Origin: Vibrio sp. SCSIO 43137 | GTDB lineage: Bacteria; Pseudomonadota; Gammaproteobacteria; Enterobacterales; Vibrionaceae | NCBI RefSeq assembly: GCF_028201475.1 | Contig: NZ_CP116384.1 | Coordinates: 186,001 to 250,000, forward strand | Direction: 5' to 3' | DNA: 64,000 nt | Part shown: positions 1 to 64,000 of the stretch, in pieces | How positions within the stretch are numbered: position 1 is the stretch's first letter | Layout of the letters: each line of letters starts with the position of its first letter | The notes under the pieces: model-generated | Told to the model about the DNA's origin: nothing | The model's input: only the letters and a program-made list of their open reading frames with translations | Databases searched by the model: none | Translations under genes and position numbers: made by a program

Positions 1-574
1 AAGCAGCATGAGAAGGTGCGCCGATTCCGGCATCGACAATCACCGGAACCTGAGCCTGTTCAATAATGATTTCAAGAAAGTCGCGACTGACCAGGCCTTT
101 ATTTGTGCCTATTGGCGCACCCAATGGCATAACCGCGGCACAACCGACATCTTCCAGCCTTTTGCACAAAACTGGGTCAGCATGGGTGTAGGGCAGGACA
201 GTAAAACCGTCCTTAACCAATTGTTCTGCCGCAGCGAGAGTTTCTATCGGATCTGGCATCAGATAGAGAGGGTCGGGATGTATTTCCAGCTTTAACCAGT
301 CAGATCCTATAGCCTCACGCGCCAGATGGGCGGCGTAAATAGCTTCTTTAGCGTTTTTTGCACCTGAGGTATTGGGCAACAGGTTGACTCCGATTTCACT
401 CAGAGGGCTAAGAATATCGTCCTGACGGGTATGCCGGTCGACCCGTTTGAGTGCTAACGTTGCCAGTTGTGAACCGCTGGCTTGTATCGCTTCGGCCATA
501 ATGTTACCAGATGAAAACTTACCGGTTCCGGTAAACAGTCTGGATGAAAATTCCTTATCAGCTATACGTAACAT
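1..574 (-). CDS. thiG: Thiazole synthase ThiG (3-prime end outside window)
   Basis: ThiG builds the thiazole phosphate ring of thiamin from 1-deoxyxylulose-5-phosphate, dehydroglycine and the sulfur carried on ThiS thiocarboxylate. The readable protein starts [20 protein letters not shown] and continues through [15 protein letters not shown], the conserved phosphate-loop region of the ThiG barrel. About 191 of roughly 255 residues lie in the window. The ATG at 574-572 is one base after the thiS stop, so the genes are translationally coupled. ThiH (glycine cleavage) would be expected just outside the window. Confidence 0.95.
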
Positions 575-575
575 A

Positions 576-785
576 TTAACCTCCTGCAATGACCCGGAAA
601 ACGGAAATACGGTCGCCGTCACTCAACATATAGCCATGCCACAGACCGCGGGTAACAATCTCGTCATTGACTGCCAGAGCACTGCCTTTTTGAGCGATAT
701 TTAGTTTGCCTGCCAAATCTTCAATACTCAGAACATCCGCCCCCAGTTCAACCAACTCATTATTAATCCATATTTTCACTGTCAT
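576..785 (-). CDS. thiS: Sulfur carrier protein ThiS
   Basis: This 69-residue ubiquitin-like sulfur carrier starts [10 protein letters not shown] and ends in the required Gly-Gly (VIAGG), which ThiF adenylates and which then becomes a thiocarboxylate. The upstream in-frame ATG at 851 would add 22 residues lying inside thiF, so the start at 785 was chosen because it gives the normal family length. It overlaps the end of thiF by 23 bases and is followed after one base by thiG. Confidence 0.95.
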
Positions 786-1605
786 TCTCCTTTGCTGCTT
801 TTGACCCTGAGGTGATAAATGCCGATATCTGATTTGCTGCTTTTTCTCCACATACAGGGCATTCGGGATCGCGATTCAGACGGTATTGCTGCCATGTCAT
901 TTCCAGACCGTTAAATAAATAAAGCCTGACGCTTTTTGAGCCGGGACTCTGTGTCAGCATTTTTATTCCTTCCAGCGCCTGAAGTGCACCCACAGCGCCG
1001 ACTACCGGCCCTGCCACCGCCCCAGCCTGACAGCTCTGATCATCTGTTTGTTGTTCAACAGTGCAGTAGCAGCGGTAACAAGGTGTGCTTTTATTGCTGA
1101 AATCGAAGCTGATTAGCTGCCCCTGCCAGCCTATTGCTGCACCCGTTATCAGCTTTTTACCGGCTTCATAACAGGCCAGATTGATACTCTGTCTTGCGGG
1201 GTAATTATCAGTACAGTCGATGATTAGATCTGCCATCATAACTTCTAGCTTTAGCCGTTGGCCGTCTAACCGATCATCCACTGTCCGGATTCGTACGTTT
1301 CGGTTCAGCTCATAAAGTTGATTGGCAAGAGCCACTGACTTGTGGTTTCCCAGATCATATTCCCGGTAAGCAAGTTGACGATGAAGGTTACTTATTTCCA
1401 GCTTGTCTCCGTCAGCCAGAACGAGTTGTCCGATCCCGGCTCCGGCCAGATATTGACTGACTGAGCTGCCCAGACCACCACAGCCGATAATAAGTACCTT
1501 TGACTGCAACAGCTTTTTTTGACCATCCTGACCAAAATGTTCAAGGGAGATTTGCCTTTGATAACGGACAATGTCTCCGTCTGATATTTCATAGTTTGTT
1601 ATCAC
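763..1605 (-). CDS. thiF: ThiS adenylyltransferase ThiF
   Basis: An E1-like adenylyltransferase of 280 residues that activates the ThiS C-terminus with ATP. Visible features are the nucleotide-binding glycine-rich strand VLIIGCGGLGSSVSQYLAGAG near residues 37-57, the E1 segment LIIDCTDNYPARQSIN, and zinc-binding cysteine pairs CYRC (middle) and CPVC (near the C-terminus). It lies between thiE (11 bases upstream) and thiS (overlapping), so it belongs to the single thi transcript. Confidence 0.95.
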   Translation of the reverse strand: MITNYEISDGDIVRYQRQISLEHFGQDGQKKLLQSKVLIIGCGGLGSSVSQYLAGAGIGQLVLADGDKLEISNLHRQLAYREYDLGNHKSVALANQLYELNRNVRIRTVDDRLDGQRLKLEVMMADLIIDCTDNYPARQSINLACYEAGKKLITGAAIGWQGQLISFDFSNKSTPCYRCYCTVEQQTDDQSCQAGAVAGPVVGAVGALQALEGIKMLTQSPGSKSVRLYLFNGLEMTWQQYRLNRDPECPVCGEKAANQISAFITSGSKAAKENDSENMD

Positions 1606-1615
1606 GACTTTTTCC

Positions 1616-2388
1616 TTATCCGGCCATTAATGCGATTAAGCTTGCTACAGCGGCGTCAGGTTTACAGCGTTCGGTAATGGCACGAACTACTGCAACACTA
1701 TCTACGCCACAATCCATTACCGAAGCTATGTTGCTCTCATCAATACCGCCAATAGCCACAGTTGCTATGTCGGTCTCCATGGTTTGATTGATATAATTTA
1801 CCGCTTGTTGGTAGGCGTTGAGCCTCTCCGGACCTTGAGGCTCAGAAGGCATTTGTTTGGTCGTAGTCGCGAATATATGCCCTAAGGCTAAATAGCTGGG
1901 CTTAAACAAAGCCGCTGTTATCAGCTCTTCAAAGCTGTGGGTTGAGATACCAAGGCGAAGTCCTGAGTTCAGTATTGCCTGCATATCTGCGCTGAGCATA
2001 TCTTCCTGACCAAGATGCACACCATATGCTTTGTGTCTGATGGCCAGTTGCCAATAGTCATTAATATAGATCTGTGCCTGAAACCGGCGGCCAAGTGCGA
2101 TTGCCTGCGCAATTTGTTGTTCCAAATCTGCCTGCTCCGGGTTCTTAATCCTTAGCTGTATCGTCTTGATCCCCAAAGGCAGTAGTTTTTCAATCCAGCT
2201 GACATCATCCACCACCGGATACAGAGCTAACTTGTTCCGGTCCGTTGCAGGATAAGGCGGGTTGTTATTCTGCTTAGCATGTTTATCCAGATGGCTTTTA
2301 AATTGCTTAAGCTCATGTGCCAGTACTGTATTTAATATGCCGGTTATATCGGGGCTGTCTGGCTTGTTTAAGATTTGATTGCCGCACA

Positions 2389-2389
<1 letters not shown>
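1616..2389 (-). CDS. thiE: Thiamin-phosphate synthase ThiE
   Basis: ThiE condenses HMP-pyrophosphate with thiazole phosphate to give thiamin phosphate. The barrel motifs are QLRIKN (substrate lysine region), YGVHLGQEDM, GISTHS, LGHIFATTTK and VAIGGID. At 257 residues it is about 45 longer than typical ThiE. The extra part is an N-terminal segment before LALYPVVDDV with no domain I recognise. The ATG overlaps the thiC stop as TAATG, implying coupled translation. Confidence 0.93.
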
Positions 2390-4317
<1,928 letters not shown>

Positions 4318-4427
4318 TTATTCAGAAATAAAATGCTTGCCGGATTGATGCTACAAGAGTGATCAGGGCGCAAAACTGCACCTGACAACAGATAGGTTTC
4401 ACCAGACAGATCTCTGGCAAAAAAGAC

Positions 4428-4520
4428 ATCTTCTCTTGTTCCCTTCGCAGGTATTAGCCTGATCAGGTTCAACGGATCCCGAATAAACGGTCTCAGCCAA
4501 ATGGCACTCCGACAAGTATG
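4428..4520 (-). promoter_or_regulatory. TPP riboswitch (THI element) controlling the thi operon
   Basis: Read on the minus strand, the aptamer runs from CTTGTCGGAGTGCC through GGCTGAGA and GAACCTGATCAGGCTAATAC to CTGCGAAGGGAACAAGAG, the canonical THI-box consensus. It lies about 120 bases upstream of thiC in the correct orientation. TPP binding normally represses thiC in gammaproteobacteria. A TATAAC-like -10 sits a little upstream, around 4545-4550. Confidence 0.95.
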
Positions 4521-4642
4521 GCGCCCAGTATGGGCACGACAAAGGTTATAGCAGAACTGTTTGTAAACCAAGCAAAATATGAAAATCAGCGGAGCTTTTA
4601 TTGACGTTTTAACCGGGACTTATGATTGCTTGGCTGAAAAAG

Positions 4643-5410
4643 TCAGTGCCCTGAGTTTCCTGAGCGTATTTTGGCCTTAATTTTCTGGCTGATATTGCCC
4701 GGGGTTGTCAGTACAAAGGATTTAAATTCCCGTGTCATATGAGCCTGATCGGAAAAACCTTTGGCTAAAGCGAGGTCGGAAAGGGGAGTGTCAGGGTTAT
4801 CCCTCAGATACGTTAAACTTGAGTGTACCCTGCGCAGGCGCTGATACTTTTTCGGGCTCATCCCAATCCATTGATTAAAATTTCGTTCAATCTGCCTCTG
4901 GCTGGTTTGAAATTGTTCACCGATTTTACCTTGTTCAGTGTGACTGAGCAGTTGGTTTCGCTTTATTAATTCAGGATCATTCAGGTCGAGATGCGTACTA
5001 CACCAGCGATACATAGTGGTGAGCTGGCTAGTCAGTTTTGCTTCAGATAATAGAAGAGAGTATAGGCTGCTGATAGAAGGGATTGACCCGGTATCCGCTT
5101 CAACTGCAGTGATATCCGAAAATGAATCGGGCATCATTCCGGGGTGAAAGCGGATACCACAAAGCTGCGTGTTTTCATTAATTTCTATAATCTGGGTCGT
5201 CTTACTGTTCTTCTGAACATAGATATCCTGATTAACCGAAGTATCGGACAGGCAGATATCTCCCCGGATCAGAAAAGTGACCCCGGAGCCGCCGTCACAA
5301 TATAAAGGTTTACGGACAGGGCTATGTTCGGTTGTCCCATTGCGCACCGACCATATTGCCTGAATATGGCCGGATAGCTTTCCTTTAGGTTTTATGATTC
5401 GAAAATCCAT
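4643..5410 (-). CDS. AraC-family transcriptional regulator with DUF6597-like N-terminus
   Basis: A 255-residue regulator. The N-terminal half (MDFRIIKPKGKLSGHIQAIW, then a GVTFLIRG segment) resembles the DUF6597 sensing domain. The C-terminal half holds an AraC double helix-turn-helix, with QRQIERNFNQWIGMSPKKY and LSDLALAKGFSDQAHMTREF around residues 170-235. It lies 28 bases downstream of the AhpD-like gene on the same strand, so the two are probably co-transcribed. The ligand is unknown. Confidence 0.85.
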   Translation of the reverse strand: MDFRIIKPKGKLSGHIQAIWSVRNGTTEHSPVRKPLYCDGGSGVTFLIRGDICLSDTSVNQDIYVQKNSKTTQIIEINENTQLCGIRFHPGMMPDSFSDITAVEADTGSIPSISSLYSLLLSEAKLTSQLTTMYRWCSTHLDLNDPELIKRNQLLSHTEQGKIGEQFQTSQRQIERNFNQWIGMSPKKYQRLRRVHSSLTYLRDNPDTPLSDLALAKGFSDQAHMTREFKSFVLTTPGNISQKIKAKIRSGNSGH

Positions 5411-5438
5411 TCTTCTTAATCTTTGATTTAAAGCTTAA

Positions 5439-5894
5439 CTAGGACAGGCTGCCTATTTCGGGTTTAAACACCTTTGCGATCCGGTTCCAGCTATTGATAG
5501 CATTGACCGCCAGAGTAAGAATAACCAAGCCCTGTTCACCAAACGCATCCAGTGCTGACTGATAGTCTGCTTCAGATGCGGTTCCGTTAAGGGTGAGTTC
5601 CTCTGCCCAGTTCAGGGCAATGCGTTCATTAATACTATATAGTGGCATCTCCCGCCATGCACTTAAGCCTATCAACCTGTCTGCCTGTTCACCACCTTTA
5701 AGCGCATCTTTACTGTGCATATCAATACAAAAGGCGCATTGATTGATTTGTGACACTCTCAGTTTTACCAGCTCCCAAAGAGTGTGTGACAGCTGGGATT
5801 GTTGTTCAAACTGGTTTCGCAGGTAGGTCTCTTGTTCCAGCAAAATCTGGATACCTTCGGGTGCTGCATTAAAGTAGTTGATTCTCTGACTCAT
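5439..5894 (-). CDS. AhpD-like carboxymuconolactone decarboxylase family protein
   Basis: A 151-residue alpha-helical protein carrying the AhpD signature CAFCIDMH (Cys53, Cys56, His60), the redox-active CXXC plus His that gives alkylhydroperoxidase activity. Proteins of this length are usually annotated as CMD-family peroxidase-like enzymes. It is probably co-transcribed with the AraC gene downstream, which suggests a stress-inducible pair. The actual substrate cannot be read from the sequence. Confidence 0.88.
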   Translation of the reverse strand: MSQRINYFNAAPEGIQILLEQETYLRNQFEQQSQLSHTLWELVKLRVSQINQCAFCIDMHSKDALKGGEQADRLIGLSAWREMPLYSINERIALNWAEELTLNGTASEADYQSALDAFGEQGLVILTLAVNAINSWNRIAKVFKPEIGSLS

Positions 5895-6012
5895 TGATTT
5901 ATCTCCTTTGTTCAGACTGTGGTTTTGTTCAGACAGTCATAGAGTAAAGGCGAGCAAAGGAGGAATATTGAAGAAATTCGACATATGGGCAGATTAGTTG
6001 CCCGACACTCTA

Positions 6013-6858
6013 TTAATTTTCCGGGCGAAACGACACGCCATGCCATTTATGGCGAAACGCCAGCGGCGATTCCTGCGTGGCTTTTTTAAAAAAACGGCAA
6101 AAGTAAGCGCTGTCTTTATAGCCCAGTTCGGCGGCAATTGTCTTAATGGCTTTATTACTGAAGGCGAGTAAACGGCGGGCCTCTGTGATGGTTTTCTCAT
6201 GTATCAGTTGAGTAACGGTTTTACTCAGAAAGTGCTGGCTTAACTCATTCACTCTTTTACTACTCAGGGCTAGTTTATCAGCGTAAAAAACAGCATGTTT
6301 ATGTTCTGTGTAGTGGTTATCGATCAAGGAAAGCAGTTGCAGCATACGGGAGTTGTCTCCGCGGGCATCCGATGTCGCCGGCTGATAACGGGCGACATAA
6401 CGTAAAAAACCGCTAAAAAGCAGATTAAGCAGTTCGTTATCGGTTGTGTCGTTTTGTAGTTCTTGTTGCAGGATAGCCAGCAGGTGGCGTAAGTCTTGCT
6501 CTCCCTGTGCATCAACCACAATGGAAGGGTGCTCAGAGCGGTTTTGAAAAAAGATTTTATCCAGCAGGGACTGACTTCTGGTGTCTGTCCCTAATAGGGA
6601 AGAGTTAAAAGAGACGGCATACATACGTTTTGGCAGAGCGGTGCAGTGGTGCACCTGCCCGGGCGTGATAAAGTAAATATTCCCCGCCTGTAACGGATAG
6701 TCGAGAAAGTCGATGCTGTGGCTCCCTTCTCCTTCTAATGTCCAGAATATTTCGAAATACTCATGCCGGTGCGGTTCTGCCGACTCAGGAATGCGGCAGT
6801 TCTCCAGCAGCTCTATATCCAGAAAGCGTTTATCTGCCAGCGTCTTAATTTCTAGCAT
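6013..6858 (-). CDS. AraC-family regulator with cupin sensor domain
   Basis: A 281-residue regulator. The N-terminal AraC-type cupin shows PHRHEYFEIFWTLEGEGSH and GNIYFITPGQVHH, histidine-rich sheet motifs. The C-terminal helix-turn-helix pair is LSSKRVNELSQHFL and IKTIAAELGYKDSAYFCRFF. It is transcribed divergently from trmO and the DMT transporter, and regulators of this type often control an adjacent exporter. The effector is not identifiable. Confidence 0.88.
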   Translation of the reverse strand: MLEIKTLADKRFLDIELLENCRIPESAEPHRHEYFEIFWTLEGEGSHSIDFLDYPLQAGNIYFITPGQVHHCTALPKRMYAVSFNSSLLGTDTRSQSLLDKIFFQNRSEHPSIVVDAQGEQDLRHLLAILQQELQNDTTDNELLNLLFSGFLRYVARYQPATSDARGDNSRMLQLLSLIDNHYTEHKHAVFYADKLALSSKRVNELSQHFLSKTVTQLIHEKTITEARRLLAFSNKAIKTIAAELGYKDSAYFCRFFKKATQESPLAFRHKWHGVSFRPEN

Positions 6859-7129
6859 ATGCGGTTATCTCTTATTATCTGCCTATTCAATTCATTCAAT
6901 CTTCAGTCGTACTCTCAGCATATCTAAGCCTGCCCCTGATAACCAATATATCCATTAGATTTCGGAAGATAGTGCAATAGCTGGTGCAGATTATCCTGTT
7001 TCCAATGCAACCTATTTACCGGAGAATCTAAATGAAAAGAGTTCTCAACAAAGAGTGCTCATTAAATAGATTTTATTTAGGTGCCGGACAGAGCCGCCTT
7101 CTGTTCAGCCTGATTTGGAGTTAAACAAA

Positions 7130-7531
7130 ATGACACAACAAGTGATTGAAATCGGCACTATCTCTACGCCCTATAACCAGTTAAGTGACTGTCCCAGCAA
7201 TGTGGATGATAAAAACGGCCCTTTGTGCGAGCTGCTTCTGGAGCCGGAATATCAGCAAGGCATTGAAGGGCTGAAGGTTGGCTGCCAAATTGACATTCTC
7301 TATTGGTTACAAGATACCAAGCGGGATCAGATCTCTCAGGTATCGGTTCACCGCTCCGATAACAACGAGCCGACAGGGGTGTTTTCTCTTCGTTCTCCTA
7401 ACAGGCCAAACCCCATTGGTCTGGCAAAACTAACCATAGCCGAAATTGGCCAAGGACGCATTGTGGTGCGTGGTCTCGACTGCCTTAACGGCACCATGCT
7501 GGTGGATATCAAGCCGTCTATCACCCAATAG
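7130..7531 (+). CDS. trmO: tRNA t6A37 methyltransferase TrmO
   Basis: A YaeB/TsaA-fold methyltransferase of 133 residues that N6-methylates t6A37 in threonine tRNA using SAM. Diagnostic segments are GTISTPY, RSPNRPNPIGLAKL (the SAM-binding loop) and RGLDCLNGTMLVDIKPSI. An upstream in-frame TTG at 7115 was not used because TTGGAG there is a good ribosome binding site for the ATG at 7130. E. coli TrmO is longer (about 235 residues). This one ends after the core domain, as in archaeal and short bacterial forms. Confidence 0.88.
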   Translation: MTQQVIEIGTISTPYNQLSDCPSNVDDKNGPLCELLLEPEYQQGIEGLKVGCQIDILYWLQDTKRDQISQVSVHRSDNNEPTGVFSLRSPNRPNPIGLAKLTIAEIGQGRIVVRGLDCLNGTMLVDIKPSITQ

Positions 7532-7580
7532 GCTGAAGTAAGCTTGACAAAAAAGTAATACCCAATTTGAGGAGAGTGAA

Positions 7581-8498
7581 ATGTCTGTCACAAGCATAGT
7601 AAACCAAGACAAAAAATATTCCCGTGCACAGGGCATCGGCATTGCGGTAATTGGTGCAGCACTAATGAGCCTTGATCCTGTGTTTATCCGCTATTCAGGT
7701 GTGAGTGGTTTTGATACCGCGTTTCTGTTTGGCCTGTTTACCGCTATTTCAATGTCGCTATTAATTCAGCTAACCAACAAAGCCGGCCTGATCCGCACCA
7801 TGATTGAGAGTGGCTGGCCGCTGGTGGTTGCAGGCCTGTTGATGGTGGGCAGTGCCTCCGGTTTAGTGTTTAGTATCAAGAACACCTCTGTCGCCAACAC
7901 CTTTGTGATTCTTAGCAGCACGCCGGCCGTTGCAGCCATATTCAGCTGGATTTTCCTGCGTGAAGTGACCAGCCGTAAAACCATCATGGCCATAGCAGCA
8001 GTTATCGCTGGTATTGTAATCGTGCTATCGGGCTCTGTGGGGGCTGGCCACGGTGGTTCAGGCACGGGTCACTGGAGTGGCGACCTGATGGCGGCTGGTG
8101 CAGTTATCTGCTTGTCTCTGATGTTTGTCCTGCTGCGCAAATATCACCATGTTAACCGTATGGCGAGCGTGGCATTGGGCGGACTATTTCTTGCTATTGT
8201 GATGTCATTTTTTGCTGAACCGTCATCCTATTCGACAAACACTTGGCTAATTATGGCGGCAATGGGCATGTTCTCTGCTCCTTTAGGCCGCGTGCTATCT
8301 AAGGTGGCTACCCGTTACGCTTCTGCGCCGGAAGTGACCATGACCCTTATGCTGGAGACGGTGCTGGCACCAGTGTGGGCATTTCTGTTCTTTCGCGAGA
8401 TACCGGCAATGAACAGCTTTATCGGCGGTTCCGTTATCTTTATCACTATTGTGATTTATACGCTGGATGCGTTTAAGTCGGAATCCGGCAGGGACTAA
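7581..8498 (+). CDS. EamA/DMT-superfamily membrane transporter
   Basis: A hydrophobic protein of 305 residues with about ten membrane helices in two EamA repeats, for example GIAVIGAALMSLDPVFIRYSG in the first and a glycine-rich loop followed by GDLMAAGAVICLSLMFVLL opening the second. Such proteins export metabolites or amino acids. It starts 49 bases after trmO behind GAGGAGAG, so it is probably in the same operon. The substrate is unknown. Confidence 0.88.
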   Translation: MSVTSIVNQDKKYSRAQGIGIAVIGAALMSLDPVFIRYSGVSGFDTAFLFGLFTAISMSLLIQLTNKAGLIRTMIESGWPLVVAGLLMVGSASGLVFSIKNTSVANTFVILSSTPAVAAIFSWIFLREVTSRKTIMAIAAVIAGIVIVLSGSVGAGHGGSGTGHWSGDLMAAGAVICLSLMFVLLRKYHHVNRMASVALGGLFLAIVMSFFAEPSSYSTNTWLIMAAMGMFSAPLGRVLSKVATRYASAPEVTMTLMLETVLAPVWAFLFFREIPAMNSFIGGSVIFITIVIYTLDAFKSESGRD

Positions 8499-8591
8499 TC
8501 AGGCGTTTAAGTTCGCAAAACAGGGCGGGAATCTGCTATTTTATACAAGTTGCTTTGTACAAGCTGCAATATGGAATAGTAAAGGATAACT

Positions 8592-9548
8592 ATGATTTCT
8601 CCCCCGAAAGCACCTGATGAGAATATCAGGCTAAATACCCTACATAGCCTGAATATTCTGGATACAGATTCCGAAGAGCGGTTTGATCGCTTAACCCGTC
8701 TTGCCTGCCGGCTGCTTTATGTACCGATAGCTCTTGTCAGTTTAGTGGACAGTAACCGCCAGTGGTTTAAATCCTGCTACGGGTTGGGGGTAAATGAAAC
8801 CGGTAGGGATGTCTCTTTCTGTGGGCACGCTATTCTGGGGGATGGGGTATTTATCATCAATGATGCTTTAGAGGACGAACGTTTTTTTGATAACCCATTG
8901 GTGACCGGTGAACCTTATATTCGCTTTTATGCCGGAGTGCCGTTGAAGATGGCGGACAATTCTAAAATCGGCACTTTGTGCATTATTGATCATAAGCCGA
9001 GGAATCTGACTGACGATGAGATTAAAGATCTGACGGATCTGGCTAAGATGGCAGAGCAGGAGCTAACCGCCAAGTTTACTGCCGGAGTGGATGAGTTAAC
9101 AGGTATCTCTAACCGGCGCAGTTTCTCTTACCTGAGCAGCAAAGCGCTTCAATACTGTCAGACCGCTTCTTTGTCGGCCTCACTTATCTTTTTTGACCTC
9201 AATAAGTTTAAGCAGATTAACGATGAACATGGTCACCAAAAGGGTGATGAAGCTCTGATCACTTTTGCTCAGTTACTGGTTCGCTGTTTTCGTGAGTCCG
9301 ATGTGATTGCCCGCATTGGCGGCGATGAGTTTGTGGTCTTGATGCCGGGCGCAACAGAAAAAGACAGCCAGAATAAACTTAAGCGGCTGGAAGATGAGCT
9401 GACGGAGATAAACAGCAGCGGCCAGTTTCCGTTTGATATTACTTTCTGTTATGGCATCACTCAGTCACACCCTGAACAGGCACAGGATATCGAAGCGCTT
9501 ATCCACGCTTCTGATGAGAAGATGTACTGTATGAAGGGCATGCGGTAA
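8592..9548 (+). CDS. GAF-GGDEF diguanylate cyclase
   Basis: A soluble 318-residue signalling enzyme. Residues about 20-155 form a GAF domain (VSLVDSNRQWFKS, VSFCGHAI, FYAGVPL, IGTLCIID). Residues about 160-318 form a GGDEF domain with the intact active site RIGGDEFVVL (GGDEF at 243-247). It should make cyclic di-GMP. An RXXD inhibitory site is not obvious before the signature (RCFRESD lies there), so product inhibition is uncertain. It is followed by a bidirectional terminator shared with phoX. Confidence 0.93.
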   Translation: MISPPKAPDENIRLNTLHSLNILDTDSEERFDRLTRLACRLLYVPIALVSLVDSNRQWFKSCYGLGVNETGRDVSFCGHAILGDGVFIINDALEDERFFDNPLVTGEPYIRFYAGVPLKMADNSKIGTLCIIDHKPRNLTDDEIKDLTDLAKMAEQELTAKFTAGVDELTGISNRRSFSYLSSKALQYCQTASLSASLIFFDLNKFKQINDEHGHQKGDEALITFAQLLVRCFRESDVIARIGGDEFVVLMPGATEKDSQNKLKRLEDELTEINSSGQFPFDITFCYGITQSHPEQAQDIEALIHASDEKMYCMKGMR

Positions 9549-9610
9549 CCATCGCTATCCTTCCTCACGCTCCCGCGTGGGAATGCATACGGATGGTTAA
9601 TTGAGAGTTT

Positions 9611-9640
9611 GATATACACTCCCACGTAGAACATGGAAGC
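9611..9640. repeat. Dispersed 30-bp repeat, copy 1
   Basis: Its reverse complement (GCTTCCATG, TTCTACGTGGGAGTG, TATATC) matches the segments at 24207-24236 and 25071-25100 with few changes. A related inverted half (GCTCCCGCGTGGGAATG) lies at 9569-9590, so copy 1 could fold into a hairpin. It is non-coding and its function is unknown. Confidence 0.6.
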
Positions 9641-9661
9641 AAGTGCTTCTTCTAAAACAAT

Positions 9662-9688
9662 AAAACCCCGCATTGCGGGGTTTTATTG
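9662..9688. terminator. Bidirectional terminator between the GGDEF gene and phoX
   Basis: AAAACCCCGC-ATT-GCGGGGTTTT is a perfect stem with A and T tracts on both sides, placed between two convergent genes. Confidence 0.9.
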
Positions 9689-9706
9689 TTTATAAGCTAA
9701 AGATGA

Positions 9707-11605
9707 TTATCCACCAATTACGCCACCATCTTTGCGGGTGATGGCAATAACCGATGAGCGTGGGATGCTTTTGCCGCCATCTGGGAAGTGAGATGCGGCG
9801 AGTTTTTCACCCGGATGCTGCACACCGACAAACATGGTTTTGTAGTCCGGTGAGAACGTCAGGCCGGTGATCTCACTGGCAACAGGGCCGGTCAGAAAGC
9901 GGCGAATTTCACCGGTAGACGGGTCACTACAGAGCATCTGATTATTACCCATTCCGGCAAAACCATCCTTGTTTTTGTAGTTACCATCGGTCTGAATCCA
10001 CAGGCGACCAAAACGGTCAAATCCGATGCCGTCCGGGCTGTTAAACATATTGTCTTTGTTGATGTTATCTGAGCCTGCCATTAACCCTGATGAGTGAACT
10101 TCAGGGTTGCCTGCCATAACATAGATATCCCACTCAAAGCTGTTACTTGTGTGGTCACTGTTTGTTGGTTGCCAGCGGATAATATGGCCGTATGGGTTCT
10201 TTTCCCGTGGGTTAGCGGCATTCAGTGCCTGACTCTCTTTAACACCACGGTGTTTATTGTTAGTCAGGGTGCAGAACACGGAATTGTTGTCCGGATGAAC
10301 GGAAACCCATTCCGGTCTGTCCATAGTCGTAGCACCAACCTGAGTCGCGGCAAGGCGGGCAAAAATCATTACTGAGGCTTGATCCGGAAAGCCATTCTCA
10401 GGAGTCAGCCCGTTTTTACCCCATGTCAGCTCCAGCCACTCGCCTTTGCCTTTTTGCTCGCCCATAGAACCGTCAAACTTAGCAACATAAAGGGTGCCTT
10501 CTTCCAGCAGATCCTTGTTTGAAGCTGAGCCCGGTACGTATTTGTTTTTCGAGACAAACTTGTACAGGTGTTCTCCGCGCTCGTCGTCGCCAAGGTATAC
10601 CACAGCGTGGCCAGAGCCATTGATAGTCAGCGCGGCGTTTTCATGCTTAAAACGGCCGAGGGCGCTGCGTTTTTTCGGTGTTGAGTTCGGGTCCATCGGG
10701 TCGATTTCAACAACCCAGCCCATGCGGTGCGGTTCGTTAGGGTTTTTAGCCATATCGAAACGCTCATCATGTTTGTACCAGTGATAGCCCCGGTCTTTGT
10801 TTTTCAGGCCATAGCGTGCGTAAGTGTCACCGAGGTTTACATCGGAAGAGGCGCCGAAGTAACCGTTGAAGTTCTCTTCACAGGTAAGGTAAGTGCCCCA
10901 TGGTGTTTCACCATTAGCACAGTTGTTCATTGTGCCGAGTATCTTCATACCAGAAGGATCTGCATCAGTTTTTAACAGCTGATGGCCGCGGGCAGGGCCG
11001 GTCATTTCCATCTCAGTAAAGGCTGTTATGCGGCGGTTTAGTCTGCCGTTGGGGTTGATTACCCATTTGCCGTTTTGTTTGCTTAGCTCAACAACGGAAA
11101 CACCATGTGCTGCCTGAGATTTACGCGCGTCGTCGGCACTGATATTTTTGCCCTGATGGGCGTAAAGATACTCGTTGTTGGTGTATTCGTTATTCACTGC
11201 CAGTACGGCGCGGTTGTCAGAAATAGGGAAGAAAGTCATACCATCGTTGTTGTCACCAAACTGCTTTTCCTGAGCTAGCGAGTTGTTTGACTGGCTGAAC
11301 TCTGGTGCGCCGGCGAAAATTGGATCACCCCATGAGATAAGGACATCAGCCTGATATCCCTGCGGAACGATAACCTTGTCGGCAGTGGACATTGGCACTG
11401 CCTTAAATCCAAGCAGGTTAGATTTGGCCGGTGCTGATGCTGCAATGGCCTGACTCAGCGGGCTGGTGGCAAAGAATCCGACAGCGCCGGCAGCACCACT
11501 GTTTTTCAGAAAGTTTCTGCGTGACATAGCCGCTTCAACCATGCTGTTAAATTCCGGCTCGTGCTCCAGCGGGCGTTGATCGTTCTCTTGCTCGAAATGA
11601 TTCAT
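9707..11605 (-). CDS. PhoX-family (DUF839) alkaline phosphatase, Tat-exported
   Basis: A 632-residue protein with a twin-arginine signal, SRRNFLK at residues 28-34 followed by GAAGAVGFFATSPLSQA, so it is exported folded through Tat. The rest is the PhoX/DUF839 beta-propeller: CEENFNGYFG, RMGWVVEIDPMDP, LGRFKHENAAL, NNKHRG and SPDGIGFDRFGRLW are family blocks. PhoX enzymes bind calcium and iron and release phosphate from monoesters, typically under phosphate starvation. No Pho box was identified with confidence upstream. Confidence 0.92.
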   Translation of the reverse strand: MNHFEQENDQRPLEHEPEFNSMVEAAMSRRNFLKNSGAAGAVGFFATSPLSQAIAASAPAKSNLLGFKAVPMSTADKVIVPQGYQADVLISWGDPIFAGAPEFSQSNNSLAQEKQFGDNNDGMTFFPISDNRAVLAVNNEYTNNEYLYAHQGKNISADDARKSQAAHGVSVVELSKQNGKWVINPNGRLNRRITAFTEMEMTGPARGHQLLKTDADPSGMKILGTMNNCANGETPWGTYLTCEENFNGYFGASSDVNLGDTYARYGLKNKDRGYHWYKHDERFDMAKNPNEPHRMGWVVEIDPMDPNSTPKKRSALGRFKHENAALTINGSGHAVVYLGDDERGEHLYKFVSKNKYVPGSASNKDLLEEGTLYVAKFDGSMGEQKGKGEWLELTWGKNGLTPENGFPDQASVMIFARLAATQVGATTMDRPEWVSVHPDNNSVFCTLTNNKHRGVKESQALNAANPREKNPYGHIIRWQPTNSDHTSNSFEWDIYVMAGNPEVHSSGLMAGSDNINKDNMFNSPDGIGFDRFGRLWIQTDGNYKNKDGFAGMGNNQMLCSDPSTGEIRRFLTGPVASEITGLTFSPDYKTMFVGVQHPGEKLAASHFPDGGKSIPRSSVIAITRKDGGVIGG

Positions 11606-11818
11606 TTTTGACTTCCTTTCCGTAGTAATAATAATGCGCCTTTTGTCAGGCTGTTATAAATCGCAAGTATATTGATGGCCGGAGATGACACTTAGTTTAC
11701 AAATAGATAACAATTCAAAGACAGTTGTTTCAAAATGTGTAAGCGTAGATAAGCTATTGTGTTTATGGGTTTTATTACGTATCTTCATCTGATTGGCTGC
11801 AAAAATAAGAGAATTGAT

Positions 11819-12847
11819 ATGAAGTATCCCGCCCCGTTAAAGCAAGGGAGTACTATTGCTGTTACTGCTTTTTCAGCCGGTATTGCCGAGCAACATCAAG
11901 CCCGTTTTCAGGTGGTGACTGACTACCTGCGCTCAAAGGGTATGAAAGTGGTTATTGGGGGTTGCCTCTATGGTCAGCACAAGCATGTTAGTGCGTCAGC
12001 CAGACAAAGAGCGGATGAACTAATGACTTTCCTTCTTGATGACTCTGTGGACGCCATTTATCCCCCGTGGGGTGGCGAGATTGCCATGGAGTTATTGCCG
12101 TTGATCGATTTTGAACGGTTACAAAATGTCAGACCAAAATGGTTGCTGGGCTTTTCGGATATCAGTACACTTTCGGCCGTTTTCACTGCCAAACTGGGTT
12201 GGGCAACGGCACACTGTTCAAACCTGATGGATTTATCGCCGCAAGCTGCGGACGGCTTAACAGAAAACACCCTAAACCATATGGCGACGGAAACAGGGCA
12301 GGCATTCAGGCAAAATGCACCTTCTATGTATGCCAGCCGCTGGCCGGATATGGCAAATAAACCACTAGAGGCCATTAATCCGGACAGAGAGACCTGCTGG
12401 AAGTGGCTGGTAAAACCTGAATCAGGAAATAGGATTGAAGGCAGGCTGATAGGTGGTTGCTGGGATACTCTTCATCATCTGTTTGCCACTGAATATCTTG
12501 ATATTGCAGGCCTAACGCAGCGCTACCCTGAAGGTGTGGTGCTTTATCTTGAAAATGCAGAAATGCCACCTCCGGAACTGGTTCGCGCCATTCTGAATAT
12601 GAAATTCAGAGGCGTCTTTAACAACCTGAATGGATTGCTATTGGGAAGAAATGCGGCACAAGATCCTGATGATTCGAATGCGCTGAGTTACAACGAGGTT
12701 TTGCAAAGCTACCTGTCAGATCTCGCTATTCCTGTGATGACGGATCTGGATATCGGCCATAAGCCGCCTAACCTGACCTTGATAAACGGCGCTATGGCGA
12801 AAGTTGAACTCGATCAGATTGGTACTATTGAACAGTGGCTGGTGTGA
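11819..12847 (+). CDS. S66-family LD-carboxypeptidase / MccF-like peptidase
   Basis: A serine peptidase of the S66 family, 342 residues from the ATG at 11819. The upstream in-frame start at 11759 adds 20 unlikely residues. The catalytic serine is Ser113 in LLGFSDIST. The family Glu and His are expected in LENAEMPPPELVRAIL and DIGHKPPN. Homologues either trim the tetrapeptide of recycled murein (LdcA) or cleave microcin C-type aminoacyl nucleotides (MccF). The longer MccF-like length fits either. It has its own promoter and faces the amidohydrolase gene convergently. Confidence 0.87.
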   Translation: MKYPAPLKQGSTIAVTAFSAGIAEQHQARFQVVTDYLRSKGMKVVIGGCLYGQHKHVSASARQRADELMTFLLDDSVDAIYPPWGGEIAMELLPLIDFERLQNVRPKWLLGFSDISTLSAVFTAKLGWATAHCSNLMDLSPQAADGLTENTLNHMATETGQAFRQNAPSMYASRWPDMANKPLEAINPDRETCWKWLVKPESGNRIEGRLIGGCWDTLHHLFATEYLDIAGLTQRYPEGVVLYLENAEMPPPELVRAILNMKFRGVFNNLNGLLLGRNAAQDPDDSNALSYNEVLQSYLSDLAIPVMTDLDIGHKPPNLTLINGAMAKVELDQIGTIEQWLV

Positions 12848-12911
12848 TGGGGTTAAGTTTTGATGAGTAATACATAAGCCTGAACCCGTATCAGGTTCAG
12901 GCTGGCAGAAG

Positions 12912-14627
12912 TTACTGCTGCTTATAAACAGTTTTTCCTTCAAACAGAGTTTCTATAACCTGAGTTTCACCTATATCTTCTGGTGCGATGGTGAAGATAT
13001 TCTGGTTCAGAATCAGCATATCGGCTGATTTGCCCACTTCGATAGAACCGCTGTTTTTCTCAATGCGCTGTGCCATTGCTCCGTTGATGGTATACATCTT
13101 CAAAGCCTGTTCTATGGTAACGCGTTGTTCCGGCCATAGTGTTTCATCTGCCCTGAGTCCGTTTGGATCTTTGCGGGTTACCATAGACTCCATTGCTTTC
13201 CATGGGTTAACGTCAGCAGATACCGGCCAGTCAGAACCACCAGTCGGGTTTGAACCGTTGTCAGATAAAGTTTTCATTTCGCAGTTTCTGGTTGCACGTT
13301 CTTTACCTAAAATCGCTTCAAGCCCATTCTGAATCGGGCTCGGATACCAGAAAATAGGTGAGAAGTTTGGTATAACATCCAGCTCAGCAAAGCGGGGGAT
13401 ATCTGCAGGATCAACGATACAGGCATGAGCTATTTCGTGTCTCAGGCCGGAGTTTCCTCTTATCTTTCTGACTTTCTCTACGGCGTTGAGCATAGTTCGC
13501 GCAGCCCGGTCGCCAACCGCATGAACTTGCGTGGTATAGCCCTGCTCGTCCAGCCAAATCAAAGTAGTTGCCAACACTTTCTCTGAGTAGTTTAGTGTGC
13601 CGAGAATTTCCTTTTCCGCAGGATTATAAGGAGCGAGCATTGCTGCCGTTTTCGTCGGCGGAATACCATCTAACGACATCTTGGCAAAACCGGCGTTCAG
13701 GTGACCGCTGCTTGGCTTCGTCATTTTCAAAAAAGCGGCCTGTTTTTCTTCCTGACTCATGCCGCTAGCCGAAGGCCAACCCCATGAGAGCGCAACATTG
13801 GCGGTGAGTTTTCCTTCATCATCCAATTGCTTCCACGCTTTATACTCTTTATCAAAAACATAAGAATCTTTAACGCCGATAATACCAACTTTGTTTAGCT
13901 CATTAATGGCATGTTGTGCGGCCAGTTTGTAATCATTCGCAGTGCGGGACGGAGCAGCATCGCGTACGGCACCACCCGCTTGTTCAAGAAAAAATCCACT
14001 TAGAGACCCATCTGATGTTTTAACGACCAAGTCTCCATATTTTTCCGTAGATGAAACCGTTGCTCCAGAAAGACGGATTGCTTCGCTGTTAGCCCAGATG
14101 TTGTGGTGGCTAAAGTCGGTCAGAATAACAGGTCGTCCTGCTGAGGCTCTGTCTAAACGGGCTAAACTCTCTGCACTAGCTTCATTCAGAAGCTCTGCAC
14201 CCCAACTGCCACCCTGAATCCAGTTTCCTGCTGGAATGGTAGCAGCACATTTTTCAACAGCAGAAAGGATTTCATCAAGACCGGCTTGCTGGGAGAAGTT
14301 GCATTCGAAAAGCAGTTTTTCCCCGGCACCTACCGGATGGATATGGCTATCGTATAACCCAGGGACGACGGTCTTTCCTTTTAAGTCAATAACTTTGATA
14401 TCATCAGCTTTGCTGATAGCAGCGAGTGCTTCTTTGCCGACATAGTTGAATTTACCGTCTTCAATGATTAGAGAGCGGACGTACTTTCCGTTGCCTGAAC
14501 CTGTATAGATGTTTCCGTTGATATAGGCTTTAACTCCGGATTCCGGCTCTGCTGAAAACACCGTTAGCGGTGTGGCAACCACAGCGGTGAGAGCAGAGAG
14601 CAACAGTGGCTGTATAATTTTACTCAT
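12912..14627 (-). CDS. Exported amidohydrolase (YtcJ / Amidohydrolase_3 family)
   Basis: A 571-residue metal-dependent hydrolase with a signal peptide (MSKIIQPLLLSALTAVVATP, then LTVFSA) predicting periplasmic location. Metal ligands appear in YDSHIHPVGAG (HXH), TQVHAVGDRAARTML, RHEIAHACIV and GGSDWPVSADVNPW, the Amidohydrolase_3 set. Members hydrolyse N-formyl or N-acyl amides, and the substrate here is unknown. It is divergent from a MarR regulator, with operator-like palindromes between them, so it is probably MarR-controlled. Confidence 0.88.
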   Translation of the reverse strand: MSKIIQPLLLSALTAVVATPLTVFSAEPESGVKAYINGNIYTGSGNGKYVRSLIIEDGKFNYVGKEALAAISKADDIKVIDLKGKTVVPGLYDSHIHPVGAGEKLLFECNFSQQAGLDEILSAVEKCAATIPAGNWIQGGSWGAELLNEASAESLARLDRASAGRPVILTDFSHHNIWANSEAIRLSGATVSSTEKYGDLVVKTSDGSLSGFFLEQAGGAVRDAAPSRTANDYKLAAQHAINELNKVGIIGVKDSYVFDKEYKAWKQLDDEGKLTANVALSWGWPSASGMSQEEKQAAFLKMTKPSSGHLNAGFAKMSLDGIPPTKTAAMLAPYNPAEKEILGTLNYSEKVLATTLIWLDEQGYTTQVHAVGDRAARTMLNAVEKVRKIRGNSGLRHEIAHACIVDPADIPRFAELDVIPNFSPIFWYPSPIQNGLEAILGKERATRNCEMKTLSDNGSNPTGGSDWPVSADVNPWKAMESMVTRKDPNGLRADETLWPEQRVTIEQALKMYTINGAMAQRIEKNSGSIEVGKSADMLILNQNIFTIAPEDIGETQVIETLFEGKTVYKQQ

Positions 14628-14734
14628 GTTCAGTGACCTTGTATTGTAAGCAGTGGTTTCAGGTGATTAGTCAGATTCCTTAAACCTTTAAACTTAAACT
14701 TTGATAAAAGCTGGCTAAGACAGCGTTAACAGGT

Positions 14735-14790
14735 AATATAGTTGACCTGTCAACAATGTTGCAACAAAAGTAATTGATAAGTCAACTAAG
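14735..14790. promoter_or_regulatory. Probable MarR operators between amidohydrolase and marR
   Basis: GTTGAC-CT-GTCAAC at 14741-14754 is a perfect 6-bp-arm palindrome. A related imperfect site, TTGATAAGTCAA, lies at 14774-14785, about three helical turns downstream. Both sit in the 184-bp divergent intergenic region, where a MarR dimer would control both promoters. Confidence 0.65.
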
Positions 14791-14811
14791 TTCTATGTAA
14801 AGGAAAGTAAA

Positions 14812-15252
14812 GTGAGTCCAAGAAAAGATCCTATAAGCAGGCTGGTTTCCATTTTATATCGGCAAGAATTGAAAACGGTCAGCCATCTTCTTGAGCAGCA
14901 CGGTATTTCGTTTTCTCAGTTGCCGTTTCTGATGGAGTTATACAGCCATCAGGGGATTACACAGGAGAAGTTGGTCAGCAAAGTACAGGTGGATAAAGCG
15001 ATGGCCACGCGGGTACTAAAGCAGATGGATGGCAAAGGTTTTATTACCAGAGAGCGGAACCCCGATGATGCCCGCTCTAAGCTCGTTTACCTGACTGGAG
15101 AGGCAGAAAAACTGAAACCTGAACTACTCAAGATAATAGCCGACTGGAATGATGTTCTGACTCAGGGGATTACTGAAGAAGAGATTGAAGTGGTCAAACG
15201 AGTTAACCGTAAAATGATAGAAAACGTCAAACAGAGATACGATAGTAAGTAA
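14812..15252 (+). CDS. MarR-family transcriptional regulator
   Basis: A winged-helix regulator of 146 residues starting at GTG behind AAAGGAAAG. The DNA-binding helix-turn-helix reads GITQEKLVSKVQVDKAMATRVLKQM and the wing reads GFITRERNPDDARSKLVYLT with the conserved DXRXK. It is divergent from the exported amidohydrolase and probably represses both genes. The ligand may be an amidohydrolase substrate or product (inference). Confidence 0.9.
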   Translation: MSPRKDPISRLVSILYRQELKTVSHLLEQHGISFSQLPFLMELYSHQGITQEKLVSKVQVDKAMATRVLKQMDGKGFITRERNPDDARSKLVYLTGEAEKLKPELLKIIADWNDVLTQGITEEEIEVVKRVNRKMIENVKQRYDSK

Positions 15253-15403
15253 TTCGAGCCGGTGTCAGGGAACAGAAATTGCGGGTAGATAAAATTAATC
15301 AAGGCACTGATCCGAAAACAATAAGTTACCACTTAAAAAGCATTTTCAAGCTAGTTGGGTATAATACGCTGAAACGATTAAGTACAGAAATTAAGGCTCC
15401 GCA

Positions 15404-16342
15404 ATGAAAACCAATAAAGTGGTCACCATTACTCTTAACCCTGCATTAGATCTTACCGGAAGCTTAGATAGCCTGAATACCGGCTCGGTTAGTCTGGTCA
15501 ATGAAAGCGATTTTCATGCAGCAGGCAAAGGGGTCAATGTGGCTCAGGTGTTATCTGATTTAGGTGCCAAGGTCACTGTTACCGGGTTTCTTGGCCGTGA
15601 TAACCAAGAGATGTTTTGCCAGCTGTTCGACACAATAGGCGCTACTGATGAGTTTGTCCGTATCGACGGAGCAACACGGATAAACGTTAAGTTGGTTGAG
15701 TCGGGTGGCAAGGTGAGTGATATCAACTTCCCCGGTATCAGCGTTTCCGCTCAGGCCATAGCCGACTTTGAACATAAGTTACTTCAGTTAGCGGAAACTC
15801 ACGACTATTTTGTGCTGGCCGGAAGCCTGCCAAATGGCGTTTCCCCTCAGCAGTGTGCCAAGTGGATTGAGCTGCTTAAGTCAAAAGGAAAGAAAGTGCT
15901 GTTTGACAGTAGCAGAGAAGCTCTTAAAGAGGGGGTTGATGCTGCGCCATGGCTGATCAAACCCAATGAGGAAGAGCTGTCTGCTTTTGCCGGCAGAACA
16001 CTGAAGACGATGACGGATTGTCAGCCTGTTGCCGAAGCACTGGCAGAGCAAGGGATTGAAAATATCGTAGTCTCTATGGGGGCAGATGGCGTGCTCTGGT
16101 TAAATGAAAACCGTTGGCTGAAAGGGACACCACCAAAGATGAAGGTAGTCAGCACGGTCGGGGCTGGTGATACTTTGGTTGCTGCGCTCTGTTGGGGACA
16201 TATGCAGCTACTGGACAGAGAAGAGTTAGTTACTTTTGCTACCGCTTTATCAGCTTTAGCGGTATCGCAGGTAGGGGTTGGTGCAAAAGACAGAGCCGCC
16301 ATTGAGGCAGTAAAACAGCAAGTTCAGGTTTCAGCGTTATAG
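15404..16342 (+). CDS. 1-phosphofructokinase / tagatose-6-phosphate kinase-like PfkB kinase
   Basis: A 312-residue ribokinase-fold kinase of the FruK/LacC branch. It has TLNPALDLT at the N-terminus, the substrate loop HAAGKGVNVAQVLSDLGAKV, and the C-terminal ATP and catalytic motif STVGAGDTLVAAL with the aspartate as general base. FruK phosphorylates fructose-1-phosphate at C6. It stands alone here rather than in a fruBKA operon, so the physiological substrate is uncertain. A TATAAT -10 is at 15360-15365. Confidence 0.85.
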   Translation: MKTNKVVTITLNPALDLTGSLDSLNTGSVSLVNESDFHAAGKGVNVAQVLSDLGAKVTVTGFLGRDNQEMFCQLFDTIGATDEFVRIDGATRINVKLVESGGKVSDINFPGISVSAQAIADFEHKLLQLAETHDYFVLAGSLPNGVSPQQCAKWIELLKSKGKKVLFDSSREALKEGVDAAPWLIKPNEEELSAFAGRTLKTMTDCQPVAEALAEQGIENIVVSMGADGVLWLNENRWLKGTPPKMKVVSTVGAGDTLVAALCWGHMQLLDREELVTFATALSALAVSQVGVGAKDRAAIEAVKQQVQVSAL

Positions 16343-16377
16343 CCTCAATTATCTCATTAGCTGTTGCAAAATATGAA

Positions 16378-16418
16378 GCTCCGCCGCGCCATTTCTGGCG
16401 CGGAGGGTTTGTTTATCG
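16378..16418 (-). repeat. Partial copy of the 90-bp hairpin element
   Basis: The minus strand here matches the left half of the elements at 34453-34542 and 56202-56291 (CGATAAACAAACCCTCCGCG followed by a GCGCC/GGCGC stem). The right half is absent. On the plus strand the hairpin could act as the terminator of the upstream kinase gene. Confidence 0.6.
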
Positions 16419-16561
16419 CTCTTTCCCTGATAACAAATCGGCCTGATGACAAAAGAGAGTTATATATTTAGTATTTCATATCAGTGCATATCTGCTATTG
16501 TTTAGCTTCTCGGCTTTAAGCGTCTATTTGTTAATCATTCTCTTCACAATAAGGACATACG

Positions 16562-17746
16562 GTGCATTCTTCCCAACGCCACTCATGGCAGACACCCCGG
16601 AATTTTCTGATTCTGATCTCCATCATAGTTCCTATCGCTTTCTCCAGTTGGAATGCGCTGCTAAACAACTTTGTTATTGAAAAAGCCAACTTTACCGGTG
16701 CTGATATCGGCCTGTTGCAGAGTGTGCGGGAGATACCCGGTTTTCTCGCCTTTACCGTGGTGTTTGTACTGCTGTTTATCCGCGAGCAGCGATTTATGAT
16801 TGTATCACTGGGCATGCTTAGCCTTGGTACGGCACTGACAGGCTTTTTTCCTTCGGTAACCGGCCTGCTCTGCACCACCTTGCTGATGTCTGTCGGTTTT
16901 CACTATTTTGAAACCCTTAAGCAGTCACTGTCACTTCAGTGGCTGACGAAAGAGGAAGCACCTGAAACGTTAGGCAAGCTGATTTCCGTCGGAGCGCTAG
17001 CTTCTCTTTGCACCTATGCCGGTTTATGGGTGCTGCTGGAGATTTTTGATGTGGGATACACCTGGGTTTATGTACTGGCCGGTGGTTCTGCATTTTGTAT
17101 TGCCATGTTTATGGCGTTCGCATTCCCTGTGTTTGAGTCCCATACGGCACAAACCAAAAAGCTGGTACTGAAAAAGCGTTACTGGCTCTACTATGCCCTT
17201 ACCTTTATGAGTGGAGCGCGCAGGCAGATTTTCACCGTATTTGCCGGATTCCTGATGGTTGAGAAGTTCCACTACTCGGCGGCCGATATTACTTTACTGT
17301 TTCTGATTAACTATCTGTTTAACTGGCTGTTTGCCAAAAGAATCGGCCAATTTATCGGCCGGGTTGGTGAACGTAAGGCGCTGATTTTTGAATATGTAGG
17401 TTTAGCCATGGTGTTTACCGGCTACGCATATGTGGAATCGGCAGAGTGGGGCGCAGCTCTGTATGTGATTGACCATCTGTTCTTTGCGCTGGCACTGGCA
17501 ATCAAAACCTATTTCCAGAAAATAGCCGATCCGGCGGATATGGCGTCGACCGCCGGTGTTTCATTTACTATCAATCATATTGCTGCTGTGGTAATTCCGG
17601 TTACCTTCGGTGCTATCTGGCTGGTGTCACCAACAGCGGTATTCCTGCTGGGTACGGCAATGGCGCTGATCTCCCTGTTGCTTTCACTGAACATTCCAAG
17701 GCATCCGACGCAGGGCAATGAAGTAAGGTGGTTACAATGTCAGTAA
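16562..17746 (+). CDS. MFS transporter
   Basis: A 394-residue integral membrane protein with about 12 hydrophobic segments, starting at GTG 9 bases after AAGGAC. Family-like features include the charged cytoplasmic loop REQRFMIVSLGMLSLGTAL and a central loop before KKRYWLYYALTFMSGARRQIF. The last 10 bases overlap the Nudix gene, so the two are co-transcribed. The substrate is not recognisable. Confidence 0.82.
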   Translation: MHSSQRHSWQTPRNFLILISIIVPIAFSSWNALLNNFVIEKANFTGADIGLLQSVREIPGFLAFTVVFVLLFIREQRFMIVSLGMLSLGTALTGFFPSVTGLLCTTLLMSVGFHYFETLKQSLSLQWLTKEEAPETLGKLISVGALASLCTYAGLWVLLEIFDVGYTWVYVLAGGSAFCIAMFMAFAFPVFESHTAQTKKLVLKKRYWLYYALTFMSGARRQIFTVFAGFLMVEKFHYSAADITLLFLINYLFNWLFAKRIGQFIGRVGERKALIFEYVGLAMVFTGYAYVESAEWGAALYVIDHLFFALALAIKTYFQKIADPADMASTAGVSFTINHIAAVVIPVTFGAIWLVSPTAVFLLGTAMALISLLLSLNIPRHPTQGNEVRWLQCQ

Positions 17747-18267
17747 CAGAATTAAAGTTAGCATTCTGTCCGTTATGCGGACAGGAATCGTTAAGTAAAA
17801 GTGTGTCGCCAAGTATCAGGTATCAGTGTGATAAGTGTGACTTTGTGATGTTTCAGAACGTTGCGGCTGCCGTAATGGTGGCGGTTTGTTATGGCGATGA
17901 GATTCTGGTGGCAACCCGTGGCAGAGAGCCGGGCAAAGGCTTGTGGGATCTTCCCGGTGGCTTTGTTGACCCTGATGAGACGCTGGAGCAGGCTGTAGTA
18001 CGTGAGCTGCATGAAGAATTGGGGTTAGAGCTGAAAATTGATCAGGCTGAATATCTGGCTTCAAACCCGAACACCTATCCATATAAGGGCATCGTCTATA
18101 AAACCAATGATACGTTTTTCAGGATTGTACTGGATGCAAAACCTGAGCTGGTTGCACAGGATGATGTGGAATCGATTGAATGGGTTAAGCTAGCAGATCT
18201 GGATATAGAGCGCTTTGCATTTACTTCTGCGAAAAGCGCCATTCAGACTCTACAGTCTTTACGCTGA
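17737..18267 (+). CDS. Zinc-ribbon Nudix hydrolase
   Basis: A 176-residue Nudix enzyme from the ATG at 17737. The N-terminus has a zinc ribbon (CPLCG, then CDKC about 19 residues later), as in NADH pyrophosphatases. The Nudix box reads GGFVDPDETLEQAV followed by VRELHEELGLEL, with the full REXXEE metal site. It would hydrolyse a nucleoside diphosphate derivative. It overlaps the MFS gene by 10 bases, which may link export and house-cleaning functions. Confidence 0.9.
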   Translation: MSVTELKLAFCPLCGQESLSKSVSPSIRYQCDKCDFVMFQNVAAAVMVAVCYGDEILVATRGREPGKGLWDLPGGFVDPDETLEQAVVRELHEELGLELKIDQAEYLASNPNTYPYKGIVYKTNDTFFRIVLDAKPELVAQDDVESIEWVKLADLDIERFAFTSAKSAIQTLQSLR

Positions 18268-18286
18268 ATTTTTCTGAACAGTAGAT

Positions 18287-18312
18287 AAAAAAACCGCCAC
18301 ATTACGTGGCGG
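18287..18312 (-). terminator. Terminator of gldA
   Basis: The stem CCGCCAC-ATTAC-GTGGCGG is followed on the minus strand by seven T residues, 25 bases past the gldA stop. Confidence 0.88.
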
Positions 18313-18336
18313 AAATAAAGGTAATGATGAATGGAG

Positions 18337-19422
18337 TTACATTGAACCTAGTTCGTTAGCGGTCAGGATGGCTGCAAGAACCAACTCTGGTGTTACTTCA
18401 AATGGCATGTTGTGAATGGTTTCACCTTCTGCACAAGATGCTTCTGCTACTTCCAGTAGTTTATCGCGATTGATTTCCGTTACGCCCATCATCTTCAGGT
18501 TAGTCGGCAGACCAACAGAGCGGCAGAAGTTGATCACTTCTTCAATCTCTTCCATTGGTGCATTTTCCAGAACCAGCTGAGTCAGGGTACCGAATGCCAC
18601 TTTCTCACCATGATACAGGTGGTGACACTCTTCCAGCTTAGTCAGGCCGTTGTGAATTGCGTGCGCTGCCGCCAGACCTGAGCTTTCAAAACCGATACCT
18701 GAAAGATAAGTGTTTGCTTCAATGATGTTCTCTACTGCTGTGTTAGACAGGTTTTGATCACAAGCGATCTTCGCTTTTAAGCCGTCAGCAATCAGTGTTT
18801 CGTAACACAGTTTTGCCAGCGCCTGAGCAGAACGGGTCGGAGCACCGCCAGCCATTGTAGATTTGCCTGAGATACCGTTAGCACGCGCTTCAAAGTAAGT
18901 AGAAAGCGCATCACCCATACCGGCAACCAGTAGGCGGGTAGGTGCACCAGCGATAATCTGAGTATCCATAATAACCATGTTAGGGTTGCTTGGATAAATC
19001 AGGTACTCAGAGAATTCACCTTCCGGTGTGTAGATAACAGAAAGAGCACTGGTTGGTGCGTCAGTAGATGCAATAGTCGGAACAATAACCACTGGAATCT
19101 TGCTGTAGAAGGCGATAGCTTTTGCTGTATCCAGAGTCTTACCACCACCGATACCAACGATCACTTCAGCGCCCTGAACTTTGGTGATTTCCATCAGACG
19201 CTCAATTTCCGGACGGCTACATTCGCCGACAAACTCGGCCATTTTCAGTTCAACGTCCGCTTCCACACAGCTTTGAGAAACAGTTGAACCAACCAGCTCA
19301 GTTACGAAGCTATCTGCGATAGCCAGAACATTGGTTCCCAGTGGTTTTACATATTCACCGATTGAGCTTAGTACGTTTGCGCCTTGTACGTATTTTCCCG
19401 GTGAAATAATGATTTTGTCCAT
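18337..19422 (-). CDS. gldA: Glycerol dehydrogenase GldA
   Basis: A zinc- and NAD-dependent alcohol dehydrogenase of 361 residues that interconverts glycerol and dihydroxyacetone. The E. coli enzyme also reduces hydroxyacetone to 1,2-propanediol. Motifs are VGIGGGKTLDTAKA (NAD), VPTIASTDAPTSALSVIY, GMGDALSTYFEAR and the zinc histidines in AAAHAIHNGL and HHLYHGEKVAFG. The start at 19422 is preceded by AGAGG. It is divergent from dhaKLM, which uses its product. Confidence 0.95.
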   Translation of the reverse strand: MDKIIISPGKYVQGANVLSSIGEYVKPLGTNVLAIADSFVTELVGSTVSQSCVEADVELKMAEFVGECSRPEIERLMEITKVQGAEVIVGIGGGKTLDTAKAIAFYSKIPVVIVPTIASTDAPTSALSVIYTPEGEFSEYLIYPSNPNMVIMDTQIIAGAPTRLLVAGMGDALSTYFEARANGISGKSTMAGGAPTRSAQALAKLCYETLIADGLKAKIACDQNLSNTAVENIIEANTYLSGIGFESSGLAAAHAIHNGLTKLEECHHLYHGEKVAFGTLTQLVLENAPMEEIEEVINFCRSVGLPTNLKMMGVTEINRDKLLEVAEASCAEGETIHNMPFEVTPELVLAAILTANELGSM

Positions 19423-19672
19423 TTTAGACCTCTTTGAATATGTGTGCGTAGGATTGTTCATTTTATGTAATCAGTTATTTGGTAATGCTACAGTGATCAA
19501 TGACTCATTTTGAGTATATCTGTTGTTATGTGTATGATTAATTTTGATACCACTCACGGTAAACGTTGCCAATGTTGGAATAGTTACAAAAAATGACATA
19601 TGGTATTTCGAAAGGTTAAAGTATCAACAGTTATATCTGTCCTATTTATCTAATAACAGTGAAGTGAATGTG

Positions 19673-20737
19673 ATGAAAAAATTAATCAATGAAGTGGAAA
19701 ACGTGGTCTCCGAACAGGTCGAAGGGCTGGTGTTGGCTAACCCGGAATTAAAGTTAGTGACTGACCCATATTTTATTTATCACGAGAAAAGCAAAGGTAA
19801 GGTTTCGCTGGTCTCTGGTGGCGGTAGCGGTCACGAGCCTCTGCATGCGGGTTTTGTCGGTAAAGGTATGTTGACAGCAGCCTGTCCGGGTGCCGTATTT
19901 ACTTCTCCGACACCGGATCAAATGATGGAGTGCGGTAAGGCGATTCCAAACGAAGAAGGCGTACTTTACTTTATAAAGAACTACACAGGTGACGTACTGA
20001 ACTTCGAAATGGCAGTAGAAATGCTGCATATGGAAGGCATTAAAGTCGGTTCTGTTGTTATTGATGACGATGTGGCTGTAAAAGATTCCCTATATACCGC
20101 TGGCCGCAGAGGCGTTGCTGCAACAGTTCTTATCGAGAAAATCGTTGGTGCTGCTGCTGAAGCAGGAAAAGACATCGCTTATTGTGAAGCGCTGGCAACC
20201 CGCCTGAACAACCGTGCACGCTCATTTGGTGTTGCGCTATCAGCTTGTGTGGTTCCGGCTAACGGCAAACCATCTTTTGAACTGGCAGACGATGAGATTG
20301 AGTTCGGTGTTGGTATTCACGGTGAGCCGGGTATCGAGCGTCGTTCATACAAAGATGTTGATACCACTACCTCTCAGATGCTGGAAGAACTATTAGGTTC
20401 AGAGCCTTACAGCAGAACACTGAAAACATGGGATCGTGAAGAAGGCAGCTGGCTGGAAACTGAGCAAACTACAGAAGCATTCGCTCAGGGTGATGAGCTG
20501 ATTGTACTGGTCAACGGCCTTGGCGGAACACCGGAATCAGAGCTGTTTGGTGCTTACCGTAAAGTTCATAAAGAGCTGGAAGCGGCTGGCTTCAATATTG
20601 CCCGTTCACTGGTTGGTAACTACTGTACTTCCCTGAACATGGAAGGCTTCTCTATCACGTTGCTGAAAGCAGACAAAGAAACCCTTGAACTGTGGGATGC
20701 TCCGGTAGAAGCACCGTCTCTGCGTTGGGGTTGCTAA
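19673..20737 (+). CDS. dhaK: PTS-dependent dihydroxyacetone kinase, substrate subunit DhaK
   Basis: DhaK binds dihydroxyacetone covalently through a histidine and presents it for phosphorylation to DHAP. The protein is 354 residues from the ATG at 19673, the family length. The longer reading from 19544 adds 43 unlikely residues. Key motifs are VSGGGSGHEPLHAGFVG, FTSPTPDQMM, NYTGDVLNFEMA and FGVGIHGEPGIERR, which holds the covalent histidine. It is the first gene of dhaKLM and is separated from dhaL by two bases. Confidence 0.95.
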   Translation: MKKLINEVENVVSEQVEGLVLANPELKLVTDPYFIYHEKSKGKVSLVSGGGSGHEPLHAGFVGKGMLTAACPGAVFTSPTPDQMMECGKAIPNEEGVLYFIKNYTGDVLNFEMAVEMLHMEGIKVGSVVIDDDVAVKDSLYTAGRRGVAATVLIEKIVGAAAEAGKDIAYCEALATRLNNRARSFGVALSACVVPANGKPSFELADDEIEFGVGIHGEPGIERRSYKDVDTTTSQMLEELLGSEPYSRTLKTWDREEGSWLETEQTTEAFAQGDELIVLVNGLGGTPESELFGAYRKVHKELEAAGFNIARSLVGNYCTSLNMEGFSITLLKADKETLELWDAPVEAPSLRWGC

Positions 20738-20739
20738 TC

Positions 20740-21378
20740 ATGTCAGAAATTACTAAAGCTCAACTAATTACCTGGTTAACTAACTGTAGTGCGGTTTACT
20801 CAGAAAACCGCGATATGCTGACAGAACTGGATGCGGCCATTGGTGATGCTGACCACGGTTTAAATATGGACAGAGGTTTTGCTGAAGTGGCAGCAAAAAT
20901 ACCGACGGTTGCCGACAAAGACATTGCTAACGTATTTAAAGTGACAGGCATGACTCTGCTGTCAAAAGTTGGCGGCGCTTCAGGTCCGCTGTACGGCACT
21001 CTGTTTATCCGTGCTGCAACAAAAACAGCTGGTAAAGAGAGCCTGACACTGGCTGAGCTGGTGGATGCACTGCAAGCAGGTGTAGACGGCGTTATTGCCC
21101 GCGGTAAAGCGGAGCCGGGTGACAAAACCATGTGTGATGTCTGGTGGGATGTTATCGCTGCTGCCCGTACTTCACTGGAAAACGATGAAACCGTGTCTGC
21201 TGCTCTGGCAACCATGGCTCAGGTAGCGGAAGCCGGTGTTGAAAAAACAATACCGATGTTAGCGAAAAAAGGACGCGCCAGTTATCTGGGCGAGCGTAGT
21301 GTCGGTCATGCTGACCCGGGTGCTACCTCAGCCAAGCTGATGGTTCAGGCCTTAAACAATGTAGTAAATGAGGCATAA
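20740..21378 (+). CDS. dhaL: PTS-dependent dihydroxyacetone kinase, ADP-binding subunit DhaL
   Basis: DhaL holds ADP as a permanent cofactor that accepts phosphate from DhaM and passes it to DhaK-bound dihydroxyacetone. It is 212 residues, with the Mg-ADP aspartates in LDAAIGDADHGLNMDRGF, then KVGGASGPLYG and SYLGERSVGHADPGATS. The gene ends four bases before dhaM, consistent with stoichiometric expression. Confidence 0.95.
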   Translation: MSEITKAQLITWLTNCSAVYSENRDMLTELDAAIGDADHGLNMDRGFAEVAAKIPTVADKDIANVFKVTGMTLLSKVGGASGPLYGTLFIRAATKTAGKESLTLAELVDALQAGVDGVIARGKAEPGDKTMCDVWWDVIAAARTSLENDETVSAALATMAQVAEAGVEKTIPMLAKKGRASYLGERSVGHADPGATSAKLMVQALNNVVNEA

Positions 21379-21381
21379 GTA

Positions 21382-23781
21382 ATGGTAGGTATCGTTGTTG
21401 TATCACACAGCGAAATGCTGGCAGATGGTGTTGTTCTGCTGGCAAACCAAATGACTCAGGGCCGTTGCAAAATTGCAGCGGCCGGAGGCATTGATGACCC
21501 TGAAAATCCAATCGGCACCGATGCCGTGCGGATAATGATGGCAATTGAAGAGGTTTATGAAGAGTCTGGTGTGGTTGTGCTGATGGATATGGGCTCTGCC
21601 CTGCTGAGCACAGAAATGGCACTGGAACTGATTGACCCGGAAATGGCTGAGCACGTTGCTTTGTGTTCTGCACCTATTGTTGAAGGCACCATGGCAGCTT
21701 CAGTTGCAGCGTCTGCCGGGCTACCCCTTTCAGCTGTACTGGAAGAAGCGGCAGGGTCACTCTCTGCAAAACGTGAGCATCTGGGTGAGGAAGAAGAGAC
21801 ACCCGCGGAAAATGAAGCCGTTCAGACCCTTGATCAAGCCATCGAGTTTGAGTGGACAGTACTGAACCCACACGGATTACATGCAAGACCAGCCGCCGCC
21901 ATAGTGAGTGAACTGGCTGGTTTTGAAGCTGAGCTACGTATTGAAAAATCCGGGCAGCAAGTAAATGCGAAAAGCCTGAATGCCATTGCCAAGCTGGGTG
22001 TTAAGTTAGATGACACTATAAAGCTGTTAGCTTCCGGCAGTGATGCCATGACAGCTGTTGAGGCGTTTAAGGCACTGGCAAACAACCACTTTGGTGAAGA
22101 TGTTTCTGCTGCTGGTCATGAAGCTGCTGAAGTTGAAATCGCGGACGTGGTTCAGATTGAAGGTGCTATTGCAGGCATACCAGTTTGTGACGGTATTGCC
22201 ATTGGTACCGTTCTGGGACTGGAAAGCGCCATGCCGGAAGTACCTGAAAGGACATACACTTCTGAAGCGGAAGAGTGGAGCCTGTTCTTAAATGCAGTTT
22301 CAGCTGTACTGGCCTCCCTTAAAGAGCAGGAGCAGGCGGCGACAAAATCTCTGGGTAAAGAGCAAGCCGATATTTTTGCCGCTCACGCCATGATGATTGC
22401 TGACCCTGAGTTAGCCGATAAGGTAAAACAAGAGATTAAATCCGGCTCTATTGCAGAGCAGGCATTGATGACGGTCATGATAGCGCAGGCGAAAGAGTAT
22501 GCTTCGTCTGACAGCGAATATATGAGAGAGCGCGAAGCGGATATATGGGATGTGACCAAGCAGACTATGTATTGCTTTGACGGAGCAGCGGAAGAAGTTA
22601 TTGAGTTAACGGATAACTGCATCATAGTGGCTAATGATCTTTCTCCGGCACAGACCGCACAGCTTGACCCTGAAAAAGTTGCCGGAATCTGCCTTGAAGC
22701 TGGTGGCCGCACATCGCACAGTGCCATTATTGCCCGTGCAACGGGTATTCCTTGTATCGTGAAAGCGGAACAGGTACTGAAAGCAACAGAAAATGGTCAG
22801 CAGGTAATACTGGACGGCGCGCGGGGTCACTTGTGGCTGGCACCGGATCAGCAGACGCGGGCACGCCTTGAAGATGAACGCAGTAACTGGTTGCTTGAGC
22901 AGCAGGCGAAGAAACAGCAGGCCAGTAAACCTGCCATAACCAAAGACGGTTTACAGGTTGATGTGCTTGCCAATATCGGCGGACTTAAAGATGTAAAAGC
23001 AGCGCTGGAAAATGGCGCAGAAGGTGTCGGTCTGCTGCGTACCGAGTTTATCTTCCAGTCTGGTGATACTCTGCCGACAGAAGACGAGCAGTATCAGATA
23101 TACAGTGATATCGCTACTGCCCTTGAAGAGCGCCCGCTGACCATCCGTAGCTTAGACGTCGGTGGTGATAAACCTCTGCCGGCTTATCCTATGGCAGAAG
23201 AAGAGAACCCTTTCCTTGGTTTGCGTGGTGTCAGGCTTTGCCTGTCGGATCAAAAGCTGTTTAAGCCTCAGATTAAAGCGGTGCTAAGGGCTGCTAAAGA
23301 GAATGCCAATATTCAGTTAATGATCCCTATGATTGCTGAAGTTGAGGAACTGCTGGCGGTTAAACAGCTGATTGCTGAGTGCCGTAGCGAACTTAACCTG
23401 CCGGAAAGTGAGTACCCGATGAAAACCGGTATCATGATTGAAGTACCTGCTGCGGTACTGAACGCAAATGAACTGGCTAAGGAAGCAGATTTCTTCAGTA
23501 TCGGTACTAATGACCTAACTCAGTATGTAATGGCGGCTGACAGAGGCAATACCTCAGTGTCTGACTTGGTAAGCTATAACAAATCGGCAGTGATTGCCGC
23601 GATTGAACTGACCTGTAAGGCTGCTAAGCAGCAGGGCATTCCGGTAAGTATGTGTGGTGAGATGGCTGGTGATACAGAAGTATCTGAAATGCTTATCCGC
23701 CTTGGCGTACATAAGCTAAGTGCCAGTGCTTCATTACTTCCGGGATTAAAAGCCCGGATTAGGGAAGTGACTATTAATTAA
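21382..23781 (+). CDS. dhaM: DhaM: EIIA-HPr-Enzyme I fusion phosphoryl donor
   Basis: A 799-residue multidomain phosphocarrier feeding DhaL. Residues about 1-130 are EIIA of the mannose type (GIVVVSHSE, His9). Residues about 150-240 are HPr (NPHGLHARPAAAI with the active histidine). Residues about 255-799 are Enzyme I, with GGRTSHSAIIAR (phospho-histidine), LLRTEFIF, GIMIEVPAAVL, FFSIGTNDLTQY and the PEP-site cysteine in VSMCGEMAGD. E. coli DhaM stops within EI at about 470 residues. This one has a complete PEP-binding domain, so it may charge itself from PEP without PtsI. Confidence 0.94.
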   Translation: MVGIVVVSHSEMLADGVVLLANQMTQGRCKIAAAGGIDDPENPIGTDAVRIMMAIEEVYEESGVVVLMDMGSALLSTEMALELIDPEMAEHVALCSAPIVEGTMAASVAASAGLPLSAVLEEAAGSLSAKREHLGEEEETPAENEAVQTLDQAIEFEWTVLNPHGLHARPAAAIVSELAGFEAELRIEKSGQQVNAKSLNAIAKLGVKLDDTIKLLASGSDAMTAVEAFKALANNHFGEDVSAAGHEAAEVEIADVVQIEGAIAGIPVCDGIAIGTVLGLESAMPEVPERTYTSEAEEWSLFLNAVSAVLASLKEQEQAATKSLGKEQADIFAAHAMMIADPELADKVKQEIKSGSIAEQALMTVMIAQAKEYASSDSEYMREREADIWDVTKQTMYCFDGAAEEVIELTDNCIIVANDLSPAQTAQLDPEKVAGICLEAGGRTSHSAIIARATGIPCIVKAEQVLKATENGQQVILDGARGHLWLAPDQQTRARLEDERSNWLLEQQAKKQQASKPAITKDGLQVDVLANIGGLKDVKAALENGAEGVGLLRTEFIFQSGDTLPTEDEQYQIYSDIATALEERPLTIRSLDVGGDKPLPAYPMAEEENPFLGLRGVRLCLSDQKLFKPQIKAVLRAAKENANIQLMIPMIAEVEELLAVKQLIAECRSELNLPESEYPMKTGIMIEVPAAVLNANELAKEADFFSIGTNDLTQYVMAADRGNTSVSDLVSYNKSAVIAAIELTCKAAKQQGIPVSMCGEMAGDTEVSEMLIRLGVHKLSASASLLPGLKARIREVTIN

Positions 23782-23837
23782 CAGGGATTTTATTGGGTTC
23801 CCTGCTCGGGAATACTACCCGGTAACTTCATGTTTCC

Positions 23838-23867
23838 AGACCGTATATTGTATGCGGTCTTTTTTTA
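23838..23867 (+). terminator. Terminator of the dha operon
   Basis: AGACCG-TATATTGTATG-CGGTCT is followed by seven T residues, 57 bases after the dhaM stop. Confidence 0.85.
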
Positions 23868-23910
23868 TTTCTTTAATGTAATTAAATTACATTTTCGCTA
23901 AGGGGGGGAA

Positions 23911-24057
23911 TTAGTTAACCCAGCTTAGGCTCATAACCAGAACAAATGTTGCTGTAACTGCGAACATAGCTGCCAGAGCGGCGATTTCAGTTAGCGTCTC
24001 TTTTAGCTTAGAGTTGGTTTCTGTAGTGTTGATTTGTGAAGTTAATACTGAACTCAT
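23911..24057 (-). CDS. Small membrane protein of 48 residues, unknown function
   Basis: The start chosen is the ATG at 24057, preceded by AAAAGG at a proper distance. The protein has a polar N-terminal half (MSSVLTSQINTTETNSKLKE) and one hydrophobic helix (AALAAMFAVTATFVLVMSLSW) ending three residues before the C-terminus. It is likely a single-pass inner membrane peptide. Upstream are two palindromes, TGACTTAAGTCA at 24110-24121 and GGTAAT-AAA-ATTACC at 24131-24145, which look like regulator sites. No family is recognised. Confidence 0.6.
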   Translation of the reverse strand: MSSVLTSQINTTETNSKLKETLTEIAALAAMFAVTATFVLVMSLSWVN

Positions 24058-24109
24058 AATTGTACCTTTTTTGTTTTGTTGATGATGCTCACAATTATGT
24101 TTGCTAGCG

Positions 24110-24145
24110 TGACTTAAGTCAAATAAAAATGGTAATAAAATTACC
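24110..24145. promoter_or_regulatory. Two palindromes upstream of the small membrane protein
   Basis: TGACTTAAGTCA (12 bp, perfect) and GGTAATAAAATTACC (6-bp arms, 3-bp spacer) lie 10 bases apart, 53-88 bases before the start codon at 24057. The binding factors are not identified. Confidence 0.5.
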
Positions 24146-24662
24146 AGTTCGGACAAAAGTAACCAAATTAAGCTTTCGTTCCAGAGTTTGTGCTGTTTTT
24201 GTCCTCGCTCTCATGTTCTACGTGGGAGTGTATATCTGAGCTTGATTTTAGTGGGCATTAGCTGACATTTTCACTTTATCTTAGGCTTCGGTTTCGCCCC
24301 TGCCCGGGCGAGTAACTTTTGCCAACAGCTGCAAAAGTCACCAAAAGAGCCGTAGTTTTCTCTGTTGCTTTGACTTCTTCATGTACGTTTTGTAACTCGC
24401 CTTTCTAGCGAAAGGCTCAGACACGACAAAACTGAATGAGCTTGGAAGCACTCGCTCCCGAACGGGAGTGAAACCTAAATTGACACCTAACCCCATAAAA
24501 ACATATGCTTACTCCGCACTGGCAAAATCCGGTGCCGGAATTAGACCTCCGACTATTACTCACAGTACATAGAGTTCATTTTTCTGAATACATCTATGTG
24601 CGGCTTGGTTGTACCTGAAATTTAAGAATTGGTCTGAAAACTGAACAATTCCTACGAATTAT
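24146..24662. other. Gene-free stretch with dispersed repeats upstream of module A
   Basis: No supported gene. It holds repeat copy 2 (24207-24236), a hairpin-forming AACTTTTG/CAAAAGTC segment near 24310-24345, an inverted CTCCCGAACGGGAG at 24454-24467, and a segment from about 24480 (CATATGCTTAC, CCGCACTGGCAAAATCC, ATTAGACC) that recurs at about 25170-25230 as part of the tandem module. Confidence 0.6.
24207..24236. repeat. Dispersed 30-bp repeat, copy 2
   Basis: GCTCTCATGTTCTACGTGGG plus AGTGTATATC matches the segments at 9611-9640 (inverted) and 25071-25100. It marks the left edge of the first copy of the duplicated small-ORF module. Confidence 0.6.
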
Positions 24663-24795
24663 GGTGGGCTGAGCGGGGCAACCTTCGGGTTGGCCGTCTT
24701 GTGAGTACGGTAGGTCTAACCCTGTTCAGTTCACCACCCTAAGATTAGACCCTTCGAGTGGTGAGTATTTTTAAGTCATACTCACGGAGGTCAAA
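24663..24795 (+). promoter_or_regulatory. Structured leader RNA, copy A
   Basis: A 10-bp helix, GGTGGGCTGA (24663-24672) with TCAGTTCACC (24726-24735, two G-U pairs), encloses a UUCG hairpin (CAACC-TTCG-GGTTG, 24679-24692) and a CCGT/ACGG stem. GGTCTAA (24713-24719), inside the helix, is fully complementary to TTAGACC (24745-24751) outside it, so two mutually exclusive folds are possible. A further 8-bp hairpin (GTGAGTAT/ATACTCAC) ends directly at the CGGAGG ribosome binding site. This is riboswitch-like architecture of no family I recognise. Confidence 0.6.
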
Positions 24796-24960
24796 ATGAC
24801 CCAATCCAATCAACCACAGCCTGATTTCTATCAGCAAGTCGAAGACTTTATCCTTAACACTATTGGTTCCGATATGGACAAGAATCAGGAACTCAATAAC
24901 GAAGTTCGCCTGTTTTTGCTAACCCTGCTTAATCACCATAAAAAGCAGGAAGGGGAGTAG
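24796..24960 (+). CDS. 54-residue conserved acidic protein, copy A
   Basis: Starts MTQSNQPQPDFYQQVEDFIL and ends LLTLLNHHKKQEGE. It has a proline/glutamine-rich N-terminus followed by an amphipathic helical body, with no signal peptide or membrane helix. The ribosome binding site CGGAGG is strong. The protein is identical to copy B at 25485-25649, although seven codons differ, all synonymously. That argues it is a real, selected protein. Function unknown. Confidence 0.78.
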   Translation: MTQSNQPQPDFYQQVEDFILNTIGSDMDKNQELNNEVRLFLLTLLNHHKKQEGE

Positions 24961-24983
24961 ATAGGTAACTCCTGAAATTGAAT

Positions 24984-25015
24984 AAGCATTTCCATGGTTG
25001 TGGAAATGCTTTTTG
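24984..25015 (+). terminator. Terminator of 54-residue ORF copy A
   Basis: AAGCATTTCCA-TGGTTG-TGGAAATGCTTTTT is a long stem with a T run. The equivalent stem after copy B has changed on both sides, so pairing is kept. Confidence 0.85.
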
Positions 25016-25353
25016 GTGTATTTGATTTTTGAAGTGCCCCTTTAAAGCTGGAGAGTGTTAAGAAGCCATCGCTCCCATGTTTTACGTGGGAGTGTATACC
25101 TGAGCTTGTTTTAAAAACTAAATCTATCCCAAACCCACCAGATATACATGTCTTGGAACGACTGCTAATTGACAGCTAAACCCAATAAAACATATGCTTA
25201 CCCCGCACTGGCAAAATCCAGTGACAGGATTAGACCCCTGAAAAATAACTACCGGCGTATAGATGCCAGCTTTTTGCTGGTTTATTTGTATGCGGCTTCG
25301 GCGCATCTAAACAAAGTGATATTGCATGATTAATCGGCAATAACTTGAACAAT
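25016..25353. other. Gene-free stretch between the two small-ORF modules
   Basis: No supported gene. It holds repeat copy 3 (25071-25100), the second copy of the CATATGCTTAC / CCGCACTGGCAAAATCC segment (about 25170-25230), and a short ATGCCAGC-TTTTTGCTGG hairpin near 25261-25280. Confidence 0.6.
25071..25100. repeat. Dispersed 30-bp repeat, copy 3
   Basis: GCTCCCATGTTTTACGTGGG plus AGTGTATACC. Third copy of the element at 9611-9640 and 24207-24236. It marks the left edge of module B. Confidence 0.6.
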
Positions 25354-25484
25354 GGTGGGCTGAGCGGGGGCGCTTCGGCGCGCCGTCACGGTAGTGCGGT
25401 AGGTCTAACCCTGTTCAGTTCACCACCCGAAGATTAGACCCTTTGAGTGGTGGTTTTGATTGCAATTCACTACCGGAGGTCTAC
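25354..25484 (+). promoter_or_regulatory. Structured leader RNA, copy B
   Basis: Repeats the architecture of 24663-24795. GGTGGGCTGA (25354-25363) pairs with TCAGTTCACC (25415-25424), and GGTCTAA (25402-25408) is complementary to TTAGACC (25434-25440). The UUCG hairpin here is GCGC-TTCG-GCGC (25370-25381) instead of CAACC-TTCG-GGTTG. Both strands of the stem changed while pairing was kept, which supports a selected RNA fold. Confidence 0.6.
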
Positions 25485-25649
25485 ATGACCCAATCCAATC
25501 AACCCCAGCCTGATTTCTATCAGCAAGTCGAAGACTTTATCCTCAATACTATCGGTTCCGATATGGACAAGAATCAGGAACTCAATAACGAAGTCCGCCT
25601 GTTTCTGCTAACCCTGCTTAATCACCATAAAAAGCAAGAAGGGGAGTAG
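25485..25649 (+). CDS. 54-residue conserved acidic protein, copy B
   Basis: Encodes exactly the same 54 residues as copy A (24796-24960) but with seven synonymous differences (for example CTT to CTC, AAC to AAT, TTG to CTG). The ribosome binding site CGGAGG is again present. The longer in-frame reading from 25443 runs through the leader and is rejected. A terminator follows at 25673-25703. Confidence 0.78.
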   Translation: MTQSNQPQPDFYQQVEDFILNTIGSDMDKNQELNNEVRLFLLTLLNHHKKQEGE

Positions 25650-25672
25650 AGAGGTAACTCCTGAGAGTGAAC

Positions 25673-25703
25673 AAGCATTCCCATTGTGGTGGGGATGCTT
25701 TTT
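25673..25703 (+). terminator. Terminator of 54-residue ORF copy B
   Basis: AAGCATTCCCA with a GGGGATGCTTTTT partner. Compensatory to the copy A stem (TTCC/GGAA became TCCC/GGGG). Confidence 0.85.
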
Positions 25704-25833
25704 GGTGGATTTGATTTTTGAAGTGTGTGCCCTGAATAGCCGGTTCTATTGGTTGGCACAACTCTTCCTAAGATAATGCGCAGGCTCGTTATTATGTGAT
25801 GGCAGAATACACAATATGATGTATGTGCTTTGT

Positions 25834-25909
25834 TTTCTAGTGACTTATGGTAATTTGTTGAAAAGTCAGGTAGACGGAAAAATGAGCCTGCTTGTTGTTT
25901 AGAATGTTA
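25834..25909 (+). repeat. attC-like spacer end, copy 1 of a 76-bp pair
   Basis: About three quarters of positions match 28105-28180 (TAGTGNCTTANGGNAANTTG, AGGNAGAC, GAGCCT, TTTAGAATGTTA). Both copies end 18-26 bases before the start codon of a cassette-like gene, which is where the attC of the previous cassette would end. Confidence 0.55.
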
Positions 25910-25935
25910 TGTGTTTTGGGATATCGAGTATATAA

Positions 25936-26319
25936 ATGGAAGCTAAAGATTGGATTACTATCGTTTCTGTATGTGTCGTTGTTATAGGTTGGTTTGCTAA
26001 TAATCATCTCAACCGAAAACACGAAATCGCTAAAAAGCGACTAGAATATCGCCTATCAGCTTTAGAATCATTTCTACCTGTTTGGTACATATTTCAAAAA
26101 TTTCCAGCACCATTCAAAGAAGATCCAGAACTGTTAAAAAAATTGGAAAATGCTCGTACTCAGATTAATCTTTACGGGCAACAAGATGAAATAGATGCAA
26201 TGGAACTATTCATAAGCCATATTGAAAAAGGTGACACTTCAGCAGGCAGTAAAAGTATTCATGCACTTATTACCTTAATCAAAAATAGGATTCGAGCTGA
26301 ACTAGGCTTAAACACATAA
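25936..26319 (+). CDS. Hypothetical cassette protein with N-terminal membrane anchor
   Basis: 127 residues starting MEAKDWITIVSVCVVVIGWF, a single N-terminal transmembrane helix, then a basic stretch (NHLNRKHEIAKKRLEYRL) and a charged helical domain. Topology is N-out or N-in, with a cytoplasmic helical tail likely. It stands alone between attC-like spacers, as in a promoterless integron cassette. No family recognised. Confidence 0.6.
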   Translation: MEAKDWITIVSVCVVVIGWFANNHLNRKHEIAKKRLEYRLSALESFLPVWYIFQKFPAPFKEDPELLKKLENARTQINLYGQQDEIDAMELFISHIEKGDTSAGSKSIHALITLIKNRIRAELGLNT

Positions 26320-26609
26320 CAAAGCCATCACAAAGTGAAGGAACCAAAGTGAAGGGTCAGACACTTTAAGAGCGGGAATGCTTGTCGGTGGTTTTGTTAT
26401 TTTAGGTGACCAATTACAGTTGGTGCTTATTGAGTGGATTTGCTCTATAGCCTTATAAAAAATAGAGGCTTATTGCATCTTTTTAATGTGGTTCTTTTGA
26501 TTTTTGAAGTGTGTGTCCCGAATAGCTCGAATAGTTCTTACAAAGCCAGCCTCGATTGCCAGCAAGCTGGCAGATTCGTTTTACTCGCCCGTGCTGGCAG
26601 GCGTTAGGT
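26317..26609 (+). repeat. attC-like spacer region
   Basis: Begins ATAACAAAG just after the preceding gene and ends GGCAGGCGTTAGGT (core GTTAGGT at 26603-26609, matching the GTTRRRY consensus), directly before the next ORF. It also contains a GGTCAGACAC motif preceded by a duplicated CAAAGTGAAG (26334-26360) and an inverted GGGACACACACTTC near 26506-26520. Confidence 0.5.
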
Positions 26610-26615
26610 AAATTT

Positions 26616-26867
26616 GTGAGCCATTTAATTCCAAAGAAAGCAGCCCTACTAGTAAACATACCTAGTGATAGAGCTCGATTCATATCAGGAAATAGAAATG
26701 CAACTCCACAAATCGGAGATGTAGTTCAACTAGATCAGGGGTTCACTGACGAAAGTGGTAAAGCCATGGTGCTTGCCTACAAAATCGGAGAAGCTGGAGA
26801 TTTCGAATGGGAATTAGAAGTGTTTGAATCTGAGCTGGGCCCTGAGATAGAACAAGGGGATTTCTAA
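26616..26867 (+). CDS. Hypothetical integron-cassette protein (83 residues)
   Basis: The start chosen is GTG at 26616, seven bases after the attC-like core at 26609. Reading from 26556 would translate the recombination site. The protein begins VSHLIPKKAALL and ends in an acidic segment (VFESELGPEIEQGDF) after a compact core (IGDVVQLDQGFTDESGKAMV). This resembles small soluble cassette proteins common in Vibrio integrons. Function unknown. Confidence 0.6.
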   Translation: MSHLIPKKAALLVNIPSDRARFISGNRNATPQIGDVVQLDQGFTDESGKAMVLAYKIGEAGDFEWELEVFESELGPEIEQGDF

Positions 26868-26927
26868 ATGCAGTTGAAAGAGAAAGTAATGAATTCGAAG
26901 TATTTATTACTCAATCCACTAGCCAAT

Positions 26928-27011
26928 CACCTAATAAGCGGCATCAATACTGGCCCTTTGGGTCTGAACTCCGTAACCTGAGGTTGCTCCGCCGTTGTGC
27001 CGGGCGTTATG
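26928..27011 (+). repeat. attC-like site
   Basis: Left end CACCTAATAAGCGGC and right end GCCGGGCGTTATG resemble the GCCTAACAAGCGGC and GGGCGTTATG ends of Vibrio attC sites. The interior can fold (ACCTGAGGT, TCCGCCGTTG). It is 84 bp and sits between two unrelated ORFs. Confidence 0.65.
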
Positions 27012-27030
27012 TTTCACAAACAAGGTAGAT

Positions 27031-27693
27031 ATGAAGAACATAGAATATCCAGTCGGAGCCGCTTTTATCTCATTAGTGCTTACTTGTTTTGGAGCAGGAT
27101 TCTTCTTTGGTTCTAGTAAGCTAGGAGAAGCATTAAGTGGTTTAATACTCTCCATATTTTCAAGTTACGTCTTTTTCTTTTTAACGGTAACTCTTAAAGA
27201 TCGCTCCGAGAAAAAGAAAATAATGAACATTATTCATCCTAAACTTGAACGCATGGTCTCAAGCTTGGATGTCGCTATTCATAATTCAATCTTGTTTCCA
27301 AACCAATCTTGCCGACCGATGCCTAATGCAAATAATCTTATGGCTGAAGACTTGGAAAACTTAATAGATGTGGACGCTCTAAATATACCGTTGAAAGGGT
27401 TTAGGTCTTTTTATTATCAATATGATGTGCAAGCAGAAACGTATATAGATCAATTGATTTTGGATACTACATTGCCATTTGAGTCTCAATTGGAAGATAT
27501 TAAACCTTACTACTATATGCTTGACCATGACATTGTCAAAATTCTTACAGACATTGAGAACTCACCGTACTTGAATTTCTCCGGTCATCGCCTGAAATAT
27601 GACAAGTCTTTTGTTTTTGATAAGCAAATATTTATAGATTACTGGTTGCTAGTAAAGAAGCTAGAGGCGTATGTTGAGGTAAAGTGGCGTTAA
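27031..27693 (+). CDS. Hypothetical cassette protein with two N-terminal membrane helices
   Basis: 220 residues from the ATG at 27031 (AAGGTAG upstream), 20 bases after an attC-like end. Two hydrophobic helices (AAFISLVLTCFGAGFFFG and LSGLILSIFSSYVFFFLTV) are followed by a charged cytoplasmic domain of about 165 residues rich in acidic and aromatic residues. No recognisable motif. It could be a membrane-anchored sensor or defence component, but nothing in the sequence decides this. Confidence 0.65.
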   Translation: MKNIEYPVGAAFISLVLTCFGAGFFFGSSKLGEALSGLILSIFSSYVFFFLTVTLKDRSEKKKIMNIIHPKLERMVSSLDVAIHNSILFPNQSCRPMPNANNLMAEDLENLIDVDALNIPLKGFRSFYYQYDVQAETYIDQLILDTTLPFESQLEDIKPYYYMLDHDIVKILTDIENSPYLNFSGHRLKYDKSFVFDKQIFIDYWLLVKKLEAYVEVKWR

Positions 27694-27704
27694 GTGAATA
27701 AATT

Positions 27705-28070
27705 ATGAACTGGGAACCAATTTCAGAAGTTAAACTTTGGGACAGTATAAATGATGCGATTGATCGCATGAGCCTCGAACAAAGAAAAATCTGGGAAGTT
27801 ATAAAAATTCACCCAGAAAAATGGCAACAAGAGCCTTGGGGCAATGAAGGCAAAGGGTTCTGGGTTGTAGCCATAATTGGTAGCAATGTTATTTGGTTTA
27901 ATGACATCGAAGATGGTTACAACCAATCAACATATACCAATTACGGGACTATTAAAGAGTATTACTGCAATCAGGATGAACTCGAGTATGCAGTACAAAA
28001 TGTCATTAACATGCTTAAAGATGGTTATGACTCTGCGAGTCGTGCAGGAGCGCCGCAACCAATTGTTTAA
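27705..28070 (+). CDS. Hypothetical cassette protein (121 residues)
   Basis: A soluble acidic protein starting MNWEPISEVKLWDSINDAID, with a tryptophan-rich core (WQQEPWGNEGKGFWVVAIIG) and NVIWFNDIEDGYNQSTYTNYG. This resembles immunity-like or SMI1-like small proteins of cassette arrays only in general character. It starts 11 bases after the previous gene with no attC between them, so these two may share one cassette. Confidence 0.6.
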   Translation: MNWEPISEVKLWDSINDAIDRMSLEQRKIWEVIKIHPEKWQQEPWGNEGKGFWVVAIIGSNVIWFNDIEDGYNQSTYTNYGTIKEYYCNQDELEYAVQNVINMLKDGYDSASRAGAPQPIV

Positions 28071-28104
28071 AGAAATGAAGTGTGTGTCCTTGTTCGCTCT
28101 TGGT

Positions 28105-28180
28105 CTTTTAGTGTCTTACGGCAAGTTGATGAAAATTCAGGCAGACAGGAAAACGAGCCTTTCTGTTATTTAGAATGTTA
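28105..28180 (+). repeat. attC-like spacer end, copy 2 of a 76-bp pair
   Basis: Matches 25834-25909 (see there) and ends 18 bases before the cbrC-like ATG at 28199. Confidence 0.55.
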
Positions 28181-28198
28181 ATTTTCTTGGGAGAAATC

Positions 28199-28726
28199 AT
28201 GGAGTTTCCGAAGTTTAAATACCACCCAGATCCGATTTCCACAGGTGCAGTCAAGTAAAGCACTGAAGTCTGTGAGTGCTGTGAAGAAGTCAGAGGCTTT
28301 GTATATGCTTCTAGTCTATATGCTGAAGAAGAAATTGAATTTATTTGTCCTTGGTGCATCGCAGATGGTTCAGCAGCGAAGAAGTTCGATGGTATGTTCT
28401 CAGATGATTATCCGTTGCAAAAAGCAGGGGTATCTGAAGAGGTAATCTCTGAAGTGTGTGAAAGAACACCGGGTTATAACTCCTGGCAACAAGAGGTATG
28501 GCAAACCCACTGTGGAACAGCTTGTGAATTTCATGGTGACGCCGAGAAAGAGGAGCTGGTTGAGCTGGAAGGTGAAGTGCTAGAGAAGTTCCTTCAGACA
28601 GAAATGATAAAACCTGACGTATGGCAAAATATCCTCAAGCATTATGAGAAAGGTGGTAATCCAGCCGTCTATAAGTTTAAGTGCTCGGATTGTTCAGCAG
28701 TTATTTACACTATGGATTTTACGTAG
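28199..28726 (+). pseudogene. cbrC-like (UPF0167) gene with in-frame stop at codon 20
   Basis: Reading from ATG 28199 (MEFPKFKYHPDPISTGAVK), codon 20 is TAA at 28256-28258. The same frame then continues without any further stop through STEVCECCEEVRGFVY, CPWCIADGSAAKKFDG and KFKCSDCSAVIYTMDF to 28726. These cysteine pairs and the order are those of the CbrC family (E. coli CbrC, colicin M and E2 tolerance region). A single C-to-T change of CAA to TAA would explain it. A downstream restart at 28394 would give 110 residues lacking the N-terminal cysteines. Confidence 0.75.
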
Positions 28727-28730
28727 CAAA

Positions 28731-28868
28731 TGAAGGGGCAGGCAGCTCAAGAGCGGTTTAAGAGTGATATGCAATACATGGCACTCTTACTATAGTGCTT
28801 AAGGTGCTCAGTGGCTGCTTCTGTATTGCGTTGCTCACACTTTAATAGGTCGTTGGACATCAGGTTTC
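28731..28868 (+). repeat. attC-like spacer
   Basis: Contains CTCAAGAGCGG-TTTAAGAGTG at the left, an internal GCACTCTTAC, and TTGCGTTGCTCACACTTTAA with GTCGTTGGAC (core GTTGGAC, fits GTTRRRY) at the right. The order matches VCR-type attC sites and the next spacer at 29583-29705. Confidence 0.55.
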
Positions 28869-28880
28869 AAATGGTAATGT

Positions 28881-29579
28881 ATGGTAAGAATTACAGGTAA
28901 AATTAGGGTTACTGGAGATAAAGATCTTCCTGTATGGTCGATTGCACATTATTTGGATCAAACATCGTCCAATTATAATAAGTTGATGATGATATCAAGG
29001 ATGTGTGAGTTAACGGCGGAAGATATAGATCAAAAAGACTTCTTGATTTCTAAAGAGTCGATAGATGTTTTTAGTGATAAAGGTGTTCAGTTTGGCGTAT
29101 TTAAAGAGCATCTCGATATCAACTTAGATCGTAAAGGGGATGATCCAAGTAAGTTTTGGAATATTCTTCGAACGTACAAACGTCCGGTAATTTACTATCG
29201 CTCTGAAAATAACGTTATTCCAGTATTCGATCCAGATGGTCAGTATAAGTTCAAGGTTACTAAACTTGAGGTTAACTCTCCTCCAAGTTTTGATATCACT
29301 GGTTTTGTCGGTGGGCTGGCTGAATTGATCACCGCTGGTCGTAATGATCGGCGTGAAGAACGACGTTTACAAATTGATGAAATTGAAGCTGAAAATAGAA
29401 TATTAGGTCAAAGGGCTCAGAATCTAGAGCGTCTTGCGACGGCTTCCGCTGCATTGAATAAAGAAGGTGTCCATGCTGGAATTAAACGTTATGCAGAACT
29501 TGAAATTAATCACATTATGGACGCTCAAGCTAGGCTCAATAAGAAAGCATCAATCAACTCATTGAATGTTGATGTTTGA
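28881..29579 (+). CDS. Hypothetical cassette protein (232 residues)
   Basis: Starts MVRITGKIRVTGDKDLPVWS. The middle carries a beta-rich segment (YKFKVTKLEVNSPPSFDITGF) and a hydrophobic turn (VGGLAELITAG). Residues about 150-232 form a highly charged coiled-coil-like helix (RNDRREERRLQIDEIEAENR and onward). It is flanked on both sides by attC-like spacers. No family recognised. Confidence 0.65.
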   Translation: MVRITGKIRVTGDKDLPVWSIAHYLDQTSSNYNKLMMISRMCELTAEDIDQKDFLISKESIDVFSDKGVQFGVFKEHLDINLDRKGDDPSKFWNILRTYKRPVIYYRSENNVIPVFDPDGQYKFKVTKLEVNSPPSFDITGFVGGLAELITAGRNDRREERRLQIDEIEAENRILGQRAQNLERLATASAALNKEGVHAGIKRYAELEINHIMDAQARLNKKASINSLNVDV

Positions 29580-29582
29580 TGT

Positions 29583-29705
29583 TCATCAAAGCACTTAAGA
29601 GTGATTCGCAATAAGTAGCATTTTTACTATGCGCTGCATCCAGTGTTTAAGATGATTAGTGGCGGCTTATGTGTTGCGTTGCACACCTTAATAGGGTGCT
29701 CTGCG
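29583..29705 (+). repeat. attC-like spacer
   Basis: AGCACTTAAGAGTGATTCGC, GTAGCATTTTTACTATGCGC, GTTTAAGATGATTAGTGGCG and TTGCGTTGCACACCTTAATA are in the same order as the spacer at 28731-28868, consistent with related attC sites. The right core is degenerate (GGTGCTCTGCG). Confidence 0.55.
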
Positions 29706-29734
29706 TGTTTATATAGCTTGGCAATGAGGTAACA

Positions 29735-30889
29735 ATGCATATATATAGATACAGATCTTCAGGTTTGCTGACGATTAAAGAATTAATGTATGACGAGTTG
29801 TATTTTGCATCGCAAGCGGAGCTTAACGATCCTGTAGATATGCTTGCTAACTTTAAGTTTTTTTCTGGTGAACAAGAAATATGGCAGAAAACTGTACTCC
29901 AACTAACTGGAAATGAAAAAGTAGCTGAATTGGCAGCAACGTACTTAGATTCAATTTGCACAATTAGTTATCAGGAACTATTGAGCTCTTATGAAAAATA
30001 TGGGCAAGCGATGATTACTTACATCGCTGCTAGTCTAGGTGCAAGGGAGAATTTTTCTACAATACTGGTTGCGCTATACAATAATCTTCAAAAGTTGTTA
30101 GAGGTTTATCGTCCGAATACAGGTTACTCGGTATCATTCGCAAAAGCGAATGACGAAATGTTAATGTGGTCACATTACGCTAGCAGCCATAAAGGATGTT
30201 GTTTTATCTTCCGCCCTGTTAATAATGCTATCCATCAATGTCACATACGATCTAGAGATTCAATCGAGGTAACTAAAAATTTCAGTTGTGGTATGCCAAT
30301 TGAGTTAGGACTCAAAAATATTAATTATTCATCAGATGTTGATGCTATGAGTGGATTTACACTTTTTCCTAGTGCATATACCGGACTCAAATTCGAAAGT
30401 GAAGAGCTACGGTTGAAGTTCCACTCAGACAAAGAGAATCAGTTACTAATAAAGAATCCATGTTGGGAGTATGAAGAAGAAGTTAGACTATTACTTCATC
30501 AACCAAGTCGGTGGGTTGATGGTGAGTCCGAGTTTTCACCGTTTCAAAGGGTTTTTCATTATGACTCAAGTCAGTTAGTTGGGGTTATATTTGGTGCAAG
30601 CATGTCGAATGTAGACAAGGCCAATATCAAAGAAATCCTTGATATGAAGCTGGATTCAAGAAGAATATCAGAGCGTAAAGGTAAGCAATACATATTTGAT
30701 TTTCTTTATCAGCAAGCTTCTATCTGCCCTAGTTCTCGGAAAATTCAAATCCAGAATCTAGAGTTAGTTTCGCATGGGGCTAGGTACACGCCTCAAAGCT
30801 CTAACTTTAATGAACACTATATAAAGTGGTTGTTGGGTGCAGGAATGACATATGAGGACGGTACAATGTCTTATGGCTCAATAAAATAA
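29735..30889 (+). CDS. DUF2971 family protein
   Basis: 384 residues. The start MHIYRYRSSGLLTIKELMYD, then LYFASQAELNDPVDML, and the core FAKANDEMLMWSHYASSHKG are the three signature blocks of DUF2971 (a Y-K/R-Y-R start, an NDP-D motif, and MWSHYA--HKG). The family is common in defence islands and cassette arrays, and its biochemical role is unknown. It is flanked by attC-like spacers. Confidence 0.82.
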   Translation: MHIYRYRSSGLLTIKELMYDELYFASQAELNDPVDMLANFKFFSGEQEIWQKTVLQLTGNEKVAELAATYLDSICTISYQELLSSYEKYGQAMITYIAASLGARENFSTILVALYNNLQKLLEVYRPNTGYSVSFAKANDEMLMWSHYASSHKGCCFIFRPVNNAIHQCHIRSRDSIEVTKNFSCGMPIELGLKNINYSSDVDAMSGFTLFPSAYTGLKFESEELRLKFHSDKENQLLIKNPCWEYEEEVRLLLHQPSRWVDGESEFSPFQRVFHYDSSQLVGVIFGASMSNVDKANIKEILDMKLDSRRISERKGKQYIFDFLYQQASICPSSRKIQIQNLELVSHGARYTPQSSNFNEHYIKWLLGAGMTYEDGTMSYGSIK

Positions 30890-30895
30890 TACAAA

Positions 30896-30930
30896 AAATG
30901 AAGAGACAGGCATTTCAAGAGCGCTTTTAG
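30896..30930 (+). repeat. Short spacer with GAGACAGGCA motif
   Basis: AAATGAAGAGACAGGCATTT followed by CAAGAGCGCTTTTAGGAG. The same phrase recurs at 31488-31515 and 31690-31715, marking cassette boundaries or short mobile repeats. Confidence 0.5.
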
Positions 30931-30938
30931 GAGAAATA

Positions 30939-31439
30939 ATGAACAAGCATATGGAACATTCATCTTTTCGTGAAAAGCTCATCGAACATTTGCTTGTTGG
31001 CGAATTACTTAAGTTGTCTTGGATAAAAGATGACTGCGCGTTAGAAGTTGCGAAACCAGATGTCGACAACAGCGGCTACGATATAGTTCTCGAAGTACAC
31101 AAGGCTATCAGGCATGTGCAACTCAAAGCATCATATATTGGTGGAAAAACAAGTCGGCAAAAGATACACACAAAGTTAATGGATAAGCAGTCAGGATGCG
31201 TTATTTGGGTGTATTTTGATGAAAACACGTTGAAGTTAGGTCCATTTTTGTTTTTTGGCGATTCAGCAGGGAAGCCGCTTCCAAGCATAGATACCGCTAA
31301 AGTCGCAAAACACGCTAAAGGTGATCAATATGGAAACAAAACTGAAAGACCTAACATTAGAGAGCTCAATAAGGGTCAGTTCCAGAAAATTGAAACCATA
31401 GAACTCTTATATGACAAACTATTTAAGCTTGAAGCCTAA
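30939..31439 (+). CDS. PD-(D/E)XK-like cassette protein
   Basis: 166 residues. The segment DNSGYDIVLEVHKAIRHVQL plus KAS (about residues 45-67) has the D...(D/E)XK-type spacing of a PD-(D/E)XK nuclease core, with QLK in place of EXK. The protein is otherwise soluble and shows no partner domain. It ends two bases into the next attC-like site, as compact cassettes do. Nuclease activity is an inference from the motif alone. It could be a DUF4365-type or antitoxin-like protein. Confidence 0.65.
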   Translation: MNKHMEHSSFREKLIEHLLVGELLKLSWIKDDCALEVAKPDVDNSGYDIVLEVHKAIRHVQLKASYIGGKTSRQKIHTKLMDKQSGCVIWVYFDENTLKLGPFLFFGDSAGKPLPSIDTAKVAKHAKGDQYGNKTERPNIRELNKGQFQKIETIELLYDKLFKLEA

Positions 31440-31652
31440 CAAGCAAGGACAAGTGTCGTGTAGCCAACACTTCTTCTGGGTGTTGTAAAAATGAAGAGAC
31501 AGGCACCTCAAAAGCGAGTAAAGGGAATAACGGAAAAGCCTTAATTGCTAGCCGCTAGTATTTTGTGGAGTGTCACACTGCTCAAGAACTCCTCAGCTAT
31601 TTCAGCCATAGGTATGCATTGCGACGCGGAGCATCGCAACGAGTCGTTAGGG
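31433..31652 (+). repeat. attC-like spacer, partly composite
   Basis: Left core GCCTAAC (31435-31441, fits RYYYAAC) overlaps the stop of the preceding gene. The right end reads GCATCGCAAC-GAGTCGTTAGGG (core GTTAGGG with one mismatch). An AGAGACAGGCACCTC motif at 31495-31509 interrupts it, which would explain its length of 220 bp. Confidence 0.55.
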
Positions 31653-31760
31653 TGGTACTGATTGATTCTGAGTTGAGTGAAATAAAGCATATAAAGAGAC
31701 AGACACTTCAAGGGCGTTTCAATGTTGATCTGGAATAGCAGAGATTTTTGGCACTAATTT

Positions 31761-32192
31761 ATGTACAGCTTTAATACTAAATTTACTGGCACTAATGCAG
31801 AACTAATTAGCTTTAAAGAGTTTAAGTTGGCGATATACAGCCTGAAAAATGCTGGCTTACTTTCTGTTGAGGAAATTTCGGGTTACGAATACCCGAAGAA
31901 CTACTATAAAGCCAAAGTAAAAGATTCATCTGGCAGTTTTAGCATTTATGCAAATTGCTACACTGGTGAAGTTGGTTTCGGTGAAATCACTAATAACTCG
32001 CGGAATTTCGTTGAACGAGCAGAGTTAGCGCAACAACTGGGAAAGCAATATACCGTACTCGGGCCAGACATCTTAGCTAGCCCGGTTACAGAGTGTTGTT
32101 TTTCAGACTTAGACGCTTCGGTAAAGAAAGAAGTTAAAAACTGGCTCCCTGAAACTATAGGTGGCTTACTATTTTGCTGGTATTTTGATTAA
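31761..32192 (+). CDS. Hypothetical cassette protein (143 residues)
   Basis: Starts MYSFNTKFTGTNAELISFKE, with a mixed alpha-beta composition (NYYKAKVKDSSGSFSIYANC) and a tryptophan near the end (LLFCWYFD). It is the last plus-strand gene of the cassette-like array, before the terminator that closes the SQ cluster. No family recognised and no ribosome binding site of note. Confidence 0.6.
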   Translation: MYSFNTKFTGTNAELISFKEFKLAIYSLKNAGLLSVEEISGYEYPKNYYKAKVKDSSGSFSIYANCYTGEVGFGEITNNSRNFVERAELAQQLGKQYTVLGPDILASPVTECCFSDLDASVKKEVKNWLPETIGGLLFCWYFD

Positions 32193-32246
32193 CGGTTTGT
32201 GCCGGTATTCAGGTATTTCGAGGATAGACACCACAAAGTTAGTGCA

Positions 32247-32270
32247 ATAAAAAAGGGGCCATAAGGCCCC
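32247..32270 (-). terminator. Terminator of yihQ
   Basis: On the minus strand GGGGCC-TTAT-GGCCCC is followed by six T residues, 55 bases after the yihQ stop. A second inverted repeat (TTCCAGGA/TCCTGGAA) lies at 32284-32309. Confidence 0.88.
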
Positions 32271-32324
32271 AAAGGATGGATAGTTCCAGGAACTCTGGCG
32301 CTCCTGGAAACAGAGGGTAATAGG

Positions 32325-34331
32325 TTAGATCTTAGCGATCTCTGCCAGGAACTCAGCTTGTTCAGAGTTCTTACGGTAGAACACGGCTGGCTGGCCGATT
32401 GGTGCGTCTACTTCAATCCAGCCACCGGTAAAGGTTGCGCCGCTCCATACGTGAACCCATTCATCTTCCGGCAGGTAAACGCGCTTAACGGTTTCGCCTT
32501 GGTTGTATACAGGTGCAACCAGCAAGTCGCGGCCAAACAGATACTGGAACTTAATCTCGTAAGACTCACTGTCCTGCTCGTAGTGCATAAACAGCGGACG
32601 CTGAATTGGCATACCTTTTTCAGAGTTCTCTTTAGAAGCTGCTTTGATGTACGGCTTCAGATGCTTGAAGATCTTAGTCATACGAGCCAGATGAGCCAGT
32701 GTTTCGCCATCGGTGTCGAACTGGTGGTTGTCACCCGGACGGTTACCTTCGTGGCTACGCATAATTGGGGTAAATGCCGCCATTTCTGCCCAGCGCTGGA
32801 ACAGCTCTTTAGAACGCTTACAGCCGTGCAGGGTTGTGTAACCACCAATATCACTGTGGTGGATACCGTTACCCATCAGGCCGGATGACAGAGCTGCCGG
32901 AATAACGGATGCTAAGCCGTCATCGATACACCAGTCTACCAGCTGGTCACCGCCCCAAAGGGTGTGGCAGTAGCCCTGAATGCCTGTGCCGCCTGCGCGC
33001 ATAAAGAACAGGATATCATCGGTTTTACCCGCTTCTTCGATAGCTTCGTGCTGAACTTTAGCCCAGCGGTATGGCCATTTGTTGTGCTCGATTTCTGCGC
33101 TCACGCCATTGCTTAGTGAGCAGTCTGTCGGCAGGTATTCGCCAAAGTCACCCATCCAGCCGTCAAGTCCGAAGTCGATCATATTGGACTTAATTACGCC
33201 CTTATACCATTCGCACGCTTCAGGGTTAGTAAAGTCCACAACACCGCAGTAAAACTCACCAAAGTCGACAACGTATTTTGAGCCGTCTTGTTTGGTGGCC
33301 AGATAACCTTTGCTTTGTGCTTCTTCGTATAGAGGGAAGTCTTCCAGAACATATGGGTTGATGTAACCAAGGAAGCGTACGCCTTCTTCTTTAAGCTGGT
33401 GGATCTTCTTGTCCAGCTCTGGGTATAGATCTTTGTTCCATTGCCAGTCCCACTGAAGGCGCTTACCAAATGAAGTCATCTTGATGCCCTGCCAGTCCTG
33501 ACACCATGCACCAGCTACTTCTACACCTGCTTCTTTAGCGGCTTTGATCTTATCAAGAGTAATTTCTGTACCGCCCTGAATACCAAGGATAACGCCGTTA
33601 GTTACCCAGTCTGGCAGCTCAGGCTGACGTCCGAACAAGCCGGTAATGTTCTCTACCAGCTCAGGGAATGAGTTTTCTGAATCAAGGATCAGATACTCAG
33701 GGATGTTCCAGCACTGCAGCTCATGGAACTCTGTATTAGTGAAATCGAAATCTGCATAAGCCGTTGTTTCAAGATGGCAGAAGTATTTCTTATCAGAAAC
33801 AAACGTCGGCTGAGGATAGTTGGTGTTGTAGTAATCGCCGCCGGCTTTGTCTTTAGTATCTGCCAGCCAGGTAACATAAGAGTTTTTGTTACGCCCTACA
33901 CCCGGCTCAGAAGACCATAGCGGGAAGTTTTTACCACGCAGGTTGAAGTAAGTTAACTGCTCACCACAACCGTACACTTTCTCTTCTTCCGTTGCGGTAA
34001 TTCTTAACCAGAAGCGGTTGTACTTTTTGTCCAGTGCCGCGAATTCTGCTTTAAGGCGTGATTCTGCCGTTTCAGATACGGTCATCTGAATAGCCGCTTC
34101 ACCGTCAAACAGGAAGGTAATCACAGTGCTTTGGCCGTTTTCTTCTACGCGGAAATGACGCATAGGTAAACGTTCAGTCACGTAATCGGTAATGTTGAAA
34201 TTACCACGATACATATCGTAGTTTGCTTCACCAACACCTAAGAATAGGGCTGGTTGCTCTACAGAATGAGTAAATACGGTTTTTTCTTTATGTTTAATGA
34301 CTAAAGATTTTTCGTTGTAGGATATGTCCAT
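32325..34331 (-). CDS. yihQ: Sulfoquinovosidase (GH31)
   Basis: A retaining alpha-glycosidase of 668 residues releasing sulfoquinovose from its glycosides, such as sulfoquinovosyl glycerol from plant and algal sulfolipid. The nucleophile is Asp395 in GWMGDFGEYLPTD and the acid/base is Asp462 in LWGGDQLVDW. The SQ-recognition region QDWQGIKMTSFGKRLQWDW and the later SDIGGYTT match E. coli YihQ rather than ordinary alpha-glucosidases. There is no signal peptide, so it is cytoplasmic and the glycoside must be imported. It is monocistronic on the minus strand with a GGAG site. Confidence 0.93.
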   Translation of the reverse strand: MDISYNEKSLVIKHKEKTVFTHSVEQPALFLGVGEANYDMYRGNFNITDYVTERLPMRHFRVEENGQSTVITFLFDGEAAIQMTVSETAESRLKAEFAALDKKYNRFWLRITATEEEKVYGCGEQLTYFNLRGKNFPLWSSEPGVGRNKNSYVTWLADTKDKAGGDYYNTNYPQPTFVSDKKYFCHLETTAYADFDFTNTEFHELQCWNIPEYLILDSENSFPELVENITGLFGRQPELPDWVTNGVILGIQGGTEITLDKIKAAKEAGVEVAGAWCQDWQGIKMTSFGKRLQWDWQWNKDLYPELDKKIHQLKEEGVRFLGYINPYVLEDFPLYEEAQSKGYLATKQDGSKYVVDFGEFYCGVVDFTNPEACEWYKGVIKSNMIDFGLDGWMGDFGEYLPTDCSLSNGVSAEIEHNKWPYRWAKVQHEAIEEAGKTDDILFFMRAGGTGIQGYCHTLWGGDQLVDWCIDDGLASVIPAALSSGLMGNGIHHSDIGGYTTLHGCKRSKELFQRWAEMAAFTPIMRSHEGNRPGDNHQFDTDGETLAHLARMTKIFKHLKPYIKAASKENSEKGMPIQRPLFMHYEQDSESYEIKFQYLFGRDLLVAPVYNQGETVKRVYLPEDEWVHVWSGATFTGGWIEVDAPIGQPAVFYRKNSEQAEFLAEIAKI

Positions 34332-34614
34332 TATTGGCTCCGGAAAATAGGAAACTAATACTAATTCGCTTATTTAATTCCTGTTACTTATTGTAACTAA
34401 AATATTGCTCTAACTGTCTTTCGATCTTTGTCATCGAGCCTCTTTGTCAAAGGGAAATACCGATAAACAAACCCTCTGTGCCATGGATGGCACGGTGGAG
34501 CCCCACGGATGGGTTTATGCGTGTTTGTGTTCGGTGTTTTCCAGCGTGACTCAGATTTAGGGTTTAAATAAAAAAACTAAATGTATTTTAAATTAAATAG
34601 TTATAGGTAAAGGT
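34332..34614. other. yihQ upstream region with 90-bp hairpin element
   Basis: No gene. It should hold the yihQ promoter (34340-34440 is AT-rich, no clear consensus), then a hairpin repeat at 34453-34542 and an AT-rich tail before the dctP terminator. Confidence 0.6.
34453..34542 (+). repeat. 90-bp palindromic element, copy 1
   Basis: Terminal inverted repeat GGAAATACCG / CGGTGTTTTCC, inner stem GTGCC-ATGGAT-GGCAC, outer AAACCC/GGGTTT and conserved GGTGGAGCCCCA. It is the same length and order as 56202-56291, where the terminal arms are GCAAATATCG/CGATATTTGC and the inner stem is GCGCC/GGCGC. Paired changes keep the fold. Confidence 0.7.
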
Positions 34615-34643
34615 TATAAATAAAGGGGAGAAAAACTCCCCTT
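34615..34643 (-). terminator. Terminator of the TRAP operon
   Basis: On the minus strand AAGGGGAG-TTTTT-CTCCCCTT is followed by TATTTAT, 66 bases after the dctP stop. A CCACCG/CGGTGG inverted repeat lies just before it. Confidence 0.85.
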
Positions 34644-34708
34644 AAATATATTCAGAACTTTCTGCCACCGCCTGTGACGGTGGAGAAATCTAACCAGTAC
34701 GGGTTTGA

Positions 34709-35758
34709 TTAATTAAACTGTACTTTGTAGTCAGAATCGATTTTCGCTTCACAAGTCTTGATCTCTTTCTGGAAGCGCTCTAACCACTGCTTACCTTCTG
34801 CACCAGAGTTAGCAAGGAAGTAGTCACGTACAGGTCCTGCTGATTTCTGGAATTCTGCTTTTTCTGCATCAGTTGGGTTATAGATGTTACCGCCCGCTTT
34901 CTTGAACTCTTCGTAAGCTGTGTATTCACGGTGCTTAGGATAAGAACGCAGGTACTGGTTCTGAGCACTGATACCGTCGATAAGTACGCGTTTCAGGTCA
35001 TCAGGCATAGACTTGAATTTCTTATCGTTGAATACCCATGCGCCACCCATGTAGGCGTGTCCGTCAAGAACCATGTAGTCCAGGCTTTCCTGGAAACGGT
35101 TCTGTACGATATCTACGATACCGTTCTTAGTACCATCAACAACACCAGTAGACAGTGCTGTGTATACTTCAGGCCATGCGATAGGAGTCGGAGAACCACC
35201 TAGCTCTTTAACCAGCTCCTGCTGAATTTTTGCAGGAACAGTACGCAGTTTCAGACCCTGAACGTCAGCCGGAGATTTAACCTGCTTCTTCGTGGTCGCG
35301 ATGTTACGCCAGCCACCAGAGTTAGATACCATCATCAGACGTGAGTTAGGGGCTTTTTTCAGAACGTTTTGACGCACGTCACCAAGGAACTCTTCGTTAT
35401 CGTATACACACTCTGCTACACGGTCATTTGGCAGCATGTATGGCAGGTCAAATGAACCGATTGGCTGCCAGTAGTTTGCCAGTTCAGCAATCGTTGTCTG
35501 GAAGTAATCGAACATACCTGCCTGAATACCGGCTAGACACTCTTTTGCGTTGCTACATAGCTGACCAGATGGATAGATATCAACTTCAATAGCACCGTTA
35601 GAACGTGACTCAACGTAGTTCTTGAACACCAACAGTGACTGGTGGTTGTAGCTATCAAGGTTAGATACGTGTGGTACGGTCAGTTTAAAGTCGGCCGCGT
35701 TAGCCGCGCCGGATGCTAAAATTGCTGTTGTTGCTAATCCAAGTAGTGTTTTCTTCAT
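34709..35758 (-). CDS. TRAP transporter periplasmic binding protein (DctP family)
   Basis: 349 residues with a signal peptide, MKKTLLGLATTAILASGAANA, cleaved before ADFKLTVPHV. The TRAP solute-binding fold is visible in GLKLRTVPAKIQQELVKELGG, with the anion-binding arginine in LRT, and in PTPIAWPEVYTALSTGVVDG. Context implies a sulfonated ligand, either SQ, sulfoquinovosyl glycerol or DHPS. TRAP systems such as HpsKLM carry DHPS elsewhere. It is the last gene of the dctQ-dctM-dctP operon. Confidence 0.9.
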   Translation of the reverse strand: MKKTLLGLATTAILASGAANAADFKLTVPHVSNLDSYNHQSLLVFKNYVESRSNGAIEVDIYPSGQLCSNAKECLAGIQAGMFDYFQTTIAELANYWQPIGSFDLPYMLPNDRVAECVYDNEEFLGDVRQNVLKKAPNSRLMMVSNSGGWRNIATTKKQVKSPADVQGLKLRTVPAKIQQELVKELGGSPTPIAWPEVYTALSTGVVDGTKNGIVDIVQNRFQESLDYMVLDGHAYMGGAWVFNDKKFKSMPDDLKRVLIDGISAQNQYLRSYPKHREYTAYEEFKKAGGNIYNPTDAEKAEFQKSAGPVRDYFLANSGAEGKQWLERFQKEIKTCEAKIDSDYKVQFN

Positions 35759-35821
35759 GTTATGTTCCTTAACAGTACATTTTTAAATAGTTATTAATGC
35801 TTCACGTAAATTAATTGAGTT

Positions 35822-37111
35822 CTACATAACCCCAAGTAGCTGCGGTAAACCGATAACCAGCGATGGGAAGAATGAGATTAAGAAGATGATTAGGAACTCC
35901 ATTGCAAGGAACGGAATAATCGCCTTCGAAATTTGCTGTAGTGGTACTCCGGATACACCTGAGGCAACGAAAAGTACCAGCCCCATTGGTGGTGTCGCTA
36001 ACCCGATAGACAGGTTACATACCATCACCACACCGAAGTGTACTGGGTCGATTCCTGCTGCAATCATAATTGGGGCAATGATTGGAGCGAAGATAAGGAT
36101 TGCAGGTCCCGCATCAAGGAACATACCCACAACGAACAGGAATATGTTGATGATAAAGAACAGCATATAAGGGTTGTCTGTTACGCCGTTAAAGAAGGCA
36201 GCAACGCTGTTTGAGATACCTGAGAAGCTGATTGCAGAGGCAAAACCACTGGCCGCAGCAACGATAATAAGAATCGCAGCAGCATTAACGGCAACTTTAG
36301 AGAACAGTGCGTAAGTTGCCTTGATATCACTGACTTTAAGGATGTAGACAGAAAGAATGATGGCGTAAAGCACAGCTACAGCAGCCGCTTCAGTTGGTGT
36401 GAAGATACCACCATAGATACCACCCAGAATGATAACCGGAGTCATCAGCGGCAGGATAGCCATCTTAAAGCTCTTACGACGCTCTTCTTTACTTGCTCTC
36501 TCAAATGGTTGTACGTCAGGGTACTTACGGATCTGAATACGGTTTACCAACATCAGGCCCAGGCAGAAAATAAGTCCCGGTACGATACCTGATAAGAACA
36601 TTGCTGCTACAGATGTGTTCATTACGAACGCATAGATCAGCATGATACCTGATGGCGGGATAATGGTACCAAGTACCGTTGCTGCCGCTGTCAGAGCTGC
36701 CGCATACGCTTTGTTGTACTTATACTTGGTCATTTCAGGGATCAGCATATTACCGATTGCTGATGTCGCGGCTACCGCTGAGCCGGTAAGGGCACCAAAC
36801 AAGGTAGAGGCGATAATAACAACATGACCTAGGCCGCCGCGCAGATGCTGTACACGAGTCTGAGCGAAAGAGATGATACGAGGTGTAATGCCACCGCTGG
36901 ACATACACTCACCCGCCAGCATAAAGAAAGGCAGAGCAAGTAGCAGGAAGTTATCCAGACCAGAGTAGAGTCTCTGGTACAGCATATTGATAAACAGAAC
37001 CTGATCATCCTGAATAAAGGTGATGATTGGCGATAAGCCCAGTGCAAAAAGTACCGGCACACCAATGATCAGGAAAGTCATAAAATAGAAGAGGAAAATT
37101 GGAGAAATCAT
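35822..37111 (-). CDS. TRAP transporter large permease (DctM family)
   Basis: 429 residues with about 12 membrane helices. It has the DctM blocks SGGITPRIISFAQTRVQHLRGG, TALTGSAVAATSAIG-like GALTGSAVAATSAIGNMLIP and GIYGGIFTPTEAAAVAVLYA. It forms the sodium-driven translocation channel. It lies 63 bases upstream of dctP and 11 bases after dctQ. Confidence 0.93.
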   Translation of the reverse strand: MISPIFLFYFMTFLIIGVPVLFALGLSPIITFIQDDQVLFINMLYQRLYSGLDNFLLLALPFFMLAGECMSSGGITPRIISFAQTRVQHLRGGLGHVVIIASTLFGALTGSAVAATSAIGNMLIPEMTKYKYNKAYAAALTAAATVLGTIIPPSGIMLIYAFVMNTSVAAMFLSGIVPGLIFCLGLMLVNRIQIRKYPDVQPFERASKEERRKSFKMAILPLMTPVIILGGIYGGIFTPTEAAAVAVLYAIILSVYILKVSDIKATYALFSKVAVNAAAILIIVAAASGFASAISFSGISNSVAAFFNGVTDNPYMLFFIINIFLFVVGMFLDAGPAILIFAPIIAPIMIAAGIDPVHFGVVMVCNLSIGLATPPMGLVLFVASGVSGVPLQQISKAIIPFLAMEFLIIFLISFFPSLVIGLPQLLGVM

Positions 37112-37122
37112 AGTGTTACGTC

Positions 37123-37656
37123 CTATTCAGCAACTTCAGCTAACGTTTTTTTTTCGTCAGCAAAGTGAATTAACTTATGAATTTCCGATGCAAGCTTCTC
37201 TAATGCGGTCAGGCATGACAGAGCCAACATCACCGGTGGAATGATATAGATGGTGTACATAGGAATCGGCAGGCTATCCGCCATTACACCGCCCGTTTGA
37301 TAGAAGGCCCATCCATAGTAAATCCAGATTGCGAACAGGATTAATGCAGCTACATGCGCAACAATCAGAAACAGATGATAGATACGCAGGTTTCTGAACT
37401 TGTCAGTTACGAATGTCATTGCAATGTTTTGGTCGCGAAGATAGACGATAGGCAGACACAGGTATGTCATGTAGATCATCAAAAATCGCGAGGTTTCATC
37501 GGTCCAGCTTAAAGGGATGTTCAAAATATAACGGCAGCCGACTTGCAGAAGTACGATAGCTGTCATTATCAAAAGCAGGATGCCTGAAAATTTGGCAGCA
37601 AAATTTGCTATTGGCGCGTTGATTTTATTCAACACTCTTTCAATATCCTTAAACAT
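37123..37656 (-). CDS. TRAP transporter small permease (DctQ family)
   Basis: 177 residues with four membrane helices. The signature WTDETSRFLMIYMTYL between helices 1 and 2 is typical of DctQ. It starts the TRAP operon and is separated from the aldolase gene by 238 bases. Those bases hold an AT-rich region with GTCACTTTGTG and TGTCACATTT (37816-37852), resembling motifs at other promoters of this cluster. Confidence 0.9.
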   Translation of the reverse strand: MFKDIERVLNKINAPIANFAAKFSGILLLIMTAIVLLQVGCRYILNIPLSWTDETSRFLMIYMTYLCLPIVYLRDQNIAMTFVTDKFRNLRIYHLFLIVAHVAALILFAIWIYYGWAFYQTGGVMADSLPIPMYTIYIIPPVMLALSCLTALEKLASEIHKLIHFADEKKTLAEVAE

Positions 37657-37894
37657 ATAGTCACCATAAAATACTTAGTTAGCGGGAGTTACTGACAGTC
37701 TTAGCAACTCCCTATGCAACAAATACACATTTGTTATTGTTTTGTTTTTCTGACGGTCATCCTACCAGTTTGTAACAAGTTAACCGTGATGTTTTTCCCA
37801 TCCAAACAAGTAATGTCACTTTGTGTATATTAAATGTCACATTTATTACTATTAATTGGAAAAGTTGCTCCATTTTTAAGCATAGTAAAATGGA

Positions 37895-38755
37895 TTAAGC
37901 TTTACCATTTGAGCCAAACAGGCGGATTTTATGCTGAACAACTTCTTTCATTGAGGCAATACCTGTGTTCATCACATCGGCCAGAATGAAATCGTTGCGG
38001 TCTTTATCCCAGTGGCTTTGAACACCGGTGATGAAACCTTGGCGCAGCTCGGTATCGACATTGATTTTGGCAACACCGCGTTTAACCGCTTCAACAACCT
38101 GATCATCCGGTACACCAGAGCCGCCGTGCAGTACGATTGGTTTCTTCACCGCTTCTTTGATTTCACTCAGGCGATCAAACTTAAGCTCAGGTGTTGTTTT
38201 GTAAACACCGTGAGCAGTACCGATTGAAACCGCCAGATAATCAACACCCGTACGCTCAGAGAAGTCCAGTGCTTCTTCTACTGTAGTGATCATGGCGTCT
38301 TTCTCATCAACCGTTATGTCATCTTCGGTTCCGCCGATTTTGCCGATTTCGCCTTCAGAGCCTAAGCCAAGAGCTGCTGCTACTTCTACCACTGCACGGG
38401 TAATACGTACGTTCTCTTCGAAAGGCAGTGCCGAGCCATCAAACATCAGTGACTGGAAGTCACGTGTCGCCGCTTCCATGCACTGCTCAAACTTGCGGCT
38501 GTGGTCCAGGTGAATACAAATAGGAACGCTGATTTGGTGGTGCTGGATAAGAGAGTCTACAGCATCACGCAGTGGCTTCATGCCCATTTCATTAATCGCC
38601 TTCTGGCCAATCTGAATCATGATAGGCGACTGTTCTTCTTCAGCAGCAAGAAGTACTGCTTTGATAGTTTCCAGGTTATGTGCTGTGAAAGCACCAATTG
38701 CGTAACCGTTTTGCCACGCTTCTTGAATCATTTTCTTACCTGATACGTAAGGCAT
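37895..38755 (-). CDS. Class II (zinc) aldolase, probable sulfofructose-1-phosphate aldolase
   Basis: 286 residues of the GatY/KbaY/FbaA type. Zinc and catalytic blocks are ICIHLDHSRKFEQC, GSEGEIGKIGGTED, SIGTAHGVYKTTPELKFDRL and VLHGGSGVPDD, followed by KINVDTELR. In the SQ pathway this step splits sulfofructose-1-phosphate into DHAP and sulfolactaldehyde. E. coli uses a class I enzyme (YihT), and no YihT homologue is seen here. The assignment rests on context. Its promoter region shares a 60-bp block with that of yihS. Confidence 0.85.
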   Translation of the reverse strand: MPYVSGKKMIQEAWQNGYAIGAFTAHNLETIKAVLLAAEEEQSPIMIQIGQKAINEMGMKPLRDAVDSLIQHHQISVPICIHLDHSRKFEQCMEAATRDFQSLMFDGSALPFEENVRITRAVVEVAAALGLGSEGEIGKIGGTEDDITVDEKDAMITTVEEALDFSERTGVDYLAVSIGTAHGVYKTTPELKFDRLSEIKEAVKKPIVLHGGSGVPDDQVVEAVKRGVAKINVDTELRQGFITGVQSHWDKDRNDFILADVMNTGIASMKEVVQHKIRLFGSNGKA

Positions 38756-38815
38756 TTGAAGAATCCTCTGTGTTTTACTTCGTTGTGATACAAATTATCA
38801 GGCTGGCATTATCAT

Positions 38816-38877
38816 TTCTGTTAGTTATGTATCACTTTTCGACATAAAAAAACAAAAGTGGACATTTATGAGCGCGA
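38816..38877 (-). promoter_or_regulatory. Shared promoter/operator block upstream of the aldolase
   Basis: The first 20-plus bases (TTCTGTTAGTTATGTATCAC followed by TTT) are identical to 46743-46765 upstream of yihS, and both continue to a GTGGACATTT/ATGGACATTT plus GAGCG at the same distance. CACTTTT...CAAAAGTG also forms an inverted repeat here. A common regulator is implied. Confidence 0.65.
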
Positions 38878-39028
38878 TCACACAGTTTTGATCGCGATAA
38901 TGTCTCTATTTAATACGCTTTTTAACGGAATGTCAGAGATGTTGCAGATTATGAGTAATATTTCGGACAGGTTTGTATTTTAGCGGCTCAGCATAGTGTT
39001 GAGCGGTTTACAATGAAGAGTAGAAAAC

Positions 39029-39054
39029 GAAAAAGAGCCTCAATAGAGGCTCTT
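39029..39054 (-). terminator. Terminator of the TauE/SafE gene
   Basis: On the minus strand AAGAGCCTC-TATT-GAGGCTCTT is followed by TTTCG, 34 bases after the stop. Confidence 0.85.
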
Positions 39055-39087
39055 AGTTACATGCGTTTACTGCTGTATTAAGCGAGA

Positions 39088-39828
39088 TTAAAAGTGGACG
39101 TTTTTGTAGACCAGCGCACAGCCGATAAACAGCAGAAAGCCGTGTACAAGATGGTGATAGTTAATCTTATACTTCTGTAATAAATGGTAGCTTCCCATCC
39201 CGCCTGCGATACCTACGGCAAAGGCCGGCAGTGCGGAGAGCACATGGGATAATACGTCTTCAGTAATTAGCCCTTCATTCCAGAAACTAATATTGGCGCC
39301 AATCATCTGCAGCATAAAAAAGAAAGTCAGAGTTGATTTAACTTCGTCTGCTGACCACGGCTGCATTGAAGTGTAGGCAATGACCGGAGGCCCCGACTCA
39401 CCAACGCTTGCGCCAAGAACGCCCGAAGTAAAACCGGCACCAATAGTGATGGGAATAGAGGTCTTTTCAAATACTGGTTTAGTGGAGCGGAACGAGTGCA
39501 GGCTGGAAATAATCAGCACTATACCCATGGTAAGCAGAATGTATTGAGATGGCATGGTTGCCAGCAGTCTTGCCCCGACAAATGACGCAGGAACCGAACC
39601 TGCAAACAGAATTAAACCAACCTTACGCTGGATAGAGTGACGCATTTTCCAGGCAATGGGCAGTGTCACTAACCAGCCAATAATACCGGCAATAGGTACA
39701 GCAGTCTGGGCACCGACAACAAGTGAAAGCAGGGGAACTGAAACCATCGCAGAACCGAATCCAGTCAGGCCCTGAGTAAAGCCGGCCAAGGCGATGATCA
39801 TTGAAACAAGTATAACCGTGGTGTCCAT
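39088..39828 (-). CDS. TauE/SafE-family anion exporter (probable sulfite or sulfonate export)
   Basis: 246 residues with about eight membrane helices. The start is the ATG at 39828 (AGGAAAT upstream). The longer reading to 39948 crosses an operator. The paired TauE/SafE repeats are visible as GFTQGLTGFGSAMVSVPLL at the N-terminus and GFTSGVLGASVGESGPPVIA in the middle. Family members export sulfite, sulfoacetate or sulfolactate. If the neighbouring glycyl radical enzyme releases sulfite, this is the expected exit route. Otherwise it would export DHPS. Confidence 0.9.
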   Translation of the reverse strand: MDTTVILVSMIIALAGFTQGLTGFGSAMVSVPLLSLVVGAQTAVPIAGIIGWLVTLPIAWKMRHSIQRKVGLILFAGSVPASFVGARLLATMPSQYILLTMGIVLIISSLHSFRSTKPVFEKTSIPITIGAGFTSGVLGASVGESGPPVIAYTSMQPWSADEVKSTLTFFFMLQMIGANISFWNEGLITEDVLSHVLSALPAFAVGIAGGMGSYHLLQKYKINYHHLVHGFLLFIGCALVYKNVHF

Positions 39829-39898
39829 ATTTCCTGTTACTGAGTGAGTGGAATTTGTGCACATTATAAGCTGTGCATATTTAAATGCTATTGTTTTT

Positions 39899-39921
39899 GT
39901 CACAAAATGTTGTTTTGTGTC
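39899..39921. promoter_or_regulatory. Candidate regulator palindrome, copy 1
   Basis: GTCACAAAA-TGTTG-TTTTGTGTC, with arms CACAAAA/TTTTGTG. The same 23-bp sequence with one change occurs at 48920-48942 between yihU and yihV. This is a good candidate operator for the DeoR regulator encoded at 49973. Confidence 0.65.
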
Positions 39922-40070
39922 CGTTTGATTTCGCCTTGTGACAATCATCTCAGAAGAGAGGCTACCTCTTAAGTATAATGCGGCTAAATAACTCTTTGTC
40001 TGAAGGCATAAAGACCGTGAAGTTGTTTTATATACATAAAATCAGAACAAAATATAAAACAGTTCTCGGG

Positions 40071-40295
40071 AAAAGTTCTCAAAAGTTCTCGCAAGTTCTC
40101 GGGACACACACCAATTATGGACAATTATCGGGGACAGGCACCAGAAGTTATCGGGACAGAAACCGCAAGAGTTATTAGAACAGACACCATAAGACTCTAG
40201 TTCAGACTCTAGTTCTCGGGACACACACCGAATTTTCGGGCGAATTTTCGGGGACAGACACCATAAGACCGAATTTTCGGGGACAGACACCATAA
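40071..40295 (+). repeat. Array of seven GGGACA-NRCACC motifs with duplicated flanks
   Basis: Motif copies begin near 40101, 40130, 40153, 40178, 40218, 40250 and 40279. Most are preceded by a short direct duplication: AAAGTTCTC three times before the first, CAATTAT twice before the second, GACTCTAGTTC twice (40193-40216) and GAATTTTCGGG twice (40229-40251). The last two units also form a tandem repeat of 29 bases. Confidence 0.75.
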
Positions 40296-40395
40296 GACTA
40301 AAGAGTGTCGCCAGATTGAGTTCCGCTGTCTTTAGAAGAGGGCGGATAAAACAAGATTTCATTTTCAGAACAGCTTTTAATTTATGAGGTAAACA

Positions 40396-42927
40396 ATGGA
40401 TAACTTCCGGTTAGGAGAAGAGAGTCTGCTCGACTTAAACGCCGACTGCCGTACATTGGCACGAGGCGTGGACAAGTTTGATAAGGTGTATGGCTTGGGT
40501 TACGAAGTGGGCCATGAAGAGTGGTCACCGTATCCGCGGGTAAACAGATTACGCCAGACTTTCCTTGATCGTCCTTATGACATTGATGTGGAAAGGTTGC
40601 GTCTGGTAACGGAAGCGTACAAGAAAAATGAAGTGATGCCCCGTATCCTGCAATGCGCCTATGCATTTGAAAATATTCTGCTCAATACTACTCTGCATAT
40701 TTATGATGAAGATTTAATTGTCGGCGAAATAGCGGCACCGGCCAAGGCATCGCCTATCTATCCGGAGTTTTCCGTTGACTGGATCATCGATGAAATCACC
40801 AACTCCCCGTTTGAAGAGCGTGCCAATGACCAGTTCTATATCCGTAACGATAGGGAACGTGCTGAGATTCTTGAACTGTGTGAGTACTGGAAAGGCAAAA
40901 GTGCCAACGAGTTTATAACCGCTCATCTGGACGAAGATCAGAAGAAAGGCTCCCATATGGGAGAAAAAGTGTTCCAGACTAATAACTACCACTTCGCCGG
41001 TATTGGTCATTTCGCCATGGACTTTCATAAGCTTATGACTCTTGGTTACGACGGTGTACTTGAGCAGACGCGAAAAGCCCTTGCCGCTTTGTCTAAGCAA
41101 GATCCTGAGTTTAGTGACAAGCGCGACTATTACAAAGCTACCATTATTAGCTTAGAAGCAGCGAAAGCCTATATTGCCCGTTATGCCTCGCTCGCCCTGC
41201 AAATGGCAGAAACAGAAACGGATATCCAGCGTAAACAAGAGCTTGAGCAGATGGCGTCTAACTGTCAGCAGATTGCCGGCGGTGTACCTCAGTCGTTCTG
41301 GCAGGCACTACAGCTGTTCAACTTTGCGGTTACCCTGACTCAGATTGAAGGTAATGGTCACTCTATCTCATACGGTCGGATGGACCAGTGGCTTTATCCA
41401 TTCTATGAAAAAGACGTTAAGCAGCAGTCAGTCAGCAAGGAGTTTATTCTTGAGCTGATTGAAGTTCAGTATGTAAAAATGAACAACCCGACCAAGCTGA
41501 AAGACAAAGGTACAGTGAAAGTGCGTAACGGCCGCGGCTTTGGTGGTGAAAGTCTGACTATCGGCGGGGTCGATTCTGAAGGTAATGACGCGACTAACGA
41601 TCTGACCATGCTGATGCTGGAGGGTTCGGTACATACACGAATGATGAACCCGTGGGTTTGTGTCCGTATGCATGAGAACACCCCTTACGAACTTAAGATC
41701 AAAACCATTGAATGTATCCGTGCCGGTTATGGTCACCCTAAACTGTTTAATGATGGCCCGGCGATAAAAGCAATGTCGGGTAAAGGTGTTACCCTGCAAG
41801 AGGCGCGCGATTATGCGGTCGTTGGTTGCGTTGAACCTACTATTCCTGGTAAAGAGCACGGCTGGCTGGATGCAGGTTATGTAAATACCGCCAAAATGCT
41901 GGAGATGGTGCTTAACGGTGGTCGTATTTTGTCCGGACCTGATGCCGGTAAACAGCTAGGGCCTGATACGGGTAGTTTAGAAACTTATCAAAGCTTTGAA
42001 GAGGTATTGGAAAGTGTCGATAAGCAGTTTGCTTACTGGTGTGATCAACTATGTAGCTGTCTGAATGTGACGGATAAAATTCACCGGAAGATCAAGCCTA
42101 CGCCTTACATCTCAACCTTCTTTGAAGGTTGTATTGAGTCTGGCAGAGATATGACCGCAGGTGGTGTGAAATATAACGGAACCGCTCCGCAGGCCGCCGG
42201 TATTGCTACTTGCGCTGATTCACTGGCGACTATCAAAAAGCTTATGTTTGACGAGAAAAAATACTCAGGCAAACAGCTGCTGAGCGCTATCAGAGATAAC
42301 TGGGACGGCCATGCAAAACTGTATGCTTTAGTAAATAGTGCCAAGATCCCTCATTACGGCAATGATATCGATGAAGCGGACAACTTGTTCAATTTTATGT
42401 TCGAGTGTTACTGCCGCCATATTAAAGGACGTGATAACCCGCGTGGTGGCAAGTTCAGCCCGGGTGTTTATACGGTAAACGCCAACGTGGGGATGGGATT
42501 ATATACCCGTGCTTCACTGGACGGGCGCAAAGATGGTGAGCCAATTTCCGACAATATGGGGCCGGTACATACCCAAGGGGGCTCTCATGATATTAGCGGT
42601 CCGACAGCGATTGTGAACTCAGTGACCAAGGTAGATCACAGCCTTGCCACCAACGGTACTCTGCTGAACCTGCGTTTTCTTGAAGACGCTGTATCTGGCG
42701 TGGAAGGGCGCGACATTCTGGTCAGTTTTGTCGACGAATATATTGCCAAGCAAGGTATGCACGTGCAGTTCAATATTATGAGTGCAGAGAAGATGCGTGC
42801 TGCGCAGAAAAATCCTGAACAGTATCGTGACATGCTGGTAAGGGTTGCCGGATACAGTGCTTACTTTGTTGAGTTGGGTAAACCGTTACAGGACGACCTG
42901 ATCCAGCGTACTGAGTTGAGGTTCTAG
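40396..42927 (+). CDS. Glycyl radical enzyme, probable DHPS sulfolyase (HpsG type)
   Basis: 843 residues of the pyruvate-formate-lyase-like family. The glycyl radical loop RVAGYSAYF (Gly819) is near the C-terminus. The active-site CXE, VVGCVEPTIPGKE (Cys478, Glu480), marks an eliminating or lyase type rather than PFL (which has CC). It lies in an SQ cluster between a TauE/SafE exporter and its own activase, so DHPS, the end product of sulfoglycolysis, is the expected substrate. HpsG gives hydroxyacetone and sulfite. HpfG-type dehydration or isethionate cleavage cannot be excluded by eye. It needs anoxic conditions. Confidence 0.85.
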   Translation: MDNFRLGEESLLDLNADCRTLARGVDKFDKVYGLGYEVGHEEWSPYPRVNRLRQTFLDRPYDIDVERLRLVTEAYKKNEVMPRILQCAYAFENILLNTTLHIYDEDLIVGEIAAPAKASPIYPEFSVDWIIDEITNSPFEERANDQFYIRNDRERAEILELCEYWKGKSANEFITAHLDEDQKKGSHMGEKVFQTNNYHFAGIGHFAMDFHKLMTLGYDGVLEQTRKALAALSKQDPEFSDKRDYYKATIISLEAAKAYIARYASLALQMAETETDIQRKQELEQMASNCQQIAGGVPQSFWQALQLFNFAVTLTQIEGNGHSISYGRMDQWLYPFYEKDVKQQSVSKEFILELIEVQYVKMNNPTKLKDKGTVKVRNGRGFGGESLTIGGVDSEGNDATNDLTMLMLEGSVHTRMMNPWVCVRMHENTPYELKIKTIECIRAGYGHPKLFNDGPAIKAMSGKGVTLQEARDYAVVGCVEPTIPGKEHGWLDAGYVNTAKMLEMVLNGGRILSGPDAGKQLGPDTGSLETYQSFEEVLESVDKQFAYWCDQLCSCLNVTDKIHRKIKPTPYISTFFEGCIESGRDMTAGGVKYNGTAPQAAGIATCADSLATIKKLMFDEKKYSGKQLLSAIRDNWDGHAKLYALVNSAKIPHYGNDIDEADNLFNFMFECYCRHIKGRDNPRGGKFSPGVYTVNANVGMGLYTRASLDGRKDGEPISDNMGPVHTQGGSHDISGPTAIVNSVTKVDHSLATNGTLLNLRFLEDAVSGVEGRDILVSFVDEYIAKQGMHVQFNIMSAEKMRAAQKNPEQYRDMLVRVAGYSAYFVELGKPLQDDLIQRTELRF

Positions 42928-42932
42928 AACCG

Positions 42933-43898
42933 GTGTCATTTTCCAATGTGTCAGGCACAGTCCTTAATGTTCAGCGCTTCACTTTGCATGATGGTCCGGG
43001 TATCCGGACCGAATTCTTTCTTAAAGGATGCCCGCTCCGCTGTGACTGGTGTGGGAATCCGGAGAGTTTTAACAAGCGTGTCGAGGTTGGTGTTTATCAC
43101 AACAAATGTATAAGCAACAGTGAGTGTGGCGACTGTACAAGTGTCTGTCCTGACAGCGATATGCTGATTTTTTCTGACTCCAGGCTAGAGCTGGTGGATC
43201 GCAGCAAATGCAGCAGTTGTATGCTCTGTTCGCAGGAGTGCCCCGCGGAAGCAATAAAGCCGTGGGGCAGCAGCATGTCCGTTGAGGACTGTATGAAAGT
43301 CATTCTTCAGGACAGAGGCTTTTATAGCCGTTCCGGAGGTGGTGTTACCGTGTCCGGCGGAGAGCCTTTGATGCAGAGTGAGTTTGTATTACAGCTGTTT
43401 CAGGCCTGCCGGGAAGAGGACATACACACCTGTCTCGAATCGAGTTTCCATTCCAACTGGGAACAGATCGAAAAGCTGTTACCTTATACAGATCTTATTA
43501 TTTCCGATATAAAGCTGATGGATAGCGCAAAACATAAGCGCTATACCGGAGTAGATAACCACAAAATTTTACACAATCTGCAAAAACTGTCAGAAACAGA
43601 TAAAGAGATAATCCTGCGTATTCCGGTGATTCCCACAGTAAACGATGATAAAGACAATGCCGAAGCGACAGCCGACTTTATTCTCAACCAAATGAAGGGA
43701 AGAGTGAGAACATTACAGCTTCTGAGTTTTATGCGATTGGGAGAAGAAAAATATCAGTCTCTTGGTATGGATTACAAAATGGCAGATCTTGAGTTTGATC
43801 GTCATGAGTTTCAACAGCAGGTCAATGGCCTTGCTGGCTACTTTAATCAGCGCGGTATTCATTGTCTGGTAGGCACTAAAGAGAGTGAGGGAGGATAA
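42933..43898 (+). CDS. Glycyl radical enzyme activating enzyme (radical SAM)
   Basis: 321 residues starting at GTG five bases after the glycyl radical gene. The radical-SAM cluster is CPLRCDWC (CX3CX2C) near residues 33-40, with FTLHDGPGIRTEFFLKG before it. A ferredoxin-like insert with two cluster motifs (CGDCTSVCP and CSSCMLCSQECP) is typical of activases of dehydratase and lyase GREs. VSGGEPLMQ is the SAM-binding GGE motif. It installs the glycyl radical on the upstream enzyme. Confidence 0.93.
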   Translation: MSFSNVSGTVLNVQRFTLHDGPGIRTEFFLKGCPLRCDWCGNPESFNKRVEVGVYHNKCISNSECGDCTSVCPDSDMLIFSDSRLELVDRSKCSSCMLCSQECPAEAIKPWGSSMSVEDCMKVILQDRGFYSRSGGGVTVSGGEPLMQSEFVLQLFQACREEDIHTCLESSFHSNWEQIEKLLPYTDLIISDIKLMDSAKHKRYTGVDNHKILHNLQKLSETDKEIILRIPVIPTVNDDKDNAEATADFILNQMKGRVRTLQLLSFMRLGEEKYQSLGMDYKMADLEFDRHEFQQQVNGLAGYFNQRGIHCLVGTKESEGG

Positions 43899-43904
43899 AC
43901 TTTT

Positions 43905-43945
43905 TTAAGGGACAGGCGCCACAAGAAAAGGACAGTCGATACAAA
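43905..43945 (+). repeat. GGGACAGGCGCC motif 3-prime of the RAYT gene
   Basis: AAGGGACAGGCGCCACAAG and AAGGACAGTCGATAC form one flank of the transposase gene. Related motifs lie on the other flank at 45214-45320. Confidence 0.55.
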
Positions 43946-43959
43946 AGAAAGTTGAAGTT

Positions 43960-44001
43960 AAAACTGAACAGTTCACTAATCTTAAGCTGTTCAGTTTTAT
44001 T
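43960..44001 (+). terminator. Terminator of the glycyl radical operon
   Basis: AAAACTGAACAG and CTGTTCAGTTTT form a 12-bp perfect stem ending in TTTTATT, 62 bases after the activase stop. Confidence 0.85.
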
Positions 44002-44131
44002 GCTGGACGGTAAGATCTACGCCTTGTGAATTATTACTGATTATCTATTTATGCAGTGTATAGATAAGGATATAACTTGTCTTACGGGGAGTGGTGCAAC
44101 TGGGAGAAATGATAAGAAGTTTTGGGCTATA

Positions 44132-45094
44132 TCAACTATCCAGCCGGAAAACACACATTTTGCGTTTATTGAGGATCCGTTTTGCTGATTCAATTTGAGG
44201 GCAACAACCAACAGCAGTGTTTCGGTATTGTTCTAATTTAGTGCAAGCCTTTAACCATTTGACTTGGCTGATATTCAGTCTCTGCAAAATGGGTGGAAGA
44301 GAGGAGCCTAAAACAACTTTGTTCTCGCGATATTGTCTTGCTGTCCAGTCGACTAGTTCAATGTAATCTATAAGCCGAAACGGGATACCTTTTAACATTT
44401 TATTGGTGGGATTACCGATAAATGGGTAAAGACATGGTGCAGTTTCTTGATCGTTACTCAGAGCCTTTATTCTGGCTTTGATGGAAGTATATTCTGAGGA
44501 TTCTGGTGTTTTGGCAATGCCTGAACGCAGAGGGTTTAAATCAACATAAGTCATAGCTGCTACGAGGGCTTGTTCGTCGAGCAGAGCTTGGCTCTTAAAG
44601 CGACTCTCCCAAAAATGCCCTTTACAGTTATCTTCTAGGTTTGCCCGACAAGCGATATCAAAGTTAAGCTCTTTCATAAACCAGCTCAGGTTCCAGAGCC
44701 GCTTTCGCCAGCATTCGATAATCGAAGATGCAGCCTTTTTCTCTGCATCACTGGTCAGTTTTCCGGCCTGCCAATTTTGAACAAGTAAAGGGGGTTTATG
44801 AAGTTGTTGCCAGCGTTCAACCACTTCGTATTCGCTGAGTTTTAAGGCTTCTTCTTTGTTGATATGAAGAACAAGATGATAGTGATTGCTCATCACTGCG
44901 TAAGCACAGACATCAATGCAATAGACCTGAGAAAGAGCGTAGACCTTATGCTCAATCCAATCTCTTCGGTGTTCGTAGCTTTTTTGGGTAACAGGATCTT
45001 CTCCGCATAGGAAGCTGCGCCTGACACAACGCGAAACGCAATGATAGTAAGGAGTTGCTTCAGGTGAGACGAGCTGTTTTCTGGCTGTTGTCAT
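44132..45094 (-). mobile_element. REP-associated tyrosine transposase (RAYT, Y1/IS200-like)
   Basis: 320 residues from the ATG at 45094. The single-strand transposase signature is AYAVMSNHYHLVLHI (HUH-like His-Y-His), with YVDLNPLRSGIAK downstream, the RAYT-specific block. RAYTs act on short REP sequences rather than carrying IS ends. Motifs of the GGGACA-NACACC type flank it on both sides (43905-43945 and 45214-45320). It is inserted within the SQ cluster, between the glycyl radical operon and yihS. Confidence 0.88.
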
Positions 45095-45198
45095 AGAAAG
45101 TAACCGGATAATGAGTGACAAACCGAGGTTACTCAATGAAGTCGTTGCGACAATGATTCAGTTATAAAGTCACGATCGAGTTATCACAAGATCAGTCG

Positions 45199-45345
45199 GT
45201 TCTAATACTTTTAGGTGTATGTCCCTACTTTTAGGTGTATGTCCCAATACTTTTTTCAATACTTTTTTGTTAGGTGTATGTCCCAATACTTTTTGCAATA
45301 CTTTTTGAGGTGTATGTCCCCGAAAAAAATGTGCCGAAAAAAATG
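45199..45345 (-). repeat. Array of GGGACATACACC motifs with duplicated flanks, upstream of RAYT
   Basis: On the minus strand four copies of GGGACATACACC occur (45309-45320, 45273-45284, 45234-45245, 45214-45225). Three are preceded by a duplicated flank: CATTTTTTTCGG twice (2-nt gap), AAAAAGTATTG twice (1-nt gap), and AAAAAGTATTG twice again. It fills the gap between the transposase and yihS. No gene is seen. Confidence 0.78.
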
Positions 45346-45370
45346 ACAGCCACGGGCTGCCATTTTTTGT
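45336..45370 (-). terminator. Terminator of yihS
   Basis: On the minus strand ATGGCAGCC-CGT-GGCTGTCAT is followed by seven T residues, 30 bases after the yihS stop. Its T tract merges with the duplicated flank of the motif array. Confidence 0.8.
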
Positions 45371-45398
45371 TATCAGGTTAACTTGCCTTTCGGTCAAC

Positions 45399-46652
45399 TT
45401 ATTTTTCCATATGGACATCAAGCTGACCGGCGGCCAGTGCCGGAGCAAGGCCCGGAGTCAACGGCAGGCGAGGAATAACTAGACAGTGCATCAGATGGTA
45501 GATATCTTGTTTACCATCCCATACTACGCTGGTACCAGCTTGGTTGTTTACATCAAGTTCTTGCCACCATGAGCAACCTTCATAGTCGATAAAGTAAGTG
45601 CGGCAGTAATCCCACCACAGGCGATAGAACTCCTGATACTTCTCATCACCAGTAACCGTGTAAAGGGCATAAGCAGTACCAATTGCTTCAACTGGTGCCC
45701 AGCGGATACGCTCACGTACAACCGGCTTGCCATCCCAGTCTACGGAATAAACAAAACCGGGAGCACCATCTACATGCCATGCATCGCGCACTGTTGCGTC
45801 GAACAGGCCGATTGCGTCTTCCAGCATCCATTCAGGAGCTTCAGCACCAATTTCCATCAGCGTTGCGCGAAGGTGACAAATCAGACGTCCCCACTCAATC
45901 CAGTGGCCCGGCGTACCGCCGTAGGCACGGAAGTGGCTGGCAGGTGTCTCTTTGTTGTAATCCGGTAGCGGATTCCAGTCAGAATCAAAGTGCTCGTTTA
46001 CACGGTAGCTCAGGCTTTTTGCTGTTTTATGGATCATAAACTCGGTGATGTTCAGCGCGCGATCCAACCACTTTTTGTCTTTAGTGACATCGTAAACGAT
46101 AAGGAAAGCTTCTACTGAGTGCATCGCCATATTACCGCCACGGTAATCTTCCGTTTCAGTGAATGCCTGATCCCATGACTCGTAACACATCTGCTTCTCT
46201 TCTACCCAGAAGTGTTTTTCGTAAACCGTAATCGCTTCATCCAGAAGAGCCTGAGCACGTGGGTGACCAGTTGTTACCGCACTGGCAGCACCAAGCAGTA
46301 CGAATGCGTGTTGGTAACCCTGCTTAGACGAATCCATAATGCCTTCGCCTTGGTTATCGATAGTGGCAAACCAGCCGCCATGAGTATTATCTTTAAGCGG
46401 ACCTTCCAGCGCTGCGATACCGTGCTCAACCAGATCCATAGCGCCCGGGCGACCCATTAGGGCTGCCAGAGAATAACAGTGCAGCATGCGTGATGTGATC
46501 CACAGGCGGGTGCCCATCTCTTCACGTACATTGCCGTTGTTACCAATCCAGCCAAAACCGTTCGGTACTACAGCATTTCTGCCGAATTCAAAAATTCTGT
46601 CTGTTTCAGTTTCTAACCAAGAGTTATGGGATCGGGTATTAATCCACTTCAT
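45399..46652 (-). CDS. yihS: Sulfoquinovose isomerase
   Basis: A 417-residue AGE-superfamily (alpha/alpha barrel) isomerase converting SQ to sulfofructose. It follows E. coli YihS very closely in the blocks I can recall, such as [63 protein letters not shown] and [18 protein letters not shown], which carry the catalytic histidines. The ATG at 46652 follows AGAGGAA. The TTG at 46658 is rejected. It is a single gene with its own promoter block (46743-46804) and terminator. Confidence 0.96.
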
Positions 46653-46742
46653 GCTCAAATTCCTCTATATTGTTTCTTGCTACTGAACAATTTTTCAAAG
46701 TATTGTTGATTGATAGTAAATCTATCAGCCTATGATGTTTAA

Positions 46743-46804
46743 TTCTGTTAGTTATGTATCACTTTGTGACAATAATAATCATAAATGGACATTTTTGAGC
46801 GTTG
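46743..46804 (-). promoter_or_regulatory. Shared promoter/operator block upstream of yihS
   Basis: Shares its first 23 bases with 38816-38838 upstream of the aldolase gene, then CACTTTGTGACAAT, and TGGACATTTTTGAGCG. See the aldolase block. Confidence 0.65.
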
Positions 46805-46833
46805 GAGCTAGTAAAATAGCTTTAGATGCTCAT

Positions 46834-46857
46834 AAAAAAAGCGCTCAGTACGAGCGC
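46834..46857 (-). terminator. Terminator of the yihU-galM operon
   Basis: On the minus strand GCGCTC-GTACT-GAGCGC is followed by seven T residues, 20 bases after the galM-like stop. Confidence 0.88.
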
Positions 46858-46876
46858 CTAAATAGTCCTTTTTGAC

Positions 46877-47938
46877 CTATCTGACACCAAACCGATGAAT
46901 GGTTTTTTCCTCAAACACGTCACCCGGATTAAGGCGGGTGCTAGGGAAGTGAGCCTGATTCGGGCTGTCCGGGAAGTGTTGAGTTTCCAGACATATGCCG
47001 TTACGGGACTCGTATTTATAACCGTTTCGGCCAAACCATGGTTTGTTGGACAACTTAAAACCGTTGTAAAACTGAACCCCGGGCTGGGTGGTCAGTACCG
47101 TCATATAGCGTCCGGACTCCGGTTCATAAAGCTCAGCAGCAAGTGCGTACTCGCCTTCGGTCTGCAGCCTGTTAAGCACATAGTTATGATCAAAGCCCTG
47201 ATCCGGCATTTTCTGTCCGTTCTCCCCAATGCGGGTTACAGAAGTAAAGTCCAGACCACTGCCTTTTACGGAGCGTATCTCACCCGTCGGGATTAGGTTT
47301 TCTGCTACCGGAGTATAGAAATCGGCATGTAACCTGAGCTGATGGTTATCTACTGTGCCTGAATCATGGCCAGCCAGATTGTAATAGCTATGGTTAACCA
47401 GATTGATAACCGTTGGCTTATCGGTAGTGGCTTTAAACCTGAAGTGCAGTTGGTTATCTTCATCCAGCCCGACCGTATGCACTACGTTCAAATTGCCACC
47501 GTAACCCGATTCACCATCCGGCGATACGCGACAAAAGTGAATAAAGATACCAGTTTCGCTCTGCTCTACTGAATAGTCCCAGACGTATTTATCAAAGCCT
47601 CTAGTGCCGCCGTGCAGGTGCTGAACTGTCGGTGGCTCGTTAGTTTCTAAACGGAACTCAACATTATCCAGCGAGTACTTACCATCTTTGATACGGTTGG
47701 CGTATCTGCCGGCAATCGCACCAAAGAAGGGGTGACCGGACAGATACTTCTCCAGATTTTCATAACCCAGAACCACATCTGCATTTTCACCGTTGCGGTC
47801 AGGCGTTTCGATGGAAGTGACGATACAACCATAGTTAGTGACCGATACTTTCATCCCTTTGCTGTTTTGCAGAGTAAACAGTTGAACTGGCTTATCCTGT
47901 CCTTCAACCATTCCCCATGGAGTCATTGTTAAGTTCAC
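46877..47938 (-). CDS. Aldose 1-epimerase (GalM family), probable SQ mutarotase
   Basis: 353 residues from a GTG at 47938 (AAAAGGCG upstream; an in-frame ATG at 47926 is possible). It has GalM landmarks: FFGAIAGRYANRI, HLHGGTRGFDKYVW, VNHSYYNLAGH (catalytic His) and GICLETQHFPDSPN (catalytic Glu). E. coli has a related epimerase, YihR, at this position. Here the protein is closer in length to true GalM. It would equilibrate SQ anomers after glycoside hydrolysis. It is 12 bases downstream of yihU. Confidence 0.88.
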   Translation of the reverse strand: MNLTMTPWGMVEGQDKPVQLFTLQNSKGMKVSVTNYGCIVTSIETPDRNGENADVVLGYENLEKYLSGHPFFGAIAGRYANRIKDGKYSLDNVEFRLETNEPPTVQHLHGGTRGFDKYVWDYSVEQSETGIFIHFCRVSPDGESGYGGNLNVVHTVGLDEDNQLHFRFKATTDKPTVINLVNHSYYNLAGHDSGTVDNHQLRLHADFYTPVAENLIPTGEIRSVKGSGLDFTSVTRIGENGQKMPDQGFDHNYVLNRLQTEGEYALAAELYEPESGRYMTVLTTQPGVQFYNGFKLSNKPWFGRNGYKYESRNGICLETQHFPDSPNQAHFPSTRLNPGDVFEEKTIHRFGVR

Positions 47939-47949
47939 GTTAGCGCCTT

Positions 47950-48843
47950 TTATTTGATTTTCGCTTCCAGACCTGAAGTAACACGTAGCTGTTCAAGAAC
48001 GGAAGTCCAGTCCTGACGGCCACGGCCTGCAGCACGGGCAATACTATACAGTTCACGGGATGCTGCACCGCACGGCATAGGTACATTAACCTGATTAGCA
48101 AGGTCAAGGGCAATACCTAAATCTTTATGGGCAAGATCAAGCATAAATGCCGGAGAGAGATCGCCCGCTAACACCTTGCCCGGCCAGGTTGTTGTAAAGT
48201 GACCTTTCCCTGCCGGAGTGCCTTGCATAACTGCAAGTGCAGTTTCGAAATCAAGGCCGATGGCTTCAGCAAGTGTTGCCGCTTCTGCAGACAGAGCATT
48301 TAGTGCAATACTCATATAGTTATTGATGATTTTTACCCGGCTGCCTTTACCTGCACCGCCGGCGTCAATGGTTTCACTGCCCATGCAGTCGAACAGTGGC
48401 TGAGCTTTAGCAATCTGCTCTTTAGTGCCACCGGCAAGGATAAGAAGTTCACCGCGTACCGCGTGATCAGATGTGCGGCCAACAGGTGCTTCCATCATGT
48501 CAAAGCCGTTTTCTTTCATCTCTTTGATTAACGCGTCGGTTTCAAAAGGATGGATAGTAGACATATCAATAAGCAGAGCATCTTTGCTCATGGATTCTGT
48601 AATACCTTGTTCGCCCCAGATAACGTTACGAACCAGAGAACCATTGGGAAGCATAGTGACAATAAATTCTGCATCCAGTGCGGCTTCAGACGGAGAGCTG
48701 GCAGCAACGGCGCCTTGCTCTGTTAGTGCTGCTACAGCATCTTTGCTGATATCGAACACCTTAAGGGAGTGACCACCTTTAATCAGATTTGAAGCCATTG
48801 GGCTGCCCATTTGGCCAAGACCGATAAAGCCGATAGTAGACAT
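47950..48843 (-). CDS. yihU: 3-Sulfolactaldehyde reductase
   Basis: A 297-residue beta-hydroxyacid dehydrogenase reducing sulfolactaldehyde to DHPS with NADH. It aligns closely with what I recall of E. coli Yih[21 protein letters not shown] (nucleotide fold), [51 protein letters not shown] (catalytic Lys), [20 protein letters not shown] and [10 protein letters not shown]. It produces the substrate proposed for the glycyl radical enzyme. It is divergent from yihV. Confidence 0.96.
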
Positions 48844-48919
48844 GAGTTTTTCCTTATTAACAGTTTGAGATTACTTGAGTGTAACTATAACGTTTTTGAC
48901 AGGAACTACTGTAATCAAT

Positions 48920-48963
48920 GTCACATAATGTTGTTTTGTGTCATTTGATGTTGTTTTGTGATT
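48920..48963. promoter_or_regulatory. Candidate DeoR operator region between yihU and yihV
   Basis: GTCACATAA-TGTTG-TTTTGTGTC (48920-48942) repeats the palindrome at 39899-39921 with one change. A second TGATGTTGTTTTGTGATT follows at 48946-48963 as a direct repeat. A TATAAT at 48993-48998 faces yihV, 73 bases before its start. Confidence 0.68.
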
Positions 48964-49070
48964 GCAATCTCAGCCAAATAAGTCATTTTTCTTATAATAG
49001 ACGGAAATGTTGACCAGCTGCTGCCTGAATCAGTATAAAGGCGGTACATAACCAGAAAGAGATTAGAGCA

Positions 49071-49958
49071 ATGCCAATAGCATGTGTAGGAATAACCGTA
49101 TTAGATAGAATTCAGCGCGTTCAGGCCCTTCCGTCCAGCGGAGGCAAGTATGTCGCTACCGATTACTTTGAAGTTGGTGGCGGTCCTGCGGCTACTGCTG
49201 CAGTGGCAGTGGCTAAATTAGGTAAGCCGGTTGATTTTATCGGACGTGTCGGCGGTGATTCTGTTGCTGATATCATGCTGTCAGAGCTTGCAGGGTATGG
49301 CGTTAACGTTAATAACTCTGTGCGGATTTCTGCTGCCTCTTCATCATTTTCAGCTGTTTTGGTTGATGACGAAGGGGAGCGTATGATCATTAACTATCAG
49401 GATCCTTCATTGAGCCGGGATATAGAACCGCTGAAATCTGTCGACTTCTCTACATACTCAACCATCTTGTGTGATGTACGTTGGCCGGAAGGGGCAGAAT
49501 ATGCTCTTAAACAGGCAAAAAAATACGGCATTCCATCAGTTCTTGATGCAGATTTATCTCCGGAACCAATTGATAAACTGGTTGAACTTGCTGATCACGT
49601 TGCCTTTTCTGAACCTGGTCTTGCTCGTTTTACTGAGACAGAAGACCCAATTAAAGGGTTAGAAATTGCTCAAAAAAGGACAAATGGCAAGGTTTATGTT
49701 ACTGTCGGCGCCAAAGGATGCTATTGGCTGGAGAATGGTGAGCTGATGCATCAACAAGGTAAAAAAGTAGCTGTTGTTGATACCACCGGAGCTGGTGATG
49801 TATTTCACGGTGCTTTTGCTGTCGCCGTTTCTGAAGAGATGGAAACACGTAATGCGGTTATTTTCTCGAATACGGTAGCAGCGTTAAAATGTACAAAATT
49901 AGGCGGGCGCGAGGGGATTCCGGATAGACAAACCGTTGACGCTGATATCGCCGTATAA
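49071..49958 (+). CDS. yihV: 6-Deoxy-6-sulfofructose kinase
   Basis: A 295-residue PfkB-family kinase making sulfofructose-1-phosphate. It parallels E. coli YihV from the start (CVGITVLDRI), through VGGGPAATAAVAVAKLG and DFIGRVGGDS, the substrate block ILCDVRWPEGA, DHVAFSEPGLARFT, and the catalytic VDTTGAGDVFHGAFAVA to KCTKLGGREGIPD. It is followed after 14 bases by the DeoR regulator in the same transcript. Confidence 0.95.
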   Translation: MPIACVGITVLDRIQRVQALPSSGGKYVATDYFEVGGGPAATAAVAVAKLGKPVDFIGRVGGDSVADIMLSELAGYGVNVNNSVRISAASSSFSAVLVDDEGERMIINYQDPSLSRDIEPLKSVDFSTYSTILCDVRWPEGAEYALKQAKKYGIPSVLDADLSPEPIDKLVELADHVAFSEPGLARFTETEDPIKGLEIAQKRTNGKVYVTVGAKGCYWLENGELMHQQGKKVAVVDTTGAGDVFHGAFAVAVSEEMETRNAVIFSNTVAALKCTKLGGREGIPDRQTVDADIAV

Positions 49959-49972
49959 TAATAAGGTTTATC

Positions 49973-50731
49973 ATGACTAATCCAAGACAAGACAAATTAC
50001 TGCAGTTAGTTATAGATAAAGGTTACTGTACCGTTGAGGAGTTAGCAGAAGCCCTTGAGGTTTCTACGCAGACTATTCGCCGGGATATTAAAAAGCTGAG
50101 TGACAAACGTATGATCGTTCGTCACCACGGAGGAGCAAGCTCTCCATCCAGCACAGTAAACCTGGACTATGAAATCCGTAAAGTATCAGAAACAGAAGAG
50201 AAAAACGCCATTGGCGAGCGAATTGCGGAGATGATTCCCGATAACTCTACTGTGTTTCTGACTATCGGTACTACAACTGAAGTGATTGCCAGCCACCTGC
50301 TTAAGAAGAATAATCTTCAGGTGATTACGAACTCGTTGCGGGTTGCCAATGTACTTCACAGTAACAAAAGTTTTGATGTGTTAATTCCGAGCGGAAAAAT
50401 CAGGGCATCGAATGGTGGCATTGTTGGTACGGAAGCTATCGACTTTATCGGCAACTTCCGGTTTGATTATCTGGTGACCAGCGCCGGTTCAATAGATGCT
50501 GACGGCACTCTGCTTGAGTATGATCTAAATGAGACCGCTATTTCTCAGACAGTAATTAAGTCTGCCAGAAATGTGTTTGTTGCACTGGATTCAACCAAAT
50601 ACACTCCGAAAGGCTCCATAGAGCTTGGGCATATCAGCGAAGCAACAGTGTTCTTTACTGATGAGATGCCGCCGGATGATATTAAGGAAGTAATTGATCA
50701 GAGCCAGGTAAAACTGGAAATCTGTAATTAG
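49973..50731 (+). CDS. yihW: DeoR-family regulator of the SQ cluster (CsqR/YihW type)
   Basis: 252 residues. The N-terminal DeoR helix-turn-helix is CTVEELAEALEVSTQTIRRD followed by IKKLSDKRMIVRHHGGA. The C-terminal sugar-phosphate sensor domain has FLTIGTTTEVIA, VITNSLRVA, GGIVGTEAIDF and VALDSTKYTPKG. In E. coli the equivalent YihW (CsqR) represses the operon and is relieved by SQ derivatives. Candidate operators are listed at 39899 and 48920. Confidence 0.92.
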   Translation: MTNPRQDKLLQLVIDKGYCTVEELAEALEVSTQTIRRDIKKLSDKRMIVRHHGGASSPSSTVNLDYEIRKVSETEEKNAIGERIAEMIPDNSTVFLTIGTTTEVIASHLLKKNNLQVITNSLRVANVLHSNKSFDVLIPSGKIRASNGGIVGTEAIDFIGNFRFDYLVTSAGSIDADGTLLEYDLNETAISQTVIKSARNVFVALDSTKYTPKGSIELGHISEATVFFTDEMPPDDIKEVIDQSQVKLEICN

Positions 50732-50783
50732 TTATAGTCCGTTCAGAGGTAAGGCCGGTTAGTCATTATCGGTTAGATACAAT

Positions 50784-50807
50784 AAAGCCCGCTTTTGCGG
50801 GCTTTAT
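50784..50807. terminator. Bidirectional terminator between yihW and the YHS gene
   Basis: AAAGCCCGC-TTTT-GCGGGCTTT is a perfect 9-bp stem between convergent genes. Confidence 0.9.
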
Positions 50808-50838
50808 GCTATTCGTTATTAGTTGACTAAAGGCAGGA

Positions 50839-51291
50839 TTAGTTAATCAGTGAAGGCCAGTTTTTATCACCCTGAGAGATAAAGCCCGGTACATCTTCCA
50901 GCCACATATCTTTAATAGACTTGTCGTAATTCAGATATAGCTTGTCATCAACAATGCTCCACTGCTTAGGGTCTCCCGGTGCAAAATCATTTTTAGCGGC
51001 AATGGCCCATGCACAGTAACCGCCGTATTGAGGGGCAAACTTCTCCGGGTCAGCCTGAAACTTGTCCAGATTTTCCTGACTTGAGAAGTACCAGTCGGCA
51101 CCCTTGTAGGAAAGCTTAAACCTTTTACTACCTTCAACGGCTTTACCCTGAGTAAAGTAAGCAACGGTATCATAGCCATCCAGTGCTTTATTACTAAAGA
51201 AACCGGTATAAATCGGGTCTGCTGCGAATGCAGATGCACTAAACAGTGCCTGTGCTGCAAATAGTAATACTCCGCTAATCCACTTGTTCAT
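50839..51291 (-). CDS. Periplasmic YHS-domain protein
   Basis: 150 residues with a signal peptide (MNKWISGVLLFAAQALFSAS, AFA) cleaved before ADPIYTG. The YHS metal-binding domain reads DGYDTVAYFTQGKAVEGSKR, YFSSQENLDKFQADPEKF and PQYGGYCAWAIA. The cysteine in GGYCAWA is the position that is selenocysteine in some relatives. Here it is an ordinary TGT/TGC cysteine codon. Role unknown, possibly copper or another metal in the periplasm. Single gene. Confidence 0.88.
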   Translation of the reverse strand: MNKWISGVLLFAAQALFSASAFAADPIYTGFFSNKALDGYDTVAYFTQGKAVEGSKRFKLSYKGADWYFSSQENLDKFQADPEKFAPQYGGYCAWAIAAKNDFAPGDPKQWSIVDDKLYLNYDKSIKDMWLEDVPGFISQGDKNWPSLIN

Positions 51292-51962
51292 TGTCGTTAC
51301 TCTCCATAGGTATTTGTTTGTTCCGGCAGTGTTGAGATAGTAGAGCGGATGACGAGGGGAAAAATTTCATTCTGAATCAAAAAATTTTCGGACTTACTGA
51401 GTACAATTAAATCAAGCAGGATATTTACTAGTTATTTTTTGATATTTATCTGCTTGGTTAAAAATTAAAGTATAGATATTAAATAATTCTCCCGTCCTAA
51501 ATGATATCTCTTCTCATCACGGATTAATATATCCTATTCATATCCTTTAATAACAGTTTAATATTTTTTCTGAAAACTTATCTGCTGACTAATACTTAGT
51601 GGTTAGGGACAGGCACTACTAGTAGTTAGAGTAGTTAGGGACAGGCACCGCACAACTGTGCACATATGTGACTGATTGCCGCACAATCGAAGAATTATTG
51701 TTTCCAAAAGTGACTCAATAAGTGCCTGCTTTATCAGCTGATAATCGCTTATTTATTGTTATATAAGGGTTTTATGTTCCTAGTTAACCTTCTGTAACCG
51801 ATCTGTATCACAAATGATTTACGAAGGTTAATCATACTCGACTAATTAGCCATGGCGTCATTTTTAATTACGGATAAACTATATTTAGTAATAGCGATTA
51901 CTTAGCAGGTTAGTCTTGCAATTAATTAAAGGGTAATTGTTAATTACGAAAATAATTATAAG
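51292..51962. other. AT-rich non-coding stretch with two GGGACAGGCAC motifs
   Basis: No supported gene. At 51600-51651, GTTAGGGACAGGCAC occurs twice, the second preceded by TAGTTAG-AG-TAGTTAG (duplicated flank). The rest is AT-rich and might hold the promoter of the YHS gene near 51300-51400. Confidence 0.6.
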
Positions 51963-52228
51963 TATACCCAAGTAACCTAAATATGTTTTTTCAGCGAGAA
52001 TATATTGGCTTCTGATCAAGGCACTGATTTGAAGCCATAGTTATTCTACGGTGAGAATCAGTAACACAGAGCAGGAGCCAATATAACTCGCCCTTCGGGA
52101 GCGCATCAAGATGCCCATTTCTGTGTCAGATAACTTTGAAAGGGAGTGCCATTCCTACAGTTATCTTCCTTGAACTGAACATCTTGATGCTGCTCTGAAT
52201 TCTACATATTTAGGGTCACTTGGGTATA
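51963..52228. mobile_element. MITE-like element with 23-24 bp terminal inverted repeats
   Basis: Left end TATACCCAAGTAACC-TAAATATG, right end (reverse complement) TATACCCAAGTGACCCTAAATATG. The interior of about 220 bp has no ORF but strong inner pairing: TATATTGGCT with AGCCAATATA, and GCATCAAGATG with CATCTTGATGC. It sits 98 bases upstream of lutA, so it could modify that promoter. Confidence 0.75.
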
Positions 52229-52325
52229 AAAAGTCCAAGAAATAAATTTAATCCAATATTAAATGCGATACGTCATTTAATAATAAACAATGCGCATTCA
52301 GCATTGCGGTAATGGGAGCAATATA

Positions 52326-53054
52326 ATGAAGGTAAACTTATTTGCCACTTGTCTGGGTGACATGGTGAAAGCGGAAGTTGCCAAAAAAACAGTCCTGCTG
52401 TTAGAACAACTTAACTGTGAAGTGATATTCCCTGAGAGACAAGGGTGCTGCGGGCAGCCTTCGCTAAACAGTGGATACATCGAAGGCAGCAAGCCTGCGA
52501 TGAAAAACATCATCGAGTCCTTTGAAGGCAATGATTACCCGATTGTCAGCCCGGCCGGTTCCTGTGCCGCATCCATTAAAAAGTATCCTGAATATCTTGC
52601 TGATGAGCCTGAGTGGGCAGCCCGTGCACAAAAGGTCGCCGATCGTCTGTTTGAACTGACTCAGTTTATCGTCAATGAACTTAAGGTGGAGAACCTTGGT
52701 GCCAAGCTGGAAGGGCGCGGAGTTTATCATCCGTCTTGCAGCCTTATCCGTAAACTTGGTGTGCGTGAAGAGCCTCTTAAACTGCTGGGACAGGTTGAAG
52801 GTCTGGAGCTGTTACCGATAAAAAATCAGGAAACCTGCTGCGGTTTCGGCGGTACCTTCTCCGTGAAGATGTCTGAAATTTCCGGCGAGATGGTAATTGA
52901 AAAGGTTCGTCATATCTCTGATGTAGAGCCGGACTACCTGATTGGTGCCGATATCAGTTGCCTTATCAACATTGGCGGCCGTATTAGCCGCGAAGGTAAG
53001 CCTATTAAAGTAATGCATATTGTTGATGTGCTGTTAAGTGGTGAGGTGAAGTAG
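52326..53054 (+). CDS. lutA: Lactate utilization protein LutA (Fe-S oxidoreductase)
   Basis: 242 residues from the ATG at 52326 (GGGAG site). Two CCG domains, [12 protein letters not shown] and [11 protein letters not shown], each ligate an Fe-S cluster as in glycolate-oxidase GlcF and heterodisulfide reductase subunits. LutABC oxidises L-lactate to pyruvate and passes electrons to the quinone pool. It is separated from lutB by a single base. Confidence 0.93.
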
Positions 53055-53055
53055 T

Positions 53056-54471
53056 ATGTCGATGAAAACAAGTGACGTTAAGTTCCGCGACAGACTTAAC
53101 GTTCAAATGAAAGATGAATTTATGCGTCAGTCGGTGGCCAATGCGCAGGAGCGTATGTTCGCCAACCGTCAGATTGCGGCCGATAAACTGGGTAACTGGG
53201 AAGAGTGGCGCGACATGGGAATGGATATCCGTAACCATGTGCTGGAAAACCTTGACTACTACCTGCATCAACTGAGTGAAAGTGTTGCCCGCAACGGCGG
53301 CCATGTTTTCTTCGCTTCCACCGCGCAGGAAGCAACAGATTACATCGAAGGTATTATTCAGCAGAAGAATGCCAAGAAAGTAGTTAAGTCTAAATCCATG
53401 GTAACGGAAGAGATTGACCTTAACCGTGTGATTCAGCGAAACAACTGTGAAGTGGTTGAAACCGACCTTGGTGAATACATTCTTCAGGTGGATGATTGTG
53501 ATCCTCCGTCTCACATTGTTGTGCCGGCCTTGCACAAAAACCGAACTCAGATCCGCGATATCTTTAAAGATAAGATCGGGTATCAGGGTACTGATGATCC
53601 GGAAGAGATGACCCGTTTTGTTCGCGATTATATCCGTCATGATTTCCTTGAAGCGGATATCGGTATCACCGGTTGTAACTTTGCTGTTGCTGAATCGGGT
53701 ACCGTCAGCCTTGTGACCAACGAAGGTAACGCCCGTCTGGCGACCAGTCTGCCGAAGACCCATATTGCCGTGATGGGTATGGAGCGTATGGTTCCTACCT
53801 TTGAAGAGCTGGATATCATGATCAGCCTGCTGTGTCGTAGTGCTGTTGGTCTGCCGATGACAGGCTATGTAACGGCTTTGACCGGCCCGCGTGAAGATGA
53901 GCACTGTGACGGCCCTGAAGAGTTCCATCTGGTGATCGTTGATAACGGTCGTTCTGACATTCTTGGCTCTGAGTTTAAAGACATTCTGCGCTGTGTACGT
54001 TGTGCGGCCTGTGTGAACACTTGCCCTGCTTATCGTCATATTGGCGGTCAGTCATACGGCTCTATCTATTCCGGCCCGATTGGTGCTGTGCTTTCTCCTC
54101 TGTTAGGCGGCTATGACGACTTTAAGGATCTACCTTACGCCTGTAGTTTGTGTAAAGCGTGTCACGATGTCTGTCCCGTTAAAATTCCATTATCTGATCT
54201 TCTGCTTAAGCACCGTCAGAAAATGGCGGAAGAGAAGATCACTCCGGCGGGTGAAAGGCTTACGGTGGGTGCATTTAACTTTATTAACGCCAGACCGATT
54301 TTGTGGGATACCACGGTGAAAGTTGGTGCTTCTGTGGCCAGCAGTCTGATTAAAAACGGCAAGATGCCAATCAATATCGGCGCGACAGGTGAATGGACCG
54401 AAGCGCGGGATCTGCCTCAGCCGGATGGTGAATCCTTCCGTAGCTGGTTTAAAAATCATAAAAAGAAATAG
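53056..54471 (+). CDS. lutB: Lactate utilization protein LutB (ferredoxin-like subunit)
   Basis: 471 residues. The N-terminal two thirds form a LUD domain ([36 protein letters not shown]). The C-terminal part carries two 4Fe-4S motifs, [12 protein letters not shown] and [12 protein letters not shown]. It contacts LutA and LutC in the lactate dehydrogenase complex. It starts at ATG 53056, and a second ATG at 53062 is equally plausible. Confidence 0.94.
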
Positions 54472-54482
54472 GAGCGAAGATA

Positions 54483-55253
54483 ATGTCTGATTCAGTACTA
54501 AATGTAGATCCGGAACGGATTCATAATCGCAGCCCATTTCTGGATAATATTGCCAAGAAACTTGGACGTGAAAAAAGAACCACTGGTGTTGTACGCCCGG
54601 CTCTGAGACATAACTGCCACCATGAAGTCATGGCGGAGTTTTCTCAGGATGAGTTGAAAGAGGTGTTGATTGGTTATACCGAAAATAATCTGGCTTCTCA
54701 GGCCGTAGTCACCACCAGAGAGAAGGTAGCAGAAGCATTAAAAGCCGTATGTGAAGGTTATTGTGTTGTTGCGGAAGGTGAAGAAGCACCGGCTAACAAA
54801 GCCGAAGTGTTTCTTTCTTCAGATGCAAGATTGCAGGATCTGGTGAGTGAGGCTTCTATTGAGTCGTCCCTTTACGATGTAAATAGCTGGGAAGCTTCTG
54901 TTGGCTATCAACGCAATATCGAACTGGCTGAACGTGCCAAAGTCGGTGTGGTGTTTGCTGAGCAGGCGTTGGCAGAGTCCGGCACTATGGTGCTGTACAG
55001 CCAGCCGAATCAGGGGCGTAGCGTTAGTTTGCTGCCGGAAGCATCGGTGTTTATTGTTGCTAAGAGTACCCTTAAAGCGCGCCTTACTCAGGCAACGGCA
55101 GAGCTGCATAAAAAAGCGGCTGATGGCGAGCGTATTCCATCTTGTGTTAACTTTATCTCCGGTCCGAGTTCTACGGCAGATATTGAGTTAATAAAAGTGG
55201 TTGGTGTTCACGGTCCTGTATTTGCCAGCTATATTATTATTGATGATATGTAA
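54483..55253 (+). CDS. lutC: Lactate utilization protein LutC (LUD domain)
   Basis: 256 residues. The LUD core is visible in VGVVFAEQALAESGTMVLYS, RSVSLLPEASVFIVAKSTL and CVNFISGPSSTADIEL. It ends HGPVFASYIIIDDM where the family usually has HGP plus a hydrophobic tail. It is the last gene of lutABC, 26 bases before the LysR gene on the same strand. Confidence 0.93.
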   Translation: MSDSVLNVDPERIHNRSPFLDNIAKKLGREKRTTGVVRPALRHNCHHEVMAEFSQDELKEVLIGYTENNLASQAVVTTREKVAEALKAVCEGYCVVAEGEEAPANKAEVFLSSDARLQDLVSEASIESSLYDVNSWEASVGYQRNIELAERAKVGVVFAEQALAESGTMVLYSQPNQGRSVSLLPEASVFIVAKSTLKARLTQATAELHKKAADGERIPSCVNFISGPSSTADIELIKVVGVHGPVFASYIIIDDM

Positions 55254-55278
55254 TTGAAATTATTGAGTACTTCTTGTT

Positions 55279-56181
55279 ATGCCTGATATTGATGATTTGG
55301 TGCTGTTTACCCAAGTGATAGAGAATGGTTCCTTTAGCAAGGTAGCTGATCTGAACGGGATCACTAAATCGGTAGTAAGTAAACGAGTAAGCAAACTGGA
55401 GAATAAGCTGGGAGTTCAGCTTATTTACCGTACAACCAGAAACCTCTCACCGACGGAAGCGGGAGAAGTACTCTATAACCGGGCAAAAGATATCAAGGAT
55501 ATCGCCCGTTCAGCCTTCAATGCCATTAATGGCTACAATGAGGTGTTGTCCGGTCATATCCGTATGTCGGTTCCCACCATTTCAGGTGACTTGCTACTGG
55601 CGGAAGCGGTATCGGACTTCTGTCAGCAGCATCCGGGGCTGACCATAGATATGTCGATGGATAATGAGTTTGTTGACCTGATTGCCGATAACTACGATCT
55701 GGTGATACGAACCGGTTATCTGGAAGACTCCAGTCTTATCGCCCGTTATATTTTCAACTCACGCTGGGTTATCTGCGCCACACCGGGTTATATCGAAGAG
55801 TTTGGTGAGCCGCTAAAACCGAAAGATCTACTGCGCCATAACTGCCTGGGGTATACCCATGAAAGTACCGGTACCTTTGACTGGCAGTTTAAGCGCAACA
55901 GCGACATTTATACCCTGAAAGTAAGTGGTAACTTCTCTTCAGACAACTCTGCTGCTTTACGAAAAGCGGCGCTGGCCGGCAATGGTTTAGCCTATGTACC
56001 GACCTGTCTGGTCTATGAAGATTTGCAGAAAGGGGATCTAGTGGAAGTGCTGGCGGATCAGGTGGGCAAAGAGGTGGGTATCTATGCTGTTTACCCCTAT
56101 ACCCGAAACCCGGCCAAGCGGATACAGGCTTTAATAGAGCATATCCGCGACCGTTATCTGAGTATTAATCAGTACTTCTGA
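55279..56181 (+). CDS. LysR-family transcriptional regulator
   Basis: 300 residues. The N-terminal winged helix is DLVLFTQVIENGSFSKVADL followed by NGITKSVVSKRVSKLENKLG. The effector domain (GHIRMSVPTISGDLLLAEAV onward) is of the CrgA/DmlR type. It lies just after lutC in the same direction, so it may be co-transcribed and regulate lactate use. Lut systems elsewhere usually have GntR or LutR regulators, so this is an inference from position. Confidence 0.85.
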   Translation: MPDIDDLVLFTQVIENGSFSKVADLNGITKSVVSKRVSKLENKLGVQLIYRTTRNLSPTEAGEVLYNRAKDIKDIARSAFNAINGYNEVLSGHIRMSVPTISGDLLLAEAVSDFCQQHPGLTIDMSMDNEFVDLIADNYDLVIRTGYLEDSSLIARYIFNSRWVICATPGYIEEFGEPLKPKDLLRHNCLGYTHESTGTFDWQFKRNSDIYTLKVSGNFSSDNSAALRKAALAGNGLAYVPTCLVYEDLQKGDLVEVLADQVGKEVGIYAVYPYTRNPAKRIQALIEHIRDRYLSINQYF

Positions 56182-56201
56182 GCATTTTCTACGCTCATAA
56201 A

Positions 56202-56291
56202 GCAAATATCGATAAGCAAACCCTCCGCGCCAGGGAGGGCGCGGTGGAGCCCCATGGATGGGTTTATGCGTGTTTGTGTTCCGATATTTGC
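56202..56291 (+). repeat. 90-bp palindromic element, copy 2
   Basis: Terminal arms GCAAATATCG/CGATATTTGC are perfect. The inner stem is GCGCC-AGGGA-GGCGC, and the conserved core is GGTGGAGCCCCATGGATGGG. It is paired with copy 1 at 34453-34542. It lies between the convergent LysR and mvaA genes, where it could also terminate both transcripts. Confidence 0.7.
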
Positions 56292-56313
56292 ATTTAGCAA
56301 TATTTATCTTGTT

Positions 56314-57573
56314 TTACCGGGCTAATTTATTATGGGCTCTGGCAAAATGTCCGGCACAAAATGCGCCGACAATAGAGAGCTCTCCCGCCAGACAGAGGCC
56401 GGCGCACACTTCAGCCAGCGCCTGTGACTTACCGTTACCGTACAACCCCATAATCTCTAGGTTAGCTTTCTGACTTGGCAGGCCGGTTCCTCCGCCCACC
56501 GTACCCAGCATCAGATTTGGCAGCGTAACACTGGCGTACAGGTCACCGTTGCGATCCACTTCCATACGCGTCATACCAATGGCAGACTCCGCTACACAGG
56601 CCGCATCCTGACCACAGGCAATATATAAAGCGGCAAGGGCGTTGGCGTAGTGGGCGTTAACACCGATAGTGCCGCTCAGGGCACCACCGACGGTAGTCAT
56701 CATGCCAAACTGGGTCATTCTTTCTGGTGTGGTATGCAGGTATTTTTCAATAAGCTTGGCCGGAATATGGGCTTCTGCCGTTACCTTTTTACCGCGTACA
56801 CTTCTTAGGGTCTGGCTGTTAGCCTTCTTATCTCCTGACAGGTTACCGTCCAGAAAGGCGTATTCAGGTTTAACCGGGGTATTGGAAAGAATGTGCTCAA
56901 ATACGGCATTAGTGGCAATGGTGACCATATTCTGACCGGAAGCGTCTCCCGTCAGAAATTCAAACACCAGATAGACATGGTTGCCTTCGATATTGATGGT
57001 GATATCCGTCAGTTTGCCGTAGGAGGTGGTTGACTCGGCAATTTGCTTAAAGATATCAAACTGTGTCGTCGCCCATGCAACAAACTGTCCCGCCTCGGCC
57101 AGATCGAAAAAAGCAAAACCGGGTGTCCGGGTTACTCCTTCGTTGAGCAGCATAGCACTGACTCCGCCTGCTGCAGTGAGCAATTTTGCTCCGCGATTAT
57201 AAGAGGCAACCAGTGCTGCTTCTGTTGTTGCCAGAGGGATAAGGTAATCGTCCTTAGCAAACAGACCGTTTACCCGCAGTGGTCCCGCCAGACCGACAGG
57301 CACTTTAACCGTTCCGATAAAGTGCTCAATATTTTTCTGATAAGCAGATGCCTGATTTCCGGTATGGCTATCGAGAAGTTCGGCCTGCAACTCTGGTCTG
57401 TTGAGTTTTTCCCAGCGACGGGCAATGTTCTTTTCAGTCAGGTATGGGCTAGGGGTAAGCTTATTCAGAGGCTGATCAAAACGGGGAGCGAGGCTTTGTT
57501 GAAGTTCATCTGCGCTGATACCGCCACCGAGGACAGACACATAGTCGCGACGGTGCAGATTGAGTTTTGGCAT
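56314..57573 (-). CDS. mvaA: Class I hydroxymethylglutaryl-CoA reductase
   Basis: 419 residues. It reduces HMG-CoA to mevalonate with NADPH. The blocks are PVGLAGPLRVNG, PLATTEAALVASYNRGAKLL (catalytic Glu), FEFLTGDASGQNMV, GKKVTAEAHI (catalytic Lys), GAFCAGHFARAHN (catalytic His) and LMLGTVGGGTGLPSQ. The DASGQNMV motif fits the class I enzyme found in several Vibrio. No other mevalonate-pathway gene is in the window. Confidence 0.94.
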   Translation of the reverse strand: MPKLNLHRRDYVSVLGGGISADELQQSLAPRFDQPLNKLTPSPYLTEKNIARRWEKLNRPELQAELLDSHTGNQASAYQKNIEHFIGTVKVPVGLAGPLRVNGLFAKDDYLIPLATTEAALVASYNRGAKLLTAAGGVSAMLLNEGVTRTPGFAFFDLAEAGQFVAWATTQFDIFKQIAESTTSYGKLTDITINIEGNHVYLVFEFLTGDASGQNMVTIATNAVFEHILSNTPVKPEYAFLDGNLSGDKKANSQTLRSVRGKKVTAEAHIPAKLIEKYLHTTPERMTQFGMMTTVGGALSGTIGVNAHYANALAALYIACGQDAACVAESAIGMTRMEVDRNGDLYASVTLPNLMLGTVGGGTGLPSQKANLEIMGLYGNGKSQALAEVCAGLCLAGELSIVGAFCAGHFARAHNKLAR

Positions 57574-57906
57574 AACTGTACATTATTAAAAATTTCCGCT
57601 GATTCTACCTGCTTAACGGCGAGAAACAAGGCTTACCGCTGTAAGCCTGACTCAGAGCGCAGAATGTAGCCAAGCTGTTATGCTCTGATCTGCGTATTGC
57701 TGAGCTGTGAGGCCGGAGCTGCGCGTACAGTGGACATTAACAGGCGCAATTGAGCCGCTATCATCACAAAAAGGGTTTCCTGCTGTATCTTTTCTCCCCA
57801 TGCATGGAAAAGAACTTAGCAGGAATGTGGTGTGCGGCTGCAATAAGGGGCTATATCCGCCTGAAAACCTTTTTATCGGCGCAGCTCCGGAATCTGGGTG
57901 AATTGG
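57574..57906. other. Non-coding stretch upstream of mvaA
   Basis: No gene supported. Short ORFs on both strands (57652-57843 minus, 57707-57901 plus) lack ribosome binding sites and recognisable sequence. The mvaA promoter should lie in 57580-57680. Confidence 0.5.
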
Positions 57907-58521
57907 CTAGTTCAGCTGCATAAAGCGCATTTCAATATCGCTGAGCCATTTGGCTCTTTTCTTATCAGAAGAGAACTTAACATTGGTCAGGTTAATCCAC
58001 TTACGTTTTTTAATGCCGATTTTCCAGAAGGTTCCCATCATTAGTGCTTTCTGAATAGCATTGCCGAACAGCAGACGGTAGGCCAGCGAAGGTGTATTCA
58101 TGGTGGTGATCATGGTGACCCCTTCAAGTTTGTTCAGTAGGCTGTACATACCCAGCCCGTTCTCTTTGTAGTTATAGGCGATACCGGGGAAAATCAGCTT
58201 ATCAATAAAGCCCTTGGTCAGTGCCGGCATCAATTCCCACCAGATAGGAAATATAAACACAATATGATCGGCGTTTTCGACCCGCCGCTTATAGTCGAGA
58301 ACTTGCTCGTCCAGCATGGTATAAGCACGCTCAGGGTCAGTTTTGGCAATAGTAAAGGCCTGAAGGTCTTTGCTGCGCATCACAGGGTCAAACTGCTCTT
58401 TATCCAGATGGATCACGTCCATTTCATGCTGACCTTCATCCAGCCCACGCATTACAGAATTTAAGATTGAGTTGCAGAAACTGCCTTGATACGGATGATT
58501 AAAAACAACCAGAACTCGCAT
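57907..58521 (-). CDS. Flavodoxin-fold NAD(P)H dehydrogenase (quinone) / KefF-like oxidoreductase
   Basis: 204 residues from the ATG at 58521. The flavodoxin-like fold reads MRVLVVFNHPYQGSFCNSIL at the start, FIFPIWWELMPALTKGFIDK (FMN and quinone-binding loop) in the middle, and GMYSLLNKLEGVTMITTMN later. Such enzymes make two-electron quinone reductions to protect against redox stress. It lies 80 bases downstream of the Crp-type regulator on the same strand, which probably controls it. Confidence 0.87.
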   Translation of the reverse strand: MRVLVVFNHPYQGSFCNSILNSVMRGLDEGQHEMDVIHLDKEQFDPVMRSKDLQAFTIAKTDPERAYTMLDEQVLDYKRRVENADHIVFIFPIWWELMPALTKGFIDKLIFPGIAYNYKENGLGMYSLLNKLEGVTMITTMNTPSLAYRLLFGNAIQKALMMGTFWKIGIKKRKWINLTNVKFSSDKKRAKWLSDIEMRFMQLN

Positions 58522-58600
58522 ATTGGATACCCCATAAATGAACAATATGGTTATTTTATGGGGTAACTCACTACATCGACGATAACATATGTTATCGGTT

Positions 58601-59131
58601 TTACTTTCTGCAACGGATACGGCTAAGGGAAACGGAAGTGATACCCAGATAGGAGGCGATATAGTGCTGAGGGATATTGCGAATCAGCTCAGGATACTCT
58701 TTGGTCAACTCTTTGTATCTCTGTTCCGGAGTATCTTTAATACGTGACAGAAACAAACGCTGATAGTGACGAAGGCGCTCACAAACAATCTGAAATACCA
58801 GCTCTTTTAATTCAGGAGAGTCATCAATCAACTGCTTAAAGATCTTTTTATCTACAGTATACAGAGAAGAGGGCAGTACACTTTCGATGGTGTAGGAACT
58901 CGGCTCATTAAACATCATACTTTCAAAGGAGCTAAGAAAAGTGCCGGGCATAAAAAACTGAAAGGAGACATCTTTGCCATCCTGATTAAACCATGATCGC
59001 AGACAGCCGCTTCTTACAAAAAAGATAGTGTTGCTATATTCACATTCACGCAGCAAAACAGTTCTCTTCGCTACATCCCGCTGTTCTGCATAAGGGAGTA
59101 TGGCGTTTAACATCGGCTCAAAACTATTCAT
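58601..59131 (-). CDS. Crp/Fnr-family transcriptional regulator
   Basis: 176 residues. The N-terminal cyclic-nucleotide-binding-like beta barrel reads RTVLLRECEYSNTIFFVRSG and SFQFFMPGTFLSSFESM. The C-terminus is a short helix-turn-helix, PQHYIASYLGITSVSLSRIR. At 176 residues it is shorter than CRP (about 210), with the wing reduced. This short form is common beside flavodoxin-fold quinone reductases. There are no Fnr-type cysteines, so it is not an Fe-S sensor. Confidence 0.85.
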   Translation of the reverse strand: MNSFEPMLNAILPYAEQRDVAKRTVLLRECEYSNTIFFVRSGCLRSWFNQDGKDVSFQFFMPGTFLSSFESMMFNEPSSYTIESVLPSSLYTVDKKIFKQLIDDSPELKELVFQIVCERLRHYQRLFLSRIKDTPEQRYKELTKEYPELIRNIPQHYIASYLGITSVSLSRIRCRK

Positions 59132-59233
59132 AGGTCGTATCCGCAGTAGTCTGAAAACTTCCCCGTCACTTTTTAGGGGACAGGCATGTTATGCTTGATG
59201 AGATTATTTAACTCAGGGAAAAATTGCAACATT

Positions 59234-60394
59234 ATGGATAGTCTCTCTCCGGCTCAGGCGCGCAAACTGATACTGCATTCTCAGCAACTTCCGGCGGTTA
59301 AAGCCAGTGGCTCTGCCCTTTTAGCCACCCAGTCTGCTATTGAACATCTGGGTTATATACAGATTGATACTATCTCCGTTATTGAGCGGGCTCATCACCA
59401 CACCTTGTGGAACCGAAACAGTCGCTATCAGCCACAGCACATTGATAAATTGGTGAATGACAAAAAGGTGTTCGAGTACTGGTCACATGCGGCTGCCTAT
59501 CTGCCTATGCGTGATTTTCGCTATAGCCTGCCCAATAAACTGGCACTTAAAAGCGGCCGGCGCAGTCACTGGTTTAAAAAAGATCTTGCCCTGATGAAAC
59601 ATGTGACGGAACGAATCCAGAATGAAGGGCCATTGATGGCCAAGGACTTTGAAGGCGCCGGTAAAAAACATCAGGGCTGGGGAAGTAAACCGGCTAAACA
59701 AGCATTGGAGAATCTGTTTATGCAGGGTGATCTTATGATTGCCGGGCGCAAAAACTTCCATAAAGTGTATGACCTTACCGAAAGGGTGCTACCGGATGAT
59801 TTAAATACTCAGCCACCGACTGAAAGTGAACACGCCAGCTTTTTAGTGCGTAACTATCTGAAAGCTAATGGTCTGGGAAACCATGGCGAGATAACGTATC
59901 TGCTGAAAGAGAGCAAAAAGCCGGTAAAACAGGCACTGAATGAGATGTTTGAACGTGGTGAGATTACGCCGGTCGCAGTGGTTGGCGAGCAGTACTTTGT
60001 GTTACCTGACTCCCTCGAGTTGCTGAATAAGCCGCTGAGAAAGAGCAGGGCAAAAATACTGTCGCCATTCGATAATCTCCTGATCCAGAGAAAACGTACG
60101 CAAAAACTGTTTGCCTATGACTACCTGCTGGAGTGTTATACCCCGGCGGCTAAAAGAAAGTATGGCTACTTCTGTCTGCCTATTCTCTGGGATGGCAAGC
60201 TGGTGGCGAGAATGGACTGCAAAGCCGACCGGAAAACCTCAATACTGCATATCCATAACCTGGTACTGGAACCTTCACTGCGTAAGGTAGACGAGTTTGC
60301 TTCAGCGCTGAAAAAAGAGCTGGCGCTGTTTATGACCTTTAATGGTTGTGAGCAACTGGAAGTTTACTCCGGAAGTCCTGTGTCTTTTATCTGA
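59234..60394 (+). CDS. ycaQ: YcaQ-family interstrand-crosslink DNA glycosylase
   Basis: 386 residues of the AlkZ/YcaQ winged-helix glycosylase family. The catalytic QXD motif is present in LGYIQIDTISVIERAHHHTL. HAAAYLPMRDF, MAKDFEGAGKKHQGWGSKPA and SPFDNLLIQRKRTQKLFAYD are further family blocks. YcaQ unhooks crosslinked and alkylated guanines. The start at 59234 was chosen over the ATG at 59186, which lies against a GGGACAGGCATG motif. Confidence 0.9.
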   Translation: MDSLSPAQARKLILHSQQLPAVKASGSALLATQSAIEHLGYIQIDTISVIERAHHHTLWNRNSRYQPQHIDKLVNDKKVFEYWSHAAAYLPMRDFRYSLPNKLALKSGRRSHWFKKDLALMKHVTERIQNEGPLMAKDFEGAGKKHQGWGSKPAKQALENLFMQGDLMIAGRKNFHKVYDLTERVLPDDLNTQPPTESEHASFLVRNYLKANGLGNHGEITYLLKESKKPVKQALNEMFERGEITPVAVVGEQYFVLPDSLELLNKPLRKSRAKILSPFDNLLIQRKRTQKLFAYDYLLECYTPAAKRKYGYFCLPILWDGKLVARMDCKADRKTSILHIHNLVLEPSLRKVDEFASALKKELALFMTFNGCEQLEVYSGSPVSFI

Positions 60395-60453
60395 ATAGCG
60401 GTTATGGGCTGTTCGACTACAATTAGTTGAAAAAACAGAGAAAGGTAAGGATT

Positions 60454-61263
60454 TTGCAGCATAAGGATTATGGAAAAAAGCTAACCATTGAGGATTACTA
60501 TACCGAGCAGGGAAGCGGAGAGCCTCTTGTGCTGATCCATGGCTCTTTTGCCACTACTTCAAGCTGGAAAAGGATGGTGGAAAAGTTGTCTGAACAGTAT
60601 CACTGTATTTGTGTAAAACTGCCCGGCCATTGTGGTACGCCTGATCCCAGAGATTTTATTGCGCCGGATATAGAAACTGAACTGTCGTTGATAGAGCAGA
60701 TCATTGTTAATACTACCAATCGTCCGGTTCATATTATCGGCCACTCTTTTGGTGGTGTGGTTGCCCTAAGTCTGGCTCTGAAGCAGAGCGTTCCTGTAAG
60801 CAAAGTCACTCTGTTTGAACCCGTTGCGGTGTGGGTGCTGCATCTGATGCAGGATAGAGAGAAGGTGGCGGTGGTGGATCAATTTCTGGCTCACTATCGT
60901 GAAAGTGCAGCTTTAAAAAAGCCTGATTGCAGTGGCATGGTGATTGATTTCTGGGCGGGAGCGGGCGCTTTTGCAGAGCTGCCTGACTTTATCCGGCAGG
61001 GTATGGAGCCACTGGTGAAAAACAACCTCCGTCACTGGCAATTGACTCTGTCGGCAGGAACAACAAAGTCAGACATAAAACAGTGCCAGACGCCTTTCCA
61101 TATTATCTGCGGAACGGAGTCTAACCCTGTTACCAGATCTATTGCTCATCATCTGAACCAGCAGCTACCTGATTGTAAAACCAGTCAAATAGAGGGCGCC
61201 AGCCACTTTCTTATTACCAGTCACCCCAATGAATGTCTGTCACTGCTGGCGCAAGATGATTAA
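60454..61263 (+). CDS. Alpha/beta hydrolase
   Basis: About 269 residues. The nucleophile elbow is GHSFGGVVAL (serine in GHSFGG), the oxyanion region is LVLIHGSFATTSSW, and the C-terminal histidine lies in EGASHFLITSHP. There is no in-frame ATG at the front. TTG at 60454 follows AAAGGTAAGG and is the best start, with TTG at 60427 as an alternative. The substrate is unknown. The stop overlaps the end of the convergent NRDE gene by four bases. Confidence 0.82.
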   Translation: MQHKDYGKKLTIEDYYTEQGSGEPLVLIHGSFATTSSWKRMVEKLSEQYHCICVKLPGHCGTPDPRDFIAPDIETELSLIEQIIVNTTNRPVHIIGHSFGGVVALSLALKQSVPVSKVTLFEPVAVWVLHLMQDREKVAVVDQFLAHYRESAALKKPDCSGMVIDFWAGAGAFAELPDFIRQGMEPLVKNNLRHWQLTLSAGTTKSDIKQCQTPFHIICGTESNPVTRSIAHHLNQQLPDCKTSQIEGASHFLITSHPNECLSLLAQDD

Positions 61264-62000
61264 CCAAACATCTGCTCTGAACGTTTGCTAAGGCTCAGGT
61301 TTTGATATGGAGCACCAAGGCAGGGTGAACCATCCTGATAGTTGATCTCTACATTACCTTCAGTGACCGAAATATGGGTAAAGCTGACGGTGTGGGCATC
61401 ATCCCTGTGCATACAAGGCGAGAAGTGGCCTTTGTGCGGATCATGGCTGTGATGAAAAGCCAGCCGTCCGGCGATGCTCTGTTCTTTTTCGTTGCACTCA
61501 GCAAACAGGCGTCTGCGCTCGTTGCGTACATTGTCAGCATCAACGGCACTGGAGATCAGCGGCGGAAGGGGAAGGCTGTCCACTAAGGTTTTTCCGTCCC
61601 ACTGTAGGGAACGGACATGGCCATTATAGGCGGTCAGTTCTGCATCGAATACTACCAGAGTAAAAGGGGCATACTGCTGATAACTCAGGCGGGCAAAGTC
61701 ACTGATAAGCTCGTCAGCACTGGCGTAATGGGCAAAAGATTTTACCAGTTGTCCGCGGCTGATAAGCTCACCTTGCGGTGTCTGTCCCTGATAATAATTA
61801 AGCAGACAGAGGGTCAGGCCAAACTCATTGGTGGCAATCCAGCTGCCTTTGCCTACCGGATCGACCGGCATCATATAAGAGATACCGTTGTCAGAGATAA
61901 ACTGCTGCGGCGGCAGGGCTTTGGCTCTGCCTTTCTGTTCATCACGGTTAAAAAACAGCTGATAACCTTTAGGCTCAAGCAGCCATGAGGCAGTACACAT
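61260..62000 (-). CDS. NRDE (TANGO2-like) family protein
   Basis: 246 residues starting MCTASWLLEPKGYQLFFNRDEQKGR, with the N-R-D-E motif near residue 18 that names the family. PVDPVGKGSWIATNEFGLTLCLLN follows as in NRDE proteins. Eukaryotic TANGO2 is linked to heme and lipid handling, and bacterial roles are unclear. Its ATG overlaps the DinB-family stop as TAATG. Confidence 0.85.
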   Translation of the reverse strand: MCTASWLLEPKGYQLFFNRDEQKGRAKALPPQQFISDNGISYMMPVDPVGKGSWIATNEFGLTLCLLNYYQGQTPQGELISRGQLVKSFAHYASADELISDFARLSYQQYAPFTLVVFDAELTAYNGHVRSLQWDGKTLVDSLPLPPLISSAVDADNVRNERRRLFAECNEKEQSIAGRLAFHHSHDPHKGHFSPCMHRDDAHTVSFTHISVTEGNVEINYQDGSPCLGAPYQNLSLSKRSEQMFG

Positions 62001-62533
62001 TATGCCTGTCCTCTTAAATAAGTTGCGGTTGCAGGGGCATAGCCAAGGTGCTCGTTAGTGTCCACGTCACAGTGGATAGCCGCAACCCGCATCAGGGCGA
62101 AATGGTGAATAGTATGGCTGGCGACAAACAACAGCTCTCTGCGCATATTTGACGGAATCTCACACACCTGCTGAGAAGAGATAGAAGCTTCGGACAAAAT
62201 GGAAATATCACGATCTAACTGCTCTTCAGTTAGCTGCTTTAGCCAGCTTTCGATCTGCTCAAGTTCTGCAATGCCTACCTCTAGGTCAGACTCTACCGGC
62301 GCGCCACGGCGGCGGTGGTCATAGTCCACCACACCAACATTGGCTTCATTTTTAATGGCAAAGTAGAGATCGTTAATATGGCGCAGGTGCTCACCAATGC
62401 TGCTCTGTACATAAGGGGTCGCTTTGTGGTTATAGCTGTTTTGATCAAGCTGACGGCAAAGCTCCAGCCCCTGAGAAATGGCTTCTAAGTTCCCGGATAC
62501 AGACGGGCAATAGTGGTTCTTGTTGTCGTACAT
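62000..62533 (-). CDS. DinB-family protein
   Basis: 177 residues of the four-helix DinB/YfiT fold. Metal-ligand histidines are expected in SIGEHLRHINDLYF, in DYDHRRRG, and in VASHTIHHFALMR. Members are metal-dependent enzymes, often thiol or bacillithiol transferases, and the substrate is unknown here. It is overlapped by the NRDE gene and 13 bases downstream of the ATP-grasp gene. Confidence 0.82.
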   Translation of the reverse strand: MYDNKNHYCPSVSGNLEAISQGLELCRQLDQNSYNHKATPYVQSSIGEHLRHINDLYFAIKNEANVGVVDYDHRRRGAPVESDLEVGIAELEQIESWLKQLTEEQLDRDISILSEASISSQQVCEIPSNMRRELLFVASHTIHHFALMRVAAIHCDVDTNEHLGYAPATATYLRGQA

Positions 62534-62546
62534 AATAGTTCCTTGA

Positions 62547-63725
62547 TTAGTCCGTAGACGGGTACTGCTTAACCAGTGCTTTCTCTTCTGCCAGAGCTTT
62601 AAACAGAGTTCTCAGCGATGGTGGTTTATGACCGGCTTTTTTCTGCAAATAGCCGATTTTATAAAGCGAGCGATATTGAAACAGCAAGGTGGAGAAGATC
62701 TCCTTCAGCGGAGTTTTACTGTCCCAGATATGAGTCGCTTCACTGCTGGCACCGTTGATTTCAATAATCTGAAAATCTTCACCTGCCATCAGGCTGTCGA
62801 TATTTTTAAACTTAATGTCCAGTCTGCCGTAGTAGAAACCGTCAAAATCATCAAAAATCTCATCCAGTTTCTCAGTCAGTGCCTGAGTAATGTATTGATT
62901 GCCGTTTTTAAATATGCTGCCACGGCTATGGCTTCCGGCAAATGCCAGCCTGAAGTCGACATCTTTTGGGATCACTCTGTCTAGTGAACCTGAATGCCGG
63001 CCTTTATAAATATGAGCCAGTTGTCCTGCTCTCGGATCATCTTCTATCAGCTGTTCCAGTGTTTTTACGCCATCGCCTTTTACATACGGAGCGTATTTAA
63101 GTGTAATAGAGAATACTTCACCTTTCTTCTCCCCGGGATAGCGCATGTAAAAAACACCGACTTCGGCATCATAATCTGACTTCTGTTGCAGCAGATAATC
63201 AGCGCCCTGAGGGAAACGTTCGATGTAATCAACCAACTGGGCTTCATTATGCACAAGTCGTACACCGGCACCACGGCAGCCTTTATCAGGCTTTGCGACA
63301 ACAGGGAAGCTGAGCCTTTCCTGCTCCATCGCTTCCAGTGCGTCCCTAAGCTGAACTTCGGTGCTGCTGCTGTTCTTTCTAAGAGTGTTAAACGGCAGAA
63401 TCCACTTTTTAGCTTCTTTACCGGCAAGGTTGAGAATGTCTTTTTTTGATTCGCCCACCATTCCGCTTAACCAGATAGAAGGGTTAGCGATCAGCGGCAG
63501 GCTGATGCTGCGGTATTTCAGGCTGTGCCACAGGCTTTGGGCAACAACGGGGGCGTAAAAGAACCACGTCGGCCAGAATTCGTATCGGGAAACAATAGGG
63601 CCGGTGCGGTCCATTTCAGGCATTCCCAGTTTTTCTTCTATAGTTTGATTTTTTCTTAACGGCACGACATTGTCCTGTTGATAGGTTGGGGCTACATGTT
63701 TTTGTTTAGTATTAATAGCGCTCAA
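62547..63725 (-). CDS. ATP-grasp domain protein of unknown substrate
   Basis: 392 residues. The ATP-grasp features are FPVVAKPDKGCRGAGVRLV (ATP loop), DYLLQQKSD, and the magnesium site FQIIEINGASSEATHIWD near residue 335. An N-terminal segment (FWPTWFFYAPVVAQSLWHSL) is amphipathic or membrane-associated, which is unusual for a D-Ala-D-Ala-type ligase. It lies in an operon with DedA and DinB genes, suggesting an envelope-associated ligation. Function not assigned. Confidence 0.85.
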   Translation of the reverse strand: MSAINTKQKHVAPTYQQDNVVPLRKNQTIEEKLGMPEMDRTGPIVSRYEFWPTWFFYAPVVAQSLWHSLKYRSISLPLIANPSIWLSGMVGESKKDILNLAGKEAKKWILPFNTLRKNSSSTEVQLRDALEAMEQERLSFPVVAKPDKGCRGAGVRLVHNEAQLVDYIERFPQGADYLLQQKSDYDAEVGVFYMRYPGEKKGEVFSITLKYAPYVKGDGVKTLEQLIEDDPRAGQLAHIYKGRHSGSLDRVIPKDVDFRLAFAGSHSRGSIFKNGNQYITQALTEKLDEIFDDFDGFYYGRLDIKFKNIDSLMAGEDFQIIEINGASSEATHIWDSKTPLKEIFSTLLFQYRSLYKIGYLQKKAGHKPPSLRTLFKALAEEKALVKQYPSTD

Positions 63726-64000
63726 ACTGACACTCCTCTGCCATTCTGAGTAAATAGTTTTTTCGATGAATGGCGGTTAATTTTCCACAGCGCAAATAGT
63801 GCGCACGGTGCAATCACCCACTTCCACTCATTGTCCTGTAGCCACTCTACAGAGCCCAACTGATAGACAAGGAAAAAGATGATTGCGGTCCAGATGGCGG
63901 TTGCGACCATAACGGAAGTCATGTATTGCACAAAGCTGACCCGGAACAGACCGCTCAGGGTAAAGCCTATAGTACGCAGACCCGGAATAAAGCGGATGAT
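63722..64000 (-). CDS. DedA-family membrane protein (N-terminal part outside window)
   Basis: The readable part runs IIRFIPGLRTIGFTLSGLFR, then VSFVQYMTSVMVATAIWTAI and a C-terminal basic tail. RFIPGLRT is the DedA/VTT core motif. DedA proteins are lipid scramblases or flippases of the inner membrane. The stop overlaps the ATP-grasp start as ATGA, so they are co-transcribed. The upstream start lies beyond position 64000. Confidence 0.85.
   Translation of the reverse strand: MIRFIPGLRTIGFTLSGLFRVSFVQYMTSVMVATAIWTAIIFFLVYQLGSVEWLQDNEWKWVIAPCALFALWKINRHSSKKLFTQNGRGVSV

Follow-up and report, generated by a model that had tools for sequence, protein, structure and literature searches.

A Vibrio sulfo-EMP cluster that carries an HpfG-type glycyl radical enzyme and may extend sulfoquinovose breakdown to 3-hydroxypropanesulfonate

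Introduction

The DHPS sulfolyase HpsG of Bilophila and Desulfovibrio is a glycyl radical enzyme (GRE) that cleaves the C-S bond of its substrate. HpfG, also a GRE acting on DHPS, is described as breaking the C-O rather than the C-S bond, with 3-sulfopropionaldehyde as product (PMC11489063, PMC12890257). In anoxic marine niches, what becomes of the sulfur of sulfoquinovose (SQ) is set by the GRE that acts on DHPS: the HpsG route leads to sulfite and then sulfide, and the HpfG route to 3-hydroxypropanesulfonate (3-HPS), on which Bilophila showed no growth in a published test (PMC11489063).

Both HpfG together with sulfo-EMP in Vibrio (PMC9594981, PMC11489063) and a hybrid pathway with a SqiA-type aldolase (PMC13372026) are already in print. 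The Vibrio scophthalmi cluster reported by Wei et al. (2022, PMC9594981), like the present one from a marine Vibrio, combines sulfo-EMP genes with HpfG, and its predicted product is 3-sulfopropanol (3-HPS). The hybrid sulfo-EMP/EMP2 cluster of V. mediterranei AbY-1905 (Liu et al. 2026, PMC13372026) comprises ten genes and shares with ours the YihS/U/V-type enzymes and the SqiA-type aldolase; in shaken culture, stoichiometric DHPS was reported as the end product. A GRE would be off in such a culture. The words "glycyl radical" and "HpfG" are absent from the main text of that report, and HpfGH is encoded in a different V. mediterranei genome (L053, isolate 50). In an Enterocloster strain with hpfGHD, growth on SQ without oxygen is reported to have given DHPS, with 3-HPS undetectable (PMC12330013).

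Here, we describe a 64,000-nucleotide stretch of the genome of Vibrio sp. SCSIO 43137 (the window), which probably encodes a hybrid-type extended sulfo-EMP pathway running from SQ through DHPS and 3-sulfopropionaldehyde to exported 3-HPS, with YihU as the most likely final reductase and no release of sulfite.

Gene content of the cluster

All families named for positions 32325-50731 by a first-pass annotation could be recognized by family models, Pfam or conserved position. The genes are as follows.

32325..34331, minus strand: YihQ-type GH31 sulfoquinovosidase (NCBIfam NF007746, PRK10426, which we take to be the YihQ model, 1004 bits, cut-off 553; Pfam GH31)
34709..35758, minus strand: TRAP substrate-binding protein, probable SQ/SQ-glycerol importer (NF037995, 164.8 bits, cut-off 50)
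35822..37111, minus strand: TRAP large permease (TIGR00786, 399 bits, cut-off 268)
37123..37656, minus strand: TRAP small permease (position and conserved order)
37895..38755, minus strand: class II ketose-bisphosphate aldolase, putative SqiA-type sulfofructose-1-phosphate aldolase in YihT's place (PF01116)
39088..39828, minus strand: TauE/SafE-family exporter (PF01925, 82 bits)
40396..42927, plus strand: HpfG, glycyl radical DHPS dehydratase (NF048009, 1631.9 bits, cut-off 1000)
42933..43898, plus strand: HpfH, radical SAM activase, adjoining hpfG (NF048008, 572.6 bits, cut-off 500)
44132..45136, minus strand: REP-associated tyrosine transposase-like ORF (NF047646, 42.5 bits, below the cut-off of 80)
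45399..46658, minus strand: YihS-type SQ isomerase (PF07221, 402 bits; conserved cluster position)
46877..47938, minus strand: GalM-family mutarotase, YihR role (PF01263, 273 bits)
47950..48843, minus strand: YihU sulfolactaldehyde reductase (NF012005, 497 bits, equivalog cut-off 348)
49071..49958, plus strand: YihV-type PfkB sulfofructose kinase (PF00294, 170 bits; conserved cluster)
49973..50731, plus strand: DeoR-family regulator, YihW/CsqR-like by position (PF00455, PF08220; conserved cluster)

The SQ isomerase, sulfofructose kinase, sulfofructose-1-phosphate aldolase and sulfolactaldehyde reductase are thus all present, with only YihU (nearest PDB chain 6sm7, 445 bits) identified by an equivalog cut-off. 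We use the names YihS, YihV and YihW on the strength of Pfam membership and a conserved place in the cluster, none of these proteins having passed a model specific to it; the YihS-type protein reached 502 bits against the D-mannose isomerase model, short of its cut-off of 600. A class I aldolase (YihT) was not found among the cluster genes scanned, its place being taken by the class II enzyme, whose nearest PDB chains are 8q58 (409 bits) and 8q57 (391 bits), presumably SqiA-type aldolases, ahead of a next best of 223. The first proposal that a single cell unites a sulfo-EMP set, here a hybrid one with a class II aldolase, with a GRE from a family acting on DHPS finds support.

The TRAP transporter is a probable SQ or SQ-glycerol importer from its context, and the TauE/SafE protein probably exports DHPS or 3-HPS. 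The listed tauE ORF begins at 39948; related proteins (many of 246 aa) and the N-terminus point to a start near 39828. Two items were absent from the first-pass annotation: the transposase-like ORF at 44132-45136 and a gldA-dhaKLM module at 18337-23781. The former has no Pfam match and is probably an insertion between the two halves of the cluster, outside the pathway.

Identity of the glycyl radical enzyme

The organism had initially been credited with its own C-S bond-breaking step, and with possibly taking SQ to C3 units plus sulfite; the model scores contradict the HpsG identity that this implies. Against the HpsG model NF048011 the GRE reached 482.9 bits, under the cut-off of 1000, and its activase 323.3 bits against the HpsH model, under the cut-off of 430, whereas the HpfG and HpfH models were passed. 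The activase has a CPLRCDWC motif at residue 33. In the GRE we identified Cys478, Glu480, His205, His322, Ser323, Asp492 and the radical Gly819; G819, C478, E480, H205 and D492 are identical in 81 of 81 aligned HpfG rows (Gly in 80 of 81, with one gap), and the kept Cys, Glu, two His and Asp are presumably the glycerol dehydratase active-site residues. Of 205 alignment columns that do not vary across 63 HpfG sequences lying outside the two marine groups, the GRE matches 203. It belongs to a marine clade of 13 rows (support 0.993), the sister of which is a five-row clade carrying HpfD.

HpsG was not detected over its cut-off in any of 247 Vibrionaceae or 398 Pseudomonadota genomes (best 583 bits in the latter), an absence that is only suggested, as no genome passed as a positive control. 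An HpsG identity was set aside on the model scores and its absence from relatives, and the GRE is most likely, as judged from its sequence, an HpfG-type DHPS dehydratase rather than a C-S lyase, so that its predicted products do not include sulfite, hydroxyacetone or 1,2-propanediol.

Distribution in Vibrionaceae

The survey covered 329 Vibrionaceae genomes, 32 with and 297 without YihU. HpfG was present in 31 of them: 24 of the 32 YihU-positive genomes, the other eight lacking it, compared with 7 of the 297 YihU-negative ones. The cluster genes recur together in relatives, and the cluster is therefore no chance gathering. HpfD was found in six of the seven genomes with HpfG alone and in none of the 24 with both HpfG and YihU; in the genome studied here, no HpfD was detected at E <= 1e-130, the best match having 40% identity. 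We did not find this HpfD/YihU split in print. It follows the two HpfG clades and may thus rest on few events.

HpfG-negative rows are scattered on the tree (four changes). No fixed residue difference separates the YihU of 25 HpfG-positive rows from that of eight HpfG-negative rows, so there is no sign of YihU adaptation, and a specialized YihU in HpfG-positive genomes was rejected.

In all eight genomes that have YihU without HpfG, TauE is encoded within the sulfo-EMP cluster or next to it, and a TauE-family gene also occurs in a canonical HpfG-HpfD cluster (V. superstes L119); a role of TauE as sulfite exporter was ruled out on these grounds.

A shared upstream motif

A matrix built from the tauE/hpfG regions of other genomes gave its two best matches in the window at the following sites.

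48923..48948, plus strand: operator-like motif between yihU and yihV (20.7 bits, best match)
39902..39927, plus strand: operator-like motif in the tauE/hpfG region (17.8 bits, second-best match)

With a near-identical matrix, the reversed window reached at best 12.9 bits. The tauE/hpfG gap of the window had scored 9.5 with a first matrix, within the shuffled range, and 2.5 with a second, since the listed start of tauE lies too far upstream and the resulting over-long ORF takes in the site at 39902. By sequence match, hpfG and the yihU/yihV promoter are thus connected through this operator-like motif. Two further candidates were rejected. The third-best match (13.2 bits), in the gldA/dhaK promoter, is close to the reversed-window score, and five other loci have no more than 11.8 between the two genes, with none above 7 in one. 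An FNR-like site ahead of hpfG is matched only when two mismatches are allowed, and then in 10 of 24 rows and at varying places.

Reduction of 3-sulfopropionaldehyde

Given the lack of HpfD in genomes with YihU and HpfG, together with the shared motif, YihU may serve both reduction steps, that of sulfolactaldehyde and that of 3-sulfopropionaldehyde. In favor of this, E. coli YihU is, according to a title cited in PMC4197876, a hydroxybutyrate dehydrogenase that serves in the metabolism of succinic semialdehyde, an aldehyde equivalent to 3-sulfopropionaldehyde but with a carboxylate in place of the sulfonate. Weighing against it is the marked preference of E. coli YihU for sulfolactaldehyde over succinic semialdehyde. 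In some Firmicutes loci (e.g., L100, L101 and L108), YihU-like and HpfD-like genes both lie beside HpfG, which indicates that a sulfolactaldehyde reductase alone does not make HpfD dispensable; these YihU-like proteins are only approximately 30% identical to that of the window. A more elaborate proposal, possible rather than probable, is that YihU works twice and HpfGH is a two-gene plug-in under the sulfo-EMP regulator, doubling the NADH-consuming capacity per SQ and enabling SQ-glycerol fermentation.

A GldA-type iron alcohol dehydrogenase might reduce the HpfG product instead, and the window contains such a gene.

18337..19461, minus strand: GldA glycerol dehydrogenase (NF006941, 558 bits, cut-off 336)
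19544..23781, plus strand: DhaK, DhaL and DhaM dihydroxyacetone kinase (TIGR02363, 468 bits; TIGR02365, 254 bits; TIGR02364, 124 bits; all above cut-offs)

GldA (at least 74% identity) is present in 23 of the 24 genomes with HpfG and YihU versus two of the seven with HpfG alone, its gene is no more than 40 kb away from hpfG or yihU in 18 of these 24, and it belongs to PF00465, the family given for the HpfD named in V. scophthalmi (PMC9594981). That gene could be either a true HpfD or a GldA; an HpfD orthologue was found neither in the present genome nor in any of the 24. However, GldA was not found at E <= 1e-100 in G267, which carries HpfGH and YihU, so that of the two candidates only YihU occurs in 24 of 24; a dihydroxyacetone kinase gene adjoins gldA in 10 of 11 loci holding it (the remaining locus ends at gldA), which suggests glycerol use; and both genes lie beside yihQ in three of the eight HpfG-negative clusters (G207, G151 and G168), indicating that GldA is not tied to HpfG. 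Its kinship to HpfD is also distant, the glycerol dehydrogenase model giving 49 bits on HpfD against a cut-off of 336. We therefore regard GldA as an unlikely, alternative reductase candidate, and gldA-dhaKLM as a putative associated module for glycerol released from SQ-glycerol.

It is similarly improbable that another housekeeping alcohol dehydrogenase reduces the aldehyde, or that it is oxidized to 3-sulfopropionate as in Enterococcus gilvus. The genome has nine PF00465 matches, the best being the 40% relative of HpfD, but HpfD-like genes of this grade are not common to the set (best 28% in G158), and no HpfX or HpfYZ-type gene is among the annotated cluster genes. An HpsG-type sulfolyase giving sulfite and hydroxyacetone, with TauE exporting sulfite and GldA making 1,2-propanediol, would suit a GRE beside sulfo-EMP genes, the name TauE and a gldA within the window, but is very improbable in view of the GRE and activase scores, the lack of HpsG in the surveyed genomes, the occurrence of TauE without HpfG and in an HpfG-HpfD cluster, and a GldA score of 543 bits, below the L-1,2-propanediol/glycerol equivalog cut-off of 700 though over that for general glycerol dehydrogenase.

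Predicted pathway

With YihU as the most likely second-step reductase because HpfD is absent, the TRAP transporter would bring in SQ or SQ-glycerol, YihQ would free SQ, and the mutarotase, YihS and YihV would convert it to sulfofructose-1-phosphate. The SqiA-type class II aldolase would split this into DHAP and sulfolactaldehyde, which YihU would reduce with NADH to DHPS. Without oxygen, HpfG activated by HpfH would remove water from DHPS to give 3-sulfopropionaldehyde, whose reduction, most likely by YihU, would yield 3-HPS for exit via the TauE-family exporter. The C-S bond would stay intact and the extra step would spend one more NADH per SQ, a sink that could be useful when the glycerol of SQ-glycerol goes through GldA and DhaKLM. 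Family membership, gene order, the missing HpfD orthologue and the shared promoter motif are read from the DNA; the substrates, product, transport roles and double role of YihU are inferred. The Enterocloster result and the DHPS end point of AbY-1905 count against this pathway, though the latter comes from a shaken culture, in which a GRE would be off.

Comparison with known systems

If HpfG acts as a dehydratase, the cell gains an electron outlet without freeing sulfite, and with HpfG in so many YihU-positive Vibrionaceae, the DHPS end point from shaken Vibrio culture may not hold without oxygen. The window HpfG is 76% identical to that of Klebsiella spallanzanii (L060) and 72% to that of Hungatella hathewayi (L067), but the HpfG-HpfH-HpfD-HpfE systems described from Klebsiella oxytoca and Hungatella include HpfD (PMC11489063, PMC12890257), which is missing here. 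Conversely, YihU was found in none of the six Vibrionaceae whose HpfG is accompanied by HpfD in the canonical form, whereas the present genome has it. Enterococcus gilvus, with its extended sulfo-TAL pathway and HpfGHDE plus HpfXYZ, likewise unites sulfoglycolysis and HpfG in one cell, but is described as differing in its transaldolase entry, the presence of HpfD and an extra oxidative branch (PMC11489063).

Gene content of the cluster

The gene content that the first-pass annotation gave for 32325-50731 was borne out: the sulfo-EMP set, a TRAP importer, a class II aldolase, a TauE-family exporter, a glycyl radical enzyme (GRE) and its activase all lie there, and locus comparison shows that relatives repeat the order and content of these genes. 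The features on which the argument turns are:

40396-42927 (+), GRE of the HpfG type
42933-43898 (+), GRE activase, HpfH
44132-45136, transposase-like ORF, which separates the two halves of the cluster in the window
47950-48843 (-), YihU, sulfolactaldehyde reductase

With 497 bits, YihU exceeded the cut-off (348) of the NCBI model for sulfolactaldehyde reductase, and YihS, YihV and YihW are named from Pfam family and conserved position.

Repeats of the GGGACAGACACC type (40101-40291, 45214-45320 and others) are REP-like elements, with 27 matches in the window at two or fewer mismatches versus 2.84 expected; seven lie in the tauE-hpfG stretch and four beside the transposase-like ORF. An ORF run at 26995-32192, perhaps an inserted island, separates a gldA-dhaKLM module from yihQ, and one of its five scanned ORFs has a Pfam match (DUF2971). 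That module (18337-23781) has a counterpart on contig C2 of the same genome at about 1.296 Mb (L192), the two GldA proteins being 88% identical. Another genome (G011) carries two sulfo-EMP loci (L163, L168), one of which adjoins hpfG.

Identity of the glycyl radical enzyme

The GRE scored 1631.9 bits on the model of HpfG, the DHPS dehydratase, versus 482.9 on that of HpsG, the DHPS C-S lyase (cut-off 1000 for each), and the activase scored 572.6 on HpfH (cut-off 500) versus 323.3 on HpsH (cut-off 430). These family tests contradict the C-S cleavage and sulfite release proposed initially. The two NCBIfam entries, NF048009 (HpfG) and NF048011 (HpsG), share the description '(2S)-3-sulfopropanediol dehydratase', so that automatic product names cannot separate the enzymes; we told the models apart by their short names. 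The window protein is 76% identical to a Klebsiella spallanzanii protein and 72% to one from Hungatella hathewayi, and matches 203 of the 205 columns invariant across 63 HpfG sequences (two marine groups excluded). In an alignment with glycerol dehydratase (1r8w), the Cys, Glu, two His, Ser and Asp that we take to be catalytic in that enzyme are conserved in the window protein. Both proteins have His at what is presumably the site of IslA Gln193 and HypD His160. Passages of one paper place Gln193 of the C-S lyase IslA at the site of His160 in the dehydratase HypD (PMC8473560). HpsG exceeded its cut-off in 0 of 247 Vibrionaceae and 0 of 398 Pseudomonadota (best 583 bits), which is weak evidence, as no control genome passed in either set.

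Other GREs were also encountered. Outside the window but in the same genome, at C2:168700-170980 (L193), a second GRE of another subfamily looks interrupted, judging from two adjacent ORFs that match the first and second halves of the GRE model; an activase-like gene is nearby. A divergent HpfG-like GRE in G150 (L191, C54:178295-180736; 933 bits, below the 1000 cut-off), with HpfH-like (39% identity) and HpfD-like (36%) neighbours, possibly has a different substrate. In Chakrabartyella piscis, a single locus (L124) encodes a pair of HpfG-like proteins that share 68% and 72% identity with that of the window.

Distribution of HpfG, YihU and HpfD in Vibrionaceae

Among 329 Vibrionaceae genomes, HpfG (over the model cut-off) was found in 31, a YihU orthologue (E <= 1e-110; 79-100% identity) in 32, and HpfD, the dedicated 3-sulfopropionaldehyde reductase (E <= 1e-130), in six. 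HpfG-positive genomes comprised 24 with YihU only, six with HpfD only, none with both and one with neither, the last (G273) being 79% complete in 1370 contigs. hpfG adjoins the HpfD gene in all six HpfD-positive genomes. HpfG occurs in 24/32 YihU-positive versus 7/297 YihU-negative genomes (Fisher p about 1e-23, uncorrected for kinship).

The marine sequences fall into two sister clades of an 81-protein HpfG tree, and the HpfD/YihU split may therefore reflect two lineages, not many independent events. One clade has 13 rows (the window, 11 Vibrio and Alginatibacterium), with HpfD in none of the 13 fetched loci (up to 10 kb each side); in the other, HpfD is visible in four of five, the fifth locus ending at a contig end.

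Candidate 3-sulfopropionaldehyde reductase

Judged by co-occurrence, YihU would be the first choice for the reductase in place of HpfD, and GldA the second. GldA (at least 74% identity) is found in 23/24 genomes with both HpfG and YihU versus 2/7 other HpfG-positive genomes, and by hand count 18 of the 24 have gldA no more than 40 kb from hpfG or yihU. YihU is preferred because it is present in all 24, whereas GldA was not found in G267, gldA and a DHA kinase gene adjoin yihQ in three HpfG-negative genomes (G207, G151, G168), and gldA is explained by glycerol from SQ-glycerol, a source proposed for Faecalicatena in passages of PMC11659671. Against YihU, YihU-like and HpfD-like genes co-occur in some Firmicutes loci, and an HpfG-linked change in YihU was looked for and none was found.

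Exporter and shared upstream motif

TauE adjoins hpfG in 23 of the 24 genomes with HpfG and YihU (in G210 it lies within the sulfo-EMP cluster instead), is in or beside the sulfo-EMP cluster in 8/8 HpfG-negative YihU-positive genomes, and has a family member in a canonical HpfG-HpfD cluster (L119). A role as C3-sulfonate exporter fits.

A first motif matrix was built from 28 of 33 yihU/yihV gaps; the sequence fetched for the other five contained no usable gap. Its threshold, 16.1, was the highest score among 480 letter-shuffled tauE/hpfG gaps, and was exceeded by 26/28 yihU/yihV gaps (its own training set) and 14/24 tauE/hpfG gaps (13/23 without a duplicate). With a second matrix, for which a seed pattern picked out 14 tauE/hpfG instances in genomes other than this one, the two best matches in the whole window were at 48923 (20.7) and 39902 (17.8); a near-identical matrix scored no higher than 12.9 when the window was reversed. 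The motif was also found in several genomes whose hpfG and yihU are on different replicons or lie over 35 kb apart (G237, G249, G267, G143, G181, G278), and fell below threshold in nine loci (L174, L175, L171, L184, L159, L164, L153, L154, L158). We infer that the DeoR regulator binds it.

Redox balance and comparison with known pathways

Conversion of SQ to DHPS and pyruvate would be NADH-neutral, and taking the glycerol of SQ-glycerol to pyruvate would yield two extra NADH, one of which HpfG plus the reductase could consume. From its genes, the cluster probably encodes a functional extended sulfo-EMP pathway.

Relevant passages describe HpfG with HpfD in a Vibrio scophthalmi sulfo-EMP cluster (PMC9594981), restate HpfG-dependent extended sulfoglycolysis for marine Vibrio (PMC11489063) and likewise note sulfo-EMP2 genes in Vibrionaceae (PMC10991401). 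A hybrid sulfo-EMP/SqiA pathway is described in parts of a paper on Vibrio mediterranei, shaken cultures of which gave DHPS (PMC13372026); 'glycyl radical' and 'HpfG' do not occur in its main text. HpfD-less sulfo-EMP clusters did not appear as a topic in the titles, abstract beginnings and passages of literature on HpfG with Vibrio, Vibrionaceae or sulfo-EMP, or HpsG with Vibrio, in a collection with few subscription papers. This kind of pathway is already named in reviews, and the new point is the consistent HpfD-less parts list.
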